Shown here piece by piece: positions 1 through 64,000 of a DNA stretch of 64,000 nucleotides (within the stretch, counting starts at the first letter, position 1; every line of letters begins with the position of its first letter). Below the pieces are notes generated by a model that saw only the letters and a program-made list of their open reading frames with translations, ran no database searches and was not told the DNA's origin. The stretch is from Ideonella aquatica (GTDB taxonomy: Bacteria; Pseudomonadota; Gammaproteobacteria; Burkholderiales; Burkholderiaceae_C). The translations under genes were made by a program, and so were the position numbers. The stretch covers positions 1-64,000 of the forward strand of contig NZ_JAGQDE010000014.1 of the NCBI RefSeq assembly GCF_018069755.1, read 5' to 3'.

Positions 1-1
1 A

Positions 2-100
2 CTTGTGAAGGCCGCGGCGCGCCACCTGCGCAGCGTGCAGAGGCAGCCCGAGCGGATCAAGAGCTACTTCGAGCATGAGCCGGTTCGGTATGCGGCTTGA
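2..100 (+). pseudogene. C-terminal fragment of an IS630-like transposase
   Basis: The window opens inside a reading frame whose last 32 residues include HLRSVQRQPERIKSYF and end EPVRYAA before a TGA at 98-100. This resembles the C-terminus of IS630-family transposases; that assignment is from memory of the family. Whether the gene is intact upstream cannot be seen. The fragment lies immediately before an N-terminally shortened conjugative-element protein, so an insertion here probably truncated that gene. Confidence 0.55.
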
Positions 101-133
101 GTTCAACACTTTGATGCCGGCTCAATAACGCCC

Positions 134-664
134 ATGCTTGTCGAGCCCGCGGGCATCGCGCGCTTCATCGGCGACACCATCCATCACTCGGCCTTGGCGA
201 TTGCGACCCTGGTGTCGCGCACCCTGATGAACATCCCAGGGCGGGCCCGAGAATTCGCGGCCAGTGACTTCATCCGCAACTCTCCAGACCCAGGTGGGGC
301 CTATGCCCAAGAGCTGGTTCACGGTGCCGGCGCTGACTGGAACCTTCTGGTCCTCGGAACCTACGGGTTCGCCGTGCGGACCGCGATGTATGTGGCCATG
401 TTGCCGGCCCTGGCTCTGGGTTTCCTGCTGGGCGCTGTGGATGGCCTGGTCGCGCGGGCCGCGCGCAAGGCCAATGCCGGACGGGAGTCCTCCAGCATCT
501 ACCACCGGGCAAAGTTGGGGGTGACGTTCGTGTTGATCACCGGCTACCTGGTCTGCCTTGCGCTGCCTGACGTCATGCATCCCAACTTGGCACTCCTCCC
601 CCTGACGATGGCCGCTGCACTGCTGCTAAGGCTGCAGGCGTCCTACTACAAGAAGTACCTGTAG
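134..664 (+). CDS. DUF4400 / TIGR03747-type integrating conjugative element membrane protein, N-terminally truncated
   Basis: The 176-residue product has hydrophobic segments near residues 78-100 and 125-165, the motif GRESSSIYHRAK and the ending SYYKKYL. These are typical of DUF4400 membrane proteins found in clc-like and PFGI-like integrating conjugative elements, where the protein belongs to the type IV secretion gene block. Family members are usually longer, with an additional N-terminal membrane segment. Here the frame is open back to the stop codon of the IS630-like fragment (98-100), so the N-terminus has been lost to the insertion. The ATG at 134 is only the first available start. This is the only conjugative-element relic in the window. 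Confidence 0.7.
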   Translation: MLVEPAGIARFIGDTIHHSALAIATLVSRTLMNIPGRAREFAASDFIRNSPDPGGAYAQELVHGAGADWNLLVLGTYGFAVRTAMYVAMLPALALGFLLGAVDGLVARAARKANAGRESSSIYHRAKLGVTFVLITGYLVCLALPDVMHPNLALLPLTMAAALLLRLQASYYKKYL

Positions 665-838
665 CTTGCTTGCTTCGACTCGGCGCTTGGATATCAGCCT
701 TCGACCGGTCTACGGAGGACAGATCGCCGGAACGGTCGGCCGGAGTCGACCCATTGCAGTCGGACGCATCGAGTGCAAAGCCGACATCGCCAGCCTTCAA
801 AGCTCACAGACAACGTACCGACGGAAGGCTGGCAACTT

Positions 839-1384
839 TCAGCGAACAGTCAAGTCCGCGATGAGCCTCGCCTTCAGTGCTCGCTCGCGGATCGAATCCT
901 CGGACTCGGTGGCCCAGGTGAACGTGCTCTTCCAGGCCCAGACCATGCCGTCGATCCGGACGAACCGCACCTCGCCCGCCTTTCCTGCCACGCTCTTGGC
1001 CGGACGCTGCCCCTCCGATTCGAAAGCGATCGTGTGCGTCCCGGGCTTCAACCTGTAGCGCACCATCGTGTTCGGCAGGGTTTCGACGGTGGCTCCGTCA
1101 TCCGCCTGGACCTTCACGAAGTTTCGGCCGTCGCCCCAGTTGCGCCGCACGACGTACACGGTGAGCGCACTCGGGTCAGGCACGAACTGCTTGGCCTGCC
1201 CATCGGCGTCCAGGCTCGGCACCGGGCCAGCCGTGCATGCGATCACCCGGCCTTTGTTGGTCTTGTGGCAGTAGGGAACCTCGGCTGTCGGATCGGGTGC
1301 AGGCGGCGTGGCACAGCCCGCCAGCATTGCGCCGACCAAGACCGCTGATGCAAGAGTCAATCTGCGGGCAGTCATGGCGTTCAC
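839..1384 (-). CDS. putative lipoprotein at the end of the metal efflux operon
   Basis: The N-terminus is a lipoprotein signal: a short positive stretch, a hydrophobic run and the lipobox LAGC near residues 21-24, so the mature protein is probably lipid-anchored in an envelope membrane. The rest (about 155 residues) matches no family I recognise; it has a cluster of Cys and His (YCHKTNKGRVIACT) that could bind metal. The GTG start at 1382-1384 overlaps the stop codon of the upstream gene by 3 bases, which suggests translational coupling; an in-frame ATG lies 9 bases inside. It is the last gene of the minus-strand czc-like operon. Confidence 0.6.
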   Translation of the reverse strand: MNAMTARRLTLASAVLVGAMLAGCATPPAPDPTAEVPYCHKTNKGRVIACTAGPVPSLDADGQAKQFVPDPSALTVYVVRRNWGDGRNFVKVQADDGATVETLPNTMVRYRLKPGTHTIAFESEGQRPAKSVAGKAGEVRFVRIDGMVWAWKSTFTWATESEDSIRERALKARLIADLTVR

Positions 1385-1767
1385 TTCACGGAGAAGCGTG
1401 CAGTGGCCGGCTTGCCACCGATCGTCACGACCGCGACGGCCTTGGTGCCGGGGCCGACCTTGAAGCTGCCGGTGGCTTCGAGCTTTTCACCCACCGGCTT
1501 CAACTCGACCTCCTGCTTCTCGGTGCCGGTCAGTAGTGTGAGCTTCGCACTGGCTTTGGACACATCGGCCGGCTTGCCGTGGTCGCGCAGGTAGAGCTGG
1601 ATCACGGTGGGCTTGGCGACCAGTTCGTAGTCCATGTCCTTGACCTCGACCACGACGCCGCCATGCAGCGGCTTGTGCTCGTGGGCGTGGTCGTGCTTTT
1701 CGTCAGCAGCGAAGGCCGAGCCGGCCAGCGCAAGCGCGAAGGAGGCAAGGAGGGCATGGGTCTTCAT
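1381..1767 (-). CDS. small periplasmic His-rich protein of the efflux operon
   Basis: This 128-residue protein begins with a clear Sec signal peptide (MKTHALLASFALALAGSAFA) followed by a His/Asp-rich stretch (EKHDHAHEHK). The remainder looks like a small beta-rich domain. The longer frame reaching to 2217 is antisense-type read-through of the pump gene and was not used; the ATG at 1765-1767 directly precedes the signal peptide. The gene lies 50 bases downstream of the RND pump gene on the same strand and overlaps the following lipoprotein gene. A periplasmic metal-binding or chaperone role is inferred from the signal, the histidines and the context. No named family is claimed. Confidence 0.7.
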   Translation of the reverse strand: MKTHALLASFALALAGSAFAADEKHDHAHEHKPLHGGVVVEVKDMDYELVAKPTVIQLYLRDHGKPADVSKASAKLTLLTGTEKQEVELKPVGEKLEATGSFKVGPGTKAVAVVTIGGKPATARFSVK

Positions 1768-1817
1768 GGGAGTCCTTTCGGGGGTGAGTTGCTTCAAACA
1801 GGGAACGGGATGGAACG

Positions 1818-4937
<3,120 letters not shown>

Positions 4938-4938
4938 G

Positions 4939-6057
4939 TCAGCGCACCTGGTTGATCAGCGTGGCGCCTTGGGTGGCGACGCGGTCACCAGCCTTCAGAC
5001 CGGAGGTCACGGACACACGCAGACCATCCAGCGGCTCGGTCGTGACGACGCGAGGCTCGAAGCGTTCCGGTGCGGTCTTGACCCAGACGACGGCCTGGTT
5101 CGCCGGGCTCTTCATCAGCGATGCGACCGGGACGGCGATGCCCTTGGCCTTCTGCTTCGTCTGCACGAAGACGCGCACGGGCTGACCGACGGCGAGACTA
5201 TTCAAGGCCGCGCCCTGGGCGCGGAAGCCCAGCGGCAAGGCCTGCTCGCGCAGGCTGCGTGCCGCACCCAGAAACTCCAGCGGCACGCGCTGGTCCCCGA
5301 TGGCCAGCGTGGCGCTGCCGACGTTGGCCGCCAGTGCGGGTTCGAAAGCGAGGGCCTCGATGCGAAGGCGACTCGGGTCGATGATCTCGAACAGCAGTTC
5401 GCGCGCATCGACCACCTGGCCGGCTACGACATGGGCCGACGCAATCACGCCAGACACCGGCGCCACCAAGGCTTCGCGCGTCGCCAGGCCGCCGCCCACC
5501 GCCGCGATGCGCTCGGCCAAGCTGGCCGCCTCGCTTTCGGCCGCCTCGATGTCCTTGCGCGGCACGGTGTCGGACAACTCCTTCAGCCGTGCCACGCGCT
5601 TTTCGGCCAGCGACTTGGCTGCGCGCAGTTCGGCCAGCTGCGCTGACTGGTTGGAGCGCTCGATGGGCGCGGTCGACGGCACCACGAAAGCCAGCACCTC
5701 GCCCTTGCGCACGGACTGGCCCGGGTGAGGCAGGCCACGCGGCCCGGGTTCGATGCGGCCGGCGTTCAGGGGCTGTACCTTGCCGCCAGCGTTCGGGTCC
5801 ATCAGGACCTTGCCGTTCAGCTCGACCGAGCGCGAAAGCTCGGCCTCCTCGGTCACCATCGTGCGCACGCCGAGCTGGCGCTGGGCGGGCTTGGGCATGA
5901 AGACGCTGCCATCGGGTTGCCGCTGCGGGCCGTTGGCGCTCGGCGCAGCCTGTGCATCGCCATGGTCGTGCCCTTCGCCGGCCTGCGCCGGCCACGCGGC
6001 GGCCAGGGCCAGCACGATGCACAGCCCCGCCAGGCGGTTCGTCACGGCTTGCTTCAT
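4939..6057 (-). CDS. czcB: RND efflux periplasmic adaptor (membrane fusion protein), CzcB/CusB type
   Basis: The protein of 372 residues starts with a signal peptide ending WPAQAG, followed by a GHDHGD metal-binding-like stretch. It then shows a lipoyl-type half-motif around GRIEPGPRGLPHPGQSVRKGEVL, a coiled-coil hairpin (QSAQLAELRAAKSLAEKRV onward) and beta-barrel domains. That is the order found in HlyD/CzcB adaptors linking the inner-membrane pump to the outer-membrane channel. The ATG at 6055-6057 was chosen because it places the signal peptide at the N-terminus; a frame extending to 6168 adds a non-signal arginine-rich stretch. It overlaps the upstream gene by 4 bases and is followed after one base by czcA. 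Confidence 0.87.
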   Translation of the reverse strand: MKQAVTNRLAGLCIVLALAAAWPAQAGEGHDHGDAQAAPSANGPQRQPDGSVFMPKPAQRQLGVRTMVTEEAELSRSVELNGKVLMDPNAGGKVQPLNAGRIEPGPRGLPHPGQSVRKGEVLAFVVPSTAPIERSNQSAQLAELRAAKSLAEKRVARLKELSDTVPRKDIEAAESEAASLAERIAAVGGGLATREALVAPVSGVIASAHVVAGQVVDARELLFEIIDPSRLRIEALAFEPALAANVGSATLAIGDQRVPLEFLGAARSLREQALPLGFRAQGAALNSLAVGQPVRVFVQTKQKAKGIAVPVASLMKSPANQAVVWVKTAPERFEPRVVTTEPLDGLRVSVTSGLKAGDRVATQGATLINQVR

Positions 6058-6614
6058 GCTGCACCTCCGGTCTGTGGCTGGCGGGCCGCCATCAGGCGCC
6101 TGCCTCCGAGCACCAGGACGGCCAGTGCGGCCAGACCGCCAACGGCCCAGCCGACGTACTCCTTCCACGAGTGCTCGTGGACCGCTTCCTCGGTGTGCGG
6201 GGCCTCGTGCAGGTCGAGTTCACCGGCCAGCAGGTCGACCTCGGCCCCGGCAGTCACCGTCGCGGTGATCGGCAGCACGCCGGGCTTCGGCGCTTCCTTC
6301 AGCACCACTTCGTAGGCGTCGTCGCCGTGGGCCTGGGCGCTGATCTTCGTGCCCGCGATCTCGAGCTCGATCTTCGCGCCGCGCACGGGCGCGTTGTCGG
6401 CAAAGCGGTCCAGGTACAAGGTGACCTGCTTGCCATCGAGCACGCCGACGAGCTCGAAGGTCTCGGAGACGGCTGCGAAGCGCGGCAGCGCCGTGCCGGC
6501 AGCGGCCGGTGCAGCGTCGCCGTGGTCGTGGCCGTCGCCGGCAGCGGCCGGCATTCCGGCACCGAGCAAGACGGCCGCGAGACTGAGCGCGGCCAAGGGG
6601 TGGGTGGACTTCAT
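6054..6614 (-). CDS. periplasmic/membrane-anchored metal-associated protein of the efflux operon
   Basis: The 186-residue product has an N-terminal signal peptide ending GMPAAAG, then GDGHDHGD. A beta-rich region of about 90 residues (ELVGVLDGKQVTLYLDRF onward) recalls Ig-like/YtkA-like domains. A C-terminal membrane segment (VGWAVGGLAALAVLVLGG, about 158-175) is followed by basic residues. It is therefore probably anchored in the inner membrane facing the periplasm. It sits between the outer-membrane channel gene and the adaptor gene and overlaps the latter by 4 bases. Its role in delivering metal to the pump is inferred from the histidines and position only. Confidence 0.65.
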   Translation of the reverse strand: MKSTHPLAALSLAAVLLGAGMPAAAGDGHDHGDAAPAAAGTALPRFAAVSETFELVGVLDGKQVTLYLDRFADNAPVRGAKIELEIAGTKISAQAHGDDAYEVVLKEAPKPGVLPITATVTAGAEVDLLAGELDLHEAPHTEEAVHEHSWKEYVGWAVGGLAALAVLVLGGRRLMAARQPQTGGAA

Positions 6615-6674
6615 GGGGTGGGATTCCTGATTGGGTTCGCTAGAGCGTGTTCGTTTCGTGCGCGCCGCCAGGGC

Positions 6675-7973
6675 TCATTGCGGCAGCAGGCCCAGGGCCT
6701 GACGCCAGGCGGAGATCGCCGCGGCGAGTTCGATGCGCGCACGTGCGGCCTGGCGCTCGGCCTCAGCGGCCTCGGACTCGATGCGCAAGCGGGTGGGCAG
6801 GTCGGTTTCGCCGAGCCGGAACGACTTGTCGAAGAAGCCGCGCGACTCGCGCGCCAGCTGCGCACGTCGATCGGCGGCCGCGAGTTGCGCACGCGCGGCA
6901 TCGGTGCGTGCCCGGGCGGCCTCGCGTTCACCGGCAAGGCGGGCACGTTCGAGTGCCATCTGCGCCTGCAATTCGACCGCTTCGGCGCGCGCAGAGGCCA
7001 CGCGTGCGTCGTGTCGGGGTCCAGCGCCGAAGGGAATGCGTACGCCGACGGTGAAGGTCTGGTTGTAGGACTCCCCGTAGGCGCCCCGATCGCGGGTGGC
7101 GGCAACCGTCAGCTCCGGGCTGGCACGTGTTTGCGTGGCAGCCAGGGCGGTAACTCCCTCGGCAACCGCTGCGCGGTCCTTCAGCGCAAGCAGTTCGGCA
7201 TGGGTGTCCATCTCGGCCGTGGGAGTTGTCGGAATGGGCGGCTCTGGCTCGGCCTGGCTCGGGATGGCGCTGGTCAGCCCGACGGCCGGCATGGCGCTCA
7301 GCGAGCGAAGATGCTGCTGGGCGGCCGTGAGTGCGCCATCTGCCTGCGCAACGGCGCCTTCGGCTGCAGCCACCGCGGCATCGGCCTGGTGCTGGTCGGC
7401 TCGGGCCAGGTCGCCAGCCTTCAGGCGCTTGCCCACGTCGGCCGCGATGCGGCGAACGTTGTCCAGTTGGCCGCGCGCAGCTTCCAGCTCGGCGCGTGCC
7501 CGGTGCCAGGACCACCAGGCTTCACGCACGGCTGCTGCGATGCGCAGTTGGGCCGCAGTGGTCCGGCTCTCGACAGCACGGCCTTCGGCGTCGGCGAGTG
7601 CCTGGCTGCGACCGCGTTCGCCCGGCAGCCACATCGGGATGGCGACGCCGACTTCGTATTCCCGGGTGCCGAGGTTCCGGTTCAGGCGGTCCGTCTTGGT
7701 GGACAGCTCCATGGCGACCGGCTCGGGCGTCAACGACCGGGCGGCCTGCGCCTGAGCGCGTGCCGCGTCCCGCCGTGCAGTCAGCGCCTGTGCTTCAGGC
7801 TGGCGCGCCCACGCCGCTTCAAAGGCCCCGCGCAGGGTCAGCGGTTCCTGCGCCGCGGTCTGCGCGTGCGCTTCGATCAGACCGCCCGTCAATGCTGCGG
7901 CCAGTGCCAGGCTCAGGGTGGCGCGGGCGGTGTGTTGCCACCGCCCGGCAGCCGGAATTCTTCTTCGGTGCAT
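6675..7973 (-). CDS. czcC: TolC-family outer membrane channel, CzcC/CusC type
   Basis: About 432 residues, with a signal sequence (LSLALAAALTGGLIEAHAQ) and two repeated long-helix blocks rich in Ala, Arg and Glu, as in TolC-fold outer-membrane channels. The motif EYEVGVAIPMWLPGERGRS is characteristic of CzcC-like proteins, and a second TVGVRIPFGAGPR block marks the internal duplication. It would form the outer-membrane exit of the CzcCBA complex. I place the start at ATG 7971-7973; an in-frame ATG at 7997 adds 8 residues. It is upstream of the adaptor and pump genes in the same transcription direction. Confidence 0.85.
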   Translation of the reverse strand: MHRRRIPAAGRWQHTARATLSLALAAALTGGLIEAHAQTAAQEPLTLRGAFEAAWARQPEAQALTARRDAARAQAQAARSLTPEPVAMELSTKTDRLNRNLGTREYEVGVAIPMWLPGERGRSQALADAEGRAVESRTTAAQLRIAAAVREAWWSWHRARAELEAARGQLDNVRRIAADVGKRLKAGDLARADQHQADAAVAAAEGAVAQADGALTAAQQHLRSLSAMPAVGLTSAIPSQAEPEPPIPTTPTAEMDTHAELLALKDRAAVAEGVTALAATQTRASPELTVAATRDRGAYGESYNQTFTVGVRIPFGAGPRHDARVASARAEAVELQAQMALERARLAGEREAARARTDAARAQLAAADRRAQLARESRGFFDKSFRLGETDLPTRLRIESEAAEAERQAARARIELAAAISAWRQALGLLPQ

Positions 7974-8136
7974 CCGATGCTCCAGTGTTGAGAACAACCC
8001 ACGGGAGATCGGCGAGAGGCGACGCTGAGGAACTCAGGTCGGATCGGGCCGCGAACGGCGCCACTGACCCATGCGTCAGGAGGCGCGCGCGCAGGCGCGA
8101 ACGGGCTTCAGAAAGGGAAGAGACCCGCCTCGCCGA

Positions 8137-8499
8137 TCAGGCGAGGGGAAGCCACTGAGGGCGTTCGGGCGGGCTTTGCGCGATCGTGCGCACGGTGCCT
8201 TCGACCGGCGTGACCGGATGCGAGGCCAGGGCGAGCGGCGTCGTGCCATCCCTCGGTGCAGGCATGCTGGCACAGGTGCCGTGGCAGTGGCCGCAATCGA
8301 AGTCGAACCCAGCCGGCGCGCTCTGGTCCGCCGGCGCACTGTCGTTGTCGGCAGTGGCCTGGCCCGTGTGCTGGTGCTCGTGGTGTCCCAAGTGCTGGGC
8401 ATGTTGGCCCGACTCATGCCCACAATACGCCGCCACGGCCGCCCAGCTGAATTGCAGCGGCAACAGGGCGAGCATGAGGATGGCGAGCCAACGGCGCAT
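8137..8499 (-). CDS. CzcI-like His/Cys-rich periplasmic protein
   Basis: This 120-residue protein has a signal peptide (MRRWLAILMLALLPLQFSWA) and then a dense metal-ligand region with CGHESGQHAQHLGHHEHQH and DFDCGHCHGTC. Small proteins starting almost exactly this way occur at the head of czc operons (CzcI family) and are thought to bind or sense metal in the periplasm. It is the first gene of the minus-strand czc cluster, 163 bases before czcC. There is no good ribosome-binding site before the ATG. The sequence TAGACT lies a few bases upstream, also seen before the gene at 9212, which may reflect a leaderless promoter. Confidence 0.7.
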   Translation of the reverse strand: MRRWLAILMLALLPLQFSWAAVAAYCGHESGQHAQHLGHHEHQHTGQATADNDSAPADQSAPAGFDFDCGHCHGTCASMPAPRDGTTPLALASHPVTPVEGTVRTIAQSPPERPQWLPLA

Positions 8500-8745
8500 G
8501 GAAAGAGTCTAGCAGCTACAGAGTTTTTGAGGCGGGCACTTGAGGATGACCGCCGTGACCGGCGTCACCTATTTTCGGCACGAATGCGCCGGACTTGAGC
8601 GGTCTTGTGGCTCACAAAAGCGGCCACTGATGTGTGCCGCCATAGCTCTAGTTGACCGAGCAGTGGGACCCCACCACAGTGGGATGGGGCCGAAAGCGCA
8701 TCCTCTCGGCCCCGGGCAAAACATGTTCGCCCTAGCTGCAGCTAC

Positions 8746-8874
8746 TTACCAGCAGCAGGGCAGCATGCCCGCACAACAGGCCGCGCCGGCAACGCAGCAG
8801 GGGGCTGCAAATGCCGTAACGGAAAACGCGGAAGCGCTGATCGCGGCCACGGCCTTGATGTAGATCGACTTCAT
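8746..8874 (-). CDS. 42-residue secreted Cys-rich peptide
   Basis: A very small gene between czcI and cadA. The peptide has a Sec-type signal (MKSIYIKAVAAISASAFSVTAFA) and a mature part of about 19 residues, APCCVAGAACCAGMLPCCW, containing six cysteines in three CC pairs. The start at 8872-8874 is supported by a GGAG ribosome-binding site 7 bases upstream on the minus strand. A metal-binding function is inferred from the cysteines and from the czc and cad neighbours. I know of no named family. Confidence 0.55.
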   Translation of the reverse strand: MKSIYIKAVAAISASAFSVTAFAAPCCVAGAACCAGMLPCCW

Positions 8875-8927
8875 GGATTTTCTCCAGTTGATTGATGTAG
8901 ATGCTTGGGTCAGCCCAACATCAACCG

Positions 8928-9212
8928 TCAATCCGGCGGTTTCCATGGGGGGACCGGCGTGCCTTCCTCTTGGACTAAGGACCTGCCCTCGGGCCTGTCA
9001 GGCGCTGTCGAGGGCGGCACCTCGACGGGCTTTGCCACCATGGCGGGTACCGTGGCGCATCCCATACAGCCCTGCACGGACGGGGATACCACGCAGCAGG
9101 GGTCAGTTCCCGCGCAGCAAGCTGTCAACGGCGCCGCAATGGCACCCAGCCCCATCCACGCGAGCAACGCAATGGCTACGAAGCGCGCGATGGTGACCCG
9201 AAAGAACTGCAT
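8928..9212 (-). CDS. small secreted or membrane Cys-rich protein
   Basis: About 94 residues: an N-terminal hydrophobic segment (RFVAIALLAWMGLGAIA), then TACCAGTDPCCVV and GCMGC, followed by a proline-rich tail. The start at 9210-9212 puts the hydrophobic segment at the N-terminus. There is no clear ribosome-binding site, but a TGGACT / 18 bases / TAGACT promoter-like pair ends a few bases before the ATG. Like its 42-residue neighbour it carries paired cysteines and lies between the czc and cad genes, so a metal-binding role is plausible but unproven. Confidence 0.5.
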   Translation of the reverse strand: MQFFRVTIARFVAIALLAWMGLGAIAAPLTACCAGTDPCCVVSPSVQGCMGCATVPAMVAKPVEVPPSTAPDRPEGRSLVQEEGTPVPPWKPPD

Positions 9213-9317
9213 GCGACAAAGTCTAGCGGAATGCCTTGCGGCGAGTCCATGACACGGAGAATTCGACACCTGATCTGGTATTCGATGACGAGGAGCGTGA
9301 GGACATTCAGGCTTACC

Positions 9318-11603
<2,286 letters not shown>

Positions 11604-11616
11604 TCCGGCATTGAAA

Positions 11617-11637
11617 ACCCTGAAGTGGGTATAGAGT
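11617..11637. promoter_or_regulatory. CadR/MerR-type operator and cadA promoter
   Basis: Between the divergent cadA and cadR genes lies a 21-base imperfect dyad with outer half-sites ACCCT and AGAGT around GAAGTGGGTAT, the layout of CadR/PbrR operators. On the minus strand it falls between a -35 TTGACT (11634-11639) and a weak -10 TTCAAT (11609-11614) with a 19-base spacer. An over-long spacer is the hallmark of promoters that MerR-family activators untwist when metal binds. Confidence 0.75.
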
Positions 11638-11678
11638 CAAGGTGAGTCGAAAACTATCGCGGACACGAGGGAATACAC

Positions 11679-12119
11679 ATGCGCATCGGCGAACTGGCCC
11701 AGGCCAGCGGAACGCCCATCGAGACGATCCGCTTCTATGAGCGTGAGGGGCTGCTGCCCATGGCCGCGCGCACGGAGGGCAACTACCGCATCTACACGCC
11801 GCAGCATGCACAGCGGCTGGCGTTCATCCGCCAATGCCGAAGCCTGGACATGACGCTCGATGAGGTGCGCGTGCTGCTGCGATTCAAGGACCAGCCGCTG
11901 GCAGACTGCGGCGAGGTGAACAGCTTGCTGGACGAGCACATCGGCCACGTGGCCGAGCGGATCAAGGCCCTGCGTGCCCTGGAGAAGGAACTGAGGGCGC
12001 TGCGAGCGGCCTGCCCCGTTCCACATGCGGCCGCAGACTGCGGCATTCTTCAGGGTATCGATCACGCCGGGGCAAAGCCAGCGGCAGCGTCCAAGCGCCA
12101 CGTGCGTGGCACTCACTGA
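11679..12119 (+). CDS. cadR: MerR-family Cd(II)/Pb(II)-responsive regulator
   Basis: This 146-residue regulator begins MRIGELAQASGTPIETIRFY, the MerR-type winged-helix DNA-binding domain (about 1-70). A dimerisation helix follows, with the cysteines of the CadR/PbrR metal site: DCGEVN near 77 and ACPVPH...DCG near 110-121. It is divergent from cadA and shares the intergenic operator. The family is known to activate the ATPase gene when Cd or Pb binds and to control its own expression. Confidence 0.88.
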   Translation: MRIGELAQASGTPIETIRFYEREGLLPMAARTEGNYRIYTPQHAQRLAFIRQCRSLDMTLDEVRVLLRFKDQPLADCGEVNSLLDEHIGHVAERIKALRALEKELRALRAACPVPHAAADCGILQGIDHAGAKPAAASKRHVRGTH

Positions 12120-12331
12120 GTGTTGCCTGGGGATTGGCGGCCGATTTCGACCGGTTGACGGGCCGAGTGAAGCGACTTTTCGACATTCGCAGGCCGATCG
12201 TGGATGTGGCAGTGAGGTCAACCGTGGCTTGAACGGCTGGTCTCTGGCGCAGCCCTGTCGGGCAGCTTATGGCCGAAGGCTGGTCGTCACAAGTGGCTGC
12301 TTCCCGGAAAGCTGCGCGCGCACTGGGGCAG

Positions 12332-13699
12332 TCAGGCCAGGTTCTCCCAATTCGTGCCATAGGTGGACTCGGCATAGCACCTGACCACCATTGCACCCAA
12401 TGGCCCGTGAAGCGGATCGCCCTGCTCTGCTCTGCGGCGGATGACCGGGGTGAAAAGGCCTCGCTCGGTCATCAGTGTGATGGCCTTGTCGACGAACGCC
12501 TTCCTGCGCACCGGGTCGAGCGCTTGGATCTCTGACCTGAGTTGGGCGATGCGTTCGCCCAGTTTGGCTTGCCGCGCCTCAAGCTCAGACTGTGACTGAG
12601 CTGCTTGCTGTGCCGCCTTCTGAGCCGGGGTTCGCGGACTGGTCAGATCCGATTCGATCGACGGCGCGGTATCGGTGGTGTCTGGAGCTGGCTCGACGCC
12701 TCCATTGCGCAGCAGCGTACGCAAATAGGAGTAGGCATTGTCGATGGGCTTCAGCGCGGCGTTGGCAGCTCGTCGCTCGATGTGATCCAAGCAGCTGCGC
12801 ACGGCTTGGTCTCCGAACTCCTGGATCAGGCCATCGAGCTTGATCTCGCGGATGTGCAGGTAACCGGCACGGCGCACCAGGTCGACGTCAATCGGTTCGT
12901 GCGGCAGCTCGCGGGGCGCCTGGCGCTTCTTGCGGACGGCGAACTGAACCTCTTCCACCGCCCTGCCCTGTTTGTGCTCGATCAGTTCGATCTCGATCTC
13001 GGTCTCCCGATTGATCTCGTCAATGGCGTCCTTGACGCGCTCGGACTTGAATTTCCGCCACTCGCGTCGTTCGCCATTGGCCGGCGCGTTGCTCAGGGCA
13101 TCTGCCCACCAGGCAACGGGCTTGCGGCTGGTGAGACCGGACGGATTGTCTCGGTAGCGCGCACAGATCTCATAGAGAGCCAGTGCGGTGTAGGTACCCA
13201 GTCGTCCCAGGACCTCCAAGTCCAGGCGAGCCCATCGGGTGGGCTCGCGCAGCGCAGCCATCAGCGTGGGCGGGTAGGACCAGGAGACCCAGTTCTCGCC
13301 ATTCCTGACCTCGATGCTGACCTCCGATAGCATCGAGAAGCCACGCCACTTGACGCCGTCCCCTGCTGCTGTCGATTCCCAGTCAACCTCAAGGCCCCTC
13401 ATCTCGCGAAGGTAGCGCTTCGCCGCAGTGCGATCCTCGCCGCTGGAGCCCGTGGCTCGAAGGAGACTGGGCAGCGGCGCAGAGAACATGAAGTCTGCCG
13501 GTGGCATGGCCGGCATCGCCGCCATATGGCTCTGCGAAACCTGAAGCAAGGCGTTGTAGAGCCTTCGGCCAGTGAGCGTGACTCGGCCAGAGCGGGGCAT
13601 CATCACGATCATCTCGTGCGGCTTGCGAAGGTCGTCACCCGGCGCCGGTCCTGGGACGCGGGTGGCCGGACCTGACACGGCTTCGTCAAGATCGCTCAT
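12332..13699 (-). CDS. plasmid replication initiator, Rep_3 family
   Basis: The 455-residue protein matches Rep_3-type initiators. It has KPHEMIVMMPRSGRVTLTGRRLYNALLQVS near the N-terminus, two winged-helix regions (GRLGTYTALALYEICARYRD is the usual second-domain signature near residue 170) and a basic C-terminal half. It would bind iterons and open the plasmid origin. Its start lies next to an inverted repeat and an iteron-like region, the usual cis-acting arrangement. I prefer ATG 13697-13699; a TTG two codons earlier is possible. The C-terminal extension beyond about residue 330 is long for the family. Confidence 0.8.
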   Translation of the reverse strand: MSDLDEAVSGPATRVPGPAPGDDLRKPHEMIVMMPRSGRVTLTGRRLYNALLQVSQSHMAAMPAMPPADFMFSAPLPSLLRATGSSGEDRTAAKRYLREMRGLEVDWESTAAGDGVKWRGFSMLSEVSIEVRNGENWVSWSYPPTLMAALREPTRWARLDLEVLGRLGTYTALALYEICARYRDNPSGLTSRKPVAWWADALSNAPANGERREWRKFKSERVKDAIDEINRETEIEIELIEHKQGRAVEEVQFAVRKKRQAPRELPHEPIDVDLVRRAGYLHIREIKLDGLIQEFGDQAVRSCLDHIERRAANAALKPIDNAYSYLRTLLRNGGVEPAPDTTDTAPSIESDLTSPRTPAQKAAQQAAQSQSELEARQAKLGERIAQLRSEIQALDPVRRKAFVDKAITLMTERGLFTPVIRRRAEQGDPLHGPLGAMVVRCYAESTYGTNWENLA

Positions 13700-13711
13700 G
13701 ACCAAATTTTA

Positions 13712-13731
13712 TGTCCAAGCAGGCTTGGACA
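13712..13731. promoter_or_regulatory. inverted repeat overlapping the rep translation start
   Basis: TGTCCAAGC and GCTTGGACA form a perfect 9-base inverted repeat separated by AG, 12 bases upstream of the rep ATG. Each half contains TGGACA, the core of the iteron-like repeats beyond it. In Rep_3 plasmids such inverted half-iterons act as the autoregulatory operator of rep; that role is inferred here. Confidence 0.6.
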
Positions 13732-13756
13732 CTAGCAGGAAGATGCCCTCGGGTAG

Positions 13757-14058
13757 TGCCGGTTAGGTGGTGGACAGTTCCAGATCGGTAGGCCCCGGGT
13801 AGAACCCGGACAGTTGCGACGATCGTTGCTCTGCGGTGGCGGTTTAGAGCTGGACACTTCGATGCCTGGTCGTCTCTCAACCATGTCTGCACCTTCACTC
13901 CTGGCACCGCCTGGAGGCCAAGTGTCCAGCTTTGTACCGTCGGGGGCACTTTCGAAGGGGTTCTGAGTGCAAGCGGATCAACTCCGGACGGTAGGCGGGT
14001 TGTTCAGGGACGCTGGCGGGTAGAGCCCGGACCGAAGCGGTTCAAGTCTGGACACTTG
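13757..14058. other. iteron-like repeats, candidate replication origin
   Basis: This gene-free stretch between rep and the parAB genes carries degenerate direct repeats of the form GGKTAGARCnnGGACASTT. Copies with the core (T/C)GGACA are at 13771-13780, 13797-13815 and 13841-13860, a partial one at 14018-14034, another at 14049-14058, and an inverted one at 13920-13928. Spacing is irregular. Direct repeats beside a Rep_3 gene mark replication origins in this plasmid class. No DnaA box was identified with confidence. The following stretch to about 14,160 is more AT-rich and probably holds the parAB promoter. Confidence 0.5.
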
Positions 14059-14177
14059 CCGTCACGAGGACTCGCTAAGATGTTGTCGTGAAAAGACTTT
14101 TTCGCGGGTCGGCAGGTCTAGATGTATTTAAGAGACTTTGAATCCCTTAGAACTCCCCCCGGAGAGGAGCCGCTTCT

Positions 14178-14228
14178 ATGAAGTTCGAGGAGATCAAGGC
14201 TGCGCGAGCTCGGTTTGACTGCCGATGA
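14178..14228 (+). CDS. 16-residue leader peptide upstream of parA
   Basis: A short frame, MKFEEIKAARARFDCR, follows a strong ribosome-binding sequence (GGAGAGGAG at 14161-14169). Its TGA (14226-14228) lies four bases before the parA ATG at 14233. Ribosomes finishing it could restart on parA, which itself lacks a separate ribosome-binding site. Whether the peptide has any function of its own is unknown. Confidence 0.4.
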   Translation: MKFEEIKAARARFDCR

Positions 14229-14232
14229 GGCC

Positions 14233-15531
14233 ATGACTCCTATGACAGATCAGAGAGTCTTCGATTTTCCTCAGAGTGAGCGGATAATCGAAGCATCTGA
14301 GATGAAGACGGAGATCATGATGGCAACAAGCGAGCAGGACCTACCCGCCGAGATGCCCTCGGCGCCCATCCGCAAGCAGTCGTTGGGTGACATCGAAGCA
14401 CAGGCCGCACGAATCGCAGCAATGATGAGCGCGATCCGATCGACCATGTTGTCACCCACCTCCGCCAAGAAGGCGCCGTCGGTCAGCGCGGCGCAACTGG
14501 CGCTGATGTGCGGCGTCGACAAGAGCAAGATAGCGTACCGCCTTTCCCGTGGTGGCTTGCCGGAGGGACAGATGGCAGGCAACCGGCGCGAGTGGACGAT
14601 GGAGGAAGCGCGTGTCTGGGTCCGTGATCTGCGTGCCAGCCACATGCGGCCTACGGACGCCGCTGGCACGACGATTACCGTGGCCAACTTCAAAGGCGGT
14701 GTCGCAAAGACCACGACTGCGGTGACCTTGGCTCAAGGCATGTCTATGCGAGGGCACCGAGTCTTGTTGCTGGATCTGGACCCACAGGGCTCGGCCACCA
14801 CGCTCTTTGGCGTGTTGCCGGATGCCGAGGTTGAGCAGGAGCATACGGCCTTGCCGCTCTTCTCCGGTGCTGAAGAGGATCTGAGTTATGCGATCCGGCC
14901 AAGTTACTGGCCGGGCATCGACATCGTCTGCGCTGCTCCCCTGCTCTTCGGAGCGGAGTTCGCTCTTCCAGCTCGGCAGACTCGCGACGCGGGGTTCGAG
15001 TTCTGGCGTTGTCTGGACCGCGGGCTGGACCAGGCGCGTAGCGACTACGACGTCATCGTGATTGACACCCCCCCTGCCCTGTCCTATGTGACCATCAATG
15101 CTCTGATGGCTGCTGACGGCGTGTTGATGCCACTGCCGCCCTCGGCGCTGGACTTCGCCAGCTCTGCGCAGTTCTGGGACTTGTTCTCCGATCTGTGCAA
15201 CCAACTCATCCTGAGCCGTGGCCAGGACAAGACCTTCGAGTTCATTGACGTCTTGCTGTCTCGGGTGGAGTCTGCCGATGCCGCCAGTTCTGTGGTCCGT
15301 CAGTGGGTGATGCAAGGGTATGGCGACAAGGTCCTGCCCATTGAGATCCCAAAGACCGCCGTGGCTGCCACGGCCTCGGCAGAGTTCGGCACGGTGTTTG
15401 ATCTACCCAGAGGCGCGATGAACGCCAAGACCTTTTCTCGAGCCAGGGATGCCTACGATCGCATGTGCGAGCTGATTGAGCAGCAGGTGCAGGCAGTGTG
15501 GGCCGGTCAACGCGTGAACGCTGGGGGCTGA
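14233..15531 (+). CDS. parA: ParA-family partition ATPase with N-terminal DNA-binding domain
   Basis: The 432-residue protein has a deviant Walker A motif, KGGVAKTT (residues 154-161), LLLDLDPQGSATTLFG after it, and DVIVIDTPPALSYVT as the later ATPase motif. The N-terminal 120 residues include a helix-turn-helix-like region (SAAQLALMCGVDKSKIAYRLSR) as in type Ia ParA proteins of P1-like plasmids, which also repress their own operon. With ParB it segregates plasmid copies. The stop is one base before parB. ATG 14233 was chosen because it follows the leader stop; ATG 14242 and TTG 14215 are alternatives. Confidence 0.87.
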   Translation: MTPMTDQRVFDFPQSERIIEASEMKTEIMMATSEQDLPAEMPSAPIRKQSLGDIEAQAARIAAMMSAIRSTMLSPTSAKKAPSVSAAQLALMCGVDKSKIAYRLSRGGLPEGQMAGNRREWTMEEARVWVRDLRASHMRPTDAAGTTITVANFKGGVAKTTTAVTLAQGMSMRGHRVLLLDLDPQGSATTLFGVLPDAEVEQEHTALPLFSGAEEDLSYAIRPSYWPGIDIVCAAPLLFGAEFALPARQTRDAGFEFWRCLDRGLDQARSDYDVIVIDTPPALSYVTINALMAADGVLMPLPPSALDFASSAQFWDLFSDLCNQLILSRGQDKTFEFIDVLLSRVESADAASSVVRQWVMQGYGDKVLPIEIPKTAVAATASAEFGTVFDLPRGAMNAKTFSRARDAYDRMCELIEQQVQAVWAGQRVNAGG

Positions 15532-15532
15532 G

Positions 15533-16639
15533 ATGACCAAGTTTCGTGACAAGGCCGCGCGCCTGGATTTCAGTAATCTGCCAGGCTTGGCGGCTGCAGG
15601 AGCAGGGGAGGGTGGAACCGTTCCACCCCCTGCTGAGATCCATCGCCCGAAGACGGCACCAGGCGCGATGATGGCTTTCGCCGCGGACGCCCGATCAGAG
15701 CTATTGGCTGAGAACCAGGCGCTGAAGGCCCAGGCGGAGGAGGTCGAAACACTGCGTGGCAAAGTCCATGAGTTGGCCGCCGACCTTTCTCAATGGGACG
15801 GTGCCAAGGCGACCAGGCAGATTGATCCGAAGCGGATCAGTCGGAGCCGGTGGGCCAACAGGCACGAGCTGAGCTTTGCCGATGCTGAGTTCCAGCAGCT
15901 GAAGGACGAACTGGCGAACGCCGGAGGTAATGTTCAGCCCATCAAGGTTCGACCCGTGGGGCGTGACGAGCAGGGCGAGCTCTATGAAGTTGTCTTTGGC
16001 CATCGCCGGCATCAGGGCTGCTTGGAGCTTGGGCTTCCAGTTCTGGCGCTGGTGGAGAACCTGTCGGACCAGGGACTCTTCGTGGACATGGATCGCGAGA
16101 ACCGTGCTCGAAAGAGTCTCTCGCCCTACGAGCAAGGACGGATGTACCAGCGAGCGTTGGACGAAGGACTCTTTCCGTCGAACCGCAAGCTCGCAGATGC
16201 CGTCGGCGTTGACCTGAGCGCATTGGGCAAGTCACTGTCGTTGGCGAAGTTGCCTCACCAGGTGGTAGCCGCCTTTTTGTCGCCGCTTGAGATTCAGTTC
16301 CGCTGGGCAAAGCCATTGGCCGATGCGCTGGAAGCTGACCAGGCGGGTGTGATCCAGCGTGCAGACGCCATCACGAAACTCGAGCCAAGGCCGTCCGCCA
16401 AGGATGTCTTTCTGCGCTTGGTTGGGCAGCAAGGGGAGGGGGGTGGAACCGTTCAACCCCCAGCGGCTGCGTCGTTGCTGCTGCAAACCGGGAGCAGGCG
16501 ATGGGGTAGCTTGAGTGTGGCTCCGGATGGTGCAGTGAGCATCAAGTTGAAGGCGGGTGTGTTGGCCGTCGACCGCCAGAAGGCCTTGGCCAAGCTGCTG
16601 GCTGACTTCCTTAGCGACTCGCAGCCCACGAAGCGATAG
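15533..16639 (+). CDS. parB: ParB-family partition protein
   Basis: The 368-residue protein has the ParB N-terminal fold (PIKVRPVGRDEQGELYEVVFGHRRHQGCLELG, about 138-170, with the GHRR box), the LSPYEQGRMYQRALDEG segment and a helix-turn-helix (SNRKLADAVGVDLSALGKSLSLA). A coiled coil near residues 60-85 and a variable C-terminal domain complete it. It binds centromere sites and works with the adjacent ParA. Two copies of a palindromic repeat (GTGGAAccgTTCCAC) lie inside this gene and one just after it. Those positions encode GGTVPPP and GGTVQPP in low-complexity linkers, so the DNA rather than the protein may be what is conserved. Confidence 0.85.
   Translation: MTKFRDKAARLDFSNLPGLAAAGAGEGGTVPPPAEIHRPKTAPGAMMAFAADARSELLAENQALKAQAEEVETLRGKVHELAADLSQWDGAKATRQIDPKRISRSRWANRHELSFADAEFQQLKDELANAGGNVQPIKVRPVGRDEQGELYEVVFGHRRHQGCLELGLPVLALVENLSDQGLFVDMDRENRARKSLSPYEQGRMYQRALDEGLFPSNRKLADAVGVDLSALGKSLSLAKLPHQVVAAFLSPLEIQFRWAKPLADALEADQAGVIQRADAITKLEPRPSAKDVFLRLVGQQGEGGGTVQPPAAASLLLQTGSRRWGSLSVAPDGAVSIKLKAGVLAVDRQKALAKLLADFLSDSQPTKR
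15611..15627. repeat. palindromic repeat copy 1, candidate centromere site inside parB
   Basis: GGTGGAA and TTCCACC flank a CCG centre, near the 5' end of parB. The same sequence recurs at 16441-16459 (one mismatch) and at 16662-16684. Repeated palindromes in and around parB are often ParB-binding (parS) sites; this is an inference from position and symmetry. Confidence 0.45.
16441..16459. repeat. palindromic repeat copy 2 inside parB
   Basis: GGGTGGAACCG followed by TTCAACCC: the same palindrome as copy 1 with a single mismatch in the right arm. It lies in the segment encoding the linker before the ParB C-terminal domain. Confidence 0.4.
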
Positions 16640-16661
16640 GGTGTTGAGGCGGGGTCTGCAT

Positions 16662-16693
16662 GGGGGTGGAACCGTTCCACCCCCTTTTTTTTT
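16662..16693 (+). terminator. rho-independent terminator of parAB, also palindromic repeat copy 3
   Basis: Ten-base arms GGGGGTGGAA and TTCCACCCCC around CCG form a perfect hairpin followed by nine T residues, 23 bases after the parB stop. It is a strong intrinsic terminator for the parAB transcript. It also contains the same palindrome that occurs twice within parB, so it may have a second role as a protein-binding site. Confidence 0.8.
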
Positions 16694-16719
16694 GCCTGAC
16701 CCCTCGATGTGGTCAGCGG

Positions 16720-18612
16720 CTACTCGCCGCTGAAGGCCCCTTGCAGAGCCTCCAATTGCCGATCCAGCTGCGCTCTTGTGTAACGACTGGTGGTCCGAGG
16801 GTCGGCATGGCCCAGCTGCTGCTGCACCACGTCCAGTGGAATGCCGCGTTCCACCGCTCTCGTGCCGAACGTGTGTCTAAGCCAATGCGGGCTGGCACGC
16901 CAGGCCTCCTGCCGAGCTGATTCAATCAGCGTTGCCAACCTCAGTGCCTTGGTCAGCCAGACCCGCACGGTCTTGTAGAGCGCCTCATAGCTGATAGGCT
17001 CCATTGGGTCTGTGGCACTGGCCAAGAGTGGCGCGTCGCCAGGAGCCTGCCCCAGAGGTGGAAGGTGCCGAGTGCGCAGATACTCTTCGAGGGCATGCAC
17101 AGCCTGGGGCGGGATGGCAACCAGGCGGTTGCGTGAACCCTTGCCATGTACCTGCAAAACCCGCCGACCTTTATGTGACCTGAAGTCGTCAAGCCTTGCC
17201 TGCACCAGCTCGGTAGATCGCAGGCCGGTTGCCTCCACAAAGCGCAGCACAAAGACGATCCTGTGCAGGGCAGGGGAGGGCGGTTGTTCGGCGAGCACTC
17301 GTAGAATCTCGGACCAGGTCTCTGGTGTGAACGCGCGACTCTCGAGTTCATTGCGGCCGGCGTCATCTCCGATGCGGCGATTGACCAACAGCCAAGGGTT
17401 GCGCACCAGGTAGCCCACGGACACCAGCCAATCGAACAGTGTGCTCAGAATCGTGGCTGACAAGCGCCTGCTGGCCACTGACAGCGGTCCTCTGAATGGG
17501 GCCCAACCGTGCTCCAGCGGTGAGGCCTTCGAGCGCGAGATCCAGTGCGCGGGCACATGCTCCAGGAACACCAGGTAGGCGCGACAGTCGTCGACGTTGA
17601 ACTGCTTGAGGCCCTTCTTTCGCTCGGCCTGCAGCCAAACCAACAGGCGCCTGGCCTCACGCCGATACGACTTCACCGTGGCCGCGGAGCCGGCACGGGC
17701 ATGTACCCAGGCTTCGATGGCGTCCTGGTCATTGCGGGCGCGAATGAACAGATCAGCCTGGCCACTGGGCTCGGCGCTGACCGGTTCAACACGCGCTTCG
17801 GCGCCAGGGGAGGGGAGGGCGGTTGCCTCCGGGCTTGCGATCACTGGTCGGATGGCGGCCGGACTGCCCTGGTCCTTGGGGCGGGCTTGCGGTGCCTCGA
17901 CGTCATGCAGAGCAAAGCGTCGAGGCGAAGCAAGCGGGTGATCTGGTAGCAACACAGCCAGGAAGGCTGCCAGGCGGGCGGCCTTGGTCTGCCCGATCGC
18001 TGCAATGCTTCGCCACCACCGACCGCCTTGGGTGATGCGCTGATGCAGATCCTGTAGCAGCAGCACCCCGCTAGCCTGCAGGCGCGCGGCGGTGACTGGA
18101 TCGAACCAGGAGTCAATGCGATCGCTCATGGCCGGAACAACCGAGGAAGAGATCTCAAGTCGGCGCAGCAGGCTCAGCTGGCGCTCTCGTAGCCGCTCGC
18201 GTCGGGCGGCCTTGGGCTCGATGGGGAAGGCCTCGCTGTAGAAGTCCTGCACCTCGCGCTCGGACCACCCATCAAGGTCGCGCTCGGCAATGAAATCCTC
18301 CAGGCTGGGGCGGTGCTCTCGGCCGTGGATGCGGATGGTGAGCCCGACCAGGCGCCAGTCCCGCTCGCCGGCGCGTCGGGCGAGTGCGCGCACGCTGTCA
18401 ACCACCAGGTGGTGGGCGCCGGGCGCCTGAAGGCCGTGGTCGATGCCCAGGTACATGGCGGCGGCCTGGTGCAGCTCGACGCCTTCGGCGATGGCTCGAA
18501 GGTGGGCGAAGTGATGGCGACCCAGCCTGACCAGGCCGCGGTGGTGCGGACCTGGGTAAGTGCCTGATTTCTCGGAGAAAAGCGGCGAGGTGGGCACGGC
18601 GCGGCGGGGCAA
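16720..18612 (-). CDS. tyrosine recombinase with N-terminal DUF3701-like domain
   Basis: The 630-residue protein has a C-terminal tyrosine-recombinase domain with the catalytic set visible: Arg in EATGLRSTELVQARL, HWLRHTFGTRA (H..R), LGHADPRTTSRYTRA (H and the nucleophilic Tyr). A SAM-like core-binding domain precedes it (about 300-400), and the first 230 residues resemble the DUF3701 integrase-associated region. Large recombinases of this type occur on plasmids of Burkholderiales and may resolve multimers or integrate the replicon. A perfect 13-base inverted repeat with a 10-base spacer lies 22 bases before its start. It is transcribed towards parB, converging on the par terminator. Confidence 0.82.
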   Translation of the reverse strand: MPRRAVPTSPLFSEKSGTYPGPHHRGLVRLGRHHFAHLRAIAEGVELHQAAAMYLGIDHGLQAPGAHHLVVDSVRALARRAGERDWRLVGLTIRIHGREHRPSLEDFIAERDLDGWSEREVQDFYSEAFPIEPKAARRERLRERQLSLLRRLEISSSVVPAMSDRIDSWFDPVTAARLQASGVLLLQDLHQRITQGGRWWRSIAAIGQTKAARLAAFLAVLLPDHPLASPRRFALHDVEAPQARPKDQGSPAAIRPVIASPEATALPSPGAEARVEPVSAEPSGQADLFIRARNDQDAIEAWVHARAGSAATVKSYRREARRLLVWLQAERKKGLKQFNVDDCRAYLVFLEHVPAHWISRSKASPLEHGWAPFRGPLSVASRRLSATILSTLFDWLVSVGYLVRNPWLLVNRRIGDDAGRNELESRAFTPETWSEILRVLAEQPPSPALHRIVFVLRFVEATGLRSTELVQARLDDFRSHKGRRVLQVHGKGSRNRLVAIPPQAVHALEEYLRTRHLPPLGQAPGDAPLLASATDPMEPISYEALYKTVRVWLTKALRLATLIESARQEAWRASPHWLRHTFGTRAVERGIPLDVVQQQLGHADPRTTSRYTRAQLDRQLEALQGAFSGE

Positions 18613-18633
18613 GGTGCTTTTCGGCGGGTATTT

Positions 18634-18669
18634 TATAGCTACAGATTATGCGCGTTATCTGTAGCTATA
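18634..18669. repeat. lox-like inverted repeat (13-base arms, 10-base asymmetric spacer) beside the recombinase gene
   Basis: TATAGCTACAGAT (18634-18646) and ATCTGTAGCTATA (18657-18669) are perfect complements around TATGCGCGTT. Two inverted recombinase-binding arms around a short asymmetric core is the geometry of tyrosine-recombinase crossover sites. Being directly upstream of the recombinase start, it could instead be its operator: the sequence CTATAAAATA on the minus strand could supply a -10 box here. Both readings are inference. Confidence 0.5.
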
Positions 18670-18797
18670 GAGCGCTGAGATGGGCCTCAGGACACCAGGG
18701 GCGACCTGCTGAACCGCCCAAAGGCGCAGGACATCGCGAGGCGAAGGCCGAGCATGACCAAACAGACGGTGGAGCGTTCCACCCTGGACGGTGTGTC

Positions 18798-18898
18798 CAC
18801 TGCTAGACGAGCACCGCCTCCTGATACGGCAACTGGGCCAAATACCTCCAGCGGAGTCCGAAGCCAGTTGCCATCGGCAACGCGCTGGTCTAGCAGTG
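18798..18898. repeat. nested imperfect palindrome of about 100 bases
   Basis: CACTGCTAGAC at 18798-18808 pairs with GTCTAGCAGTG at 18888-18898, and inside it GGCAACTGG (18828-18836) pairs with CCAGTTGCC (18864-18872). The stretch from 18,670 to 18,908 has no convincing gene. The structure could be a cis-acting plasmid site, a relic of a small mobile element or a structured RNA. Confidence 0.45.
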
Positions 18899-18908
18899 AC
18901 CCTATGAC

Positions 18909-19156
18909 TCAAACTAACAGGCCGCCGCAGAAACCGGGGCGATTCATCCAGGCATCGCGATAGCGAACGCGCCGGAAGAAGAGATCCTGCCAGTCCCAAT
19001 CCACACGCCGCCCGCGCTTGGCCAGCTGTTCGAACTCAATGGCGACGCGCTTGGCGCTCGACGGCGTGACCAGGCGCACCTGCAAGTCCCTGCGGTCAAG
19101 TTCGTCGGCCAGCCATGAGTTGACGGCATCGAGCGCAGCCGCAAAGTCCTCGCTAA
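18909..19156 (-). pseudogene. 3' part of a small gene interrupted by the IS5 element
   Basis: The frame encodes about 80 residues (SEDFAAALDAVNSWLADELD onward, then VAIEFEQLAKRGRRVDWDWQDL) that read like a real protein. It is faintly reminiscent of GNAT-type proteins of mobile elements, but I do not assign a family. The insertion sequence begins at 19157, and the target duplication CTAA is at 19153-19156 and 20336-20339. The upstream continuation on the minus strand is at 20336-20389. It would start at an ATG just past a run of eight C, but only if the run had seven. Confidence 0.5.
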
Positions 19157-20335
19157 GGAAGGTCTGCACAAAGCCCGCCCGAGCATGGCAATGCGCTGAA
19201 CCGATAGGAATGTGATGCCGCCGGCCGCTGATTCGCATCATTCGACCGCCTCGGGGCTGCGGAATCGGCCGTCGCGGTGCCCATCTGCCAGGCTGCGGAC
19301 GCACTCATGCCATCGCCCCGATGAGTTTGCGCCGCACCAGCCACAGGTTGGCCAGCGCAAACAGTGTGTGCAACTGCGCCGTGTTCTTGGCCAAGCCTCG
19401 GTAGCGGACCTTGGCATGCCCGAACTGGCGTTTGACCACCCGGAACGGGTGTTCCACCCGAGCCCGGATGCCAGCCTTGACCCGCTCCAGCTGATCGACC
19501 AGACGATCCATCGGATCGCTGAGGTCCAGTGTCCTGCGAAGGCCCGGGCGCATGGCGATGTGCCAGGTCACGTCGCCGCGGGCATCGGGCCGTTTGCCAG
19601 CGCCTTGGTAGCCCGCATCTGCGAAGACTTCTCGGTCACTTTCACGCACCAGGCTGTTGGCCTCGATCACATCGTTGACCGCGCCGCTGGTGCCCTTGAC
19701 GGTGTGGACCGGACCCGACTCGATGTCCACGCCGATGTGGCACTTCATGCCGAAGTACCACTGTTGGCCCTTGCGGCTTTGCTTCATCTCCGGGTCGCGC
19801 TCACCGCTGCTGTTCTTGGTCGAGCTGGGTGCAGCGATCAAGGTGGCGTCCACCACCGTGCCGCTCTTGAGCATCACGCCCTTGGCGCTGAGCAAGTCGT
19901 TGACGGTCTGCAGGATTTGAGCGGCCAGTTTGTGCTTCTCCAGCACATGACGGAATCGCAGGATCGTGCTCTCGTCGGGCAGCCGCTCGTCCCAGCCTTC
20001 CAGGCCCGCGAATTGACGAAACACCGGCATGTCATGAAGCGCCTCTTCCATCGCCGGGTCGCTCAGCGCAAACCACTGCTGCATGAAGTGAATGCGCAGC
20101 ATGGTCTCGGGCGAGAACGGCGGGCGGCCTCGCTTGCCTTCAGGCAAGAACGGCGACACCAGCGCCACCAGGTCAGCCCAGGGAACGACCTTCTCCATCT
20201 CGTCCAGGAACTCCCGGCGCCGCGTTCGCTTGGCCGTCTGTCCCAAGCCCAGGCTGTGCTGCTTCATGAGTCGTATCGTCTCAGCGCTTCAGGCCGATGC
20301 CAAGCCTGGCGTGGGGCGATTTGTGCAGACCTTCC
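19157..20335 (-). mobile_element. complete IS5-family insertion sequence
   Basis: The 1,179-base element has terminal inverted repeats GGAAGGTCTGCACAAA at both ends (16 perfect bases) and is flanked by the 4-base direct repeat CTAA, as expected for IS5. It carries one transposase gene and appears intact. Confidence 0.9.
19305..20267 (-). CDS. IS5-family transposase
   Basis: The 320-residue protein shows the DDE transposase layout of IS5. An N-terminal DUF772-like region includes PFSPETMLRIHFMQQWFALSD and LPDESTILRFRHVLEKHKL. The DDE core has VVDATLIAAPSSTKN (first D), VFADAGYQG (second D) and the C-terminal RARVEHPFRVVKRQFGHAKVRYRGL containing the E of the YREK-like signature. Length and motifs are those of a functional enzyme that cuts and joins the element's ends. 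Confidence 0.92.
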   Translation of the reverse strand: MKQHSLGLGQTAKRTRRREFLDEMEKVVPWADLVALVSPFLPEGKRGRPPFSPETMLRIHFMQQWFALSDPAMEEALHDMPVFRQFAGLEGWDERLPDESTILRFRHVLEKHKLAAQILQTVNDLLSAKGVMLKSGTVVDATLIAAPSSTKNSSGERDPEMKQSRKGQQWYFGMKCHIGVDIESGPVHTVKGTSGAVNDVIEANSLVRESDREVFADAGYQGAGKRPDARGDVTWHIAMRPGLRRTLDLSDPMDRLVDQLERVKAGIRARVEHPFRVVKRQFGHAKVRYRGLAKNTAQLHTLFALANLWLVRRKLIGAMA

Positions 20336-20389
20336 CTAATGGCAGCCGCTTGGCTGGGCTGTTCGTGCGCCGGGGGGGGATATCATTCA
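20336..20389 (-). pseudogene. 5' part of the interrupted small gene, with a run of eight C
   Basis: Read on the minus strand and joined across the IS5 target site, the frame continues upstream through HEQPSQAAAIS and then meets a stop. Deleting one base from the eight-C run (20372-20379 on the plus strand are G) would connect it to an ATG (MISPPAHEQ). The run may be a slippage site, a sequencing error or a decay mutation. Confidence 0.3.
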
Positions 20390-20538
20390 CTGGCCAACCA
20401 CGGAGCTGGCGGCGAAGGTGCGAAGTGCTCAGGTCGAGCACGTTGATTGCCACAGTGCGGCAAATGCCCCTATTATCAGGGGGTAGCCCGGAAGGCAGTA
20501 CGTATCCGGATCGAATCAGCCAAACCACAGGGATTCAC

Positions 20539-21249
20539 ATGCGTACTGCGACGATTCTGCGCGCGAGCGCAGCTTTGATTGTCTCGACGATGCTCGGCAC
20601 GGCAATGGCCGGCGACATCCGCAAGACGCCGCTGCCAGATCCGGCCACGTCGATCAAACAGTTCGGCTACTCGGCGACCCAGAACTCAAGCCTGCTTAAC
20701 TCAGCGAGCTCACTTTGGGCGCAGGTTCCGCCGGCCTCATGGACCGCGAACACCTACACGCTGCGCAGCAAGATGGCGCTGGCGCTGGGTTCCACCGGAG
20801 TCGACACGGCCTTGGCCAACGTGATAATCAATGTTTGCAAGGTCTACGCGCGTGATCCGCAGCATTGCGTGATCTACACAACGGCAGTGGCCTGTGCGGA
20901 GAGCTCATGCGGCGACCCGTCGCTGGCGCCCGCGATCCAGAACAACATCTTCGGTCTGCACAGCGGACAGATGTCCTATTCGTCTCGGACCGAGGCGGTG
21001 AAGTACTGGATCACCAAGGGCTACAACAGCACTTGGTACACCGCCAACGAAGGCTACTTCTATGGCTACTGCGCGCAGACCTACTTCTGCGCGCGTGGCG
21101 TGGATTACAGCACCTACTTCTTCTACAGCAACGTCGTGAACATGCCACCGACCTCGCACTACTGCATGAGCGAGGCTGGGTCGAATATCAGCGGATACTG
21201 CCCCAAGGGCTACAACAACTCGTCACTCGCGTACTACCGTGTGAGGTGA
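20539..21249 (+). CDS. secreted lysozyme/glucosaminidase-like protein, unassigned family
   Basis: The 236-residue product has a signal peptide ending GTAMAG. The central segment YTTAVACAESSCGDPSLAP...NNIFGLHSG recalls the catalytic helix region of FlgJ/glucosaminidase and lysozyme-like folds, where the Glu after AxA is catalytic and NNxFG(I/L)K is conserved. The C-terminal 80 residues are rich in Tyr and Cys (YFYGYCAQTYFC, SHYCMSEAG, GYCPKG) and may be held by disulphides. A role in cutting peptidoglycan, for instance as a transglycosylase of a conjugation system, is possible but not shown. The start at 20539 has AGGGA six bases upstream; a longer frame upstream lacks a signal peptide. Confidence 0.6.
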   Translation: MRTATILRASAALIVSTMLGTAMAGDIRKTPLPDPATSIKQFGYSATQNSSLLNSASSLWAQVPPASWTANTYTLRSKMALALGSTGVDTALANVIINVCKVYARDPQHCVIYTTAVACAESSCGDPSLAPAIQNNIFGLHSGQMSYSSRTEAVKYWITKGYNSTWYTANEGYFYGYCAQTYFCARGVDYSTYFFYSNVVNMPPTSHYCMSEAGSNISGYCPKGYNNSSLAYYRVR

Positions 21250-21279
21250 TCTGTATTGAGCCAGTAGAACCTGCATAGG

Positions 21280-21369
21280 TCAGGCCTCAAATGCGAAGGC
21301 CTCAGCGGAGGTCTTCATGTTCAGCGCCTGGTGCGGGCGCCGGTGGTCGTAGAAGTGAATCCAGCCGCC
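21280..21369 (-). pseudogene. C-terminal fragment of an IS3-family transposase (OrfB)
   Basis: Thirty codons ending in TGA read WIHFYDHRRPHQALNMKTSA and then EAFAFEA, which is the typical C-terminus of IS3-family OrfB integrases. No start, upstream DDE motif or inverted repeat remains. Confidence 0.7.
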
Positions 21370-21616
21370 GCGGTGCTGGTGCCTGACAACACCCGCCACT
21401 TCGAGCGCGTGGCCGGTTTACGGCTCGAGAATTGGGTGCGCACCGGGCTACGCTGACCAGATCACGCATCTCCATGCCGCCTGGGATAGGCCTCGTTCCA
21501 GTCTGACCAACTCTCGCACCCAGGCCGGGGCGCTTCGTAGCGGCGCACCCATCCCCGTCACCGTCAGAGTTGAACGACGTTATGCCTGCCCCCGTCATTC
21601 GCTGTCCGCATAAAGA

Positions 21617-21857
21617 GTCGGACCTGCAAAACTCATTTCCCATCCCCACCGGCAAGTGCTGGGGACATCGAATGGGCTGTGACGAGCGATGCTGACAGGA
21701 TCGAAGTTAGCCAGGACGCGAGGATGCAGGCCGCATAAAGGCCCGGGCGGACGACTGCCCGCAGCAACCAGCGGATGTTGAAGCCAGCGGCGCACAGCAT
21801 GGCGTGCAGCGCGTCGCCCTCGCTGCCCTTGAGCCAGCAGCGGTCCATGCGGTGATC
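21617..21857 (-). pseudogene. C-terminal part of a deleted IS5-family transposase
   Basis: The minus strand encodes DHRMDRCWLKGSEGDALHAM followed by LCAAGFNIRWLLRAVVRPGL, the C-terminal region of a second type of IS5-family transposase. It is cut at 21857 by the IS21 insertion and continues at 24218. The 20 bases at 21617-21636 (ending CCTGCAAAACTCAT) recur with one mismatch at 43238-43257 and are probably this element's end. Confidence 0.7.
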
Positions 21858-21894
21858 TGTCAAGGGTCGCCGAAAACTCCCCACCTGTGGTCGT

Positions 21895-22752
21895 TCAAAT
21901 TTCCCCACCCGGTTGGGATGAGTTGTCGTCGTGCGGGCGGACCAGACCGGCCTTGAGCTTGTCCTTCAGCCGGTAGGAATTGCCGCGGATGTTCATCGTC
22001 ACGGCGTGGTGCAGCAGCCGGTCGAGGATGGCGGTGGCGATGACGCGGTCGCCGAATACTTCGCCCCAGGCGCCGAAGCTCTGGTTGCTGGTGAGGATCA
22101 TTGGGCCGCGCTCATAGCGTCGGCTGATGAGCTGGAAGAACAGATTGGCGCCGACGCGGTCGATGGGCAGGTAGCCGATCTCGTCGATCACCAGCAGGCG
22201 CGGTGCGGTGTACAACTTGATCTTATCCTCCAGGCGTCCTTCGCCATGGGCCTTGGTCAGCTTCTCGATCAGGCTGGCGGCCGTGGTGAACAGCACGCGG
22301 TAGCCGGCTTCGATGGCCTTGAGGGCCAGGCTCACCGCCAGATGCGTTTTGCCCACGCCCGGCGGGCCCAGCACGATGACGTTGTCGCCATGCTCGATGA
22401 AGTGGCAGCTGGCCAGTTGCTGCACGAGCTTGCCGTCGATCGAGGGCTGGTATGAGAAGTCGAAGGTCTCCAGCGGCTTGACGAAGGGGAAGCGCGCCAT
22501 GGCTGTGCGCATGGCGATGTTCTTGCTGGCCTTGGCCGCGACCTCCTCACCCAGTACCTGTTCGAGGAACTCCGCGTAGGGCAGGTCCTGGGCGGCGGCC
22601 TCCTGCAACAGGGCCTCGAGCCGCTCGCTGCTCTTGAGCAGCCGCAGCTTGCGCAGGTGCTCGCCCAGGCGTTCGAGCTGGGCGGGGGTGGTCATGGCCG
22701 CGGCGGCGGCGTTGGCGGCCGACGAGGCCGTCTTGACGGAGCTTCGGGTCAT
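21895..22752 (-). CDS. istB: IS21 helper ATPase IstB
   Basis: The 285-residue protein belongs to the DnaA/DnaC-like AAA+ group. It has the Walker A motif [11 protein letters not shown], Walker [12 protein letters not shown] and the sensor region [17 protein letters not shown], followed by the usual [20 protein letters not shown] ending. IstB helps the IstA transposase choose and capture target DNA. Its start overlaps the istA stop by 4 bases, the normal coupling in IS21. Confidence 0.93.
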
Positions 22753-24143
22753 ACGATGGCCTCCTCGGGAGTCGGCGAGCCGACTCGGTCGTAGATGGCC
22801 AGGTCGCGGACCTCGACGGTGCCGGCCGAATCGGCCGTGACCGTCGGAGGCGGCGCACTCGACGAAGAGAAGCGCTGCCGGGTGTTGCGCATGGCTGCGC
22901 CGGGGCCGTGCTCAGGCTTGACGCTGAGCTGCCCGCGTCCGGCCTGCACCGCGTGCTCGGCCACCACGGTGCCGCGGTGGCGTATCACCCACAGGCCGCC
23001 TTGGCGAACCACCTGCACGGTCTTACCGATCAGTGCGAAGGGGACGGAATAGCGGTTGCCCTCGATGGCCACCAGCCAATCGTCGGCCACGACGCGATCG
23101 CGCACCATCGCCTGCAGGAAGCTCGGGTGGCTGGCGGTGGGTGCCAGCGCGGGCGCCTCGTGGGCAAAGCGGTCGATGGGCCGCTGGTGCGTCGTGCCGT
23201 GCGTGCGCAGGTCGGCGACGCCGAGCTGCCAGGCCGCGAGCTGCGCGTTGAAGTCTTCCAGGTCATGGAACACGCGACCGGGCACGAAGTTGCGCTTGAC
23301 GTACTTCACGCCCGACTCGACCTTGCCCTTGGTCTGGGCCCGATAGGGCTGGCACAGCCTCGGGGTGAAGCCCCAGTGGCTGGCGAAGCTCGCGAAGGTG
23401 GCGTTCAGCTTGGGCTTGCCCTTGGTCGTGCCGAGCACCACGGTGCGCATGCGGTCGTACAGCAGAAACTCGCAGCGCCCGCCGAAGTGCGCGAATGCCG
23501 CCTCGTGCGCGGCCAGCAGGTCGGGCATGCGCTCGCCCAGGAAGCCCATCGCGAAGCCGCGCCGGCTGTAGCCCAGTGTCATCACGAAGATGTGGACGGC
23601 GGTTGGCACCTCGCCCAGGGACACCGTGATCTGGCCCCAGTCGCATTGGGCCTGTTCGCCCGGGCCGGTCTCGAAGCGACGTTGGGTCAACGCGGCCACC
23701 GATGCTTGCAGGCGCAGCGGCGCCACGGCCCGGCGCACGATGACGTAGCTGCCCTGAAAGCCGCGCTGCGCGCGCAACTCCTGCCACAGGATGCGCGCTG
23801 AGTAGTTCACCTGCGGGGCCCGCTCGGTGATCCACGCCCGGTGTTCGTCCAGCAGACTGCTCTCGGCCGTGCGCTGATAGGGCTTCCACGACGTCTGGCG
23901 CAGGCAGTTGCGCACCGTCTTGCGATCGACATCCAGACCACGCGCGATGGCCGAGATGCTCTCGCCCAGCGCGTGGCGCGCATGAACCGCTTCCCATTGC
24001 TGTTGACCAAGCACAGGCGCCTCCATGTCCTCCGAGGACATGGGCACCGTAGCCGACGCGATGCACAGGGCCCTCGGGCCCTGTGCATCGCAACCTTGCT
24101 CGGACATCGCTGTCGGCAGATCTTCCACTTCTTCCACTTCCAT
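22749..24143 (-). CDS. istA: IS21 transposase IstA
   Basis: About 464 residues with an N-terminal helix-turn-helix (ISAIARGLDVDRKTVRNCL), an rve-type DDE core (QAQCDWGQITVSLGEVPTAV with the first D; LLYDRMRTVVLG; KGKVESGVKYVKRNFVPG with the E) and a C-terminal beta-barrel. The start at 24141-24143 has AAGGAG six bases upstream. However, the first 40 residues are unusual and coincide with two strong DNA palindromes, so the conserved protein may begin at the ATG of MEAPVLGQQQW instead. Confidence 0.85.
   Translation of the reverse strand: MEVEEVEDLPTAMSEQGCDAQGPRALCIASATVPMSSEDMEAPVLGQQQWEAVHARHALGESISAIARGLDVDRKTVRNCLRQTSWKPYQRTAESSLLDEHRAWITERAPQVNYSARILWQELRAQRGFQGSYVIVRRAVAPLRLQASVAALTQRRFETGPGEQAQCDWGQITVSLGEVPTAVHIFVMTLGYSRRGFAMGFLGERMPDLLAAHEAAFAHFGGRCEFLLYDRMRTVVLGTTKGKPKLNATFASFASHWGFTPRLCQPYRAQTKGKVESGVKYVKRNFVPGRVFHDLEDFNAQLAAWQLGVADLRTHGTTHQRPIDRFAHEAPALAPTASHPSFLQAMVRDRVVADDWLVAIEGNRYSVPFALIGKTVQVVRQGGLWVIRHRGTVVAEHAVQAGRGQLSVKPEHGPGAAMRNTRQRFSSSSAPPPTVTADSAGTVEVRDLAIYDRVGSPTPEEAIV
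24058..24091. repeat. perfect 16-base-arm hairpin in the istA leader
   Basis: GCGATGCACAGGGCCC and its exact complement flank a two-base loop. A second smaller palindrome, CATGTCCTCCGAGGACATG, lies at 24024-24042. Both sit between the element end and the conserved part of IstA and may restrict read-through into the transposase gene. Confidence 0.6.
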
Positions 24144-24217
24144 CGTTCGCTCCTTGGCGGTGATGGGTGGGGAAAATTCGACGACCATCAGTGGGGATTA
24201 TTGGAAGACCACTGACA

Positions 24218-24462
24218 GTGATCGGCCTTCAGGTGCCCGATGGCCGGCCGCGGTTGCTGACCCCAGAGCCCGCCACCTGAAGGGTCGGGCCGAACAGGTC
24301 CGCTCCCTCGACCTGCCGGCCAGCGCGATCCTTGTGCGCAAGGGCCGGCGCCAGCGCCTTCTCGATCTCATCCCAGGGCATTCGCGTGGCCAGCACCGCC
24401 AGCGGATGGCACAGGTCGATCATCTGATCCAGGCGGGCGCGGAAGAAATCGTCGGTGCTCAT
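24218..24462 (-). pseudogene. N-terminal part of the deleted IS5-family transposase
   Basis: The minus strand starts with ATG at 24462 and encodes STDDFFRARLDQMIDL, then HPLAVLATRMPWDEIE and DLFGPTLQVAGSGVSNRGR, the N-terminus of an IS5-family transposase. After about 75 residues it jumps, out of frame, directly to the C-terminal GHLKADHRMD segment at the IS21 target site. Most of the catalytic domain was therefore deleted before IS21 arrived. Confidence 0.7.
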
Positions 24463-24954
24463 CGGCGGTCAAGAACTCCCGGAAACTGCGCTCCATTGAA
24501 TCGCTTCCTGGGAGTTCTCGCCATCGGCATTCACCCCGCAGAGTAAGTGTTCATGCGGGTTGTGGGCGTTTTGCAGCGGCGACGAGATAGTGTGAATTAC
24601 ACCGCCACTTCCCGGATACCCTTCGGTCGCAGAAAACCACGCCATTCGCTTGTGCAGTGCTGCTTGGTTTCAAGGAACGGTCCCTTGGTGCCTTTTTTCA
24701 GGCGTTTCGTCGCATTGACGCCTTGCTGGTGTGCCAAGACGGAGACTCCGGCACGCTCAGGGAAACCACTCACTCATGGCATCCCGCCGCAGTCGGCAAA
24801 GGAATTCGTTCCAGTCGGCTCTGTTCACCCGTCGCGACCTCACGGCGCGGCGGGTTTTTTTCGAGGCAGGTCAATTCCCTTCGAGCTTTGAAACTGACTC
24901 GGCTTCAGCCTGAGCCCGAACCGCTTGGAGACTTCCGATAAGCCCTTGGGGCGC
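24463..24954. other. gene-poor stretch before the composite transposon
   Basis: No convincing gene was found; short frames here have no coding character. It contains an inverted repeat, AGAACTCCCGGAA (24472-24484) with TTCCTGGGAGTTCT (24505-24518), close to the deleted IS5-family element and possibly part of it. It also holds a plus-strand terminator at 24828-24861. Confidence 0.6.
24828..24861 (+). terminator. rho-independent terminator with no evident upstream gene
   Basis: CCCGTCGCG and CGCGGCGGG form a 9-base stem with one G-T pair and a 9-base loop, followed by seven T residues. It would end a plus-strand transcript, but no convincing protein-coding gene lies upstream on that strand; a small RNA is one explanation. 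Confidence 0.6.
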
Positions 24955-24964
24955 ATCTGGGAGA
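24955..24964. repeat. left 10-base target duplication of the composite transposon
   Basis: ATCTGGGAGA directly abuts the outer end of IS4 copy A and is identical to 53922-53931 beside the outer end of copy B. Confidence 0.85.
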
Positions 24965-26134
24965 CAATGCTGCGAACTTAAGCCCGATCACCCCTTGAAG
25001 GCAAAGCGCGGATGAGTCTTGCGATGGTGCTCGGGACGTGGACAGGATCGCCCCGGGGCGATAGCGCTGGGCGTGCTGCACGAGCATGTTGAAGACGTTG
25101 CCGATGGCGCCGAGCACATCACCGACGGCCAGCAGGATGCGCGGCAATGCACGCTGCAAGAGTTGGGCGGCATAGCGGGCGTTGGCGTGTGGCGCGCAGA
25201 CGCGGTCGTGCGGCAGCGCCGACTCGCTGGCTTTGGTCAGCAATGCGGCGATGTTGTCGGCCAGCACCTTGGAGGCGACGTCGATGAGCAAGGCGTGCTG
25301 GCTCAGGCCGCTGACCGACTCGAGGTGCAGGTTGTGCTTCAGGCGCTTGAACGCTTCCTCGATGCGCCAGCGCTGGTGGTAAAGCGCGCCGAAGTCGCCG
25401 GCCGGGGCCTGCTGGGCATCCAGGTTGGTCGCCAGCACGCGCACGGCGCCATTGGGCGCGACCTGGCGCACCAGACGCACGCGGGGTGCACTGCGCTGGC
25501 AGCCCCAATCGGCAGCGTCCTGTGCCGAAGGCCTGTTGAGGGTGACCGTGGCCTCGGTCTGCCCGCTGCGGATGAACGTGCGCACGGCCGGCCAGCCGCT
25601 GGCCATATCGCAGCGCATGACGAAGCCGATGCCGCGCTCGATCAGCGATTGCACCAGCCAGGCGGCGGGGTAGCCACGGTCGAGCAGCAGCACGTCGTCC
25701 TGGTTCAGGCGATGCAGCGCCTCCATCAGCATGGCCCGCTCGGACTCGGCCGCGCTGTGCACGGCAGCATGCAGCGTGAGGTCCGCGCCGGGCAGGTACA
25801 GGGCAAACAGCCGCTGATCACGCGTGGCCAGACCCACGGTGCGAGGGCAGCGCCGCGTGGCCGGCATCAGCACCGAGGCATCGGCGGCGACCAGGCGACG
25901 GCCGCGCCAGCGCGGAATCAGGCCGAGCCGCTCGGCGTCGACGAGCAGTTGATCGTTGAGGTCCTGCAGGGCCGGCAGGTGCAACCGACCGCGAGCCCGC
26001 GCCAGCGCACGATCGCTGGCCCCTCGGACGAGATCGCCGCTGCCGCCCAAGCAGGTGAAGAAGGTGTCCAGCGAGGTCTGCTGGGAACTGCATCGCTGGC
26101 TCAGCAGGCACGCTACCAGCGTGGGCAGCGGCAA
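24965..26134 (-). CDS. IS4-family transposase (copy A)
   Basis: The protein has the DDE motifs VAADASVLMPATRR (first D), LLLDRGYPAAWLV (second D) and YHQRWRIEEAFKRLKHNLHLE, which fits the Y-(2)-R-(3)-E-(6)-K signature of IS4. The frame is open upstream to about 26250 and encodes a plausible N-terminus (QQILLNLSETITSATFAQRA) without an ATG, so the true start is unresolved; 26134 is a TTG. The frame also runs through the inverted repeat with no stop inside the element. In this copy it ends in flanking DNA at 24905. Confidence 0.85.
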
Positions 26135-26355
26135 CTTGCGGCGTCGGGTGAACGCGTTCGGGTTGCTCGGATGGCGCGCGCGTTGCGCGAAGGTCGCCGA
26201 CGTGATGGTCTCGGACAGGTTCAGCAGAATTTGCTGTACGGAATCACAGTATTGAGGTCGGCATGGGCAGCGACCTTGTCAAGAGAGAAAACATTAATAA
26301 AATCAAGCACTTGCGATTCTGATTCTAGCTCAACTGGGTTAAGTTCGCAGCATTG
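24965..26355 (-). mobile_element. IS4-family element, copy A (left end of the composite transposon)
   Basis: It is bounded by CAATGCTGCGAACTTAA and its complement (17 bases). It is the same length as copy B and seemingly identical over the transposase. One base differs near the inner end: GGGTTAAG here against GGCTTAAG in copy B, which reduces the match of this inner inverted repeat. Confidence 0.88.
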
Positions 26356-26707
26356 GGTTGGCGATGGGGCCACCGGCCTGGGCTTTCAGGTCTGATGCAC
26401 GGCCATCCCAGAACTGGGCCAGGTTCAGGCTGGAATTAAGCACCGTTGGCGCGTTGATCGGGCCCTGTTGCCACTTATCGCCGATGCTGGTCTTGATGTT
26501 GTCGGTACCACCCATGCTGAGGTTGTGGCACGAGTTGCAAGAAATGAATCCCGACTTGGACAGCCGCGGATCGAAATACAGCTTCTTGCCCAATTCCACC
26601 TGGCCCAAATTCACCTGCTGGGGAGGCACGATGGGCTGGATGGGCTCCTGGTTTTGGGCTACCACTGCACCGGCCGTGGCCAGGGCCAATGAAGCCGCAA
26701 GAGCCAT
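26356..26707 (-). pseudogene. N-terminal fragment of a di-haem cytochrome c peroxidase
   Basis: The frame has a signal peptide (MALAASLALATAGAVVAQ) and then ELGKKLYFDPRLSKSG, a CNSCH haem-binding site and NAPTVLNSSLNLAQFWDGRA. All are typical of the CcpA/MauG family, whose periplasmic members reduce peroxide using c-type haems. Only about 115 residues remain before the inner end of IS4 copy A; the second haem domain is lost. It marks where the left IS inserted in the donor. Confidence 0.8.
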
Positions 26708-26785
26708 TGGCAAGAGACGGGAACGTATGAAAACTCCTCAAGCCGTCCCTGCCTGTGCGGGTAAGGGTCGGGATCGGCAAAGCCG

Positions 26786-28225
26786 TCAAGGCGCCTGTCG
26801 GCTTTCCGGGGCCAGCAGGCGGTGGCCGCTGCCACGATTCATGGCATTGAGCAAATCGCCGTTGTCCTGGCTCAACTCCCAGGCGAACACGCCGGCCAGT
26901 CCGACTTCGCGGGCATAGCGTGCCTTTTCGGCCACGGCGCGGGGATCGTCGTACCCGATCCAGCGTTGGTGCGCGGAGTCGTACAGGCTCCACGCCTGTT
27001 GCGCATGACTGAATCGGGTCTCGAACCCACCCCTGCCCCTGCCCTGCCGGTCCAGGTACTGTCGCGCGAGGTCGCGGTAAAAGATGGCGCCGTCCTCGCG
27101 GATCGGAAACACGCCGCTGCGGTCAGCCCCTGGGCGCGGGTCTTTCACGCCTGAGAAGCCGCGGCCGTAAAAGGCCACCCCGGCCACCAGCTTGGACAGC
27201 GGTACGCCATGACGACGCATGTGCGCCACCGACTGCGCCAGGCTGTCGTCGGCACCGGCCCAGCTGCTGAACAGCGGCGCATGGTGGCCCGCCTTCTCGG
27301 TCCATGGGCCATGGTAGTCGTAGGTCATCAGGAAGACCAGATCCAGCGGCGGAGCCGCAAGGCTCCAGTCGATACGGTCCAGCACAGCGGCGGTGGCGTT
27401 GACGGCAACCGTCAACCCGTAGCGTCGACCGGTTTCCCGGCCGAGCGCATCCAGCCCCGCACGCAAGTCCTGCATCAGTAACGCATAGTGGCGCCCATCC
27501 TCGGGATGACCCAGTTGCACGCCATTGGCTGCGCCGTTGCCGCCTGGATGCTCCCAGTCGATGTCGATGCCGTCAAAGCCGGGGTGTTCACGCAAAAAGC
27601 GCTGCATGGCCAGCACCACCGCCTGACGCCCTTCCGCGGTGCTGGCGGCGTGGAACAGCGGGTCAGAACCGCCCCATCCGCCCACCGAAGCCAACACCTG
27701 CACGCGCGGATCGCGGCGCTTCAAGCGCTGGAAGGCCTCGTCGAAGATGCGATGCTGGGGGTGCGGTACTACGTCGAAGGCCGGCCGGCCCTGGCAGGCC
27801 TGCGCATCACGCGCCACCTGACCGGGGCCGCACAGATGCAGAAAGGCGTACAGCACATGGCTGACACTGCCCAGTGGCAGCCGATCGACAGCGCTGGCAG
27901 GCCGCTCGTTGATCACGTAAACGCCGACCACGGCGTCGCCTTGACGTTGCACCGCACGAGCGCCACCGCCAAACCACGGTGCGTCCAGGAGGCTGTCGGA
28001 CTTGGGAGTCGCCGGCTGCAAATCGACCGCAGCGGCGGCTTTTTCACCGTCTTCTTGCCCCATAGCTCGGCTATGGGGCGGCGAATCCGGCAAAAAATCC
28101 GCTCGCTGGGGCCGATTTTCGCTTTGTGTGCCCCGAGTCAGACAGCCTCCTGGTGCGGCACTGGCGGGTCCCGCCACCAGCGCCAGGAACACGACAGGCA
28201 GGACGAGGGCCATGAAGTTGGGCAT
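26786..28225 (-). CDS. secreted GH18 chitinase with an in-frame repeat insertion
   Basis: The 479-residue enzyme has a signal peptide (cleavage near residue 23) and a GH18 barrel with VLASVGGWGGSDPLF near 177 and DGIDIDWE at 218-225, whose last Glu is the catalytic acid. MTYDYHGPW and the late GVFAWELSQDNGDL complete the family motifs, so it should hydrolyse chitin or chito-oligosaccharides. Residues about 26-80 are encoded entirely by copy 1 of the 165-base palindromic element, lying between the signal peptide and the catalytic domain. It is the last gene of the five-gene minus-strand operon starting at 33067, nine bases after the GH16-like gene. Confidence 0.9.
   Translation of the reverse strand: MPNFMALVLPVVFLALVAGPASAAPGGCLTRGTQSENRPQRADFLPDSPPHSRAMGQEDGEKAAAAVDLQPATPKSDSLLDAPWFGGGARAVQRQGDAVVGVYVINERPASAVDRLPLGSVSHVLYAFLHLCGPGQVARDAQACQGRPAFDVVPHPQHRIFDEAFQRLKRRDPRVQVLASVGGWGGSDPLFHAASTAEGRQAVVLAMQRFLREHPGFDGIDIDWEHPGGNGAANGVQLGHPEDGRHYALLMQDLRAGLDALGRETGRRYGLTVAVNATAAVLDRIDWSLAAPPLDLVFLMTYDYHGPWTEKAGHHAPLFSSWAGADDSLAQSVAHMRRHGVPLSKLVAGVAFYGRGFSGVKDPRPGADRSGVFPIREDGAIFYRDLARQYLDRQGRGRGGFETRFSHAQQAWSLYDSAHQRWIGYDDPRAVAEKARYAREVGLAGVFAWELSQDNGDLLNAMNRGSGHRLLAPESRQAP
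27987..28151. repeat. 165-base palindromic element, copy 1 (in frame in the chitinase gene)
   Basis: It is bounded by AGGAGGCTGTCGGACTT and its near complement and has an internal hairpin CCCCATAGC/GCTATGGGG. Its length is exactly 55 codons, with no stop in the chitinase frame. The same element occurs at 32886-33050 and, inverted, at 43638-43802, each 165 bases. Confidence 0.88.
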
Positions 28226-28234
28226 GGGCTGTTC

Positions 28235-29098
28235 TCAAAAATCGCAGCGTGCAGGCTGTTCTGGCGGCGGCAGGTTGTCCTGCTGGGCCACGCCCGCGCG
28301 GCGCAGTGCCTGCACGCGCTGACGCATCGCCTGCGGTGACGCCGATTGATCGGGCAGATGCAGCACCCAGTCGACATCAAAGCTGTAGTGACGCGGGGCA
28401 CCCGCGCTCACGGGCAACAGCCCGCTGGGCGAAAACCAGTGGCTGAAGGCCAGCGACATGGCTTGCCGGGGCACCGTGCGCCCTGCATGCCACGCCACCT
28501 GTCGGCCGTCAACGAACCATCGGCTGCCTTGCGGCGTGCTTTGCACGGTGAGCTGGGTCCAGCGGTCTCCAAAGCTGCGCTTGACTTCCGTGCTGAGGTT
28601 GTGGGCATCCCAGGGCTCCAGGCGCACGGTCTGCCAGGCAATGCCGTACAGCCGAGTTTCGGTTGCGCCCCAACCGCCGTTGGGCAGGTACTCCCAATCC
28701 AGCTCGCTGAACAGCGGGTCATAGTCAAAGCGCAGGGGGCTGACCTGGAAAAAGGCCTGGATCACGGCATCACCGTCGGCGCCCGTGTGCGGTTGGTCGC
28801 TGAAGCGTATGCGCGCGCTGGTGGTCCCCCACAGCGTCTTCGGTGCGCGGCAAAGCTGTGTCTGGTAGCTGCCTTCTGGCGTGCCGTCGGTGGCCGCATG
28901 CAGACGCAACAGGCGGTTGTTCGGCTGCTGAGGGTCGGCAACCAGTTCGATGTGCCCCGCGTCCCAGCGTGCACCGACGATGCCGGGATGACCGATCTTG
29001 TCGCGCAGTGTCCAACCGCTTTGCACCAGTGCCTGCCGGTCGGCTTGGCTGAAGTCGTCGAAGAACAAGGCGCCAGCCAGCGCCAGTGTCGCGATCAT
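28235..29098 (-). CDS. GH16-like secreted glycoside hydrolase
   Basis: The 287-residue protein has a short hydrophobic N-terminus and a concanavalin-like beta-sandwich sequence pattern. The motif SELDWEYLPNGG puts E132, D134 and E136 in the E-x-D-x-E arrangement of GH16 active sites. RFDYDP, RLYGIAWQTVRLEPWD and FVDGRQVAWHAGR fit the same fold. GH16 enzymes cut beta-linked galactans or glucans. In this operon the substrate may be a chitin-associated glycan, but that is inferred. It overlaps the MFS gene by 4 bases. Confidence 0.65.
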   Translation of the reverse strand: MIATLALAGALFFDDFSQADRQALVQSGWTLRDKIGHPGIVGARWDAGHIELVADPQQPNNRLLRLHAATDGTPEGSYQTQLCRAPKTLWGTTSARIRFSDQPHTGADGDAVIQAFFQVSPLRFDYDPLFSELDWEYLPNGGWGATETRLYGIAWQTVRLEPWDAHNLSTEVKRSFGDRWTQLTVQSTPQGSRWFVDGRQVAWHAGRTVPRQAMSLAFSHWFSPSGLLPVSAGAPRHYSFDVDWVLHLPDQSASPQAMRQRVQALRRAGVAQQDNLPPPEQPARCDF

Positions 29099-30357
29099 CC
29101 TGCGGCGGGCTCAGGTGCGGGCGCGCCGATACGCCGCCGTACCCACAGCCACAACAACAGCGCAGGCAGACCTGCCACCATGGTCCAGGCAAAGAAGGTG
29201 TCGTAGCCCAGCGCCTGCTGGACGTCGCCGCTGATGGTCTTGCTGAAAATGAACCCCAGCTGCATGACGCCGCTGCCCAGCGCATAGTGCGCCGTGCTGA
29301 AGCGACCAGGAGCAACCACCTGCATGATGAAAAGAATCATGCCCACAAAGCCAAAGCCGTAGCCTGCCATCTCGATGGCGATGGCTGCAGTGGTGAGCCA
29401 GGCATCCGTGGGCAGCGCATGGGCCAACCACCAGAATGTGGCGTTGGGAATCATCATGGCAAGCAGCAGGACAGGCATCGCGCGGCGCAGACCCAGCGCT
29501 GCGGTGAAGTAGCCGCTCAGGATGGATCCGACCAGAAAGGCCGCCGTACCGGCCGTGCCGTAGATGCCGCCAACCTGTTCGGTGCTGAGCCCGAGGCCGC
29601 CCTGCTCCCGGGGCTCGATCAGGAACAGCGGTCCAATGGTCTGCACCTGACCTTCTGCAAAGCGGAACAGGACGATGAACAGAAAGGCCCAGCCGATGCC
29701 AGGCTTCTTCAGGAAGTCCATCAGCACCTCGGCAAAGTTCGCCCACAGCTGCCCACGTGCTGGCGGACTGCCGATGGCGCTGGGCAGCACACGGGCGTTC
29801 CAGGCTGCCAAGCCAGCCAGCACCAGCGCCAGCAGCAGAAAAATGGCCGACCAGGCGTTGGCCACGCCATGGCGCTTTTCCAGCCAGCCAGCCAGTACGA
29901 GCAGGCCTCCCAGGGTCAGGAACTTGCTGGCATTGAAGAAGGCGCCCTGCCAGCCGGCATAAGCCGCCTGCCGCTTGGCATCCAGCGAGGCCATATACAG
30001 GCCGTCACAGGCAATGTCGTGTGTGGCCGAGGCGAAGGCGAGCACAAAAAACACGGCAATGCACAGGACGAACCAGGCCGGAAGCTGCAAGGCCAACGCC
30101 ACCGCGGCCAGGCCCATGGCGCTGAGAAACTGTGACATCACGACCACGCGCTTCTTGCTGGCCACCAGCTCGATCAGCGGGCTCCACAGCGGCTTGAACG
30201 CCCAGGCCAAGCCCATCAGACCTGTCCAGCGCGCGATGTCGGCATTGCCCACGCCGAGGTTCTTGAACATCAGTCCGGCAATGAGCATGACGACAAAGAA
30301 CTGCAGACCCTGGACGAAGTACAGGCTGGGCACCCAGCGCAGTGCGGACGTGTTCAT
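29095..30357 (-). CDS. MFS transporter, AmpG-like, probable amino-sugar importer
   Basis: The 420-residue inner-membrane protein has about twelve hydrophobic segments and AmpG-type features. These are SLYFVQGLQFFVVMLIAGLMFKNLG at the start, the WAFKPLWSPLIE loop, and ATHDIACDGLYMASLD in the region where AmpG-like carriers have TQDIAxDAY. AmpG relatives import GlcNAc-containing muropeptides. Position between the hexosaminidase and hydrolase genes suggests uptake of GlcNAc or chito-oligosaccharides into the cytoplasm. It overlaps both neighbours by 4 bases. Confidence 0.8.
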   Translation of the reverse strand: MNTSALRWVPSLYFVQGLQFFVVMLIAGLMFKNLGVGNADIARWTGLMGLAWAFKPLWSPLIELVASKKRVVVMSQFLSAMGLAAVALALQLPAWFVLCIAVFFVLAFASATHDIACDGLYMASLDAKRQAAYAGWQGAFFNASKFLTLGGLLVLAGWLEKRHGVANAWSAIFLLLALVLAGLAAWNARVLPSAIGSPPARGQLWANFAEVLMDFLKKPGIGWAFLFIVLFRFAEGQVQTIGPLFLIEPREQGGLGLSTEQVGGIYGTAGTAAFLVGSILSGYFTAALGLRRAMPVLLLAMMIPNATFWWLAHALPTDAWLTTAAIAIEMAGYGFGFVGMILFIMQVVAPGRFSTAHYALGSGVMQLGFIFSKTISGDVQQALGYDTFFAWTMVAGLPALLLWLWVRRRIGAPAPEPAAG

Positions 30358-31862
30358 GACATCTCCAGAGCGCGAATCGGAGGACGGCCGGTGGCGGTCA
30401 GGTGGCCGGCAAGCCAGGCACTCAGCGCGCGCAGCGCTGGCGCGTCGTAGCCCCAGGTCAGCACAGTGGGTGCATTCAGGTCAAGGGCCTGAAACGGGTT
30501 CCAGAGGGCCAGATGCAGATCGATGGGCCAATCACGCGCGGCTGAAGGGTAGCGCTGGCGCGTGTTGGAGGCCAGCACGTTGCAGCGGTGGTCGCGCGGG
30601 ATGTCCTGGCCACGCATCGCCACCAGTCTCGGAACGACCAGCCACTCGATGTCCGTACCACGGGGCCACAACGAGGCCAGCTCCTGCGCAGAAGGACCGG
30701 CTTCGCTGACACCGTCACTGGCCACTTCTGCCTGGGTGATGACGCGCAGCGGACCGCGCGGTGCCTGCGCAGCGCGCAGGGTGGTCAAGGCACGTTCGGC
30801 GGTCAGCTGCATCAGTTGCATGTCGGCGGTCCAGCGCGCGGCATCGACATCGCGCAGCCGTGCCGGAAAGCGCTCGGCCAGGGCATCTATGCGCTGGCTC
30901 GCGCGCTGAAGCTGAGCAGGGTCCAGGCGGCCGTCGACCAGGGCATCAGCCACCGCGTCCACGGTGTCTTCCTGCTCTTGCAGGCTGCCTTGCGCCAGCA
31001 CCATGTCAGCACCCGCTGCCAGTGCGAGCACGGCAGCGCGCGCATGGCCCCAGCGGTCGGCAATGGCGCGCATCATCAAGGCGTCTGTGATGACCACACC
31101 CTGGTAGCCGATGCGGTGCCGCAGAAGTTCGGTCAGGAAAAAGCGCGACAGTGTGGCCGGCCGGTCAGCATCGAGTTGGCGGTACACGATGTGGGCGGTC
31201 ATCAGCGCCGGTGCCTGCTCGTGCAGCGCGTGGAAGGGCCGCAACTCCAGAGCTTCCAGTTCAGCCAGGGTCTTGTCGACCTCTGGCAGCGCATGGTGGG
31301 AGTCTTCGTGAGTGTCGCCATGACCGGGGAAGTGCTTGACGCAGCAGGCGACGCCTTCCAGCAGGCTGCCAGCCATCCAGGCTCCGGCCAGCCGTGAAAC
31401 CTCGTCGGGGTCGTCGGAAAAGCTGCGCTCGCCGATCACCGGATTGGCCGGATTGCTGTTCACGTCCAGCACGGGCGCAAAGTTCCAGTTCACCCCCAAC
31501 CAGGCCATCGAGCGGGCCGTGGCCGCGCCGACCTGGCGCGCGATGTCGGCGTCGCCCACAGCCCCCAGGGCCATGCCGGCCGGCCCCACGGGCACGAACG
31601 TGGCCCGCGAGACGGCGCCTCCTTCCTGGTCCATCGCGACCAGCGCCTTGGTCCCCAGCAGTGCATGCAAGTGCGCCGTCAGCCGCCTTGTACCCGCCAA
31701 GCCGTCGAGATTCTTGCGGAACAGGCACACGGCACGCACCGGGCGACGTCGCAACAGTTCGATCTCGGCGGCGTTCAGGGCCGTGCCCTCGATGTCGATC
31801 ATGACCAGCGATGCCGCCAGTCGCAGTGCATCGCTGCGGTCCATGTGCGCGATAGAGCTCAT
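30354..31862 (-). CDS. nagZ: GH3 beta-N-acetylhexosaminidase, NagZ-like
   Basis: The 502-residue protein carries the NagZ signature KHFPGHGDTHEDSH (176-189), containing the Asp/His general acid-base dyad typical of GH3 hexosaminidases. The nucleophile is Asp260 in VVITDALMM. No signal peptide is present, so it should act in the cytoplasm, splitting chitobiose or GlcNAc-anhydro-sugars to GlcNAc. It is about 150 residues longer than housekeeping NagZ because of a C-terminal domain. Four-base overlaps link it to the deaminase gene upstream and the MFS gene downstream. Confidence 0.87.
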   Translation of the reverse strand: MSSIAHMDRSDALRLAASLVMIDIEGTALNAAEIELLRRRPVRAVCLFRKNLDGLAGTRRLTAHLHALLGTKALVAMDQEGGAVSRATFVPVGPAGMALGAVGDADIARQVGAATARSMAWLGVNWNFAPVLDVNSNPANPVIGERSFSDDPDEVSRLAGAWMAGSLLEGVACCVKHFPGHGDTHEDSHHALPEVDKTLAELEALELRPFHALHEQAPALMTAHIVYRQLDADRPATLSRFFLTELLRHRIGYQGVVITDALMMRAIADRWGHARAAVLALAAGADMVLAQGSLQEQEDTVDAVADALVDGRLDPAQLQRASQRIDALAERFPARLRDVDAARWTADMQLMQLTAERALTTLRAAQAPRGPLRVITQAEVASDGVSEAGPSAQELASLWPRGTDIEWLVVPRLVAMRGQDIPRDHRCNVLASNTRQRYPSAARDWPIDLHLALWNPFQALDLNAPTVLTWGYDAPALRALSAWLAGHLTATGRPPIRALEMS

Positions 31863-33067
31863 GCGGTGCGCGTGACCTTGCGCAGGTGCGGCGGACGGTC
31901 AGGGTCCATGCCACGTTCGCGGGCGAGTTGTTCGACCATGGGGTAGAAGCTTTGCACCAGGGTGATGGGGTCGAGCAGCTCGTGCGCAGCCATCGCGAGC
32001 GGCAGGTCAGCGCCGGGCGTTCCGGGCGGTGCGGCCAGCACAACGGTGGCACCTTGGTCGCGCAGGCGTTGCGCCAGGGCCACCGTGCCGGCCTGCGCTG
32101 GCCCACGGGGCGCCAACACCAATGCCGCAAAACCATCGCGCACCAACGCCATCGGGCCGTGTTGAACTTCGGCGCTGGAAAAGGCCTCGGCCGCGATGCC
32201 ACAGGTCTCTTTGAACTTCAAGGCCGCTTCCTCTGCCACAGCCAGGCAAGGACCGCGGCCGATGACGAACAACTGTGTTGTACCGCGCAGAGCGTCGACC
32301 GCACGACTCCAATCCAGGCGGGCGGCAGCCTGCAGGCCATCGGGCAAGGCCTGCAGTGCGCCCAGAAGCGCTTCGTCCTGTTGCCAATGCGCGACCAATC
32401 GAGCTGCAGCGACCAATTGCGCGATGTAACTCTTGGTGGCCGCTACCGACAGTTCCGGCCCCGCATGCAGAGGCAGATCAAACTCGGCCGCGGCGGCCAG
32501 TGGAGAGTCCGGCTGGTTGACCCAAGCGACGGTGCGAGCGCCCCCGCGCCGCAGGTGTTCCACGGGCGCGATCAGGTCAGGGCTCTGCCCGGACTGCGAC
32601 AAGGCCAGCGCAAGCACACCCTGACACTGCATCGGGCTGCCGTACAGCGTGACCAGGGACATGGGCATCGACGACACCCACAGGCCCAGACGATGCATCA
32701 GCAGGTACGCGAGGTAGTGCGCGGCGTGGTCCGAGCTGCCGCGTGCGATGGTCACGGCCTGAATCGGCGGATGTTCGCGAAGCAGCGCCGCCAGGTGCCT
32801 ATAGCGCTCGGTGTCACGTGCCAGCTGCACGGCCACGTTGTCTGGCGCCGCGCGGCACTCCTGGGCCATCTGGCTGCGGGTGGCTAGGAGGCTGTCGGAC
32901 TTGGGAGTCGCCGGCTGCAAATCGGCCGCAGCGGCGGCTTTTTCACCGTCTTCTTGCCCCATAGCGGGGCTATGGGGCGGCGAATCCGGCAAAAAATCCG
33001 CTCGCTGGGGCCAATTTTCGCTATCGGCGCCCCAAGTCCGACAGCCTCCTAGGAGGCTGTCGGCCAC
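31859..33067 (-). CDS. SIS-domain glucosamine-6-phosphate deaminase (NagB-II type) with an in-frame repeat insertion
   Basis: Two SIS domains are visible: ARGSSDHAAHYLAYLL...ALSQSGQSPD (sugar-phosphate loop SxSGxSxD-like) and FVIGRGPCLAVAEEAALKFKETC...SSAEVQHGPMAL. This is the layout of GlmS isomerase-like deaminases that turn GlcN-6-P into fructose-6-P plus ammonia. The GTG start at 33065-33067 follows AAGAGG with five-base spacing and gives MADSLL, then 55 residues encoded by repeat copy 2, then ATRSQMAQECRAAPDNV. Removing the repeat leaves a normal N-terminus, so the element entered after codon 6 without breaking the frame. ATG 32869 is the alternative start. It is the first gene of the five-gene operon. 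Confidence 0.85.
   Translation of the reverse strand: MADSLLGGCRTWGADSENWPQRADFLPDSPPHSPAMGQEDGEKAAAAADLQPATPKSDSLLATRSQMAQECRAAPDNVAVQLARDTERYRHLAALLREHPPIQAVTIARGSSDHAAHYLAYLLMHRLGLWVSSMPMSLVTLYGSPMQCQGVLALALSQSGQSPDLIAPVEHLRRGGARTVAWVNQPDSPLAAAAEFDLPLHAGPELSVAATKSYIAQLVAAARLVAHWQQDEALLGALQALPDGLQAAARLDWSRAVDALRGTTQLFVIGRGPCLAVAEEAALKFKETCGIAAEAFSSAEVQHGPMALVRDGFAALVLAPRGPAQAGTVALAQRLRDQGATVVLAAPPGTPGADLPLAMAAHELLDPITLVQSFYPMVEQLARERGMDPDRPPHLRKVTRTA
32886..33050. repeat. 165-base palindromic element, copy 2 (in frame in the deaminase gene)
   Basis: It has inverted ends AGGAGGCTGTCGGACTTGGG and the exact complement (20 bases), flanked by CT and AG so that the junctions read CTAG-like on both sides. 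The central hairpin is CCCCATAGC-GG-GGCTATGGGG-like. A further 14 bases of the end sequence (AGGAGGCTGTCGGC) follow immediately at 33051-33064. Confidence 0.88.
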
Positions 33068-33215
33068 CGGCGCCTCTTTACTGTCGAAGGCTTGCCGGCA
33101 CGTCTGCCGGATCGCCTTTGGGAGCGGTTGTTTGCGGGCACGGACGCACGGAAGTGCTGGGTCATGGGCCTGATCGCTGTGATGTAAGGGCGTTGGCCAA
33201 GGCCACGCAGCAGAA

Positions 33216-33232
33216 ATACCACTTTAGTACCA
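33216..33232 (-). promoter_or_regulatory. operator-like site A, facing the deaminase operon
   Basis: On the minus strand it reads TGGTACTAAAGTGGTAT. Three similar sites occur: 33341-33357 on the plus strand, 41983-42000 on the minus strand and 42018-42034 on the plus strand. Each points in the direction of the adjacent gene. The local GntR regulator (40306-41046) is the likely binder. Confidence 0.6.
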
Positions 33233-33340
33233 GCAATGAAAGTGGTCAAGCCTCGATCTGACCCGTTCGGGCGATGGCAGCCGATCTGTTCGCAGAACCG
33301 CTGCAAAACCGAGCCTATCCGGGAAAGTACGAAGGGCAAG

Positions 33341-33357
33341 TGGTAGTAAAGTGGATT
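33341..33357 (+). promoter_or_regulatory. operator-like site B, facing the TonB receptor gene
   Basis: TGGTAGTAAAGTGGATT lies just before a -10-like TAGACT (33367-33372), so a bound repressor would cover the -35 region. The rest of the 388-base intergenic stretch (33068-33455) holds no gene. Confidence 0.55.
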
Positions 33358-33455
33358 GCACCTGGCTAGACTGCACCGCAAGCGTGCCCCATGCAGGTCT
33401 GGCATGCGTGATCGAGCCGCACCCTCTTTGCACCCTTTACACCCAGGAGAGCTCC

Positions 33456-36281
33456 ATGAAGTTCCGCCTTTCGCCGATCACCGCAGCCGTGGCGCTGCTG
33501 TCGATGCCGGTGTCCACCCTTGCCCAGACCGCCCCGCCCGCAACGCCCGCCAGCGCGCCGGCTGCCAAAGCCGAGGTGCCGACGCAGACGGTTGAGATCA
33601 CCGGCATCCGCGCGTCGCTGCAGCAGGCCATCAACGTCAAGCGTCTGGCCGATGCAAACATTGACGTCGTCACCGCCGAGGACATCGGCAAGATGCCCGA
33701 CAAAAACGTCGCCGACTCACTGTCGCGCATTGCCGGCATCTCCGTGATCACCAGTGCCGCTGCAGGTTCCGGCGGCTTCGACGAGCGCGACCGCGTGGGC
33801 TTGCGCGGTACCAACCCCAGCCTCACGCAAACCCTGGTGGACGGCCACGCCATTGCCAACGGTGACTGGTTCGTGCTGGACCAGACCGGTGCCGGTGTGG
33901 GCCGCAGCGTGAGCTACACGCTGCTGCCCTCGGAACTGGTGTCGCGCGTGGAAGTGCACAAGAGCGCGGAGGCCTCGCAGATTGAAGGCGGCACGGCGGG
34001 GTCGATCAACATCATCACGCGTACGCCGCTGGAATTCCGCAAGAACCTCACGTTTGAAGCCAGCCTTGGCATGGTCTATTCCGATCTGGCGGGTGAGAGC
34101 GATCCTCAGGCCAGTGCGCTGCTGAACTTCCGCAACAACGAGCGCACTTTCGGCCTGATGGTGCAGGCCTTCTCGGAAAAGCGCAGCCTGCGTCGCGACG
34201 GCGTCGAGACATTGGGCTTCTTCAACCGGCTGGACAGCAGCAACGCGCCCAACCTGGTGGCGGCCCACCCGGAGCTGGCGGGCGTCTACTTGCCCGATCT
34301 GATCGGCTCAGCTCTCTTCGAACAGACCCGCGAGCGCAAGGGCGGCCTCGTAAAGGCCCAGTTCCGCCCCACCAAGGACATCGACCTGGTGCTGACAGGC
34401 TTCAGCTCCAAACTGGGCGCCGAGAACTACAACCGCAACTACCTGATGGCCGTGCGCCCCGGCCTGATCAACAGTGCGACCCTCTCCAACTACGAGATCA
34501 CGACCGGCAAGAACGGCGACCGTACGCTGACCGGCGGCACCTTCAACTGGGCCAATGCCAGCACCGCCGGCTACTACGACATGATCTCCCGCGACGCGTC
34601 GGCCGAAAGCAGCTTCTTCAACCTCGAAGGCACGTTCAAGCTCAGCAACGCGCTGACGCTCAGCAGCAACATCGGAACCACCAAGGGCAAGGGCAAGACG
34701 CTGAGCCAGGACGTGGTGGAACTGGCCATCCGCACCGACCGCGCTGGCTTTGCGATCAACGGCCCGCACTCGGCACCCGCCTTCTCCTTCAACAACCCGA
34801 GCATGACGGCGGACTGGATCTTCGGTACGCAGAACGTGGTGGTGCACGACAAGGAAGACTGGGCGCAACTGGATGCCGAGTACAAGCTGGACACGGGCAT
34901 GCTGCGCAGCCTGAAGTTCGGCGCGCGCAGTGCCACGCACAAGCGCCACACCGACCCCACGGTCAACCAAGGGCCGGGCTGCGCCAGCGGCACCCCATAT
35001 CGCGTGACGGGCTTCGACTGGAGTCAACCCAGCGCGTGCGCCGTCAATGGCGTCGATGCGCCGCAGAACTCGCCCTTCGCCGCGGCCAGCCTGCCGGCAC
35101 TTTCAGCGAGCTACCCGTCCAACTTCGGCAGCGGCCTCGGTTCGGGCTTTCCGACCCAGATCGGCTACATCCCCGCCGATGCGCTGGCCGCCTACAACGC
35201 CAGCTTCGCCAACCGCGACCCCATCGCGCGCCGCTCGCCATTTGACGGCGGCGAATACAGCGTGAAAGAGTCGACCACGGCAGTCTACGTGCAGGCCAAT
35301 CTGGAGGGCGATGCCTGGGGCGGCAACGTTGGCGTGCGGCTGGTGCGCACCAAGCAGACCTCGGGCTCGTTCCGCCCCAGCCGCGACGGTGAGACCCCCG
35401 ACGTCTCATCGCTCTTCGGCAACTTCAATGCCACGTCCGACTCCCGCACCTACACCGACGTGCTGCCCAGTGCCAGCGTGCGCCTGGACATCACCAAAGA
35501 CGTCGTCGGCCGGATGTCCGTCAGCCGCACGATGACACGGGCCGACTACACGGCGCTTTCGGCCTACACCTCGTTGAACACCAACGGCATGTTCCTGGAC
35601 AACGCCGCCGTGGGCGGCGGCACGGCCGGCAATCCCGGCTTGAAGCCGGTGCGCTCTACCAACATCGACGCCAATATCTCGTGGTACTTCGCACCACGGG
35701 CCTATGCCTCGGTGGGTGCGTTCCACATGGATCTGGCCAGCTACATCACCAACGGCAGCTTCACGGCGACCTACCCCGTGCTGCTGGGCAATACCGGCGG
35801 CGGCGGGGATGTGCAACTGGTCGATCGTCAATTTGTCATCACCGGCCTGACGAACAAGAAAGCCACCGTCTCGGGCATGGAGTTCGCGTTCGAGACGCCC
35901 ATTGGCAACAACTTCGGCGTCGGCGCCAACTACACCCTGTCCAATGGCAGCGACGAGGACGGCAAGCTGCTGCGCGGAAACGTGAAGAACGCCGTCAACC
36001 TGACCGGCTACTACGAAAACGACGTGTTCTCGGCGCGCGTCAACTACAACCACATGGACGACATCTTCCTGGGTCTGGACCGCGGAACCGAGTACTTCCA
36101 GAAGGGCGTAGGCGTGTTGTCCGCATCCTTGGGCTACAAGTTCAATGCCAACTTCGGGATCACCCTGGACATGCAGAACCTGAACAACCCGACATTGGTC
36201 AACTACGCCTCCGATGTTCAGCCGCGCGCCATCTACAAGAACGGCCGCCAGTACTACCTCACGGCGCGTGTGAAGTTCTGA
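33456..36281 (+). CDS. TonB-dependent outer membrane receptor, probable chito-oligosaccharide uptake
   Basis: The 941-residue protein has a signal peptide (cleavage near residue 23), a plug domain with VEITGIRASLQQAINVKRLA and DVVTAEDIGKMPDKNVADSL, and a 22-strand-type barrel ending in the aromatic YYLTARVKF. The plug motif is that of the large Xanthomonas/Caulobacter-type receptors used for carbohydrate uptake, several of which import GlcNAc or chito-oligosaccharides. The ATG at 33456 has AGGAGA upstream. It is divergent from the chitin operon across an operator-containing region and ends at a terminator. Confidence 0.87.
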   Translation: MKFRLSPITAAVALLSMPVSTLAQTAPPATPASAPAAKAEVPTQTVEITGIRASLQQAINVKRLADANIDVVTAEDIGKMPDKNVADSLSRIAGISVITSAAAGSGGFDERDRVGLRGTNPSLTQTLVDGHAIANGDWFVLDQTGAGVGRSVSYTLLPSELVSRVEVHKSAEASQIEGGTAGSINIITRTPLEFRKNLTFEASLGMVYSDLAGESDPQASALLNFRNNERTFGLMVQAFSEKRSLRRDGVETLGFFNRLDSSNAPNLVAAHPELAGVYLPDLIGSALFEQTRERKGGLVKAQFRPTKDIDLVLTGFSSKLGAENYNRNYLMAVRPGLINSATLSNYEITTGKNGDRTLTGGTFNWANASTAGYYDMISRDASAESSFFNLEGTFKLSNALTLSSNIGTTKGKGKTLSQDVVELAIRTDRAGFAINGPHSAPAFSFNNPSMTADWIFGTQNVVVHDKEDWAQLDAEYKLDTGMLRSLKFGARSATHKRHTDPTVNQGPGCASGTPYRVTGFDWSQPSACAVNGVDAPQNSPFAAASLPALSASYPSNFGSGLGSGFPTQIGYIPADALAAYNASFANRDPIARRSPFDGGEYSVKESTTAVYVQANLEGDAWGGNVGVRLVRTKQTSGSFRPSRDGETPDVSSLFGNFNATSDSRTYTDVLPSASVRLDITKDVVGRMSVSRTMTRADYTALSAYTSLNTNGMFLDNAAVGGGTAGNPGLKPVRSTNIDANISWYFAPRAYASVGAFHMDLASYITNGSFTATYPVLLGNTGGGGDVQLVDRQFVITGLTNKKATVSGMEFAFETPIGNNFGVGANYTLSNGSDEDGKLLRGNVKNAVNLTGYYENDVFSARVNYNHMDDIFLGLDRGTEYFQKGVGVLSASLGYKFNANFGITLDMQNLNNPTLVNYASDVQPRAIYKNGRQYYLTARVKF

Positions 36282-36366
36282 TTCACGGCGGTCGCGACTT
36301 CGGCAAGGTGTGGCCTGAGACCATCGGTCACCGCGTGCCGGCCCGCGCCGCGTGCAAAGCACATGG

Positions 36367-36392
36367 GGGAGCGCCGAGGCGCTCCCTTTTTT
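36367..36392 (+). terminator. rho-independent terminator after the TonB receptor
   Basis: GGGAGCGCC-GA-GGCGCTCCC forms a perfect 9-base stem followed by six T residues, 85 bases after the receptor stop. An ATG at 36363 at the hairpin's edge is therefore an unlikely start for the next gene. Confidence 0.88.
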
Positions 36393-36407
36393 CATCCTCA
36401 AGACATC

Positions 36408-38048
36408 GTGAGCACCAACGCCAACACCAACACCAGCACCAACACCAACGCCAGCATCATCGACCAGTACATCGCCGCGCAAACGCGAACCCCGGGCCGC
36501 GACATCCCGCCACCCGTGCGGCACGTGTGCGTGGTGGGTGGCGGTTCGGCCGGGTGGATGACGGCCCTGATGCTGGCCACCACTGCCTATGGCCAACGTC
36601 TGCAGGTCACGGTGGTGGAGTCGCCCGAGGTGGGCATCATTGGTGTCGGCGAGGGCTCGACCAATTGGCTGCGCCAATTTTTCGAGGTGGTTGGCATCGA
36701 GGAATCAGAATGGATGCCCGCTTGCAACGCCACCTACAAAAGCGGCATCACGTTTGAGCGCTGGTCCACCAAGCCCGGCTTCGAGCGCTACTTCCATCCC
36801 TTCGCGTCGACGCTCGACAACATGGTGATGCCGGTGTTTGTCGACAATGCCCACGCGCGTCTGGATGGCGCCGACGTGGACGCGCACCCGGATCGCTTTT
36901 TTGTCTCGGCCACGCTGGCGCGGCGCGGCCTGGCGCCACGCCCCCGTGAGAACTTTCCCTTCGACGTGGGCTATGGCTATCACTTCGACGCCACGCTCCT
37001 GGGCCAGTTTTTGAGTCGCAAGGCCGTGGCCCGCGGCGTGCAACACCTTACGCGCCATGTCCGGCAGGTGTTGTTGGACGAACAGGGCAACGTCAGTGGC
37101 CTGCGTCTGGAAGGCGATGAGGTGTTGCAGGCTGACTTCTTCGTTGACTGCACGGGCTTTGCGTCGCTGCTCATTGGTCAGGCCTTGAAGACGCCCTTCA
37201 TTGCGTTTGGCGAGAACCTTTTCAACGACGCGGCCATCGCCGTGCCGACGCCGCTGGAAGGCCCGATCGAGTCGCAAACCGTCTCTACCGCCTTGAGGTA
37301 CGGCTGGGCGTGGAAGATTCCATTGCGCCAGCGCTGCGGGAATGGTTATGTGTACAGCAGCGCACACTGCAGCGCCGACGCGGCCGAGACCGAGTTGCGT
37401 CGCCATCTGGGACTGCTGGACGCCGATGTCAGCGCCCGTCACCTGAAGATGCGTGTTGGCCGCATGGCTCAGGTGTGGAACCGCAACTGTGTGGCCGTGG
37501 GGCTCTCGCAGGGTTTCATCGAACCCCTGGAGGCTACGGCACTGCTGTTTGTGCAGCGAACGGCAGCCATGCTCGTCCAGGCCCTGGAGGACGGCGACCT
37601 CGGTCCCGCCGCACAAGAGCGCTTCAACGAGACCATGCGGCAGCGCTTTGAAAACACACGCGACTACATCGTGGCCCACTACAAGACCAACTCGCGCACC
37701 GACACTGACTACTGGGTGGCCAACGCCGAGAACATGCACCTGTCGGACTCGCTGCGGGGCGTGCTGATGACGTGGATGTCGCGCCAGCCCTTGGCGCCAG
37801 CGCTGCGGGCAGGCCGCTTTGGCCAGGGCTATCCGATCATGTCCTGGTATGCGCTGCTGTGCGGCATGGGTGTTTTTCCCGATGTAGACGAGGTGCAGCC
37901 ACCTACGGTCGACCACGCACGGCATCGACTGGCGTCGGTGGACGACTTTGTCTCGCGCAGTGCCTTGAACTTCCCCGACCACAGAGCGCTTCTCGTCGAC
38001 ATACCGCCGCGTCTGGGTGACACCTCGCTGCAGGTTTATCTGTGGTGA
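36408..38048 (+). CDS. flavin-dependent tryptophan-halogenase-like protein
   Basis: The 546-residue protein has the FAD-binding GGGSAGW (44-50), the conserved Lys of halogenases in CNATYKSGITF (K110) and the halogenase-type W-x-W-x-I-P in YGWAWKIPL. LSQGFIEPLEATAL follows, as in PrnA/RebH relatives. Many such homologues sit beside TonB receptor genes in carbohydrate-use clusters of Proteobacteria, where their substrate is unknown. I start at GTG 36408 because the upstream ATG lies in the receptor terminator hairpin. The first 15 residues are a repetitive Asn/Thr/Ser stretch encoded by a short DNA repeat. Confidence 0.82.
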   Translation: MSTNANTNTSTNTNASIIDQYIAAQTRTPGRDIPPPVRHVCVVGGGSAGWMTALMLATTAYGQRLQVTVVESPEVGIIGVGEGSTNWLRQFFEVVGIEESEWMPACNATYKSGITFERWSTKPGFERYFHPFASTLDNMVMPVFVDNAHARLDGADVDAHPDRFFVSATLARRGLAPRPRENFPFDVGYGYHFDATLLGQFLSRKAVARGVQHLTRHVRQVLLDEQGNVSGLRLEGDEVLQADFFVDCTGFASLLIGQALKTPFIAFGENLFNDAAIAVPTPLEGPIESQTVSTALRYGWAWKIPLRQRCGNGYVYSSAHCSADAAETELRRHLGLLDADVSARHLKMRVGRMAQVWNRNCVAVGLSQGFIEPLEATALLFVQRTAAMLVQALEDGDLGPAAQERFNETMRQRFENTRDYIVAHYKTNSRTDTDYWVANAENMHLSDSLRGVLMTWMSRQPLAPALRAGRFGQGYPIMSWYALLCGMGVFPDVDEVQPPTVDHARHRLASVDDFVSRSALNFPDHRALLVDIPPRLGDTSLQVYLW

Positions 38049-38109
38049 CCTCAGCGGCCACGGTACAGCGGTCTCTGACCGGGACCCTCAGATGCTGCGT
38101 GAGTCGCCA

Positions 38110-39129
38110 TCAGTCGCGCAAGCGACGGATGATGTCCTCGCGATGGGCTCGCTCGGTGGGTGCATCGACGGTGCCGAGCAGACGGCGCTCGGTCTCGGGA
38201 ATATGGGCCAGGTCCTGGTCCCGCGCACCGAAGACGTAATGCCCGAGCAGGGCGCGCCATCCTTCACGTTCAGATGCTGGCAGATGTCTGTAGGCCAGCA
38301 TTGCCAGGCGCATCGCGGCCATGTGCAGATCGTCCTTGCGGCCCTGAGGCGCCGCCGGACGCCACCAGTAGTTCATCAGGATGTTGAGCTGTGGCGCCAG
38401 CGCCTGCACCTGGTGAAACCACAGCGGCGGAATGTAGACCGCATCACCCGGCGCCAATTCAGCGACCAAGGCCTGGTCAAGCGCTTCGCGCAGCAGTGGA
38501 AACTGGTCGAGGTTGGCGCTGTGCAACTCAGGCACCACGGACATTGGCGCACCTGTCGGCGCGTAATCGGGCGCAGCCAAATACAACAGTGGCGCGCACT
38601 GCGGCGGTAGCAGCGTGAAGCGCCGACTCCCAGCGGCCACGCAGGCCAGGTTGTGCGAGTCGTCGAAGTGCGCCGGCACCGTTGCACGGTTGCCTATCCA
38701 GATGCGAGCGGAGACTTCAGCATCAAGCAGCGGGCAGACGTGGGCACGCTCCAGGCCCGGCAGGGCCTCGGCCACCAGGGCGCTTTGCACGGCCAGACAG
38801 GGCGGATCCTCGAAATGGCTGTAGCGCCACAACTGCTCGAAGATGGCGGCGAGGTCGCGCTTCTCGTGTGCGAAGTTGAATCCATCCTGGCTCGCCCGAT
38901 AGCTGAAACTGCGCTCGGGACTGGGCCGAGCGAGCAAGGCGTCGACGGTCTGGCCTGGGTTGGCGAAGGCGTCGAGATAGCGCAGTACGGCCTCCAGACC
39001 CGCATTGGCATGTTCAACCAGTGGCCAATGGGATACCAGCCCGCGAATCACCACCGGCTGGTAGGCGGGCACGACATCCTGTTCAAAACGAGCCCTGGAC
39101 AGGCCGCTGACTTCGGTCATGGTCGGCAT
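38110..39129 (-). CDS. cupin-like (JmjC/Cupin_8) protein
   Basis: The 339-residue protein has VVIRGLVSHWPLV near the start, then the iron-binding triad pattern HFDDSHN (H154, D156) and a later His in PPLWFHQVQAL (H239). This is typical of cupin-like Fe(II)/2-oxoglutarate dioxygenase-fold proteins. Such genes accompany tryptophan-halogenase homologues and TonB receptors in carbohydrate-use clusters; here it converges on the halogenase gene. Substrate and activity are unknown. It is the last gene of the minus-strand kinase-GntR-NagA operon, 42 bases after nagA. Confidence 0.75.
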   Translation of the reverse strand: MPTMTEVSGLSRARFEQDVVPAYQPVVIRGLVSHWPLVEHANAGLEAVLRYLDAFANPGQTVDALLARPSPERSFSYRASQDGFNFAHEKRDLAAIFEQLWRYSHFEDPPCLAVQSALVAEALPGLERAHVCPLLDAEVSARIWIGNRATVPAHFDDSHNLACVAAGSRRFTLLPPQCAPLLYLAAPDYAPTGAPMSVVPELHSANLDQFPLLREALDQALVAELAPGDAVYIPPLWFHQVQALAPQLNILMNYWWRPAAPQGRKDDLHMAAMRLAMLAYRHLPASEREGWRALLGHYVFGARDQDLAHIPETERRLLGTVDAPTERAHREDIIRRLRD

Positions 39130-39171
39130 CGCGTCAGCCTCGCCTCGCGGGCAGGTGGAAGCCGTGGGGCC

Positions 39172-40284
39172 TCACGTTGCCAGATCAATGGCCACGCCTT
39201 CGACATAGACCCCCTGAAGGCTGAGTTCGCCATCGAGCACCACCATGTCTGCCCGCGCGCCCGGAACCAGACGCCCGCGGTCGCTCAGACCGAGATAGTC
39301 GGCAGCGATGGTCGACACCCGCATGCTGGCCTCCTGCACCGACAGTCCCAGTTTGACGAGATTGCGCAGCGCCTGGTCCATCGTCAATGCACTGCCGGCC
39401 AATGTGCCATCTGCCAGGCGCACGCCACCCTGGCACTTGTAGACCTCATGCCGCCCAAGGCGGTAGCGCCCGTCGGGCATGCCCGCACCGGCCGTGGAAT
39501 CGCTGACACAGTACAGACAGGGGATTGCCCTCAGTGCAGCGCGGATCGCGCCTGGATGCACATGCAAGAGGTCGGGAATGATTTCGGCATGCCGGGCATG
39601 CGCCAGCGCCGCGCCCACCATGCCGGGGTCGCGGTGGTGCAGGCCGCTCATGGCGTTGAACAGATGTGTGAAGCCGCTGGCGCCTTGTTCGATCGCGGCC
39701 ACGCCGTCCTCGTAGCGGCCATTGCTGTGGCCGATCTGCACGCGCAGACCCTCGGCACTCAACGCCGCGATCAGCGCCAGGTGGCCCGGCACTTCCGGCG
39801 CCAGCGTGACAAGCCGGATCGGTGCCAGCCGGCACAGCGACCGCACCTGCTGCAAGGTGCCCACCCAGGCATGGTCGGGTTGCGCACCCAGGCGTTGGGG
39901 ATTGATGTAAGGGCCCTCAAGGTGGACGCCAGCGATGTTCGCCGCGCCGGGCACCGATTGGTTGCACCAGGGTGCCAGTGCCATGAGCGCCGCCTCGATC
40001 TCTTCGAGCGGCGCCGTCATCGTGGTCGCCAGCAGGGTGGTGGTGCCATGGCGCGCATGCGTTCGCGCAGTCGTCAAGACCGCCTCGCCCGCATCCATCA
40101 CGTCGGCGCCGCCGCCGCCGTGGACATGGGCATCGATGAATCCAGGCAGGATCATCGTCTCGCCCCGTGCCTGCGTCTCAGGGACGGAACAGCCTTCGAT
40201 GGCGACGATACGCCCGCCTTCGCAGTGCAGCGTGCCGCGCAAAAAGCCATCAGGCGTGAGGATGAAACCGTGCAGCTGCATCAA
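39172..40284 (-). CDS. nagA: N-acetylglucosamine-6-phosphate deacetylase
   Basis: The 370-residue amidohydrolase has all the NagA motifs: HVHGGGGAD (H53, H55), HLEGPYINP (metal-binding E123), GHSNGRYED, HLFNAMSGLHHRDPG and SDSTAGAG with the catalytic Asp. It converts GlcNAc-6-P to GlcN-6-P and acetate in the cytoplasm, feeding the SIS-type deaminase. It lies 21 bases downstream of the GntR regulator gene in the same operon. Confidence 0.93.
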   Translation of the reverse strand: MMQLHGFILTPDGFLRGTLHCEGGRIVAIEGCSVPETQARGETMILPGFIDAHVHGGGGADVMDAGEAVLTTARTHARHGTTTLLATTMTAPLEEIEAALMALAPWCNQSVPGAANIAGVHLEGPYINPQRLGAQPDHAWVGTLQQVRSLCRLAPIRLVTLAPEVPGHLALIAALSAEGLRVQIGHSNGRYEDGVAAIEQGASGFTHLFNAMSGLHHRDPGMVGAALAHARHAEIIPDLLHVHPGAIRAALRAIPCLYCVSDSTAGAGMPDGRYRLGRHEVYKCQGGVRLADGTLAGSALTMDQALRNLVKLGLSVQEASMRVSTIAADYLGLSDRGRLVPGARADMVVLDGELSLQGVYVEGVAIDLAT

Positions 40285-40305
40285 GAACAGGGCGATCCGC
40301 TGGAC

Positions 40306-41046
40306 TCACTCGCGCCGCATCTCGGCCACGAAGTCGTAGTAATCGCTGCGGCAGTAGGAGTGCGTCAACTCCACAGCCTTGCCGCTGGCCACATAGCCCA
40401 CCCGCGTGATGAACATCACCGCCGTCGACACCGGAACCTCGAGCAGCCCGGCCAGGCGTGCGTCGGCATTGAGCGCGCGAATGTGCTGCAGCGCCCGCAC
40501 AGGGCTGTGGCCGCCCTGCGCGAGGTGGGTGTACAGGGAGGCCTCGACCTTCATGGGATCAGGCAGAACCGTGGCTGGCAGCACGCTGACCTCATAGGCC
40601 ATCACGGTGCCGTCGGCGAGTCGCAAGCGTTCAAGTCGCGCCACGCGCTCACCGGGCTGTAGTTCGAGTGACAGCCGTTCGTCGGGGGCAGCAGCGGCAA
40701 AGCCACGATGAAGCCAGCGTGAGCCTGGAACGAATCCGCGCTGATGCAACTCTTCAGAAAAACTCGACAACCGGGTGACAGGTTGCTCGAGCCGCGGCGC
40801 GATGTAGTTGCCACTGCCACGCTTGCGAACGATCAAGCCTTGCTCGACCAGGCGTTCAATCGCTTTGCGCGCCGTCACGCGTGAGACCGACAGCGCGTCG
40901 GCCAGCACCCGCTCCGAAGGCAGCGCCTCGTCGGACTTGTAATGACCATCGGCGATCGCCTGCGCCAGCGCACGCGCCAGCTGCAAGTACAGCGGGGAGG
41001 CTGCATCGCTGTCCAGGGTGAACGCAAAGGGCAGTGGGGTGCTCAT
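40306..41046 (-). CDS. GntR-family (HutC/UTRA) regulator of the GlcNAc genes
   Basis: The 246-residue protein has a winged-helix domain (about 10-80, LPSERVLADALSVSRVTARKAIERL) and a UTRA ligand domain (about 95-240). Regulators of this kind (NagR/NagQ/DasR type) sense GlcNAc-6-P or GlcN-6-P and repress amino-sugar genes. It lies between the kinase and nagA genes, overlapping the kinase gene by 4 bases. Four similar operator-like sites in the two divergent promoter regions of the cluster are its probable targets. Confidence 0.85.
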   Translation of the reverse strand: MSTPLPFAFTLDSDAASPLYLQLARALAQAIADGHYKSDEALPSERVLADALSVSRVTARKAIERLVEQGLIVRKRGSGNYIAPRLEQPVTRLSSFSEELHQRGFVPGSRWLHRGFAAAAPDERLSLELQPGERVARLERLRLADGTVMAYEVSVLPATVLPDPMKVEASLYTHLAQGGHSPVRALQHIRALNADARLAGLLEVPVSTAVMFITRVGYVASGKAVELTHSYCRSDYYDFVAEMRRE

Positions 41047-41978
41047 TCAAAGATGGGCAAATTGGCCGCGCGGCGCGCCAGTTCCACCGCGCCCCAGGTG
41101 GCATCGGCCCGCGGCAGCACGCGGCGTGCCAACAAGTGTGCACGCATTCGCGGCGCCAATTGCAACGCCACGCTGCCGGACAAGCACAGCGGCAACTGGC
41201 CGGAGGGGTCGGCCGCATCGGCCAGGGCCTCGAGCGCGCGCGCAGCGGCGTCGAGAATGCCGCGTGCAACGGGATCCTCTGCCTCGCAGTCGAACAACAC
41301 AGGCGCCAGCGCGGCGAACTCGGTTTGCCTCGCCGCTGCGCACCATTGCTTGAAGGTCTCTGTGCCGCCGCCGATCGATTCAAGCAACGCACGTGTCATC
41401 GGCCCGCTGGATCCGCGGCCGTCAAGCGCATGCTGTACTTGTCGAACCCCTTGTTTTCCCAACCAGGCGCCGCTGCCTTCGTCACCCACGACCCAGCCCC
41501 AACCGCCCACCGAGGCTCGCGTTCCATGGCTGCGCAGCACCTCGCACACCGATCCCGTGCCGCCGATCAACACCGCGCCGGGGCCGCCGCCATGCGCGCC
41601 CAGCACCGCAGCGAAGCTGTCGGTGTCTACGGCCAGCAGGGCACAGTCCGGCGCGGCTTCGATGAGCTGCTCAGCAAGGTCGCGCACGTTGGCGCCAGAC
41701 ACGCCGAACCCGATGGCACATTGCCGCCAGCTCAAACCTTCCAGTCCAGCCCTCTCGGCTGCACGGGCGAAGGCAAGATCGACTTGCTCCCAAGCTTGAT
41801 GGATGCCCTGACCGAGTGCCGACGGGCCGGCCGTCGCTTCCGACAGCAACTCGCCCTTCACGCTGCACAGGCGCAGTCGGGTTGTCGTGCCCCCACCATC
41901 AATGCCTACCAGCCAGCGCAGGTCTGCGCCCGGGCCGCGCCGGTTCACATGCAGGGGCAAAATATCAGCGTCAGCCAT
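41043..41978 (-). CDS. BadF/BcrA-type ATPase, probable N-acetylglucosamine kinase
   Basis: The 311-residue protein has the actin/hexokinase-fold phosphate loop GIDGGGTTTRLRL (about 25-37), the second motif AVLIGGTGSVCEVL and GGWGWVVGDEGSGAWLG, as in eukaryotic-type GlcNAc kinases of the BadF family. It would phosphorylate imported GlcNAc, the step missing if uptake is by MFS rather than PTS. It is the first gene of its operon. An operator-like site ends five bases upstream of the annotated ATG, so translation may begin at an internal codon nearer LRWLVGIDGGG. Confidence 0.82.
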   Translation of the reverse strand: MADADILPLHVNRRGPGADLRWLVGIDGGGTTTRLRLCSVKGELLSEATAGPSALGQGIHQAWEQVDLAFARAAERAGLEGLSWRQCAIGFGVSGANVRDLAEQLIEAAPDCALLAVDTDSFAAVLGAHGGGPGAVLIGGTGSVCEVLRSHGTRASVGGWGWVVGDEGSGAWLGKQGVRQVQHALDGRGSSGPMTRALLESIGGGTETFKQWCAAARQTEFAALAPVLFDCEAEDPVARGILDAAARALEALADAADPSGQLPLCLSGSVALQLAPRMRAHLLARRVLPRADATWGAVELARRAANLPIFE

Positions 41979-41982
41979 TGAG

Positions 41983-42000
41983 ATACCACTTTAATACCAA
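41983..42000 (-). promoter_or_regulatory. operator-like site C, facing the kinase operon
   Basis: On the minus strand it reads TTGGTATTAAAGTGGTAT, matching site A at 16 of 17 aligned bases. Confidence 0.6.
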
Positions 42001-42016
42001 GATGCTGGGGCGTCAA

Positions 42017-42034
42017 TTGGTATTAAGTTGGCCT
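42017..42034 (+). promoter_or_regulatory. operator-like site D, facing the TPR gene
   Basis: TTGGTATTAAGTTGGCCT on the plus strand shares TGGTATTAA with site C and lies 34 bases before the TPR gene start. This suggests that gene belongs to the same regulon. Confidence 0.5.
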
Positions 42035-42068
42035 TACATTTCTGGAATTCAGTGAGTGGCTGGCGTAC

Positions 42069-43172
42069 ATGCCAGCGCATCAGACCGTGACCCCACACGA
42101 ACAGGACCTTGAAGCGAGCTTGCGTGGCTTGACCGCCGCCAGTGAGGCTGTCGACAACGACATTCTTCTGCGGGAGCTCGACACCCAGGAGGCTCGACTT
42201 CGTGCAGCGGGTGACCGGCTCGGTGCAATTGACGTCCTGTGCCGGCGCTTCACGCTGCTCGAGCCGCGTGGCCGCGCCCTTGAGCTAGAGGGCGCGCTGC
42301 GCAGAGCTGCCAACGAGGCGCAAGCCGCTGGCGCCGCCGCGCAGGGCGCACGTGCTGCCGAGGCGCTGGGGCGCGCGGCCTACCAGCAGGGCAACTACCT
42401 CGAAGCCACAGAGCAATGGTTGCGCGCTCTGGAGCTGGCAGATGCTGCGGCCGAGGCCCGCGTGGCTGTCTCAGCGCGCGTGGGGTTGGGCCAGTTGCAC
42501 TACGCAATGGGCGACTGGAACAACGGGCTGCGCTACCACCGCGACGCGCTGGCGCGCCTGGCGCCCTTGCAGGACGAATACCTGGCCGCCAAGGTGGCAC
42601 TGAACATCGGCGTGGGTCATTTCGAGACCAACCAATTAGAGGACGCCGAGAGACACTTCAGCCACGGTTTGGCTGCGGCTCGGCGCGGCGGACATCGGGA
42701 CTTCGAAGCTGAAGCCCATTGGCATCTGGCCCGAGCCGCGCTTGCCCGTGGGCAACTGCAATTGGCCATTGCCGACTGCCGCCTTGCGTTGGGTCTGGCC
42801 GCTCATATCGAGCACAGCTGGCTGGAAGCGGCCGCCAGCCGCACCTGGACCGAGATCGCACTGGCCCGGGGCGACGAAGCGGCGGCGATCCGTAGCACGG
42901 AGCATGGCCTCGCCTTGGCCGAGCGCATTCGATCCAAGCCGCAGCAAAGCCAGGCCCATGAGCAACTGGCGCGACTGCTGGAACGCCAAGGTGACTTTCG
43001 CGGTGCACTGGCGCACCTCTGGAAGCATGTGGCCCTGCGAACAGAACTTGACCGCGAAACACTGCCGGCGCGCGTGGGTTTGTTCAGGACTGCAGAGGAG
43101 CCCGGCTCGGGCACCTCGGCATCATCAGACGGCCCGGGACCATTGCCCTTCATGAGCCCAAGTTCGCGCTGA
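42069..43172 (+). CDS. TPR-repeat protein, possibly a truncated signalling protein
   Basis: The 367-residue protein is made of tetratricopeptide-like helical pairs from about residue 20 to 330 (AAYQQGNYLEATEQWLRALELA; ALARGQLQLAIADCRLALGLA; LARLLERQGDFRGALAHLWKH). It ends in a short Ser/Gly/Pro-rich tail. In related proteins I know, such a TPR block precedes a GGDEF or kinase output domain, which is missing here; insertion-sequence debris follows directly. It is divergent from the GlcNAc kinase operon across two operator-like sites, so it may be co-regulated. Confidence 0.65.
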   Translation: MPAHQTVTPHEQDLEASLRGLTAASEAVDNDILLRELDTQEARLRAAGDRLGAIDVLCRRFTLLEPRGRALELEGALRRAANEAQAAGAAAQGARAAEALGRAAYQQGNYLEATEQWLRALELADAAAEARVAVSARVGLGQLHYAMGDWNNGLRYHRDALARLAPLQDEYLAAKVALNIGVGHFETNQLEDAERHFSHGLAAARRGGHRDFEAEAHWHLARAALARGQLQLAIADCRLALGLAAHIEHSWLEAAASRTWTEIALARGDEAAAIRSTEHGLALAERIRSKPQQSQAHEQLARLLERQGDFRGALAHLWKHVALRTELDRETLPARVGLFRTAEEPGSGTSASSDGPGPLPFMSPSSR

Positions 43173-43237
43173 CTCAGCCCAACCCAGTCCGTGCATCCCT
43201 GGCGTTGGCAGTCTCGGTGCTGCGCTGACCCTAAATC

Positions 43238-43438
43238 GTCGGCCCTGCAAAACTCATGTCACCGCCAGCGGCCTGAGGTGACGCCGCCCAACCCGAGCGG
43301 CGGCGGCTGAAGCCCAGCATGCAGCGCCTGCGCCAGCAGGCTCAGCACACCGCGCAGCTGATGGTGCGTATTCCAAGCCATCCCAGACGCCATTCCGCTG
43401 TGATGGCGGACAGCATTCCACGGTGATGGACCACGGCG
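43238..43438. other. insertion-sequence debris
   Basis: Twenty bases at 43238-43257 repeat, with one mismatch, the end of the deleted IS5-family element at 21617-21636. The following stretch has no gene and contains ATTCCgctGTGATGGCGGACA and ATTCCACGGTGATGG-type motifs like the ends of IS21-type elements. Confidence 0.5.
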
Positions 43439-43576
43439 CTGCTGGACTGCCTGACGCACCACCGCCACATCTTGGAGACCGACAACGAGTCCATCGGCTT
43501 CAGCCGCAGCACGGCCGAATCCAAGAAGCGCATCAAGGCGTGCGAGCAGACGCAAAACAGCCCAGTCAGCGGCTGA
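43439..43576 (+). pseudogene. C-terminal fragment of an IstB-like IS21 helper
   Basis: The frame encodes LLDCLTHHRHILETDNESIG and continues SRSTAESKKRIKACEQ to a TGA. It resembles the C-terminus of IstB proteins (LLDRLTHxxHIxETGNES). It is a relic unrelated to the complete IS21 at 21858-24217, whose IstB ends differently. Confidence 0.65.
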
Positions 43577-43637
43577 GACCGACCCGTTCTGATCGGGCGC
43601 CGCGCGGGTGGGCTCAAGCCTGCCATCCTGTCGATCT

Positions 43638-43802
43638 AGGAGGCTGTCGGACTTGGGGCGCCGAGAGCGAGAATCGGCCCCAGCGAGGACAGTTTTTGCC
43701 GGATTTGCAGCCCCATAGCCCAGCTATGGGGCAAAAAGCCGGTGAAAAAGCCGCCGCTGCGGCCGATTTGCAGCCGGCGACACCCAAGTCCGACAGCCTC
43801 CT
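43638..43802. repeat. 165-base palindromic element, copy 3 (intergenic, inverted)
   Basis: The same 165-base element as in the chitinase and deaminase genes, in the opposite orientation, with the end sequence AGGAGGCTGTCGGACTTGGG and its complement. It is flanked by CT and AG as in copy 2. It lies between IS debris and the YecA-like gene. Confidence 0.88.
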
Positions 43803-43867
43803 AGAGGCATCGCCGGACATACGCCCCAGGAACGCGCATCGACGAGATCAACCAGGACCGTGAATTG

Positions 43868-44596
43868 ATGATACCGATCACCCCCCAAGGCTTCCCCCCG
43901 CTCTCCGACGAGGAGATTGATGAACTCGAAGCCTTCCTGATGGAAGACCGCGACGGGGCCGAGGCGATGATGTTCGACACGATGGACGGCTACATGCACG
44001 CCGTGGCCATCGGGCCCACGACACTGAAGCCCCAGCAGTGGCTGCCGCCGATCTGGGGACATACGCAGGTTCAGGGAATGGTGCCGGCTGCACAGAGCAT
44101 CGAGCAGATCGACCGGATCCTGGAGCTGGTGATGCGCCACTTCAACAGCATCATCGCCGCCCTGGAGGATGAGCAGCCTGACATCTACCCCCATTGGTCC
44201 GTGAGGGAGTTCGAGGGTCAAGAGTTCGATGACGCCGAGGGTTGGGCCTGGGGCTTCGTACAGGGCGTGGACCTCTGCCGTGCCGACTGGCAACCCCTGC
44301 TGGAGACGGATCAGGGCCGAGCCTGGTACCGGCCGATCGGACTATTGGGAGAGGACGACTTCGGGCCCGAACAGGACGCGCTCACGCGCACGCCGGCACA
44401 GAGGGCTGAACTGGCCTTGCAGATCCCCGAAGCCGTCCTGGGCATGCACGCCCACTGGCTACCCCTGCGCCTGGCCATTCACGAACGAGCGGTGGCCCGG
44501 ACGCTGCAGACGAAGGTGGGCCGAAACGAGCCCTGCCCTTGCGGCAGCGGCAAGAAGTTCAAGAAGTGCTGCGGAGCGCCTGCCGACTTGCACTGA
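43868..44596 (+). CDS. YecA/UPF0149-family protein with C-terminal SEC-C zinc motif
   Basis: The 242-residue protein has an N-terminal YecA/YgfB helical domain ([16 protein letters not shown] and [17 protein letters not shown], about 10-190) and ends with the SEC-C motif [17 protein letters not shown], a zinc-binding element also found at the SecA C-terminus. Such proteins may bind ribosomes or SecA-related partners; a specific role is not known. It stands alone, convergent with the ligase fusion gene. Confidence 0.85.
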
Positions 44597-44651
44597 GTTT
44601 GAAGATGGCACAGCAGGTTTCGGATAGATAGCACAGTGAATGTTGCTTGTC

Positions 44652-47243
44652 TCATGCGGTTTTGTAGTGCTCAGAATACGCTTGGCGAAGTTGCATCTTC
44701 ACGACTTTTCCCGTCGCACCCACTGGCAGCTGCGCAGACATCACGACGTCCGGGACCTGCCAGGAGGGCAGCTTCTCTTCAAACAGCCGCCGGATTTCCG
44801 CCGTGGTGATGGCACCACTGCCGGAAGAGACACAAACAACCAGCGGGCGCTCTCCCCACCGCGGGTGCGGGACGGCAATTGCAGCCGCCTCCACCACACC
44901 AGGGTGCTGCAGAGCAATCGCTTCGAGCTGGATAGAACTGATCCACTCTCCACCGGACTTGATCAAGTCCTTGTCCCGGTCCGTGATGACCATCACGGCG
45001 TCCGAGCCAAGGGTGGCAATGTCCCCCGTGTCGAACCAACCGTCGGTCGTCGTGATCTTGTCGCCGCGAAAGTAGCTGTCGACCACCCAATGACCAGAAA
45101 TCATCAGATGGCCTGCAGACTTGCCATCATGAGGAAGAACATGTCCCTCCGGATTGACCAGCTTCAGTCGTACCCCGAACGGCGCGCGCCCCTGGCACCT
45201 CAGGCGGGCAGCGGCCTCTTCCGGCGACAACGTGGCAGCCTCTGCCGCCGTCAGTGAACTGATGGTGCCCAGAGGAGAAGTCTCGGTCATGCCCCAGCCA
45301 TGAATGACCTCTACGCGATGCCGTTCCCGAAAAGCTCTCACCATGGGTTGTGTCACCGCAGAACCACCGATGATGGTCCGCCGCATGGTGGAGAACGTGC
45401 CGTCCGTACCGTCCAAATACGCGAGCAGCGATTGCCAGATGGTGGGCACGCCTGCGGACAGGGTTGTCCCGGTTTTCTCGAACAGGTCGTGCAACGCCTC
45501 TCCTCCCAGATTGGATCCGGGTAATGCCAGTGAGGCACCGGCAATGGCAGCGGCAAAGGGTATCGACCAGGCGTTGACATGGAACATGGGCACCACAGGT
45601 GCGACCGTATCGGACCGAGTCAATCCGAGAGCGTCCGGGCCGATGGCCGTCATCGACTCGAGCACCAGTGCGCGGTGAGAGTAGAGAACACCTTTCGGAT
45701 ATCCGGTGGTACCGGAGGTGTAGCACAGAGCAGCCGCAGAGTTTTCGTCAAGTTGGGGCCAGCTTGACAGTGGCGCAGCGCCCGAAATGAGTTCGTCATA
45801 GGCCTGATCTCGCCATTCAAGACCGACGGGCGCGCGGGACAACTGAATCCAGTGCCGAACCTTCGGGCACAGCGGCCTCAAGGTGTCAACGAGTCCAGCG
45901 AACGTACCGTCATAGAAAAGTACTTCGTCTTCGGCCTGGTGGATCATGAAGCGCAGGTGATCCAGGGACAGACGCGGGTTGATGGTGTGCAGAACAGCCC
46001 CGATTCCCGTGACGCCATAGTAGAGCTCCAGATGGCGGTGCGTGTTCCACGCAATCGATCCAATCCGGTCGCCTTCATCAACGCCAAAGGCTTTCAGCAC
46101 TGACGCAATGCACCTGGCGCGCCTGGCCGTATCTCCCCAGGCTTGCCGCACGATCACGCCAAGTTCAGCCACGCGCGCTGGCGCCTCTCGCGACCAAATG
46201 GGCGTGTGATGGTGGCCCTCTTCCGCATGAGTCAACAGTGACGACAAAATCAGAGGGTGGTGCTGCATGCCGCCGATCATCTTGGCCTTTCGAGGTGGGT
46301 CCACCGCTTCGTCTGCGGTCGGTAGCGTCAGGGAGTTGATGTGATCAGCGCCCGCAGACTGGACGTCTGGCGCTGAAGGCGTCGCGGGTACAGGCAGCTT
46401 GGCGCCCTCGTTGAGAACCTGAACCGAGAGCCAGTGCTCGATCAGTGTGGCTGCATCCGACCACCGATCGTCCACCATGAACATGTGCGAGGCCAATGGC
46501 AGCACACGTGACTCGACGCCATAGAAGCTGGCCGTTTCCTCGTTGTTTGCGATGCTGATCAATTGGTCAAACTCGGCGCCCAATACGGCGACGGGGACCA
46601 AGTTCGGGGACCGCTTTCCTCGCATCGGCAAAAGAAGCATGTCCAGAAAGGCACGAAAGCTCTCCGACTTCAGGCGCTGCAGAAGATGATCTTTGTCAGT
46701 GCGGCTTTCATCCCGGGAAAACAACAGGCCCCGGGCTGTTGCGTGATCGGCTACGGCACCGTACAGGTCCAGCGTTGCAACCGTACGCAAAAATGCCAAG
46801 GGACGTTCAGCAATGACTCGCCGCAATGCATGCCACGCCCCGGAAGGCGGAACCGAGGCCAGGAGCGCCAGCGCCCGAGCGCCATGACGCGCTGCGTATT
46901 TCTGCGCCACAAAGCCACCCATCGAGTGCCCGATGATGACCGGGCGGGTCAGACCCTGCGCTGCGACCGAGACGTCATCCACGTAGTCCTGAATAGATGA
47001 CCAGCGTATCCGTCCCTTTGACTCGCCGTGCCCGCGTAGGGATACTGCCCTGGCCCTGAAGCCGCGCTCTGCAAACCAGGGCAGAAAGAAGGACTCCCAA
47101 TACCAACTCGAAGACCAGGCCCCATGGACAAAAAGAAGATCCGCACGCTGGATCGCGTTGCTGCACTCATACGTGGACACGTGCAGCGCGCCAGCCGCCC
47201 CACTGCGGAATTCTTCAGTCCGCATGATCGAGACTGCTGACAT
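44652..47243 (-). CDS. fusion of an alpha/beta-hydrolase and an acyl-CoA/AMP-dependent ligase
   Basis: The 863-residue protein joins two enzymes. Residues 1-275 form an alpha/beta-hydrolase with nucleophile elbow GHSMGG (Ser107), oxyanion-region HGAW (40-43) and the probable catalytic His253 in ASHMFMVDD. After a Pro/Ala/Ser-rich linker (275-320), residues 322-863 form a complete medium/long-chain acyl-CoA synthetase, with the P-loop YTSGTTGYPKG (508-518), HGWGMTETSPLG, DTGDIA and the C-terminal GKVVKMQLR lysine. One chain could hydrolyse an ester or thioester and activate the released acid to a CoA thioester. It follows the monooxygenase gene by five bases, suggesting a Baeyer-Villiger-type degradation operon. 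Confidence 0.85.
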   Translation of the reverse strand: MSAVSIMRTEEFRSGAAGALHVSTYECSNAIQRADLLFVHGAWSSSWYWESFFLPWFAERGFRARAVSLRGHGESKGRIRWSSIQDYVDDVSVAAQGLTRPVIIGHSMGGFVAQKYAARHGARALALLASVPPSGAWHALRRVIAERPLAFLRTVATLDLYGAVADHATARGLLFSRDESRTDKDHLLQRLKSESFRAFLDMLLLPMRGKRSPNLVPVAVLGAEFDQLISIANNEETASFYGVESRVLPLASHMFMVDDRWSDAATLIEHWLSVQVLNEGAKLPVPATPSAPDVQSAGADHINSLTLPTADEAVDPPRKAKMIGGMQHHPLILSSLLTHAEEGHHHTPIWSREAPARVAELGVIVRQAWGDTARRARCIASVLKAFGVDEGDRIGSIAWNTHRHLELYYGVTGIGAVLHTINPRLSLDHLRFMIHQAEDEVLFYDGTFAGLVDTLRPLCPKVRHWIQLSRAPVGLEWRDQAYDELISGAAPLSSWPQLDENSAAALCYTSGTTGYPKGVLYSHRALVLESMTAIGPDALGLTRSDTVAPVVPMFHVNAWSIPFAAAIAGASLALPGSNLGGEALHDLFEKTGTTLSAGVPTIWQSLLAYLDGTDGTFSTMRRTIIGGSAVTQPMVRAFRERHRVEVIHGWGMTETSPLGTISSLTAAEAATLSPEEAAARLRCQGRAPFGVRLKLVNPEGHVLPHDGKSAGHLMISGHWVVDSYFRGDKITTTDGWFDTGDIATLGSDAVMVITDRDKDLIKSGGEWISSIQLEAIALQHPGVVEAAAIAVPHPRWGERPLVVCVSSGSGAITTAEIRRLFEEKLPSWQVPDVVMSAQLPVGATGKVVKMQLRQAYSEHYKTA

Positions 47244-47248
47244 CGCCG

Positions 47249-48589
47249 CTACTCGGTCGCGAAGCTGGGCAGACCCGAAGAGGCCCGCTCCTTCCTTCCT
47301 GGCAGGGACCGGGCGAGGTCCGCCCTCAAGCGATGGCGGAAGGCAAAGTCGTTCACCGTAATGGTGTGCCGATGTGAATTGACCTGGCGAACATCTGGAT
47401 TTGCAAGTTCGTGATCGATGAGTTCGTCAAGGTCTTTTGCGGGTTCCCACAGGCCCGCAAGATGCCGAGCTGCAAGCTTCGCCTGCAACTCCGCCCCGGG
47501 CCAGATGCAACCCAGTGGCTGAAAAAGTCCGATGAAATAGAGGTTCTTCAAGTGAGAGGGCAACATGCGCTGATACAGACGCACCGACGTCTGAGACAGA
47601 TCGATGAGTGACCGATCGAGAAAAGGATGGGTGATGTGGAATCCGGTGCAGGCCACCACACAGTCGAATTCCTGCGCGGTACCGTCGGCAAAATGAACCG
47701 TTCGCCCATCGAAGCGCGCAACATCGCCCTTGGGCAGCACCTTCCCGTGCCGGATCGCGAGGTACAGATCTGAATTCAGCGTCGGATGCGTCGCCAGAAT
47801 TTCATGATCCGGCTCCGGAAGACCGATGTCCCGATTCCGTCCCTGCAACAGGTTGATGGTCAGCTTCATGCCGCGAATCTGCGCCCACTTGGGCAGATGT
47901 CGGAAGCGATAGAAGAATTTGTCCACGGGCATTCCGAAGACAAACTTTGGAATGAGGTAGTAGCCCCTTCGCCAGCTGATCACCGTCTTGCTTGAGACAC
48001 GCGCAGTCTCGACCGCCACGTCGCATGCGGAGTTTCCACCTCCGATCACCAGAACGCGCTTGCCAGCAAAGCCGGCCGCCCGCTTGTAGTCGTGGGAGTG
48101 GATGTACTCCCCCGAGAACTCGCCTGGATACTCGGGCCATCGAGGTGTGTGGTGGTGACCGCTGGCCACGCACAGGGCGTCGAACACCTTGCTCTCGGTT
48201 GAGCCTTCATCCGTCTGCCACGTCAGTCGCCAGCGATGCCCTTCAACCGGTTCCGCCCGGCTCACGGTGGTCCGAAACCGGATGTGCGGGCGAAGCCCGA
48301 ACTCGGTGGCATAAGCCCGGAAATATCGCAGCAGCTGAACGTGCGATGGGTAGTCGGGTGAGTCCTTGGGAAGCGGAAAGTCCTCGTACTCGGATGTGTA
48401 CTTGGAACTGATGATGTGCGTTGTCTCGAAAACGCTGGAGTGGCCTGTACTGTCGTTGAACTGCCAGTTTCCGCCCACGTCCTCGCACCGGTCAAAGCCG
48501 GTGACGTCAAAGCCCTGATCCATCAGGTTCTTGATGGTGGGCAGACCGGCCGGCCCCGCACCAATCACAGCGACAGTCTTATTCCGCAA
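47249..48589 (-). CDS. FMO-type flavin monooxygenase
   Basis: The 446-residue protein has an N-terminal FAD site GAGPAG (10-15), the FMO fingerprint FSGEYIHSHDYK (158-169) and an NADPH site GGGNSACD (183-190). It would hydroxylate or insert oxygen into a small organic substrate. Five bases downstream is the hydrolase-ligase fusion, which could process the resulting ester. The pair is inferred to be a catabolic route for a ketone-like compound; the substrate cannot be read from the sequence. Confidence 0.85.
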   Translation of the reverse strand: MRNKTVAVIGAGPAGLPTIKNLMDQGFDVTGFDRCEDVGGNWQFNDSTGHSSVFETTHIISSKYTSEYEDFPLPKDSPDYPSHVQLLRYFRAYATEFGLRPHIRFRTTVSRAEPVEGHRWRLTWQTDEGSTESKVFDALCVASGHHHTPRWPEYPGEFSGEYIHSHDYKRAAGFAGKRVLVIGGGNSACDVAVETARVSSKTVISWRRGYYLIPKFVFGMPVDKFFYRFRHLPKWAQIRGMKLTINLLQGRNRDIGLPEPDHEILATHPTLNSDLYLAIRHGKVLPKGDVARFDGRTVHFADGTAQEFDCVVACTGFHITHPFLDRSLIDLSQTSVRLYQRMLPSHLKNLYFIGLFQPLGCIWPGAELQAKLAARHLAGLWEPAKDLDELIDHELANPDVRQVNSHRHTITVNDFAFRHRLRADLARSLPGRKERASSGLPSFATE

Positions 48590-48704
48590 TTCAGTCTCCT
48601 CACGAGAGCCAGGACGTGTTCAGATCGAGAAGTAACCGGAGCGAGACGGTTGAATCTGGCGCGCTGCATTGCAGGCATCGGACTCAACCCCCGCTGGCGG
48701 CGGG

Positions 48705-49322
48705 CTACTCACGACGCGGCTTGAAAAACTCGACGATCCGCTGCGTCGCCTTGAACGCCGTGAATTCGCGGACCTTGAAGACGCCGTCCAGCGGCGTGTC
48801 GAACAGATGGTTGGTGTAGTTCGAGAGCGTCTTGATGCCGATGGCCAGCACGATGCCCAGCAGGTGCTTCTCCTCATAGCCGGCGTTGAGCAGCTTCTGC
48901 ACCGTGGCCGGGTCGGGCCGCCCGCGCGACAAGAGCACCTGGCGTGTGACGTCGACCAGCACGCGCAGCTTGGCATCCGGGATGTCCTCTCCATTCCGAA
49001 TCGCATCGGTCACTGCGCGCGGCACGCGGGACAGGGTATCGGCCACCAGGCTGTGAGCAGCCACGCAGTAGTCACAGGCGTTTTCGTAGCTGATGACGAG
49101 GAAGATGACTTCGAGTTCAGCGGGGGTGAACCCCGCCTCCTTGCGCAGGGCCTCGTAGCCGTACAGGTACGTATCGAGCAGCGCGGGGCTGTGTGCCATT
49201 GCTCGATACATGTTGGGCAGCATGCCTTGCGTGGCCTTTCGGCCGCGGGCGAGAAGCTCGGCCTGGCGTGGCGACTGATCAGCGGTCTCGAGCAGTGGAA
49301 GGGTGACGAGTGGTGTGTTCAT
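48705..49322 (-). CDS. carboxymuconolactone decarboxylase/AhpD-family protein
   Basis: The 205-residue all-helical protein has the redox motif CDYCVAAH (C83, C86, H90) typical of AhpD-like alkylhydroperoxidases of the CMD family. It could protect against peroxides or act as a thiol reductase. It is divergent from the AraC/GlxA-type regulator gene, 73 bases away, and is probably its target. The stretch between it and the monooxygenase gene (48590-48704) has no gene. Confidence 0.85.
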   Translation of the reverse strand: MNTPLVTLPLLETADQSPRQAELLARGRKATQGMLPNMYRAMAHSPALLDTYLYGYEALRKEAGFTPAELEVIFLVISYENACDYCVAAHSLVADTLSRVPRAVTDAIRNGEDIPDAKLRVLVDVTRQVLLSRGRPDPATVQKLLNAGYEEKHLLGIVLAIGIKTLSNYTNHLFDTPLDGVFKVREFTAFKATQRIVEFFKPRRE

Positions 49323-49395
49323 GAGCGAATCCTAGACCTCGGTACGTGGCTGCAACAGTGGCGGTTTGGACACTTTTTTTGTATATTTCGCCATC

Positions 49396-50340
49396 ATGCT
49401 CTCGATCGCCATCATCGATCTCGAAGGCCAGTTCAACGCCCCGGTCGCCGTGACGCTGGACGCCTTGCAGATCGTGGCGTCCCTGGCCGGCCGCCCCATG
49501 GCCGACGTGGCCTACATCGGCGGCCAACGCGGCTTTGCCAAGGCCACGCGCATGCCATGGTCGGCCTTGGTCGAACCTTGGGATGTGGTCATCGTTCCCG
49601 GCCTCGGCCTGTCCCATGCGTTGGACCCCGTCACAGCCTTGTCCACGACGAAGGGCCAAACTCTCGTCCATGCCTTGCAGGCGCAGCATGACAGCGGTGC
49701 GTTGCTGGCAACGTCCTGCACGGCGAGCTTTGCCCTGGCTGAAGCCGGTGTGCTGGACGGGCGCCTGGCCACCACCAGCTGGTGGCTGGCCGCGGAATTC
49801 CGCCACCGTTACCCGCGGGTCCAGCTGCGTGAAGGTGCGCTGACGACCGAGGACGGGAAGGTGCTGTGCGCCGGGGGCACGCTGGCGCATGTGGACCTGA
49901 TGCTGGTTCTGATCGCCAAGCAGTTCGGTGCAGAGCTCGCCACTCAAGTGGCCCGGTATCTGGTGAGCCCCTGGAGGGCGCCGCAATCAGCGGTTGCCGA
50001 AATCGGCCAGACCCGCGTGACGGACCCATTGGTGGCGCGGGCGATAACACACATCAAGGCAAATCTTGATCGCGCCGTTTCGGTCGAAGAGCTCGCGGAC
50101 ACCCTGGCGACGAGCCCGCGCACGCTTCATCGCCATGCGCAGGCCAGCCTGGGCTTGTCGGTGGTCGGGCTGATGCGCCGCGTGCGCGGAGAAGAAGCCA
50201 TGCGCATGCTTCGCGAAACCGACCTGCCCTTGTCACGCATTGCCGAGCAGGTGGGCTACACCGACACATCCACGCTGCGAACACTCGTGCTCAAGCTCAG
50301 CGGTCAGACTCCCGCCGCACTGCGACGAAGGGGGAAGTGA
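49396..50340 (+). CDS. GlxA-type AraC-family transcriptional regulator
   Basis: The 314-residue protein combines an N-terminal DJ-1/PfpI-like domain (about 1-170, with VIVPGLGL and ATSCTASFALAEAGVLDG, where Cys lies at the usual elbow) and a C-terminal AraC helix-turn-helix pair (SVEELADTLATSPRTLHRH and LPLSRIAEQVGYTDTSTLRTL). It likely regulates the divergent AhpD-like gene and the downstream hydrolase. The start at 49396 was preferred to an upstream ATG at 49366 because homologous domains begin with the first beta-strand. Confidence 0.85.
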   Translation: MLSIAIIDLEGQFNAPVAVTLDALQIVASLAGRPMADVAYIGGQRGFAKATRMPWSALVEPWDVVIVPGLGLSHALDPVTALSTTKGQTLVHALQAQHDSGALLATSCTASFALAEAGVLDGRLATTSWWLAAEFRHRYPRVQLREGALTTEDGKVLCAGGTLAHVDLMLVLIAKQFGAELATQVARYLVSPWRAPQSAVAEIGQTRVTDPLVARAITHIKANLDRAVSVEELADTLATSPRTLHRHAQASLGLSVVGLMRRVRGEEAMRMLRETDLPLSRIAEQVGYTDTSTLRTLVLKLSGQTPAALRRRGK

Positions 50341-51359
50341 AATGCAGCCCACCGCAGCACCAACACACCGGCATGAGCTCCGCGGGGATACTTGAGCGGC
50401 CCAGTCGACCCGCAAGCCCCTTGGAAACCTACGCTGACTCGCCCTCGTGGCACCGCTACCGGCAACTGCTGCTCGATGCCTTCGGCATCTCCATCCGGCG
50501 CACTCCTGTCGAGCGATGGAGGACCGTCCGTGGACATCAATTGCATCTCGACGAATGGAGCCCGGAGGGTCGAGCGACGGGTACGCTGATCCTCGTCCAC
50601 GGCGGTGGCGGCAACGGGCGCATCCTCGCTCCCCTGGCAGATTTCGCAGCCGGCATTGGCTGGCGCGCGGTCGCCCCAGACCTGCCCGGCTATGGGCTCA
50701 CCCGCCCGGGTGCAGACTTCCACTGGGACTACGGTGAGTGGCCTGCGGTCGTCGCCGCCTTGGCAGACGATGTCCAGGGCTCCGTCGTCCTGATGGGACT
50801 GTCCGTCGGCGGGATGACCGCGGCACTCGCAGCCCAGGCAGCCAGAGGGGTACAGGGCGTCATCGCCACCACCTTGCTCGACATGAGCGATCCAGCCACC
50901 TTCGTGCGGGCTGCGAAGTGGCCTTGGCTGGGCAAGGCGTCTTTGCTGGGTTTTCGATGGATGCCTTCGACCATTGACCGGCTGCGGCTTCCGCTGCGCC
51001 TGCTGGCGCCCCTGGACCGGATGTCCGGCCATCCGGCGATGACCGAGTACTTCGAGAATGACCCGCTCATCGGCCGCCTGCGGGTCCCGAGCCGCTTCTT
51101 CCGAACGATGCACACCCTGCAGATGCCGCACCTGGAGCCTCGATGCCCCTTGCTGCTGGTGCATCCCGGTGCCGACAACTGGACGCCGACGACGATGAGT
51201 CGGCCTGCGTTCGATCGTGTTCTGGGAGACAAGCGTCTGCGAGAACTGTCGAACGGTTCGCACCTGCCCGCTGAACTGCCGGCGCGCCTCGAACTTGAGC
51301 AGGAGGTGACGAAATTCCTGCGAGCGGTGGAGCTCAAAGACGCCGCTGGAGCGCGGTAG
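50337..51359 (+). CDS. alpha/beta-hydrolase
   Basis: The 340-residue protein has the oxyanion-hole HGGGGNG, nucleophile elbow GLSVGG and a late GSHLPAELP with the likely catalytic His. It could cleave an ester or related bond. The GTG start at 50337 overlaps the regulator stop by 4 bases; an ATG at 50373 is an alternative that removes 12 non-conserved residues. The coupling suggests co-expression with the regulator. Confidence 0.8.
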   Translation: MKCSPPQHQHTGMSSAGILERPSRPASPLETYADSPSWHRYRQLLLDAFGISIRRTPVERWRTVRGHQLHLDEWSPEGRATGTLILVHGGGGNGRILAPLADFAAGIGWRAVAPDLPGYGLTRPGADFHWDYGEWPAVVAALADDVQGSVVLMGLSVGGMTAALAAQAARGVQGVIATTLLDMSDPATFVRAAKWPWLGKASLLGFRWMPSTIDRLRLPLRLLAPLDRMSGHPAMTEYFENDPLIGRLRVPSRFFRTMHTLQMPHLEPRCPLLLVHPGADNWTPTTMSRPAFDRVLGDKRLRELSNGSHLPAELPARLELEQEVTKFLRAVELKDAAGAR

Positions 51360-51786
51360 TACTCAAACGCCCGGCCGCACTCAAACGCCCACAGTGCCGG
51401 CAATCCCGCGGAGACGCTGGGCTTGGCCGCGCAAAGGCCGACGTGTACGCTGGCTCATGGGATGTTGCCGGCCGTGCAAAGCCCGTCGACCTGCGCACCG
51501 CCCTGCGGTGCATCCCTTGAGCCCAGGGCATGGGCTCGAACCGACGAACCGACTTGCCGCAGCAAGCGCCGTCGGGGCCAACGCCGCGCGTCGCGGCGGC
51601 CAGCAGCAAGACCTCGGCACAAGACGGCAGTGGTGTCCCGTGTCCCTCGTGGTTCCCGTTGCGCTCAGTCGCTCGGGACGGACAGAAACACTTACCAGAC
51701 CGACTTCACACCAGCGACAACGAACCCGACCGCCCCCCCAGGGGCAACCGACCGACCTGACAACGGAGAACGCCAGCAGCAACCGG
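51360..51786. other. 427-base stretch without a gene, upstream of the truncated integrase
   Basis: The frames through this stretch are low-complexity, GC-rich read-through of the integrase frame and look non-coding. It contains small palindromes such as CGCCGCGCGTCGCGGCG near 51583 but no recognised promoter or RNA. Confidence 0.5.
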
Positions 51787-52530
51787 ATGCGCGACCTGAA
51801 CTACCAGCTCAAGCAGCTCTGCCATCGCAACCGCGACGGCAGCTTCGCCACCCAGCGCGACCGCGAACGTGTGCTCGACCTCGTGGCCAACCAGCTCCAA
51901 GAGGCGGGCTTTCGGCATCTGGGCGCCACCAGCCTGAAGCCCGAGCACGTGGACGGCCTGGTGGCGCGCTGGCAGGCCGAGGGTCTGGCCATCGGCACCA
52001 TCAAGAACCGCAGGGCCGAACTGCGCTGGTGGGCCGAGAAAATCGGCAAGAGCAACGTCATCGCCCGCGACAACCACCACTACGGCATCGGCAACCGGCA
52101 GCACGTCACCAACGTCAGCAAGGCACGGGAACTCCAGTTCAGCGAGCTCTCACGGATGAACGACCAGTATTCGGCCATGTCGATGCGGCTGCAGGCCGCC
52201 TTCGGACTGCGGCGCGAGGAATCCATCAAGATCCGGCCGGAATGGGCCGAGCGGGGCAACATCCTCGCTCTGAAGGACACCTGGACCAAGGGCGGCCGAA
52301 CGCGCGAGGTGCCCGTCTGCAATGCGGAGCAGCGGCAGCTGCTCGACGAGGCGAAGGCTCTGGCCGGCAGGGGCAGCCTCATCCCGGCGGACAAGACCTA
52401 CGCCGAGCAGCTGCGCCGCTTCGAGCACCAGTGTGCTTCGGCCGGTATCCACCGGGTGCACGGCTTCCGGCATCAGTATGCTCAGGTGCGGTATCGGGAG
52501 TTGACGGGCTGGGCAGCGCCGGCAGCCGGC
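51787..52530 (+). pseudogene. integrase-type tyrosine recombinase truncated by IS4 copy B
   Basis: About 248 residues remain: an N-terminal core-binding region (DLNYQLKQLCHRNRDGSFAT, TIKNRRAELRWWAEKIGK), the catalytic-domain start with Arg in AFGLRREESIKIRPEW, TKGGRTREVPV and HGFRHQYAQVRY. The frame then runs into the inner end of IS4 copy B, so the final His and the nucleophilic Tyr are lost. It marks the right-hand donor junction of the composite transposon. Confidence 0.82.
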
Positions 52531-53700
52531 CAATGCTGCGAACTTAAGCCCGATCACCCCTTGAAGGCAAAGCGCGGATGAGTCTTGCGATGGTGCTCGG
52601 GACGTGGACAGGATCGCCCCGGGGCGATAGCGCTGGGCGTGCTGCACGAGCATGTTGAAGACGTTGCCGATGGCGCCGAGCACATCACCGACGGCCAGCA
52701 GGATGCGCGGCAATGCACGCTGCAAGAGTTGGGCGGCATAGCGGGCGTTGGCGTGTGGCGCGCAGACGCGGTCGTGCGGCAGCGCCGACTCGCTGGCTTT
52801 GGTCAGCAATGCGGCGATGTTGTCGGCCAGCACCTTGGAGGCGACGTCGATGAGCAAGGCGTGCTGGCTCAGGCCGCTGACCGACTCGAGGTGCAGGTTG
52901 TGCTTCAGGCGCTTGAACGCTTCCTCGATGCGCCAGCGCTGGTGGTAAAGCGCGCCGAAGTCGCCGGCCGGGGCCTGCTGGGCATCCAGGTTGGTCGCCA
53001 GCACGCGCACGGCGCCATTGGGCGCGACCTGGCGCACCAGACGCACGCGGGGTGCACTGCGCTGGCAGCCCCAATCGGCAGCGTCCTGTGCCGAAGGCCT
53101 GTTGAGGGTGACCGTGGCCTCGGTCTGCCCGCTGCGGATGAACGTGCGCACGGCCGGCCAGCCGCTGGCCATATCGCAGCGCATGACGAAGCCGATGCCG
53201 CGCTCGATCAGCGATTGCACCAGCCAGGCGGCGGGGTAGCCACGGTCGAGCAGCAGCACGTCGTCCTGGTTCAGGCGATGCAGCGCCTCCATCAGCATGG
53301 CCCGCTCGGACTCGGCCGCGCTGTGCACGGCAGCATGCAGCGTGAGGTCCGCGCCGGGCAGGTACAGGGCAAACAGCCGCTGATCACGCGTGGCCAGACC
53401 CACGGTGCGAGGGCAGCGCCGCGTGGCCGGCATCAGCACCGAGGCATCGGCGGCGACCAGGCGACGGCCGCGCCAGCGCGGAATCAGGCCGAGCCGCTCG
53501 GCGTCGACGAGCAGTTGATCGTTGAGGTCCTGCAGGGCCGGCAGGTGCAACCGACCGCGAGCCCGCGCCAGCGCACGATCGCTGGCCCCTCGGACGAGAT
53601 CGCCGCTGCCGCCCAAGCAGGTGAAGAAGGTGTCCAGCGAGGTCTGCTGGGAACTGCATCGCTGGCTCAGCAGGCACGCTACCAGCGTGGGCAGCGGCAA
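52531..53700 (-). CDS. IS4-family transposase (copy B)
   Basis: The 390 residues encoded within the element are the same as in copy A (DDE motifs and YHQRWRIEEAFKRLKHNLHLE). The frame again has no stop inside the IS. In this copy it continues through antisense of the integrase fragment to 52150, adding about 127 unrelated residues. The product would therefore carry a different tail from copy A, which may affect activity. Confidence 0.85.
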
Positions 53701-53921
53701 CTTGCGGCGTCGGGTGAACGCGTTCGGGTTGCTCGGATGGCGCGCGCGTTGCGCGAAGGTCGCCGACGTGATGGTCTCGGACAGGTTCAGCAGAATTTGC
53801 TGTACGGAATCACAGTATTGAGGTCGGCATGGGCAGCGACCTTGTCAAGAGAGAAAACATTAATAAAATCAAGCACTTGCGATTCTGATTCTAGCTCAAC
53901 TGGCTTAAGTTCGCAGCATTG
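52531..53921 (-). mobile_element. IS4-family element, copy B (right end of the composite transposon)
   Basis: It has the same 1,391-base length as copy A, with CAATGCTGCGAACTTAAGCC at one end and the exact complement at the other (20 bases). The outer flank is the target duplication ATCTGGGAGA at 53922-53931; the inner flank is the interrupted integrase gene. Confidence 0.9.
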
Positions 53922-53931
53922 ATCTGGGAGA
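53922..53931. repeat. right 10-base target duplication of the composite transposon
   Basis: ATCTGGGAGA, identical to 24955-24964. Joining the outer flanks gives the pre-insertion sequence GGGGCGC-ATCTGGGAGA-CAGCCTT. Confidence 0.85.
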
Positions 53932-54079
53932 CAGCCTTCTGGCCAGGGCCGCGGGCCCCGAGGGGCAGTGTCGATGGACGCCGCCAAAGCGAACAGAGTG
54001 GTTTTCCGCCCTCTTTTCGGCGCCGGCTTGGTGACGGGTCAGGCCACACTTTTGGAGCAACTAACGGGAGACATCACCG

Positions 54080-55552
54080 ATGCGAAACCTTCCTATTCGG
54101 CAATGGATGCGTCTGCTGCTCTTGGTCTTGGCACTTGCGTCGGTTGCCTTGATGTACGGCCTTCGGCTCACGACCAAGAGCGCAAAGTTCCACTATCTGG
54201 AACGGGAATACGCTGTCAATCTCCTAAAGTTGACAGACGACATCAACAAGGCGGCAGGCGGAAAAGCGATTGACCGAGATCTGATTATTGCTTCGTTGAA
54301 GAAATCCCAGTGGATTTCTGGCCATGTGGATACTGAATTGTGGCGTATCGAGCATGCCGTATTTCGCGTACTGGGGTTTGGCGACGTGATCGATCTGCCG
54401 TATGACAGCATTCGCCGATTCGCAGGTATCCTTGAGGTGGTGAACAATGACGCAGGCGTTCACCTATCACAAACGACTGCGCTCAACATGCTGCCGGGCC
54501 TGCAAGATCTCATCACTAACGGCGATCGATTCGCCGTGGAGGTTGCTCGCGCTGTAGCCTTTGTCGGCAACCTGGCGCGTGCGATCTGCGTGATTTGTAT
54601 GGCCATGCTGGCGTTGAGCATCTGGCTCATGGGGCGTGCGCTCATTGGGCCTCTCGAAATGGCCAAGCAACAGGCCGAGGCGATGGCCAGTGGCGATCTG
54701 ACGGCCAAGACCCTGGGCGACTTTGGCCAGCGGCGTGACGAACTGGGCGTATTGCTGCATGCCTTGAACAACATGCAAACCAGCTTCCTGTCGGTCGTGC
54801 GCGAAGTATCCGATTGCTCGCAGAGCGTCGTTGTGGGCAGCCGGCAGATTGCCAGCGGAGGTATGGATCTGGGACAACGGACCGAAGAACAAGCCAGCCG
54901 TCTTCAACAGGCCTCAAATGCGATGTCTCAAATGGTGCAAGCCGCGAAGTCGAGCGCAGAGGCGGCTGCCACAGCAGATCAGGCGGCCCGTTCGGCCAAT
55001 GAAGCCGCCCACGATGGTGGGCGCCTGATGCAGGAGGTCACGTCCACGATGCAGGGCATCGCAGACTCCTCGGCCAAGATTTCGACCATCATCAATGTCA
55101 TTGATGGCATTGCATTCCAGACGAATATCTTGGCCTTGAATGCGGCCGTGGAAGCTGCGAGGGCCGGCGAGCAGGGCCGAGGCTTTGCCGTCGTAGCTGG
55201 GGAGGTTCGCACGCTCGCCGCTCGTGTTGTCGAATCCGCGCACGAGATCAAGTCGCTGATCGGAGCCAGCGTCGACCAGATCGGCGCAGGCTCGAAGTTG
55301 GTTGATGCAGCGGGTAGCTCGATGGAGCATATCGTCACCCAGGTAGGCCGTGTTCAGACGCTGATCGGCGACATCAGCATCAAGGTTGCTCAGCAGTCAG
55401 CCGGCATGGCCGAGATTTCGGCCGCTGTGTCGCACTTGGATGACTCTACTCAGCAGAATGCGGCCTTAGTTGAGCAGAGCGGTGCCGCGTCACAGAGCCT
55501 TGCCCAACAGGCCGACAGACTGGGCCAGGCGGTCGCCTTCTTCAAGGTGTAG
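54080..55552 (+). CDS. methyl-accepting chemotaxis protein
   Basis: The 490-residue receptor has two membrane helices (about 9-27 and 160-190) around a 130-residue periplasmic helical domain, a HAMP domain (RALIGPLEMAKQQAEAMASGD) and the conserved hairpin tip IAFQTNILALNAAVEAARAGEQGRGFAVVAGEVR. It should sense a periplasmic ligand and signal to CheA. The ligand-binding domain resembles no class I can name. It lies just outside the composite transposon, so it belongs to the host replicon. The 148 bases between the transposon and this gene hold nothing recognisable. Confidence 0.9.
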   Translation: MRNLPIRQWMRLLLLVLALASVALMYGLRLTTKSAKFHYLEREYAVNLLKLTDDINKAAGGKAIDRDLIIASLKKSQWISGHVDTELWRIEHAVFRVLGFGDVIDLPYDSIRRFAGILEVVNNDAGVHLSQTTALNMLPGLQDLITNGDRFAVEVARAVAFVGNLARAICVICMAMLALSIWLMGRALIGPLEMAKQQAEAMASGDLTAKTLGDFGQRRDELGVLLHALNNMQTSFLSVVREVSDCSQSVVVGSRQIASGGMDLGQRTEEQASRLQQASNAMSQMVQAAKSSAEAAATADQAARSANEAAHDGGRLMQEVTSTMQGIADSSAKISTIINVIDGIAFQTNILALNAAVEAARAGEQGRGFAVVAGEVRTLAARVVESAHEIKSLIGASVDQIGAGSKLVDAAGSSMEHIVTQVGRVQTLIGDISIKVAQQSAGMAEISAAVSHLDDSTQQNAALVEQSGAASQSLAQQADRLGQAVAFFKV

Positions 55553-55618
55553 GGCAATTCAATGCGACAGGGTCGGTGCAGGCCGGCCTCCGGCCACGCA
55601 GGCATGTCAGCCGGTGAC

Positions 55619-58600
55619 TCAGCTGTGAAGCACGCCGTCAAGCATCAGCCACTCGATTGGCCGTCGCATACCGAAGAGGTGGCCATCGAGCTTGGGGGAT
55701 TCATCCTCCTTGCGCTTGATCTCTCTCTCGAGGTCATGGGACATGACCATCAGATGGAGGAAGCGCAGTCGATCGATACCGCTGCTGAGTTGCGGACGTG
55801 TGGCGAGCCATTCACCTACCCACACCAGGCATCGCCTGTCAGCGTTGGCGCGAAACATCGTCCAGGCGGCATAAGCAGAATCGCCATCCTCGGCAGCCAA
55901 GAACTGCCTCCACCAATGGCGAGCCACACCTGCCCGGTTTCGCCAGACCGACATCCTTACCCGCAGCCTGTCCCAGGATCCCAGAAGGGGCCCCTCTGGC
56001 CAATCCATCTCGTTCACCGTGGGACAGTCCATGAAGGCATTCAGCACCTGCGCACGGTGGGCAAGCCAGGGCTCGCCGGAAAGCCGGTCACGGTCGATCA
56101 CTGACGTCAACCAGGCGGCTTGGCCATGGATCTTGGCAGCCACGACCACCTCCAACAAATCTTGATCGGTGTTGCACCAAGCCGGAAGCAGCAGTTCCTC
56201 ACGAGCCAGCTGTGATTCGGGTGATCCCTGGGCTTTCATGGCCACGTGAACGAGCTCCGAGATGTGAGCTTCGCCCATCAGGCGCATGTGGACCACCCGC
56301 CGCAACGTTCGCCACAGGGGTAGCGCCTTCGTCGGCGCATACCTGAACAGGACGTCAGCCAGTCGTGTGTACAGCACGGATGCTCGCATGCACCGCTGCT
56401 GGAACGCTGGACTGTCAGCATCGGCCCCCGCCAGAAGGACGTCCCACGTCTGCGGCGATGCCAGGTACGCTGCTTCAAGACCGCGAACATCCAGATCCTG
56501 AAGGTACAACCCGTGTCCTTGGGCCCAGATAGCCTCGATGGCTTGCCGAGCTTGGGACGCAAGCGCCTCCAGCGCTTGGTCCACCTCGAGTCGAGGACGA
56601 GACGCCCGCTTCAGGCATTCCACAAGATCCGATCCTGCTGGCATTTCCTCGCGCAGCATCACCGTTGGCAAACTGCCATCACCCAGTGTGCGGACGATCA
56701 GTTCCCCCTCAAGATGCGGAAGCTCGCTCGCAGGCCGCACCGCCATCTCCACCAGCAGTTCACTGGCGAGTCGCAACTCCTCAGGATTCGATCCCCTGAG
56801 CACTGCAGCATCGAGCCAACGCCACGGGGCGATTCGAACCATCAACTCCGGAAAGGGAATATCGCCGGTGCTGGCCGCCAGTGCCATGCTCCCGTGATGA
56901 GCACTCACCGGTTGTCTGACTACGTCTGCTGCCCAATGGGCGTCCCGCAGGACCGAACCGGCCACTTGAGGAGCGCGAATGCACAGCACTTCAAACGCGA
57001 GGTCCCGAAGCGCCGAATCAGCGCATCCAAGATAGGCCGTCAAACGAGCGGCCAACCGATCGGCATCATGGATCTGCTGCGTGCCCAGGACCGCCAAGGC
57101 CACGCGTGCAGCCCTGTCAGCCTTCGAGGCGTGTTGGTCCAGGAAGTCCAGCAGCTCATGGGCCGTCGCGGGGCGGATGGCGCCCATCAGCAATCGCCAA
57201 GGTTGAAAGTCGTCTGCTTCGAGCAACCTGGCCAACTGCTCGGCGAGCGGCAGATGCAGAATTTCCAACAGCAGGCAAGCCGAGGTGGCAGTGCCATCCG
57301 ATGATGGCGGCAGTGCACAACGCAAGTCAGCAAACCGTGTTGCGAGATCCGGCGGGCAGACAAGAAGCAGGCTCGAGGCGGCCCTCGCTGACCAGTGGGC
57401 TGCTTCACCTGTGCGTGCGAGCATCATCGTCAGTCGACGACGTCCCAAGTCTGCCAACTCCGCCGGAGTGAACCTGGCACCCAGGCGCTCCAGCCGCTCC
57501 AATCGATACTCAGCGGCGGTGCGTTGTCGTTGGACATCAATGCCGTCCGGATCAAACAATGTCAAGGCCTCGGCCAAGTCGGACACGATGTCGTTGGGCA
57601 AGTCGATATCTGGACAGTCCACGAACGCATCTATCCGGGTCAGACGCTCGCTAGGGGAGATGGCATCGTCATGGAGAACCGCCTCGACGTGACGTCGCTC
57701 AAGCCGCCAATGTGAGCGCGCCGGGCGGTCCAGGTAGTCACGCTGGTAGTCTGTGGCTGAGCTGCGCGCACTGGCAAGCTCTGCTGTCCTGTGCTGCTCT
57801 GACTCCAAGTCGGTCAGCAAAGCCAACAGTGCAGACGCGATCACGCCGACCTCAGGTGCGATGCCCGGCTCGACGGGCGTTGAGCGAATCTCCTGTGCCA
57901 AGACCAACAGCGCCTGCCGCGCAGCTGCAGGCTCTTGCGCTCCCATGCTGACCAGCCATTGCAGCCCCTGCCAGCAGGGAGAGTGAAAGCTGACGTTGAT
58001 TGCCTCACGTATCGCCGCTCGGCGAATGACCGGAAGGAAGAATTCCAGGCGGTGGCCCTCCAACATGCCCGCAATCGCTCGCGAGGGATCGACCGCCTGA
58101 GGATCGGTCAGCGAGAAGTCCTCTCCAAGGATACGGCGTGCGCCTGAACTGACCGTACCAATGAGGGCCTGCAGCGCAGCTTGCTGCTGACTGGCAAAGT
58201 GGTTGGGATCCTCGAGCAGCCGCTGAGGCTGAAGCTGGACGATTCCAACCCACTGCAGCATCCGCTCCCTGATGAGTTGCCAGTCTGCATGCCTGGTCAG
58301 AGGCAAACGGCGCAGGCTCTGGGTGGCGCAATGCAAGGCAGCGTTGCCGACACCCGGCACTTCGCGCTCAATGACGCTGAGCATGGCCGCCGGAAACGCT
58401 TCGCCGAAGGCCATGGCATCTTGCTCGAAATTGCGTGCCGGATTCTGCGCGTCCATCCACAGGCTCAGCAACGCGTCCGCCATGGAAGCGCCGTGAGGTG
58501 TGTCGGTGGCGGCGAGCACGGACAACGCGGCACCGATGACCTCTGCCTTCTGGTCAGTGGCGCCGATGGGCTCCAACCAGGTGGCTGCGCGGGCCTCGAA

Positions 58601-60343
58601 GTCCGCGACCGTGGCGGTGGAGCCCTCCATGCTTTCCAACAGCACCAGGCCCAAGCCCAGGATGGCCGGCGCCTCCTTGAGCGTGTACTTGATCCCTGTG
58701 ACCGTGTCTTCTGCCTTGAACAGGCTGCCGTCAAGCAGTTCATCCAGCCGACGGCGCACGTCGTCCGGCCGCAGGCTGGGCCGCGCGACTGTCAGCTCAA
58801 TGTCTTGGGCCCTCATGCGAGCGGTGGCGGCGCTCTTGGTCATCAGCCTTTCGCGGTATTCGCGAGCCCGATCCACCAGCCACTGCACCCAGTCATCCGA
58901 GGTCAGGCTGCTGGAGGTACGCAGCTGCAAAGTGTCATGCCCATATTCGAATAACAGGCGCATGACCGTGGCTTCCGCTTTGAGGGCCTCACGGTCCTTC
59001 AAACGCAGCACCAGTGGGAAAAGGCGAGGGGTTCGTGCCAGGTCCTGCAACGCCTTGGGCATGTGGGACAGGTTCATACCCTGGGCGTGGAGCAAATCCT
59101 CCAACTCACCGAGCGAATAGGGCTCGACTGGAATCTCGGTCGCAGCCACATCGCAGCGTGTCAAGCTGTGCAGGGCTTGGCGGAAATACCGTGGCCGGCT
59201 GCTGCACAACAGCCGTACCTTGCCACCCAGGCCAGGGCCCTGTAGCGACTGAACAAGCTCTTGCCACGCGATGCCCGGCTGTTGGTTCAAGCCATCAATC
59301 ACCAACAGCAATACGGGACCGTTCGACGAAGGGCGGGTCAACAGGCGATCGACTCGCTGACGCCAGTAAGCCAGCGGCAATTCCGAGACAACGCATGAGC
59401 GCAGCTGCTCGGCAATGAGGTCGCGAAGGCCGGATTCGCTGAGCGACTGGCGCTCGGTGAAGGTGCTGGCCGGCACCAACAGCACGAGCGGCAGCGAGGC
59501 CAACTGGCGCTGAACCCAGTCCAGTGCCACCCAGGTCTTGCCAACCCCTTCTTGCCCAAGAAGAACGGCCTGGGTTCGCGGCTCGGCTGGAGACTTCCAC
59601 CAGGCTTGCAGCTGATCCAACGGCCCACGCCGCTCCACCAAATGGACGCCCGGATGACCTCCTGCGGCGTTCTGGTGAAGCACTTGCCACGAGGTGGATG
59701 AATCGAGCCAGATCCGCGTCGCCAGGTCGTGGGTCAGATCCTTGAGGGCCTCAAACCCAAGCTGCCAGGCTTGCAGCTCGGACCGAAGCGCGTCCACCGC
59801 GCAAAGCACCGCCGGCGCCAAGACCCGGGCTGCAGCGGCGGCCTTCTCTCCGGCGTATTTGCCGACAACTTCAGGCCAAGTGGCACATAGCGCGGCCAGT
59901 CTATTCAGTCCTGCGCCAACTGGAAGAGGCGTCCAATCCAGGACGATGATCGGAAAGCCGAGCGCTGAGGCAGCCGCTTCAGCCAATCTGAGCTCATTCG
60001 CGCTGACGGACTTGGTGGTCATCAGCACCCAGGCTTCCAACTGCGGGTCTTCCAGGTAGGCCTGCAGGATTTCACCGGCCAGCGGCCGCGGCGACAGAAC
60101 GGTGCCCTTTTGGTAGCGCTTGCATTCGACTCGAAGCACGCGGCCGGACGTCCTGGACGTACTGGCGTCGCTGCCAAACTGTTGGCCGGACTTGGCCACC
60201 GTGACACGGATATCGCCGAGTACCCGGCTGAGCAGATCCGCGCACATCAGCTCGAACGCATGGGTGCCCATGCCCTCCAACTGCTGCTGAAGGTGATCAA
60301 GAGACGCGGGAGACGATCCCCCCGCAATTGGTGTGCTGGCCAA
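55619..60343 (-). CDS. Avs4-like antiphage STAND NTPase with N-terminal PD-(D/E)XK nuclease
   Basis: About 1,574 residues in one chain. Residues 25-120 look like a Mrr-type restriction-endonuclease domain: AFELMCADLL (E31), GSDA (D59) and VECKRY (E73, K75). A P-loop follows, GQEGVGKT (263-270), with Walker B LLLVIDG (D350) and the sensor LLCSSRPRYF, as in STAND ATPases. The remaining 1,100 residues are helical repeat-like and could form a sensor. This order and size match Avs4-type (AVAST) defence proteins, which degrade DNA after recognising a phage protein. The TTG start at 60341-60343 has GGGAG seven bases upstream; ATG 60271 is the alternative. The gene stands alone. Confidence 0.65.
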   Translation of the reverse strand: MASTPIAGGSSPASLDHLQQQLEGMGTHAFELMCADLLSRVLGDIRVTVAKSGQQFGSDASTSRTSGRVLRVECKRYQKGTVLSPRPLAGEILQAYLEDPQLEAWVLMTTKSVSANELRLAEAAASALGFPIIVLDWTPLPVGAGLNRLAALCATWPEVVGKYAGEKAAAAARVLAPAVLCAVDALRSELQAWQLGFEALKDLTHDLATRIWLDSSTSWQVLHQNAAGGHPGVHLVERRGPLDQLQAWWKSPAEPRTQAVLLGQEGVGKTWVALDWVQRQLASLPLVLLVPASTFTERQSLSESGLRDLIAEQLRSCVVSELPLAYWRQRVDRLLTRPSSNGPVLLLVIDGLNQQPGIAWQELVQSLQGPGLGGKVRLLCSSRPRYFRQALHSLTRCDVAATEIPVEPYSLGELEDLLHAQGMNLSHMPKALQDLARTPRLFPLVLRLKDREALKAEATVMRLLFEYGHDTLQLRTSSSLTSDDWVQWLVDRAREYRERLMTKSAATARMRAQDIELTVARPSLRPDDVRRRLDELLDGSLFKAEDTVTGIKYTLKEAPAILGLGLVLLESMEGSTATVADFEARAATWLEPIGATDQKAEVIGAALSVLAATDTPHGASMADALLSLWMDAQNPARNFEQDAMAFGEAFPAAMLSVIEREVPGVGNAALHCATQSLRRLPLTRHADWQLIRERMLQWVGIVQLQPQRLLEDPNHFASQQQAALQALIGTVSSGARRILGEDFSLTDPQAVDPSRAIAGMLEGHRLEFFLPVIRRAAIREAINVSFHSPCWQGLQWLVSMGAQEPAAARQALLVLAQEIRSTPVEPGIAPEVGVIASALLALLTDLESEQHRTAELASARSSATDYQRDYLDRPARSHWRLERRHVEAVLHDDAISPSERLTRIDAFVDCPDIDLPNDIVSDLAEALTLFDPDGIDVQRQRTAAEYRLERLERLGARFTPAELADLGRRRLTMMLARTGEAAHWSARAASSLLLVCPPDLATRFADLRCALPPSSDGTATSACLLLEILHLPLAEQLARLLEADDFQPWRLLMGAIRPATAHELLDFLDQHASKADRAARVALAVLGTQQIHDADRLAARLTAYLGCADSALRDLAFEVLCIRAPQVAGSVLRDAHWAADVVRQPVSAHHGSMALAASTGDIPFPELMVRIAPWRWLDAAVLRGSNPEELRLASELLVEMAVRPASELPHLEGELIVRTLGDGSLPTVMLREEMPAGSDLVECLKRASRPRLEVDQALEALASQARQAIEAIWAQGHGLYLQDLDVRGLEAAYLASPQTWDVLLAGADADSPAFQQRCMRASVLYTRLADVLFRYAPTKALPLWRTLRRVVHMRLMGEAHISELVHVAMKAQGSPESQLAREELLLPAWCNTDQDLLEVVVAAKIHGQAAWLTSVIDRDRLSGEPWLAHRAQVLNAFMDCPTVNEMDWPEGPLLGSWDRLRVRMSVWRNRAGVARHWWRQFLAAEDGDSAYAAWTMFRANADRRCLVWVGEWLATRPQLSSGIDRLRFLHLMVMSHDLEREIKRKEDESPKLDGHLFGMRRPIEWLMLDGVLHS

Positions 60344-60476
60344 GCTGTTCTCCCTGTGCCTGACTGGCCAGCCGCATTTCAGGCATGCCGACAGGTCTGG
60401 TGGGAGTGTAAGACTGGTCGCCTTGGCGCCTGAGGGCCTTAGGCCAGATGGCACCCGATCGGCTGCTGAGCTGCGC

Positions 60477-61112
60477 TCAGCCCGGGGGTAGCCGCCAGTG
60501 ACTCGACTCGGCCTCGTCCACGGCGCCGTCTGCACCACGCACTTCCATCGACAACAGCCAGGTCTTCCCATCGGCCATCGGCGTGGCGTTGAGCCGGACC
60601 GCCGTGACAGCCTTCTTGCGCACCTTGTGCAATCCCTCTCGCATGGCAGCCATCAAACGAAAGGCCGTGGCGACATCGGTGTCCTGCTCGATCTGACACT
60701 GAACTTCGGCGCCGGTGACGCCAGCGTGGTACCACCTGGTGAGCCGCCAATGAGCCGCCACAGCGTCAGCGGCACGAACGGACACCGCGCCCGGCTCGGC
60801 AAGTTCCACCAAATGAACCGCACTGAGGTAGGCCGACAAGGACTCCGTGGCGACTTGCACTTGGACCTCGTCACCCCGAACCATCTGAAGTCGGTTCAGG
60901 ACATTCAAACTCAGGTGGGTGTCCAGCCGCGGGGGATCCATCGCCATCGGCGCAGGAACCGCAACTGATTCAGGCGCGGGACCGGGCGAAGGGGAGGGCG
61001 CCACGCTCAAAGGCCCGGCATGAACCTGAGCACGACGGCGCCACAGCGCCCCGATGGCCACACCCACCGACAACGCGACGAGACACGACAGGATCAGGTT
61101 CATGGTGCTCAT
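60477..61112 (-). CDS. membrane-anchored degenerate LytS-like histidine-kinase domain protein
   Basis: The 211-residue protein has an N-terminal membrane helix (LILSCLVALSVGVAIGALW), a proline-rich linker (about 38-60) and a domain starting DTHLSLNVLNRLQ. That segment parallels the LytS-type phosphoacceptor region (PHFLFNxLN). The later MREGLHKVRKKAVTAVRLNATPMADGKTWLLSMEV parallels the ATPase core without its glycine-rich boxes. Catalysis is therefore unlikely. It lies near a LytTR response regulator on the opposite strand, which suggests a binding or regulatory partner. This is a tentative reading. Confidence 0.45.
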   Translation of the reverse strand: MSTMNLILSCLVALSVGVAIGALWRRRAQVHAGPLSVAPSPSPGPAPESVAVPAPMAMDPPRLDTHLSLNVLNRLQMVRGDEVQVQVATESLSAYLSAVHLVELAEPGAVSVRAADAVAAHWRLTRWYHAGVTGAEVQCQIEQDTDVATAFRLMAAMREGLHKVRKKAVTAVRLNATPMADGKTWLLSMEVRGADGAVDEAESSHWRLPPG

Positions 61113-61255
61113 GATGCCAGCAGTGAAGGATTTGGGGGGGGGCCTGGCGGGCTTCGTACCCGCCCCAGGGGACTTCGTCGCGTTTCCGCCGCGACTGGCA
61201 CGTCGCGCCTACGCTGGCGACCATCCACCGCGTCAGTTCACCCTTGAGCCTCGTC

Positions 61256-62434
61256 ATGAGCCCCAATCACCTCAGCCTGTCCCACGCTTCGCCGGAGGGC
61301 GCGGAGTGGCATGTCTTTGCAGACAAGTGCGAGGAGCATGGCTCCCTGTGGTTCGGCTTTCAGCTGGCACTCACACTGACCCGTCGGGGGCAGCGGGTCC
61401 GGCTGTTCACCAACGGGCTCGACGAACTGGCCCGGGCATTCGGCACCAGTGCGACCACGGGGGTTCAGGTCTTTCATGGCGTGGAATTGGTTGACGCCCG
61501 GCTGGACCGGTTCTTCCAACCGGCGCGGAACTCGGTGCAAATGTTCTACACCCGACCATCCAAGGACTATCTCTCCCGGTTTGCTCGATCCATCGGGGGA
61601 GCCAACAGCTTGCAGGTGGTGCCGCTTGACTCCGGGATCACCACCTCCAACGCCATCATCGTGCTCGACCAGCGAGACGAGATCACCTCTTGGATGATGC
61701 AGATGGGTGATCTGCCTCGCCGCGGCGGATATATCCGCCTCGACGGCTGCGAAAAACCGACGCCAGGGTCAGAAGACCGCGCACGGACGGAGCATCGGGC
61801 TGTAGCTTGGCGATGGTTCGAACTGCCGCCTGAGTTGATCGGCGATCCCTCCGGCATGGTCGTCACGATCGCTGTCGGAAGCCAAGGCGCAGCGAGCCGC
61901 GCGCTGGACATGGTTGCCAAGCGGCCGGCGCCTCAACCCACCGCGTGTATGTTGCGTGGCAAATCGATTCACGCCCCAGCGGTGGGCGAACATGGTTCCA
62001 TGGGCGTCGTGGAGTTTCCAGAGATGTCTTGGTCCACCCGGCAGGACTTGGTCCTCGGCAGCGATCTCTTGATCACCGACAAGCCCGAGCTGGCCGCGCA
62101 GGCCAACCAGTGCGGCATTCCAGTGATCTGGTCGGCCGACCATTCCAGCGACATGCCCTACCTTGACTGGTACACGGTCGGGTGCCATGCGCCGATGAGG
62201 GCGGCTCTGTGCCAGGCGTTCCTCGCGGTGGGAGGTCGGCGCGATATCGATGACGCTGCGCAACAGTATTGGGCGCATTTCAAAGACGCACAGCGCCTGG
62301 CGCAAGGCGTGGCAGAGCGGATCGCGCGGGCCCCCGAACTCGCCGACGTCGCGCTCGCCGCGCTCAATGAGAAGCCCGAGGCGGTAAGCGTCGTCGAGCA
62401 TCAATTCAGCCCGACCGCGCCGATCGACCTTTGA
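61256..62434 (+). CDS. EarP-like (GT-B) protein lacking catalytic residues, or unknown
   Basis: The 392-residue protein shares the general layout of EarP, the rhamnosyltransferase that modifies elongation factor P. It has a first strand WHVFADKCEEHGSLWFGFQL where EarP has WxxFCxVxDNxGDIGVxWRL, and LVLGSDLLITDKPELAAQ then GIPVIW where EarP has the RGEDSFVRAQxAGKPFxW region. The catalytic Asp pair and the Glu of GEDS are replaced, so it would not be active as EarP. The start at 61256 was chosen over TTG 61244. A run of nine G (61134-61142) precedes it. Resemblance was judged by eye only. Confidence 0.4.
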   Translation: MSPNHLSLSHASPEGAEWHVFADKCEEHGSLWFGFQLALTLTRRGQRVRLFTNGLDELARAFGTSATTGVQVFHGVELVDARLDRFFQPARNSVQMFYTRPSKDYLSRFARSIGGANSLQVVPLDSGITTSNAIIVLDQRDEITSWMMQMGDLPRRGGYIRLDGCEKPTPGSEDRARTEHRAVAWRWFELPPELIGDPSGMVVTIAVGSQGAASRALDMVAKRPAPQPTACMLRGKSIHAPAVGEHGSMGVVEFPEMSWSTRQDLVLGSDLLITDKPELAAQANQCGIPVIWSADHSSDMPYLDWYTVGCHAPMRAALCQAFLAVGGRRDIDDAAQQYWAHFKDAQRLAQGVAERIARAPELADVALAALNEKPEAVSVVEHQFSPTAPIDL

Positions 62435-62582
62435 GGCGTTCGCAGCGTCCAAAGCTTCCACCGGCAACGCAGGATGCCCCGCCTGCTCGTGCTCGGTTCA
62501 AGGTCGGGCCCTGGTGTCCGATAAACCACGGGGATCACCCAGAAAGCCCGAGTGAGCAACTCCGCTCGGCTTCGACCCACGC

Positions 62583-63353
62583 ATGAATCAATTTCCTGTC
62601 GTCAAGGTACTGATCGCGGAAGACGACCCCGACCAACGCCGTCAAATGGTGGAGGCTGTTCTGCATCTTCGGCCGCAATGGCAAGTCGTCGCAGAGGCTG
62701 CTGACGCCAACGAGGTGTTGGCCGGCATTGACGCGCTGGCGCCGGATCTGCTCATCCTGGACATCCACCTTCCCGGCAGTGAGGACGGCAAATGGGTCGA
62801 ACAGATTCCAGCTTCGGCGGCCGTCATTTTCGTCACCGGCGATCCTGCCTTTGCGGTCCAGGCGTTTGACAAGGATGCCATCGACTACCTCCTCAAGCCC
62901 GTTTCACGCTGGCGCTTGAAGACGGCCATCGAGCGGGCCGAACGGGATCCTCGCATGCCTGTCCGCACAACTCTGGCGGTGGTCGATCATGACGATGACC
63001 GGTCCGAGCGCGCGGAGGACGCCCGCAGCCAATCGCAATGGATCACGGCGTCCAAAGGCAATGACGTCATCGTCGTCCCCGAGTGGGAGGTGATCTACCT
63101 GCAGGCCGACCTGAAGTACACACGGGTGGTCTCCACCCGCGGCGACGGGCTGGTGCGCATGGGCCTCAACGAGTTGGCCGCACGCCATGGGCGGCAGTAT
63201 TTCGTCAAGATCCATCGCAGCATCATCCTCAATCTGCGATTCGTCCAGTCCGTTCGCCGCAATGAACTGGGCTATCTGGACGTCTACCTGTTCGGCCGCA
63301 GCGAGGTGTTGAAGGTCAGCAAGACCTATCAAGGCGTCTTCAAGTCGCTCTGA
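62583..63353 (+). CDS. LytTR-family response regulator
   Basis: The 256-residue protein has a receiver domain (acidic pocket E13/D14/D15, phospho-acceptor D60 in LLILDIHLPG, K105 in DYLLKPV) and a C-terminal LytTR DNA-binding domain (about 150-256, VIYLQADLKYTRV and FVKIHRSIILNLRFV). It should bind direct-repeat promoter sites when phosphorylated by a LytS-type kinase. A degenerate LytS-like gene lies nearby on the other strand, and a second receiver-like gene follows. Confidence 0.88.
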   Translation: MNQFPVVKVLIAEDDPDQRRQMVEAVLHLRPQWQVVAEAADANEVLAGIDALAPDLLILDIHLPGSEDGKWVEQIPASAAVIFVTGDPAFAVQAFDKDAIDYLLKPVSRWRLKTAIERAERDPRMPVRTTLAVVDHDDDRSERAEDARSQSQWITASKGNDVIVVPEWEVIYLQADLKYTRVVSTRGDGLVRMGLNELAARHGRQYFVKIHRSIILNLRFVQSVRRNELGYLDVYLFGRSEVLKVSKTYQGVFKSL

Positions 63354-63532
63354 CCCGGCAACGCTGCCTTGAGCGGCGGTACGGGCGTCTGCCTGAAGTG
63401 CGCCGCGGCGTGGGGGCAACTTCCTTCCCACGCCTGCACGTCTTGTTCCGCGCTCAGCGGGCCTTGTCGCATAGCCTCCGCGAAAGGCCTCCCCCGTCCG
63501 ACACTCCGCTCAAGCAACAGCAAGGCGGCGAC

Positions 63533-64000
63533 ATGGACACTCAAGTGGATCCCACCCGGCAGGCGATGGCGGCGAATAACGTCGCCCCAGTGACTAGGTG
63601 GGCGAGTTCGCATGATCGCCGCGGCGTTCGGGTGGTGATCGCCACGGCCGACGAGGCGCTGTCCAGCCAGCTGGCCAGGTTGGTCAGCAACAGCCGTCCG
63701 CACTGGCAGCTGCAGGCAAAGGTCGCCTCGGCCCAGGAGCTGATGGTTTACCTGGGCAATCACAGCCCCGACGTCCTGCTCGTGGACGCAGATCTGGCTT
63801 TCAATGAGGATTGCGGATGGTTGTCGCTGACCGCAGGGCAGATGGCCATGGTGATGATCGCGGGGCAGGATCACCACGCCGTGCAAGCCTTTGACGCAGG
63901 GGCCCTCGACTGCCTGGCTCGGCCGGTGAGTCGCCTGCGACTTGATCTCAGTCTGGACCGCGTCGTCTCAGCCCGCCGGGCCCGCCAGTCTGAAGAAGTA
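63533..64000 (+). CDS. second receiver-like protein, degenerate, running off the window
   Basis: The frame begins with ATG at 63533, preceded by AAGGCGG, and is open to the end of the window (156 codons). It shows a receiver fold parallel to the preceding regulator: VVIATADEALSSQ, DVLLVDADLAF (D85) and DCLARPVSRLRL, where the conserved Lys is Arg. The acidic pocket and this Lys are altered, so phosphorylation-dependent switching may be lost. A C-terminal LytTR domain may follow beyond the window. Confidence 0.7.
   Translation, partial: MDTQVDPTRQAMAANNVAPVTRWASSHDRRGVRVVIATADEALSSQLARLVSNSRPHWQLQAKVASAQELMVYLGNHSPDVLLVDADLAFNEDCGWLSLTAGQMAMVMIAGQDHHAVQAFDAGALDCLARPVSRLRLDLSLDRVVSARRARQSEEV

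Follow-up and report, generated by a model that had tools for sequence, protein, structure and literature searches.

The 64-kb window (the whole stretch of DNA that was analysed) contains a unit of 28,957 bp, from 24965 to 53921, in which a cargo lies between two copies of one insertion sequence (IS). Its anatomy is most probably that of a composite transposon with IS4-type ends, and the cargo includes an 11-gene chitin cluster with its own GntR/UTRA regulator. The features are as follows (a dot marks a region given without strand):

24955-24964, +, left target-site repeat ATCTGGGAGA
24965-26355, -, left IS copy, IS4 type
26356-26713, -, cytochrome-c-peroxidase (MauG-like) gene, 5' fragment, truncated at the IS edge
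26786-28225, -, GH18 chitinase
28235-29098, -, 287-aa protein, conserved across related nag operons
29095-30357, -, MFS transporter, AmpG-like, under the AmpG model cut-off
30354-31862, -, GH3 beta-N-acetylhexosaminidase, above the NF003740 cut-off
31859-33067, -, SIS-type glucosamine-6-phosphate deaminase, NagB-II-like, under the model cut-off
33217-33232, +, predicted NagQ-type operator TACCACTTTAGTACCA
33341-33356, -, second predicted operator, 3 mismatches
33351-36281, +, TonB-dependent receptor
36363-38048, +, tryptophan-halogenase-like flavoprotein
38110-39129, -, cupin-8 protein
39172-40284, -, NagA, N-acetylglucosamine-6-phosphate deacetylase, above the TIGR00221 cut-off
40306-41046, -, regulator with GntR and UTRA domains, NagQ-like by context
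41043-41978, -, BadF/BcrA-type kinase, predicted GlcNAc kinase (substrate inferred)
41984-41999, +, predicted operator TACCACTTTAATACCA, lying directly before the kinase-regulator-NagA-cupin unit
42069-43172, +, TPR protein
43865-44596, +, YecA/UPF0149 protein with SEC-C motif
44652-51359,., second metabolic module (oxidation/CoA-ligase), unrelated to chitin
51394-52530, +, phage-type integrase gene, truncated at the IS edge
52531-53921, -, right IS copy
53922-53931, +, right target-site repeat ATCTGGGAGA

The sequence ATCTGGGAGA starts at 24955 and 53922 and nowhere else on either strand of the window; the chance of two random 10-mers agreeing, computed for the 64-kb window, is 4.4e-6. When the 10-bp flanks were compared, the two outer ones agreed at 10/10 positions and the two inner ones at 5/10, while the left IS showed 3/10 between its own two flanks and the right IS likewise 3/10. 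These values of 3/10 rule out a separate insertion of each IS. One target duplication is thus found at the outer ends and none around a single IS, and non-IS cargo is bracketed by two copies of the same IS, both of which are hallmarks of a composite transposon. Exact 10-bp repeats were found in three of the five related elements examined (four of nine plasmid records, and G008), the other two being without a 10-bp repeat, and a single target-site duplication is therefore the best reading of the outer repeat. At the left inner edge, the cytochrome-peroxidase-like gene is truncated after about 119 codons, the intact frame being 352-375 codons in the four genus members compared. At the right inner edge, the integrase gene ends about 40 C-terminal codons earlier than in two plasmid relatives; its homology begins near residue 132, which indicates that the called start is too early. 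The first-pass annotation had described two IS4-family copies in the same orientation, identical outer flanks, differing inner flanks and genes cut at both inner edges, and all of this was confirmed.

Both IS copies are 1,391 bp long and in direct orientation, with a single mismatch at IS position 1374, in the inner end of the left copy. The IS4 subgroup is characterized by a YREK motif, a D(60-110)D(100-150)E spacing, ends of the form -AATR--------WTW and a direct repeat of 10-13 bp, with a typical size of 1400-1650 bp and a single-ORF transposase without frameshifting. The transposase sequence YHQRWRIEEAFKRLK agrees with YREK and its spacing is D-66-D-106-E, as in the IS4 family; the IS ends CAATGCTGCGAACTTAAG agree with the subgroup pattern, the outer repeat has 10 bp, and the IS length is slightly below the typical size. 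The catalytic part of the transposase is one ORF that scores above the NF033592 cut-off. In both copies the reading frame of the final ~21 codons is shifted compared with the G008 relative, and the frame leaves the IS without a stop codon; no in-frame ATG start was seen. The host genome holds two full IS copies, both at the unit, and two further fragments, each some 80 bases long, at 73-75% (of 314 candidates, 40 were scored). Among 399 genomes of the order, the IS was found at E <= 1e-40 in the host genome only, and viral contigs contained no relatives of its transposase. Taken together, the outer repeat, the lack of single-IS repeats, the cut inner genes, the IS4-type sequence and motifs and the 10-bp repeats of the relatives argue for the composite-transposon anatomy.

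The unit is also carried by G011, another species of the same genus, at the same site as in the host genome (G000), with both IS copies and the same four flanks. The first-pass annotation had held its reading to be incompatible with a relative in which this site has the cargo but lacks the IS copies; G011, with both copies, is no such case. The two genomes share a 71,870-bp stretch at 99.97%, in which both IS copies lie, and a further 50,393 bp at 99.06%, whereas pieces of their backbones match at 92, 92 and 86% and at 92.6 and 93.2%. From this near-identical block against a divergent backbone, genome comparison showed that a larger accessory element holding the unit passed recently between at least two species. 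Since the unit occupies the same site within a much larger shared block, the larger element is the likely vehicle. The proposal that chitin use spreads by single transposition events was not borne out by this one spread seen, with its unchanged site and larger shared block. For the first 18.3 kb of the cargo, a near-identity match was found among the 16 genus genomes only in G011, besides the host itself; this restriction, together with the two IS copies in G011, rules out that the genus natively has the cargo here. In searches of the plasmid collection over the contig, no record covered 80% of the query.

The present mobility of the unit is uncertain because both copies of the transposase are frameshifted near the C-terminus. 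It is quite conceivable, though somewhat short of an even chance, that the unit is a composite transposon by origin which no longer jumps by itself and is carried only by the larger element. The frameshift common to both copies, neither of which has a stop codon inside, would fit this, as would the confinement of full IS copies to the unit and its identical site in G011. However, the frameshift lies behind the catalytic motifs and affects the last ~21 residues only; as it is in both copies, the copying step may have occurred with the frameshift already there. Such a loss concerns present activity and is compatible with an origin as composite transposon.

Among 99 other relatives (3 candidates scored per genome), the unit was not found at any second genomic site. 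The uninterrupted target site that the first-pass annotation proposed to look for in related replicons was not found in 399 genomes of the order (the host included), in 16 genus genomes or in the plasmid collection, where the joined flanks gave no match. In genomes other than G000 and G011, the unit flanks matched over short pieces only, so this negative does not decide. The right outer flank matched in 208 of 299 family genomes, and the matches listed, the host's own stretch aside, fall in a chemotaxis-receptor gene. The composite transposon thus stands as to its anatomy, but not as to present movement, given the frameshifted transposases and the lack of a second or empty site in these searches.

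Capture by recombination is an unlikely origin. Here, a single IS would have inserted with its 10-bp repeat, and a circle of the cargo and one IS would then have recombined with it by homology. The same outer repeats and a near-identity of the two IS copies would follow from this as well, and the altered transposase makes host recombination attractive. However, with a circle that arose from a simple IS insertion the inner flanks should match, and the 5/10 observed rules out a circle formed around one such insertion; the cargo must already have been IS-flanked, and none of the 399 order and 16 genus genomes showed the site with a single IS. An assembly artefact, in which two real IS insertions were misjoined around a foreign segment, is highly improbable: the contigs are short (58 in 5.17 Mb) and repeats of IS length often break assemblies, but the assembly of another species, G011, is identical to the base in structure, with the IS spacing of 27,566 and the one-base IS difference exactly as in G000.

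The unit carries the chitin genes that had been named before: GH18, GH3, TonB receptor, BadF-type kinase, NagA, SIS protein, GntR/UTRA regulator and an AmpG-like transporter were all found. By annotation, the predicted pathway from chitin to fructose-6-phosphate is complete; this part of the earlier claim held, but the deaminase and the AmpG-like carrier fall under their NCBIfam cut-offs. The start of the GH18 chitinase resembles a signal peptide, as judged by eye. Behind this start lies a 165-bp repeat in frame, with three repeat copies in all. In G000 and G011 the cluster chitinase is the sole GH18 match and a search for GH19 gave no match, and nag homologues are present elsewhere in the host genome. 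The homology of the SIS-type deaminase begins near residue 65, and the true start of the TonB receptor is probably downstream of the called GTG. The 287-aa protein had no match in Pfam or in a PDB search; two of its homologues are weakly GH16-like, under the cut-off. The halogenase and cupin genes sit within the chitin cluster; these two genes, the second metabolic module, the 165-bp repeats and the transposase frameshift go beyond what the first-pass annotation had mentioned. The gene order in G015 is kinase-GntR-NagA-deaminase-GH3-AmpG-like-287-aa, and G005 and G013 have the same order from the kinase to the 287-aa protein, minus the regulator.

The GntR-family regulator adjoins the nag genes, as in NagQ regulons. 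It lies beside the kinase in G015 (66%) and is absent from the matched stretches of G005 and G013; in G013, a 48% GntR adjoins a receptor gene. The motif TACCA-N6-TACCA occurs upstream of the kinase and TonB receptor genes and at such places in relatives, and the three predicted operators of the unit fall in two intergenic regions. With up to 3 mismatches, the motif has 10 places in 211,490 bases, seven of them in relatives' loci that were independent of motif discovery; as a control, 12 shuffled patterns gave 1 match in all. Of the two receptor genes that the G015 contig carries, one lacks an operator match before it, and three guessed 12-mer palindromes gave no match as GntR operator. The motif of these predicted sites fits the description of the NagQ tandem-repeat operator and may be of that type.

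The second module encodes a hydrolase-CoA-ligase fusion, a flavin monooxygenase, an AraC-type regulator and an alpha/beta hydrolase, together with a weakly CMD-like protein under the cut-off. It is proposed that the chitin cluster and this neighbouring oxidation/CoA-ligase module became flanked by two IS copies in a donor that probably belonged to the same bacterial family. As the anatomy suggests, the transposase would then have linked the outer end of each IS copy to a single target, giving the 10-bp duplication, and the resulting composite transposon would now sit inside the larger accessory element. Judged from protein families and gene order, the secreted GH18 enzyme would cut chitin, the TonB receptor and AmpG-like carrier would import the oligosaccharides, GH3 would free GlcNAc, and the kinase, NagA and NagB-II-like deaminase would yield fructose-6-phosphate, with the NagQ-type regulator acting on the three predicted operator sites. 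Tentatively, and with rather less than even confidence, the unit may be a portable chitin regulon that jumps whole, with its transporters, enzymes, regulator and operators, makes a chitin user of a GlcNAc-only bacterium and then spreads from species to species nested in a larger mobile element.

The mechanism is classical and the cargo is unusual. The ability to use a major natural polymer is generally treated as a lineage-bound trait or as one located on large conjugative elements; here a predicted complete pathway is packaged with its own switch between two copies of one IS. If working, it would allow a clean test in nature of whether a new carbon source is gained in one transfer event, since a single deletion would remove the whole trait. 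Tn10 and Tn5 have inverted IS copies and drug-resistance cargo, whereas the IS copies of this unit are direct, its ends belong to the IS4 and not the IS10/IS50 subgroup, and its ~29 kb carry sugar-polymer catabolic genes. PMC2266710 names Tn10 and Tn5 as composite transposons of IS10 and IS50; like the unit, they are bordered on each side by IS4-family DDE ends, and the cargo lies between. Catabolic composite transposons for xenobiotics are reported from environmental Proteobacteria (e.g. PMC3281130 and PMC9676059); in the unit, by contrast, the pathway is for a natural polysaccharide, and a regulator and predicted operators come with it. Gut mobile elements also carry polysaccharide use on mobile DNA, with 47 SusC/SusD loci and composite transposons likewise described in the accessible portion of PMC6907783, but those loci are of SusC/SusD type and from gut Bacteroidetes, unlike the unit. 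That portion describes no chitin locus and does not place the SusC/SusD loci on composite transposons. According to PMC5343134, NagQ regulons combine a GntR regulator, a tandem-repeat motif and nagKAB with chitin genes, for example in Reinekea, as the unit does with its nag and chitin genes; the former are genome regulons, whereas the predicted regulon of the unit lies between two IS copies.

The putative composite transposon (24965-53921, 28,957 bp) is bounded by two directly oriented IS copies, 24965-26355 and 52531-53921, whose existence, orientation and coordinates, as proposed in the first-pass annotation, were all confirmed in the sequence. Each copy is 1,391 bp long, and the two differ by one base, at IS position 1374, which in the left copy lies close to the inner edge. 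The outer flanks are indeed identical: ATCTGGGAGA lies at both outer ends and nowhere else in the window, where the chance agreement of two random 10-mers is 4.4e-6. The flanks of each individual IS agree at only 3 of 10 positions, so neither IS has a private repeat, and the inner flanks differ as had been claimed (5 of 10 positions agree). The proposed interruption of genes at both inner edges also held. A cytochrome-peroxidase gene ends at the left IS, and an integrase gene at the right edge is about 40 codons short relative to the two plasmid relatives examined. The peroxidase fragment is 77-85% identical in DNA to the genes of four genus members (G006, G007, G012 and G014), whose open frames span 352-375 codons; no chitinase of the cargo kind was found in the 12-16 kb around the gene in these four genomes. 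The two-IS structure around the cargo is real.

The reverse-strand frame of the IS matches the NCBIfam IS4 family transposase with a score above the cut-off, and its motif YHQRWRIEEAFKRLK and D-66-D-106-E spacing agree with the criteria set out in an IS4 family review of 2008 (PMC2266710). The same review gives a single ORF as the norm for the transposase and repeats of 10-13 bp for the IS4 subgroup, with which the IS ends agree. Five related elements were compared, four from nine plasmid records and one from the relative G008. Exact 10-bp repeats flank three of them (in Cupriavidus pinatubonensis, C. necator and, as a shortened copy, Polaromonas) and are absent from two (C. taiwanensis and G008). 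A transposase of this type can thus produce a 10-bp outer repeat. Compared with its G008 relative, the window transposase changes frame about 21 residues from its end, and the frame runs out of the IS without a stop, identically in both copies. At the transposase start (26230-26275 and 53796-53841), the window IS and its 67% identical G008 relative share a short open frame that starts with ATG and ends TCAATACTGTGA, one base beyond which the transposase frame continues; no in-frame ATG for the transposase was seen. Read from the sequence, the start is possibly a +1 frameshift or a non-ATG start.

By annotation, the cargo contains the expected chitin-pathway genes, namely GH18, GH3, an AmpG-like carrier, a TonB receptor, a kinase, NagA, a NagB-II-like deaminase and a regulator, arranged as follows.

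Cargo features between the IS copies
26786-41978, chitin cluster, in minus-strand order; first block: kinase, GntR/UTRA regulator, NagA, cupin
Same cluster, second block, opposite sense to the first: TonB receptor, halogenase
Same cluster, third block: NagB-II-like deaminase, GH3 hexosaminidase, AmpG-like carrier, 287-aa protein, GH18 chitinase
44652-51359, second module: hydrolase-CoA-ligase fusion, flavin monooxygenase, weakly CMD-like protein, AraC-type regulator, hydrolase
27977-28160, 32884-33052 and 43629-43812: three copies of a 165-bp repeat, MITE-like, with inverted ends AGGAGGCTGTCGGACTTGG

The relative G015 has the continuous order kinase-regulator-NagA-deaminase-GH3-carrier-287-aa protein, which G005 and G013 share except that the regulator is missing from that place. 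The 287-aa protein (28235-29098) is kept in related nag operons and has no Pfam match of its own, while two of the three homologues scanned match GH16 slightly under the cut-off; its ELDWE is similar to the GH16 motif. The tryptophan-halogenase-like and cupin-8 genes (36363-39129) lie within the cluster between NagA and the deaminase, and on another contig of the host, C22, receptor-like matches have two further halogenase-like matches and a cupin-like one next to them.

A 16-bp motif, TACCA-N6-TACCA, the predicted operator, occurs at three places in the cargo, one ahead of the kinase and two ahead of the TonB receptor. In the relatives G015, G005 and G013 it also precedes the kinase, and in G015 and G013 it stands before a receptor gene as well; none precedes the second receptor gene of G015. 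Allowing up to 3 mismatches, 10 places were found in 211,490 bases, 7 of these in relatives, and 12 shuffled control patterns gave 1 match in total. Neither the host's own nag region nor the other host region sampled contained any. According to PMC5343134, NagQ is a GntR-family regulator of GlcNAc genes for which a tandem-repeat motif is reported.

Of 149 other family genomes, 9 carry repeats like the 165-bp element, and G004 has many; in the own genome, all matches listed (best 5 of 44 candidates in one search) fall within the cargo. On sequence grounds, this distribution points to a cargo donor in the same family and does not indicate the species. One copy lies in frame within the chitinase ORF, directly after a signal-peptide-like start, and another about 20 bases upstream of where the deaminase gene likely begins. 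Among the chitinase matches listed, the 14 nearest named relatives show 50-57% identity, and Mitsuaria, Roseateles, Pelomonas, Rubrivivax, Aquabacterium, Rhizobacter and one MAG labelled Vitreoscilla are represented. Judged by these and other accessory genes, the order would be Burkholderiales.

Two chitin-active families, GH18 and GH19, were searched in the genus. GH18 matched in 5 of 16 genus genomes (and in 6 of 14 control genomes), the cargo gene being the sole match in the own genome and in G011, another species of the genus with the same unit at the same site. GH19 matched in 6 of the 16 genus genomes and 0 of 14 controls, with none in the own genome or G011. Homologues of the cargo deaminase, NagA and kinase (58, 62 and 42% identity) are located on contig C14 of the own genome, and the stretch around them shows 93% identity to G011. 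Since nag homologues exist elsewhere in the host and GH18 in the cargo alone, the unit, if active, would contribute the polymer-cutting step.

The IS was searched in 99 other relatives, with the best three candidates scored per genome. G011 has two copies at the same spacing and G008 one full-length relative; all further IS matches listed were pieces of at most 150 bases. In a cargo search across 16 genus genomes, which took in 26356-44650, only G011 besides the own genome matched at near identity. The own contig is 99.97% identical to G011 from 18638 to 90507 (23 mismatches) and 99.06% from 92677 to 143051, with two mismatches in 18638-64000, one of them within the unit; backbone samples gave 92, 92 and 86%, plus 92.6 and 93.2%. 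An empty site was looked for in 399 order genomes (own included), 16 genus genomes and the plasmid collection and did not turn up; outside the own genome and G011 the flanks matched as short pieces only. The identity with G011 starts (18638-18670) at a palindrome-like GCTACAGAT...ATCTGTAGC, possibly the crossover site of the DUF3701 tyrosine integrase encoded beside it (16720-18612). The distal end of the left outer flank, 24465-24591, is probably part of another repeated element, because copies at 94-96% occur on contigs C9, C11 and C37 of the own genome.

Heavy-metal efflux genes (RND, P-type ATPase; 839-12132) lie left of the block shared with G011; Acidovorax carolinensis plasmids match this region at 84% identity, covering 53% of an 18.6-kb query. 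The ParA/ParB-like genes of the contig resemble integrative-element families below the cut-off. Directly outside the unit, 55619-60571 encodes a 1,650-aa NACHT-domain protein, perhaps a defence protein, and a DUF1156/PLD-helicase system is also among the defence-like genes of the contig.

Transposition as a whole unit, growth on chitin and current mobility are properties that we infer. In the literature listed on composite transposons with chitinase or polysaccharide utilization, no title or abstract opening described such a unit; one of these papers, PMC6907783, reports polysaccharide loci of SusC/SusD type on mobile elements in gut Bacteroidetes. The unit is best read as a classical composite transposon with an unusual polysaccharide cargo plus its own regulator.
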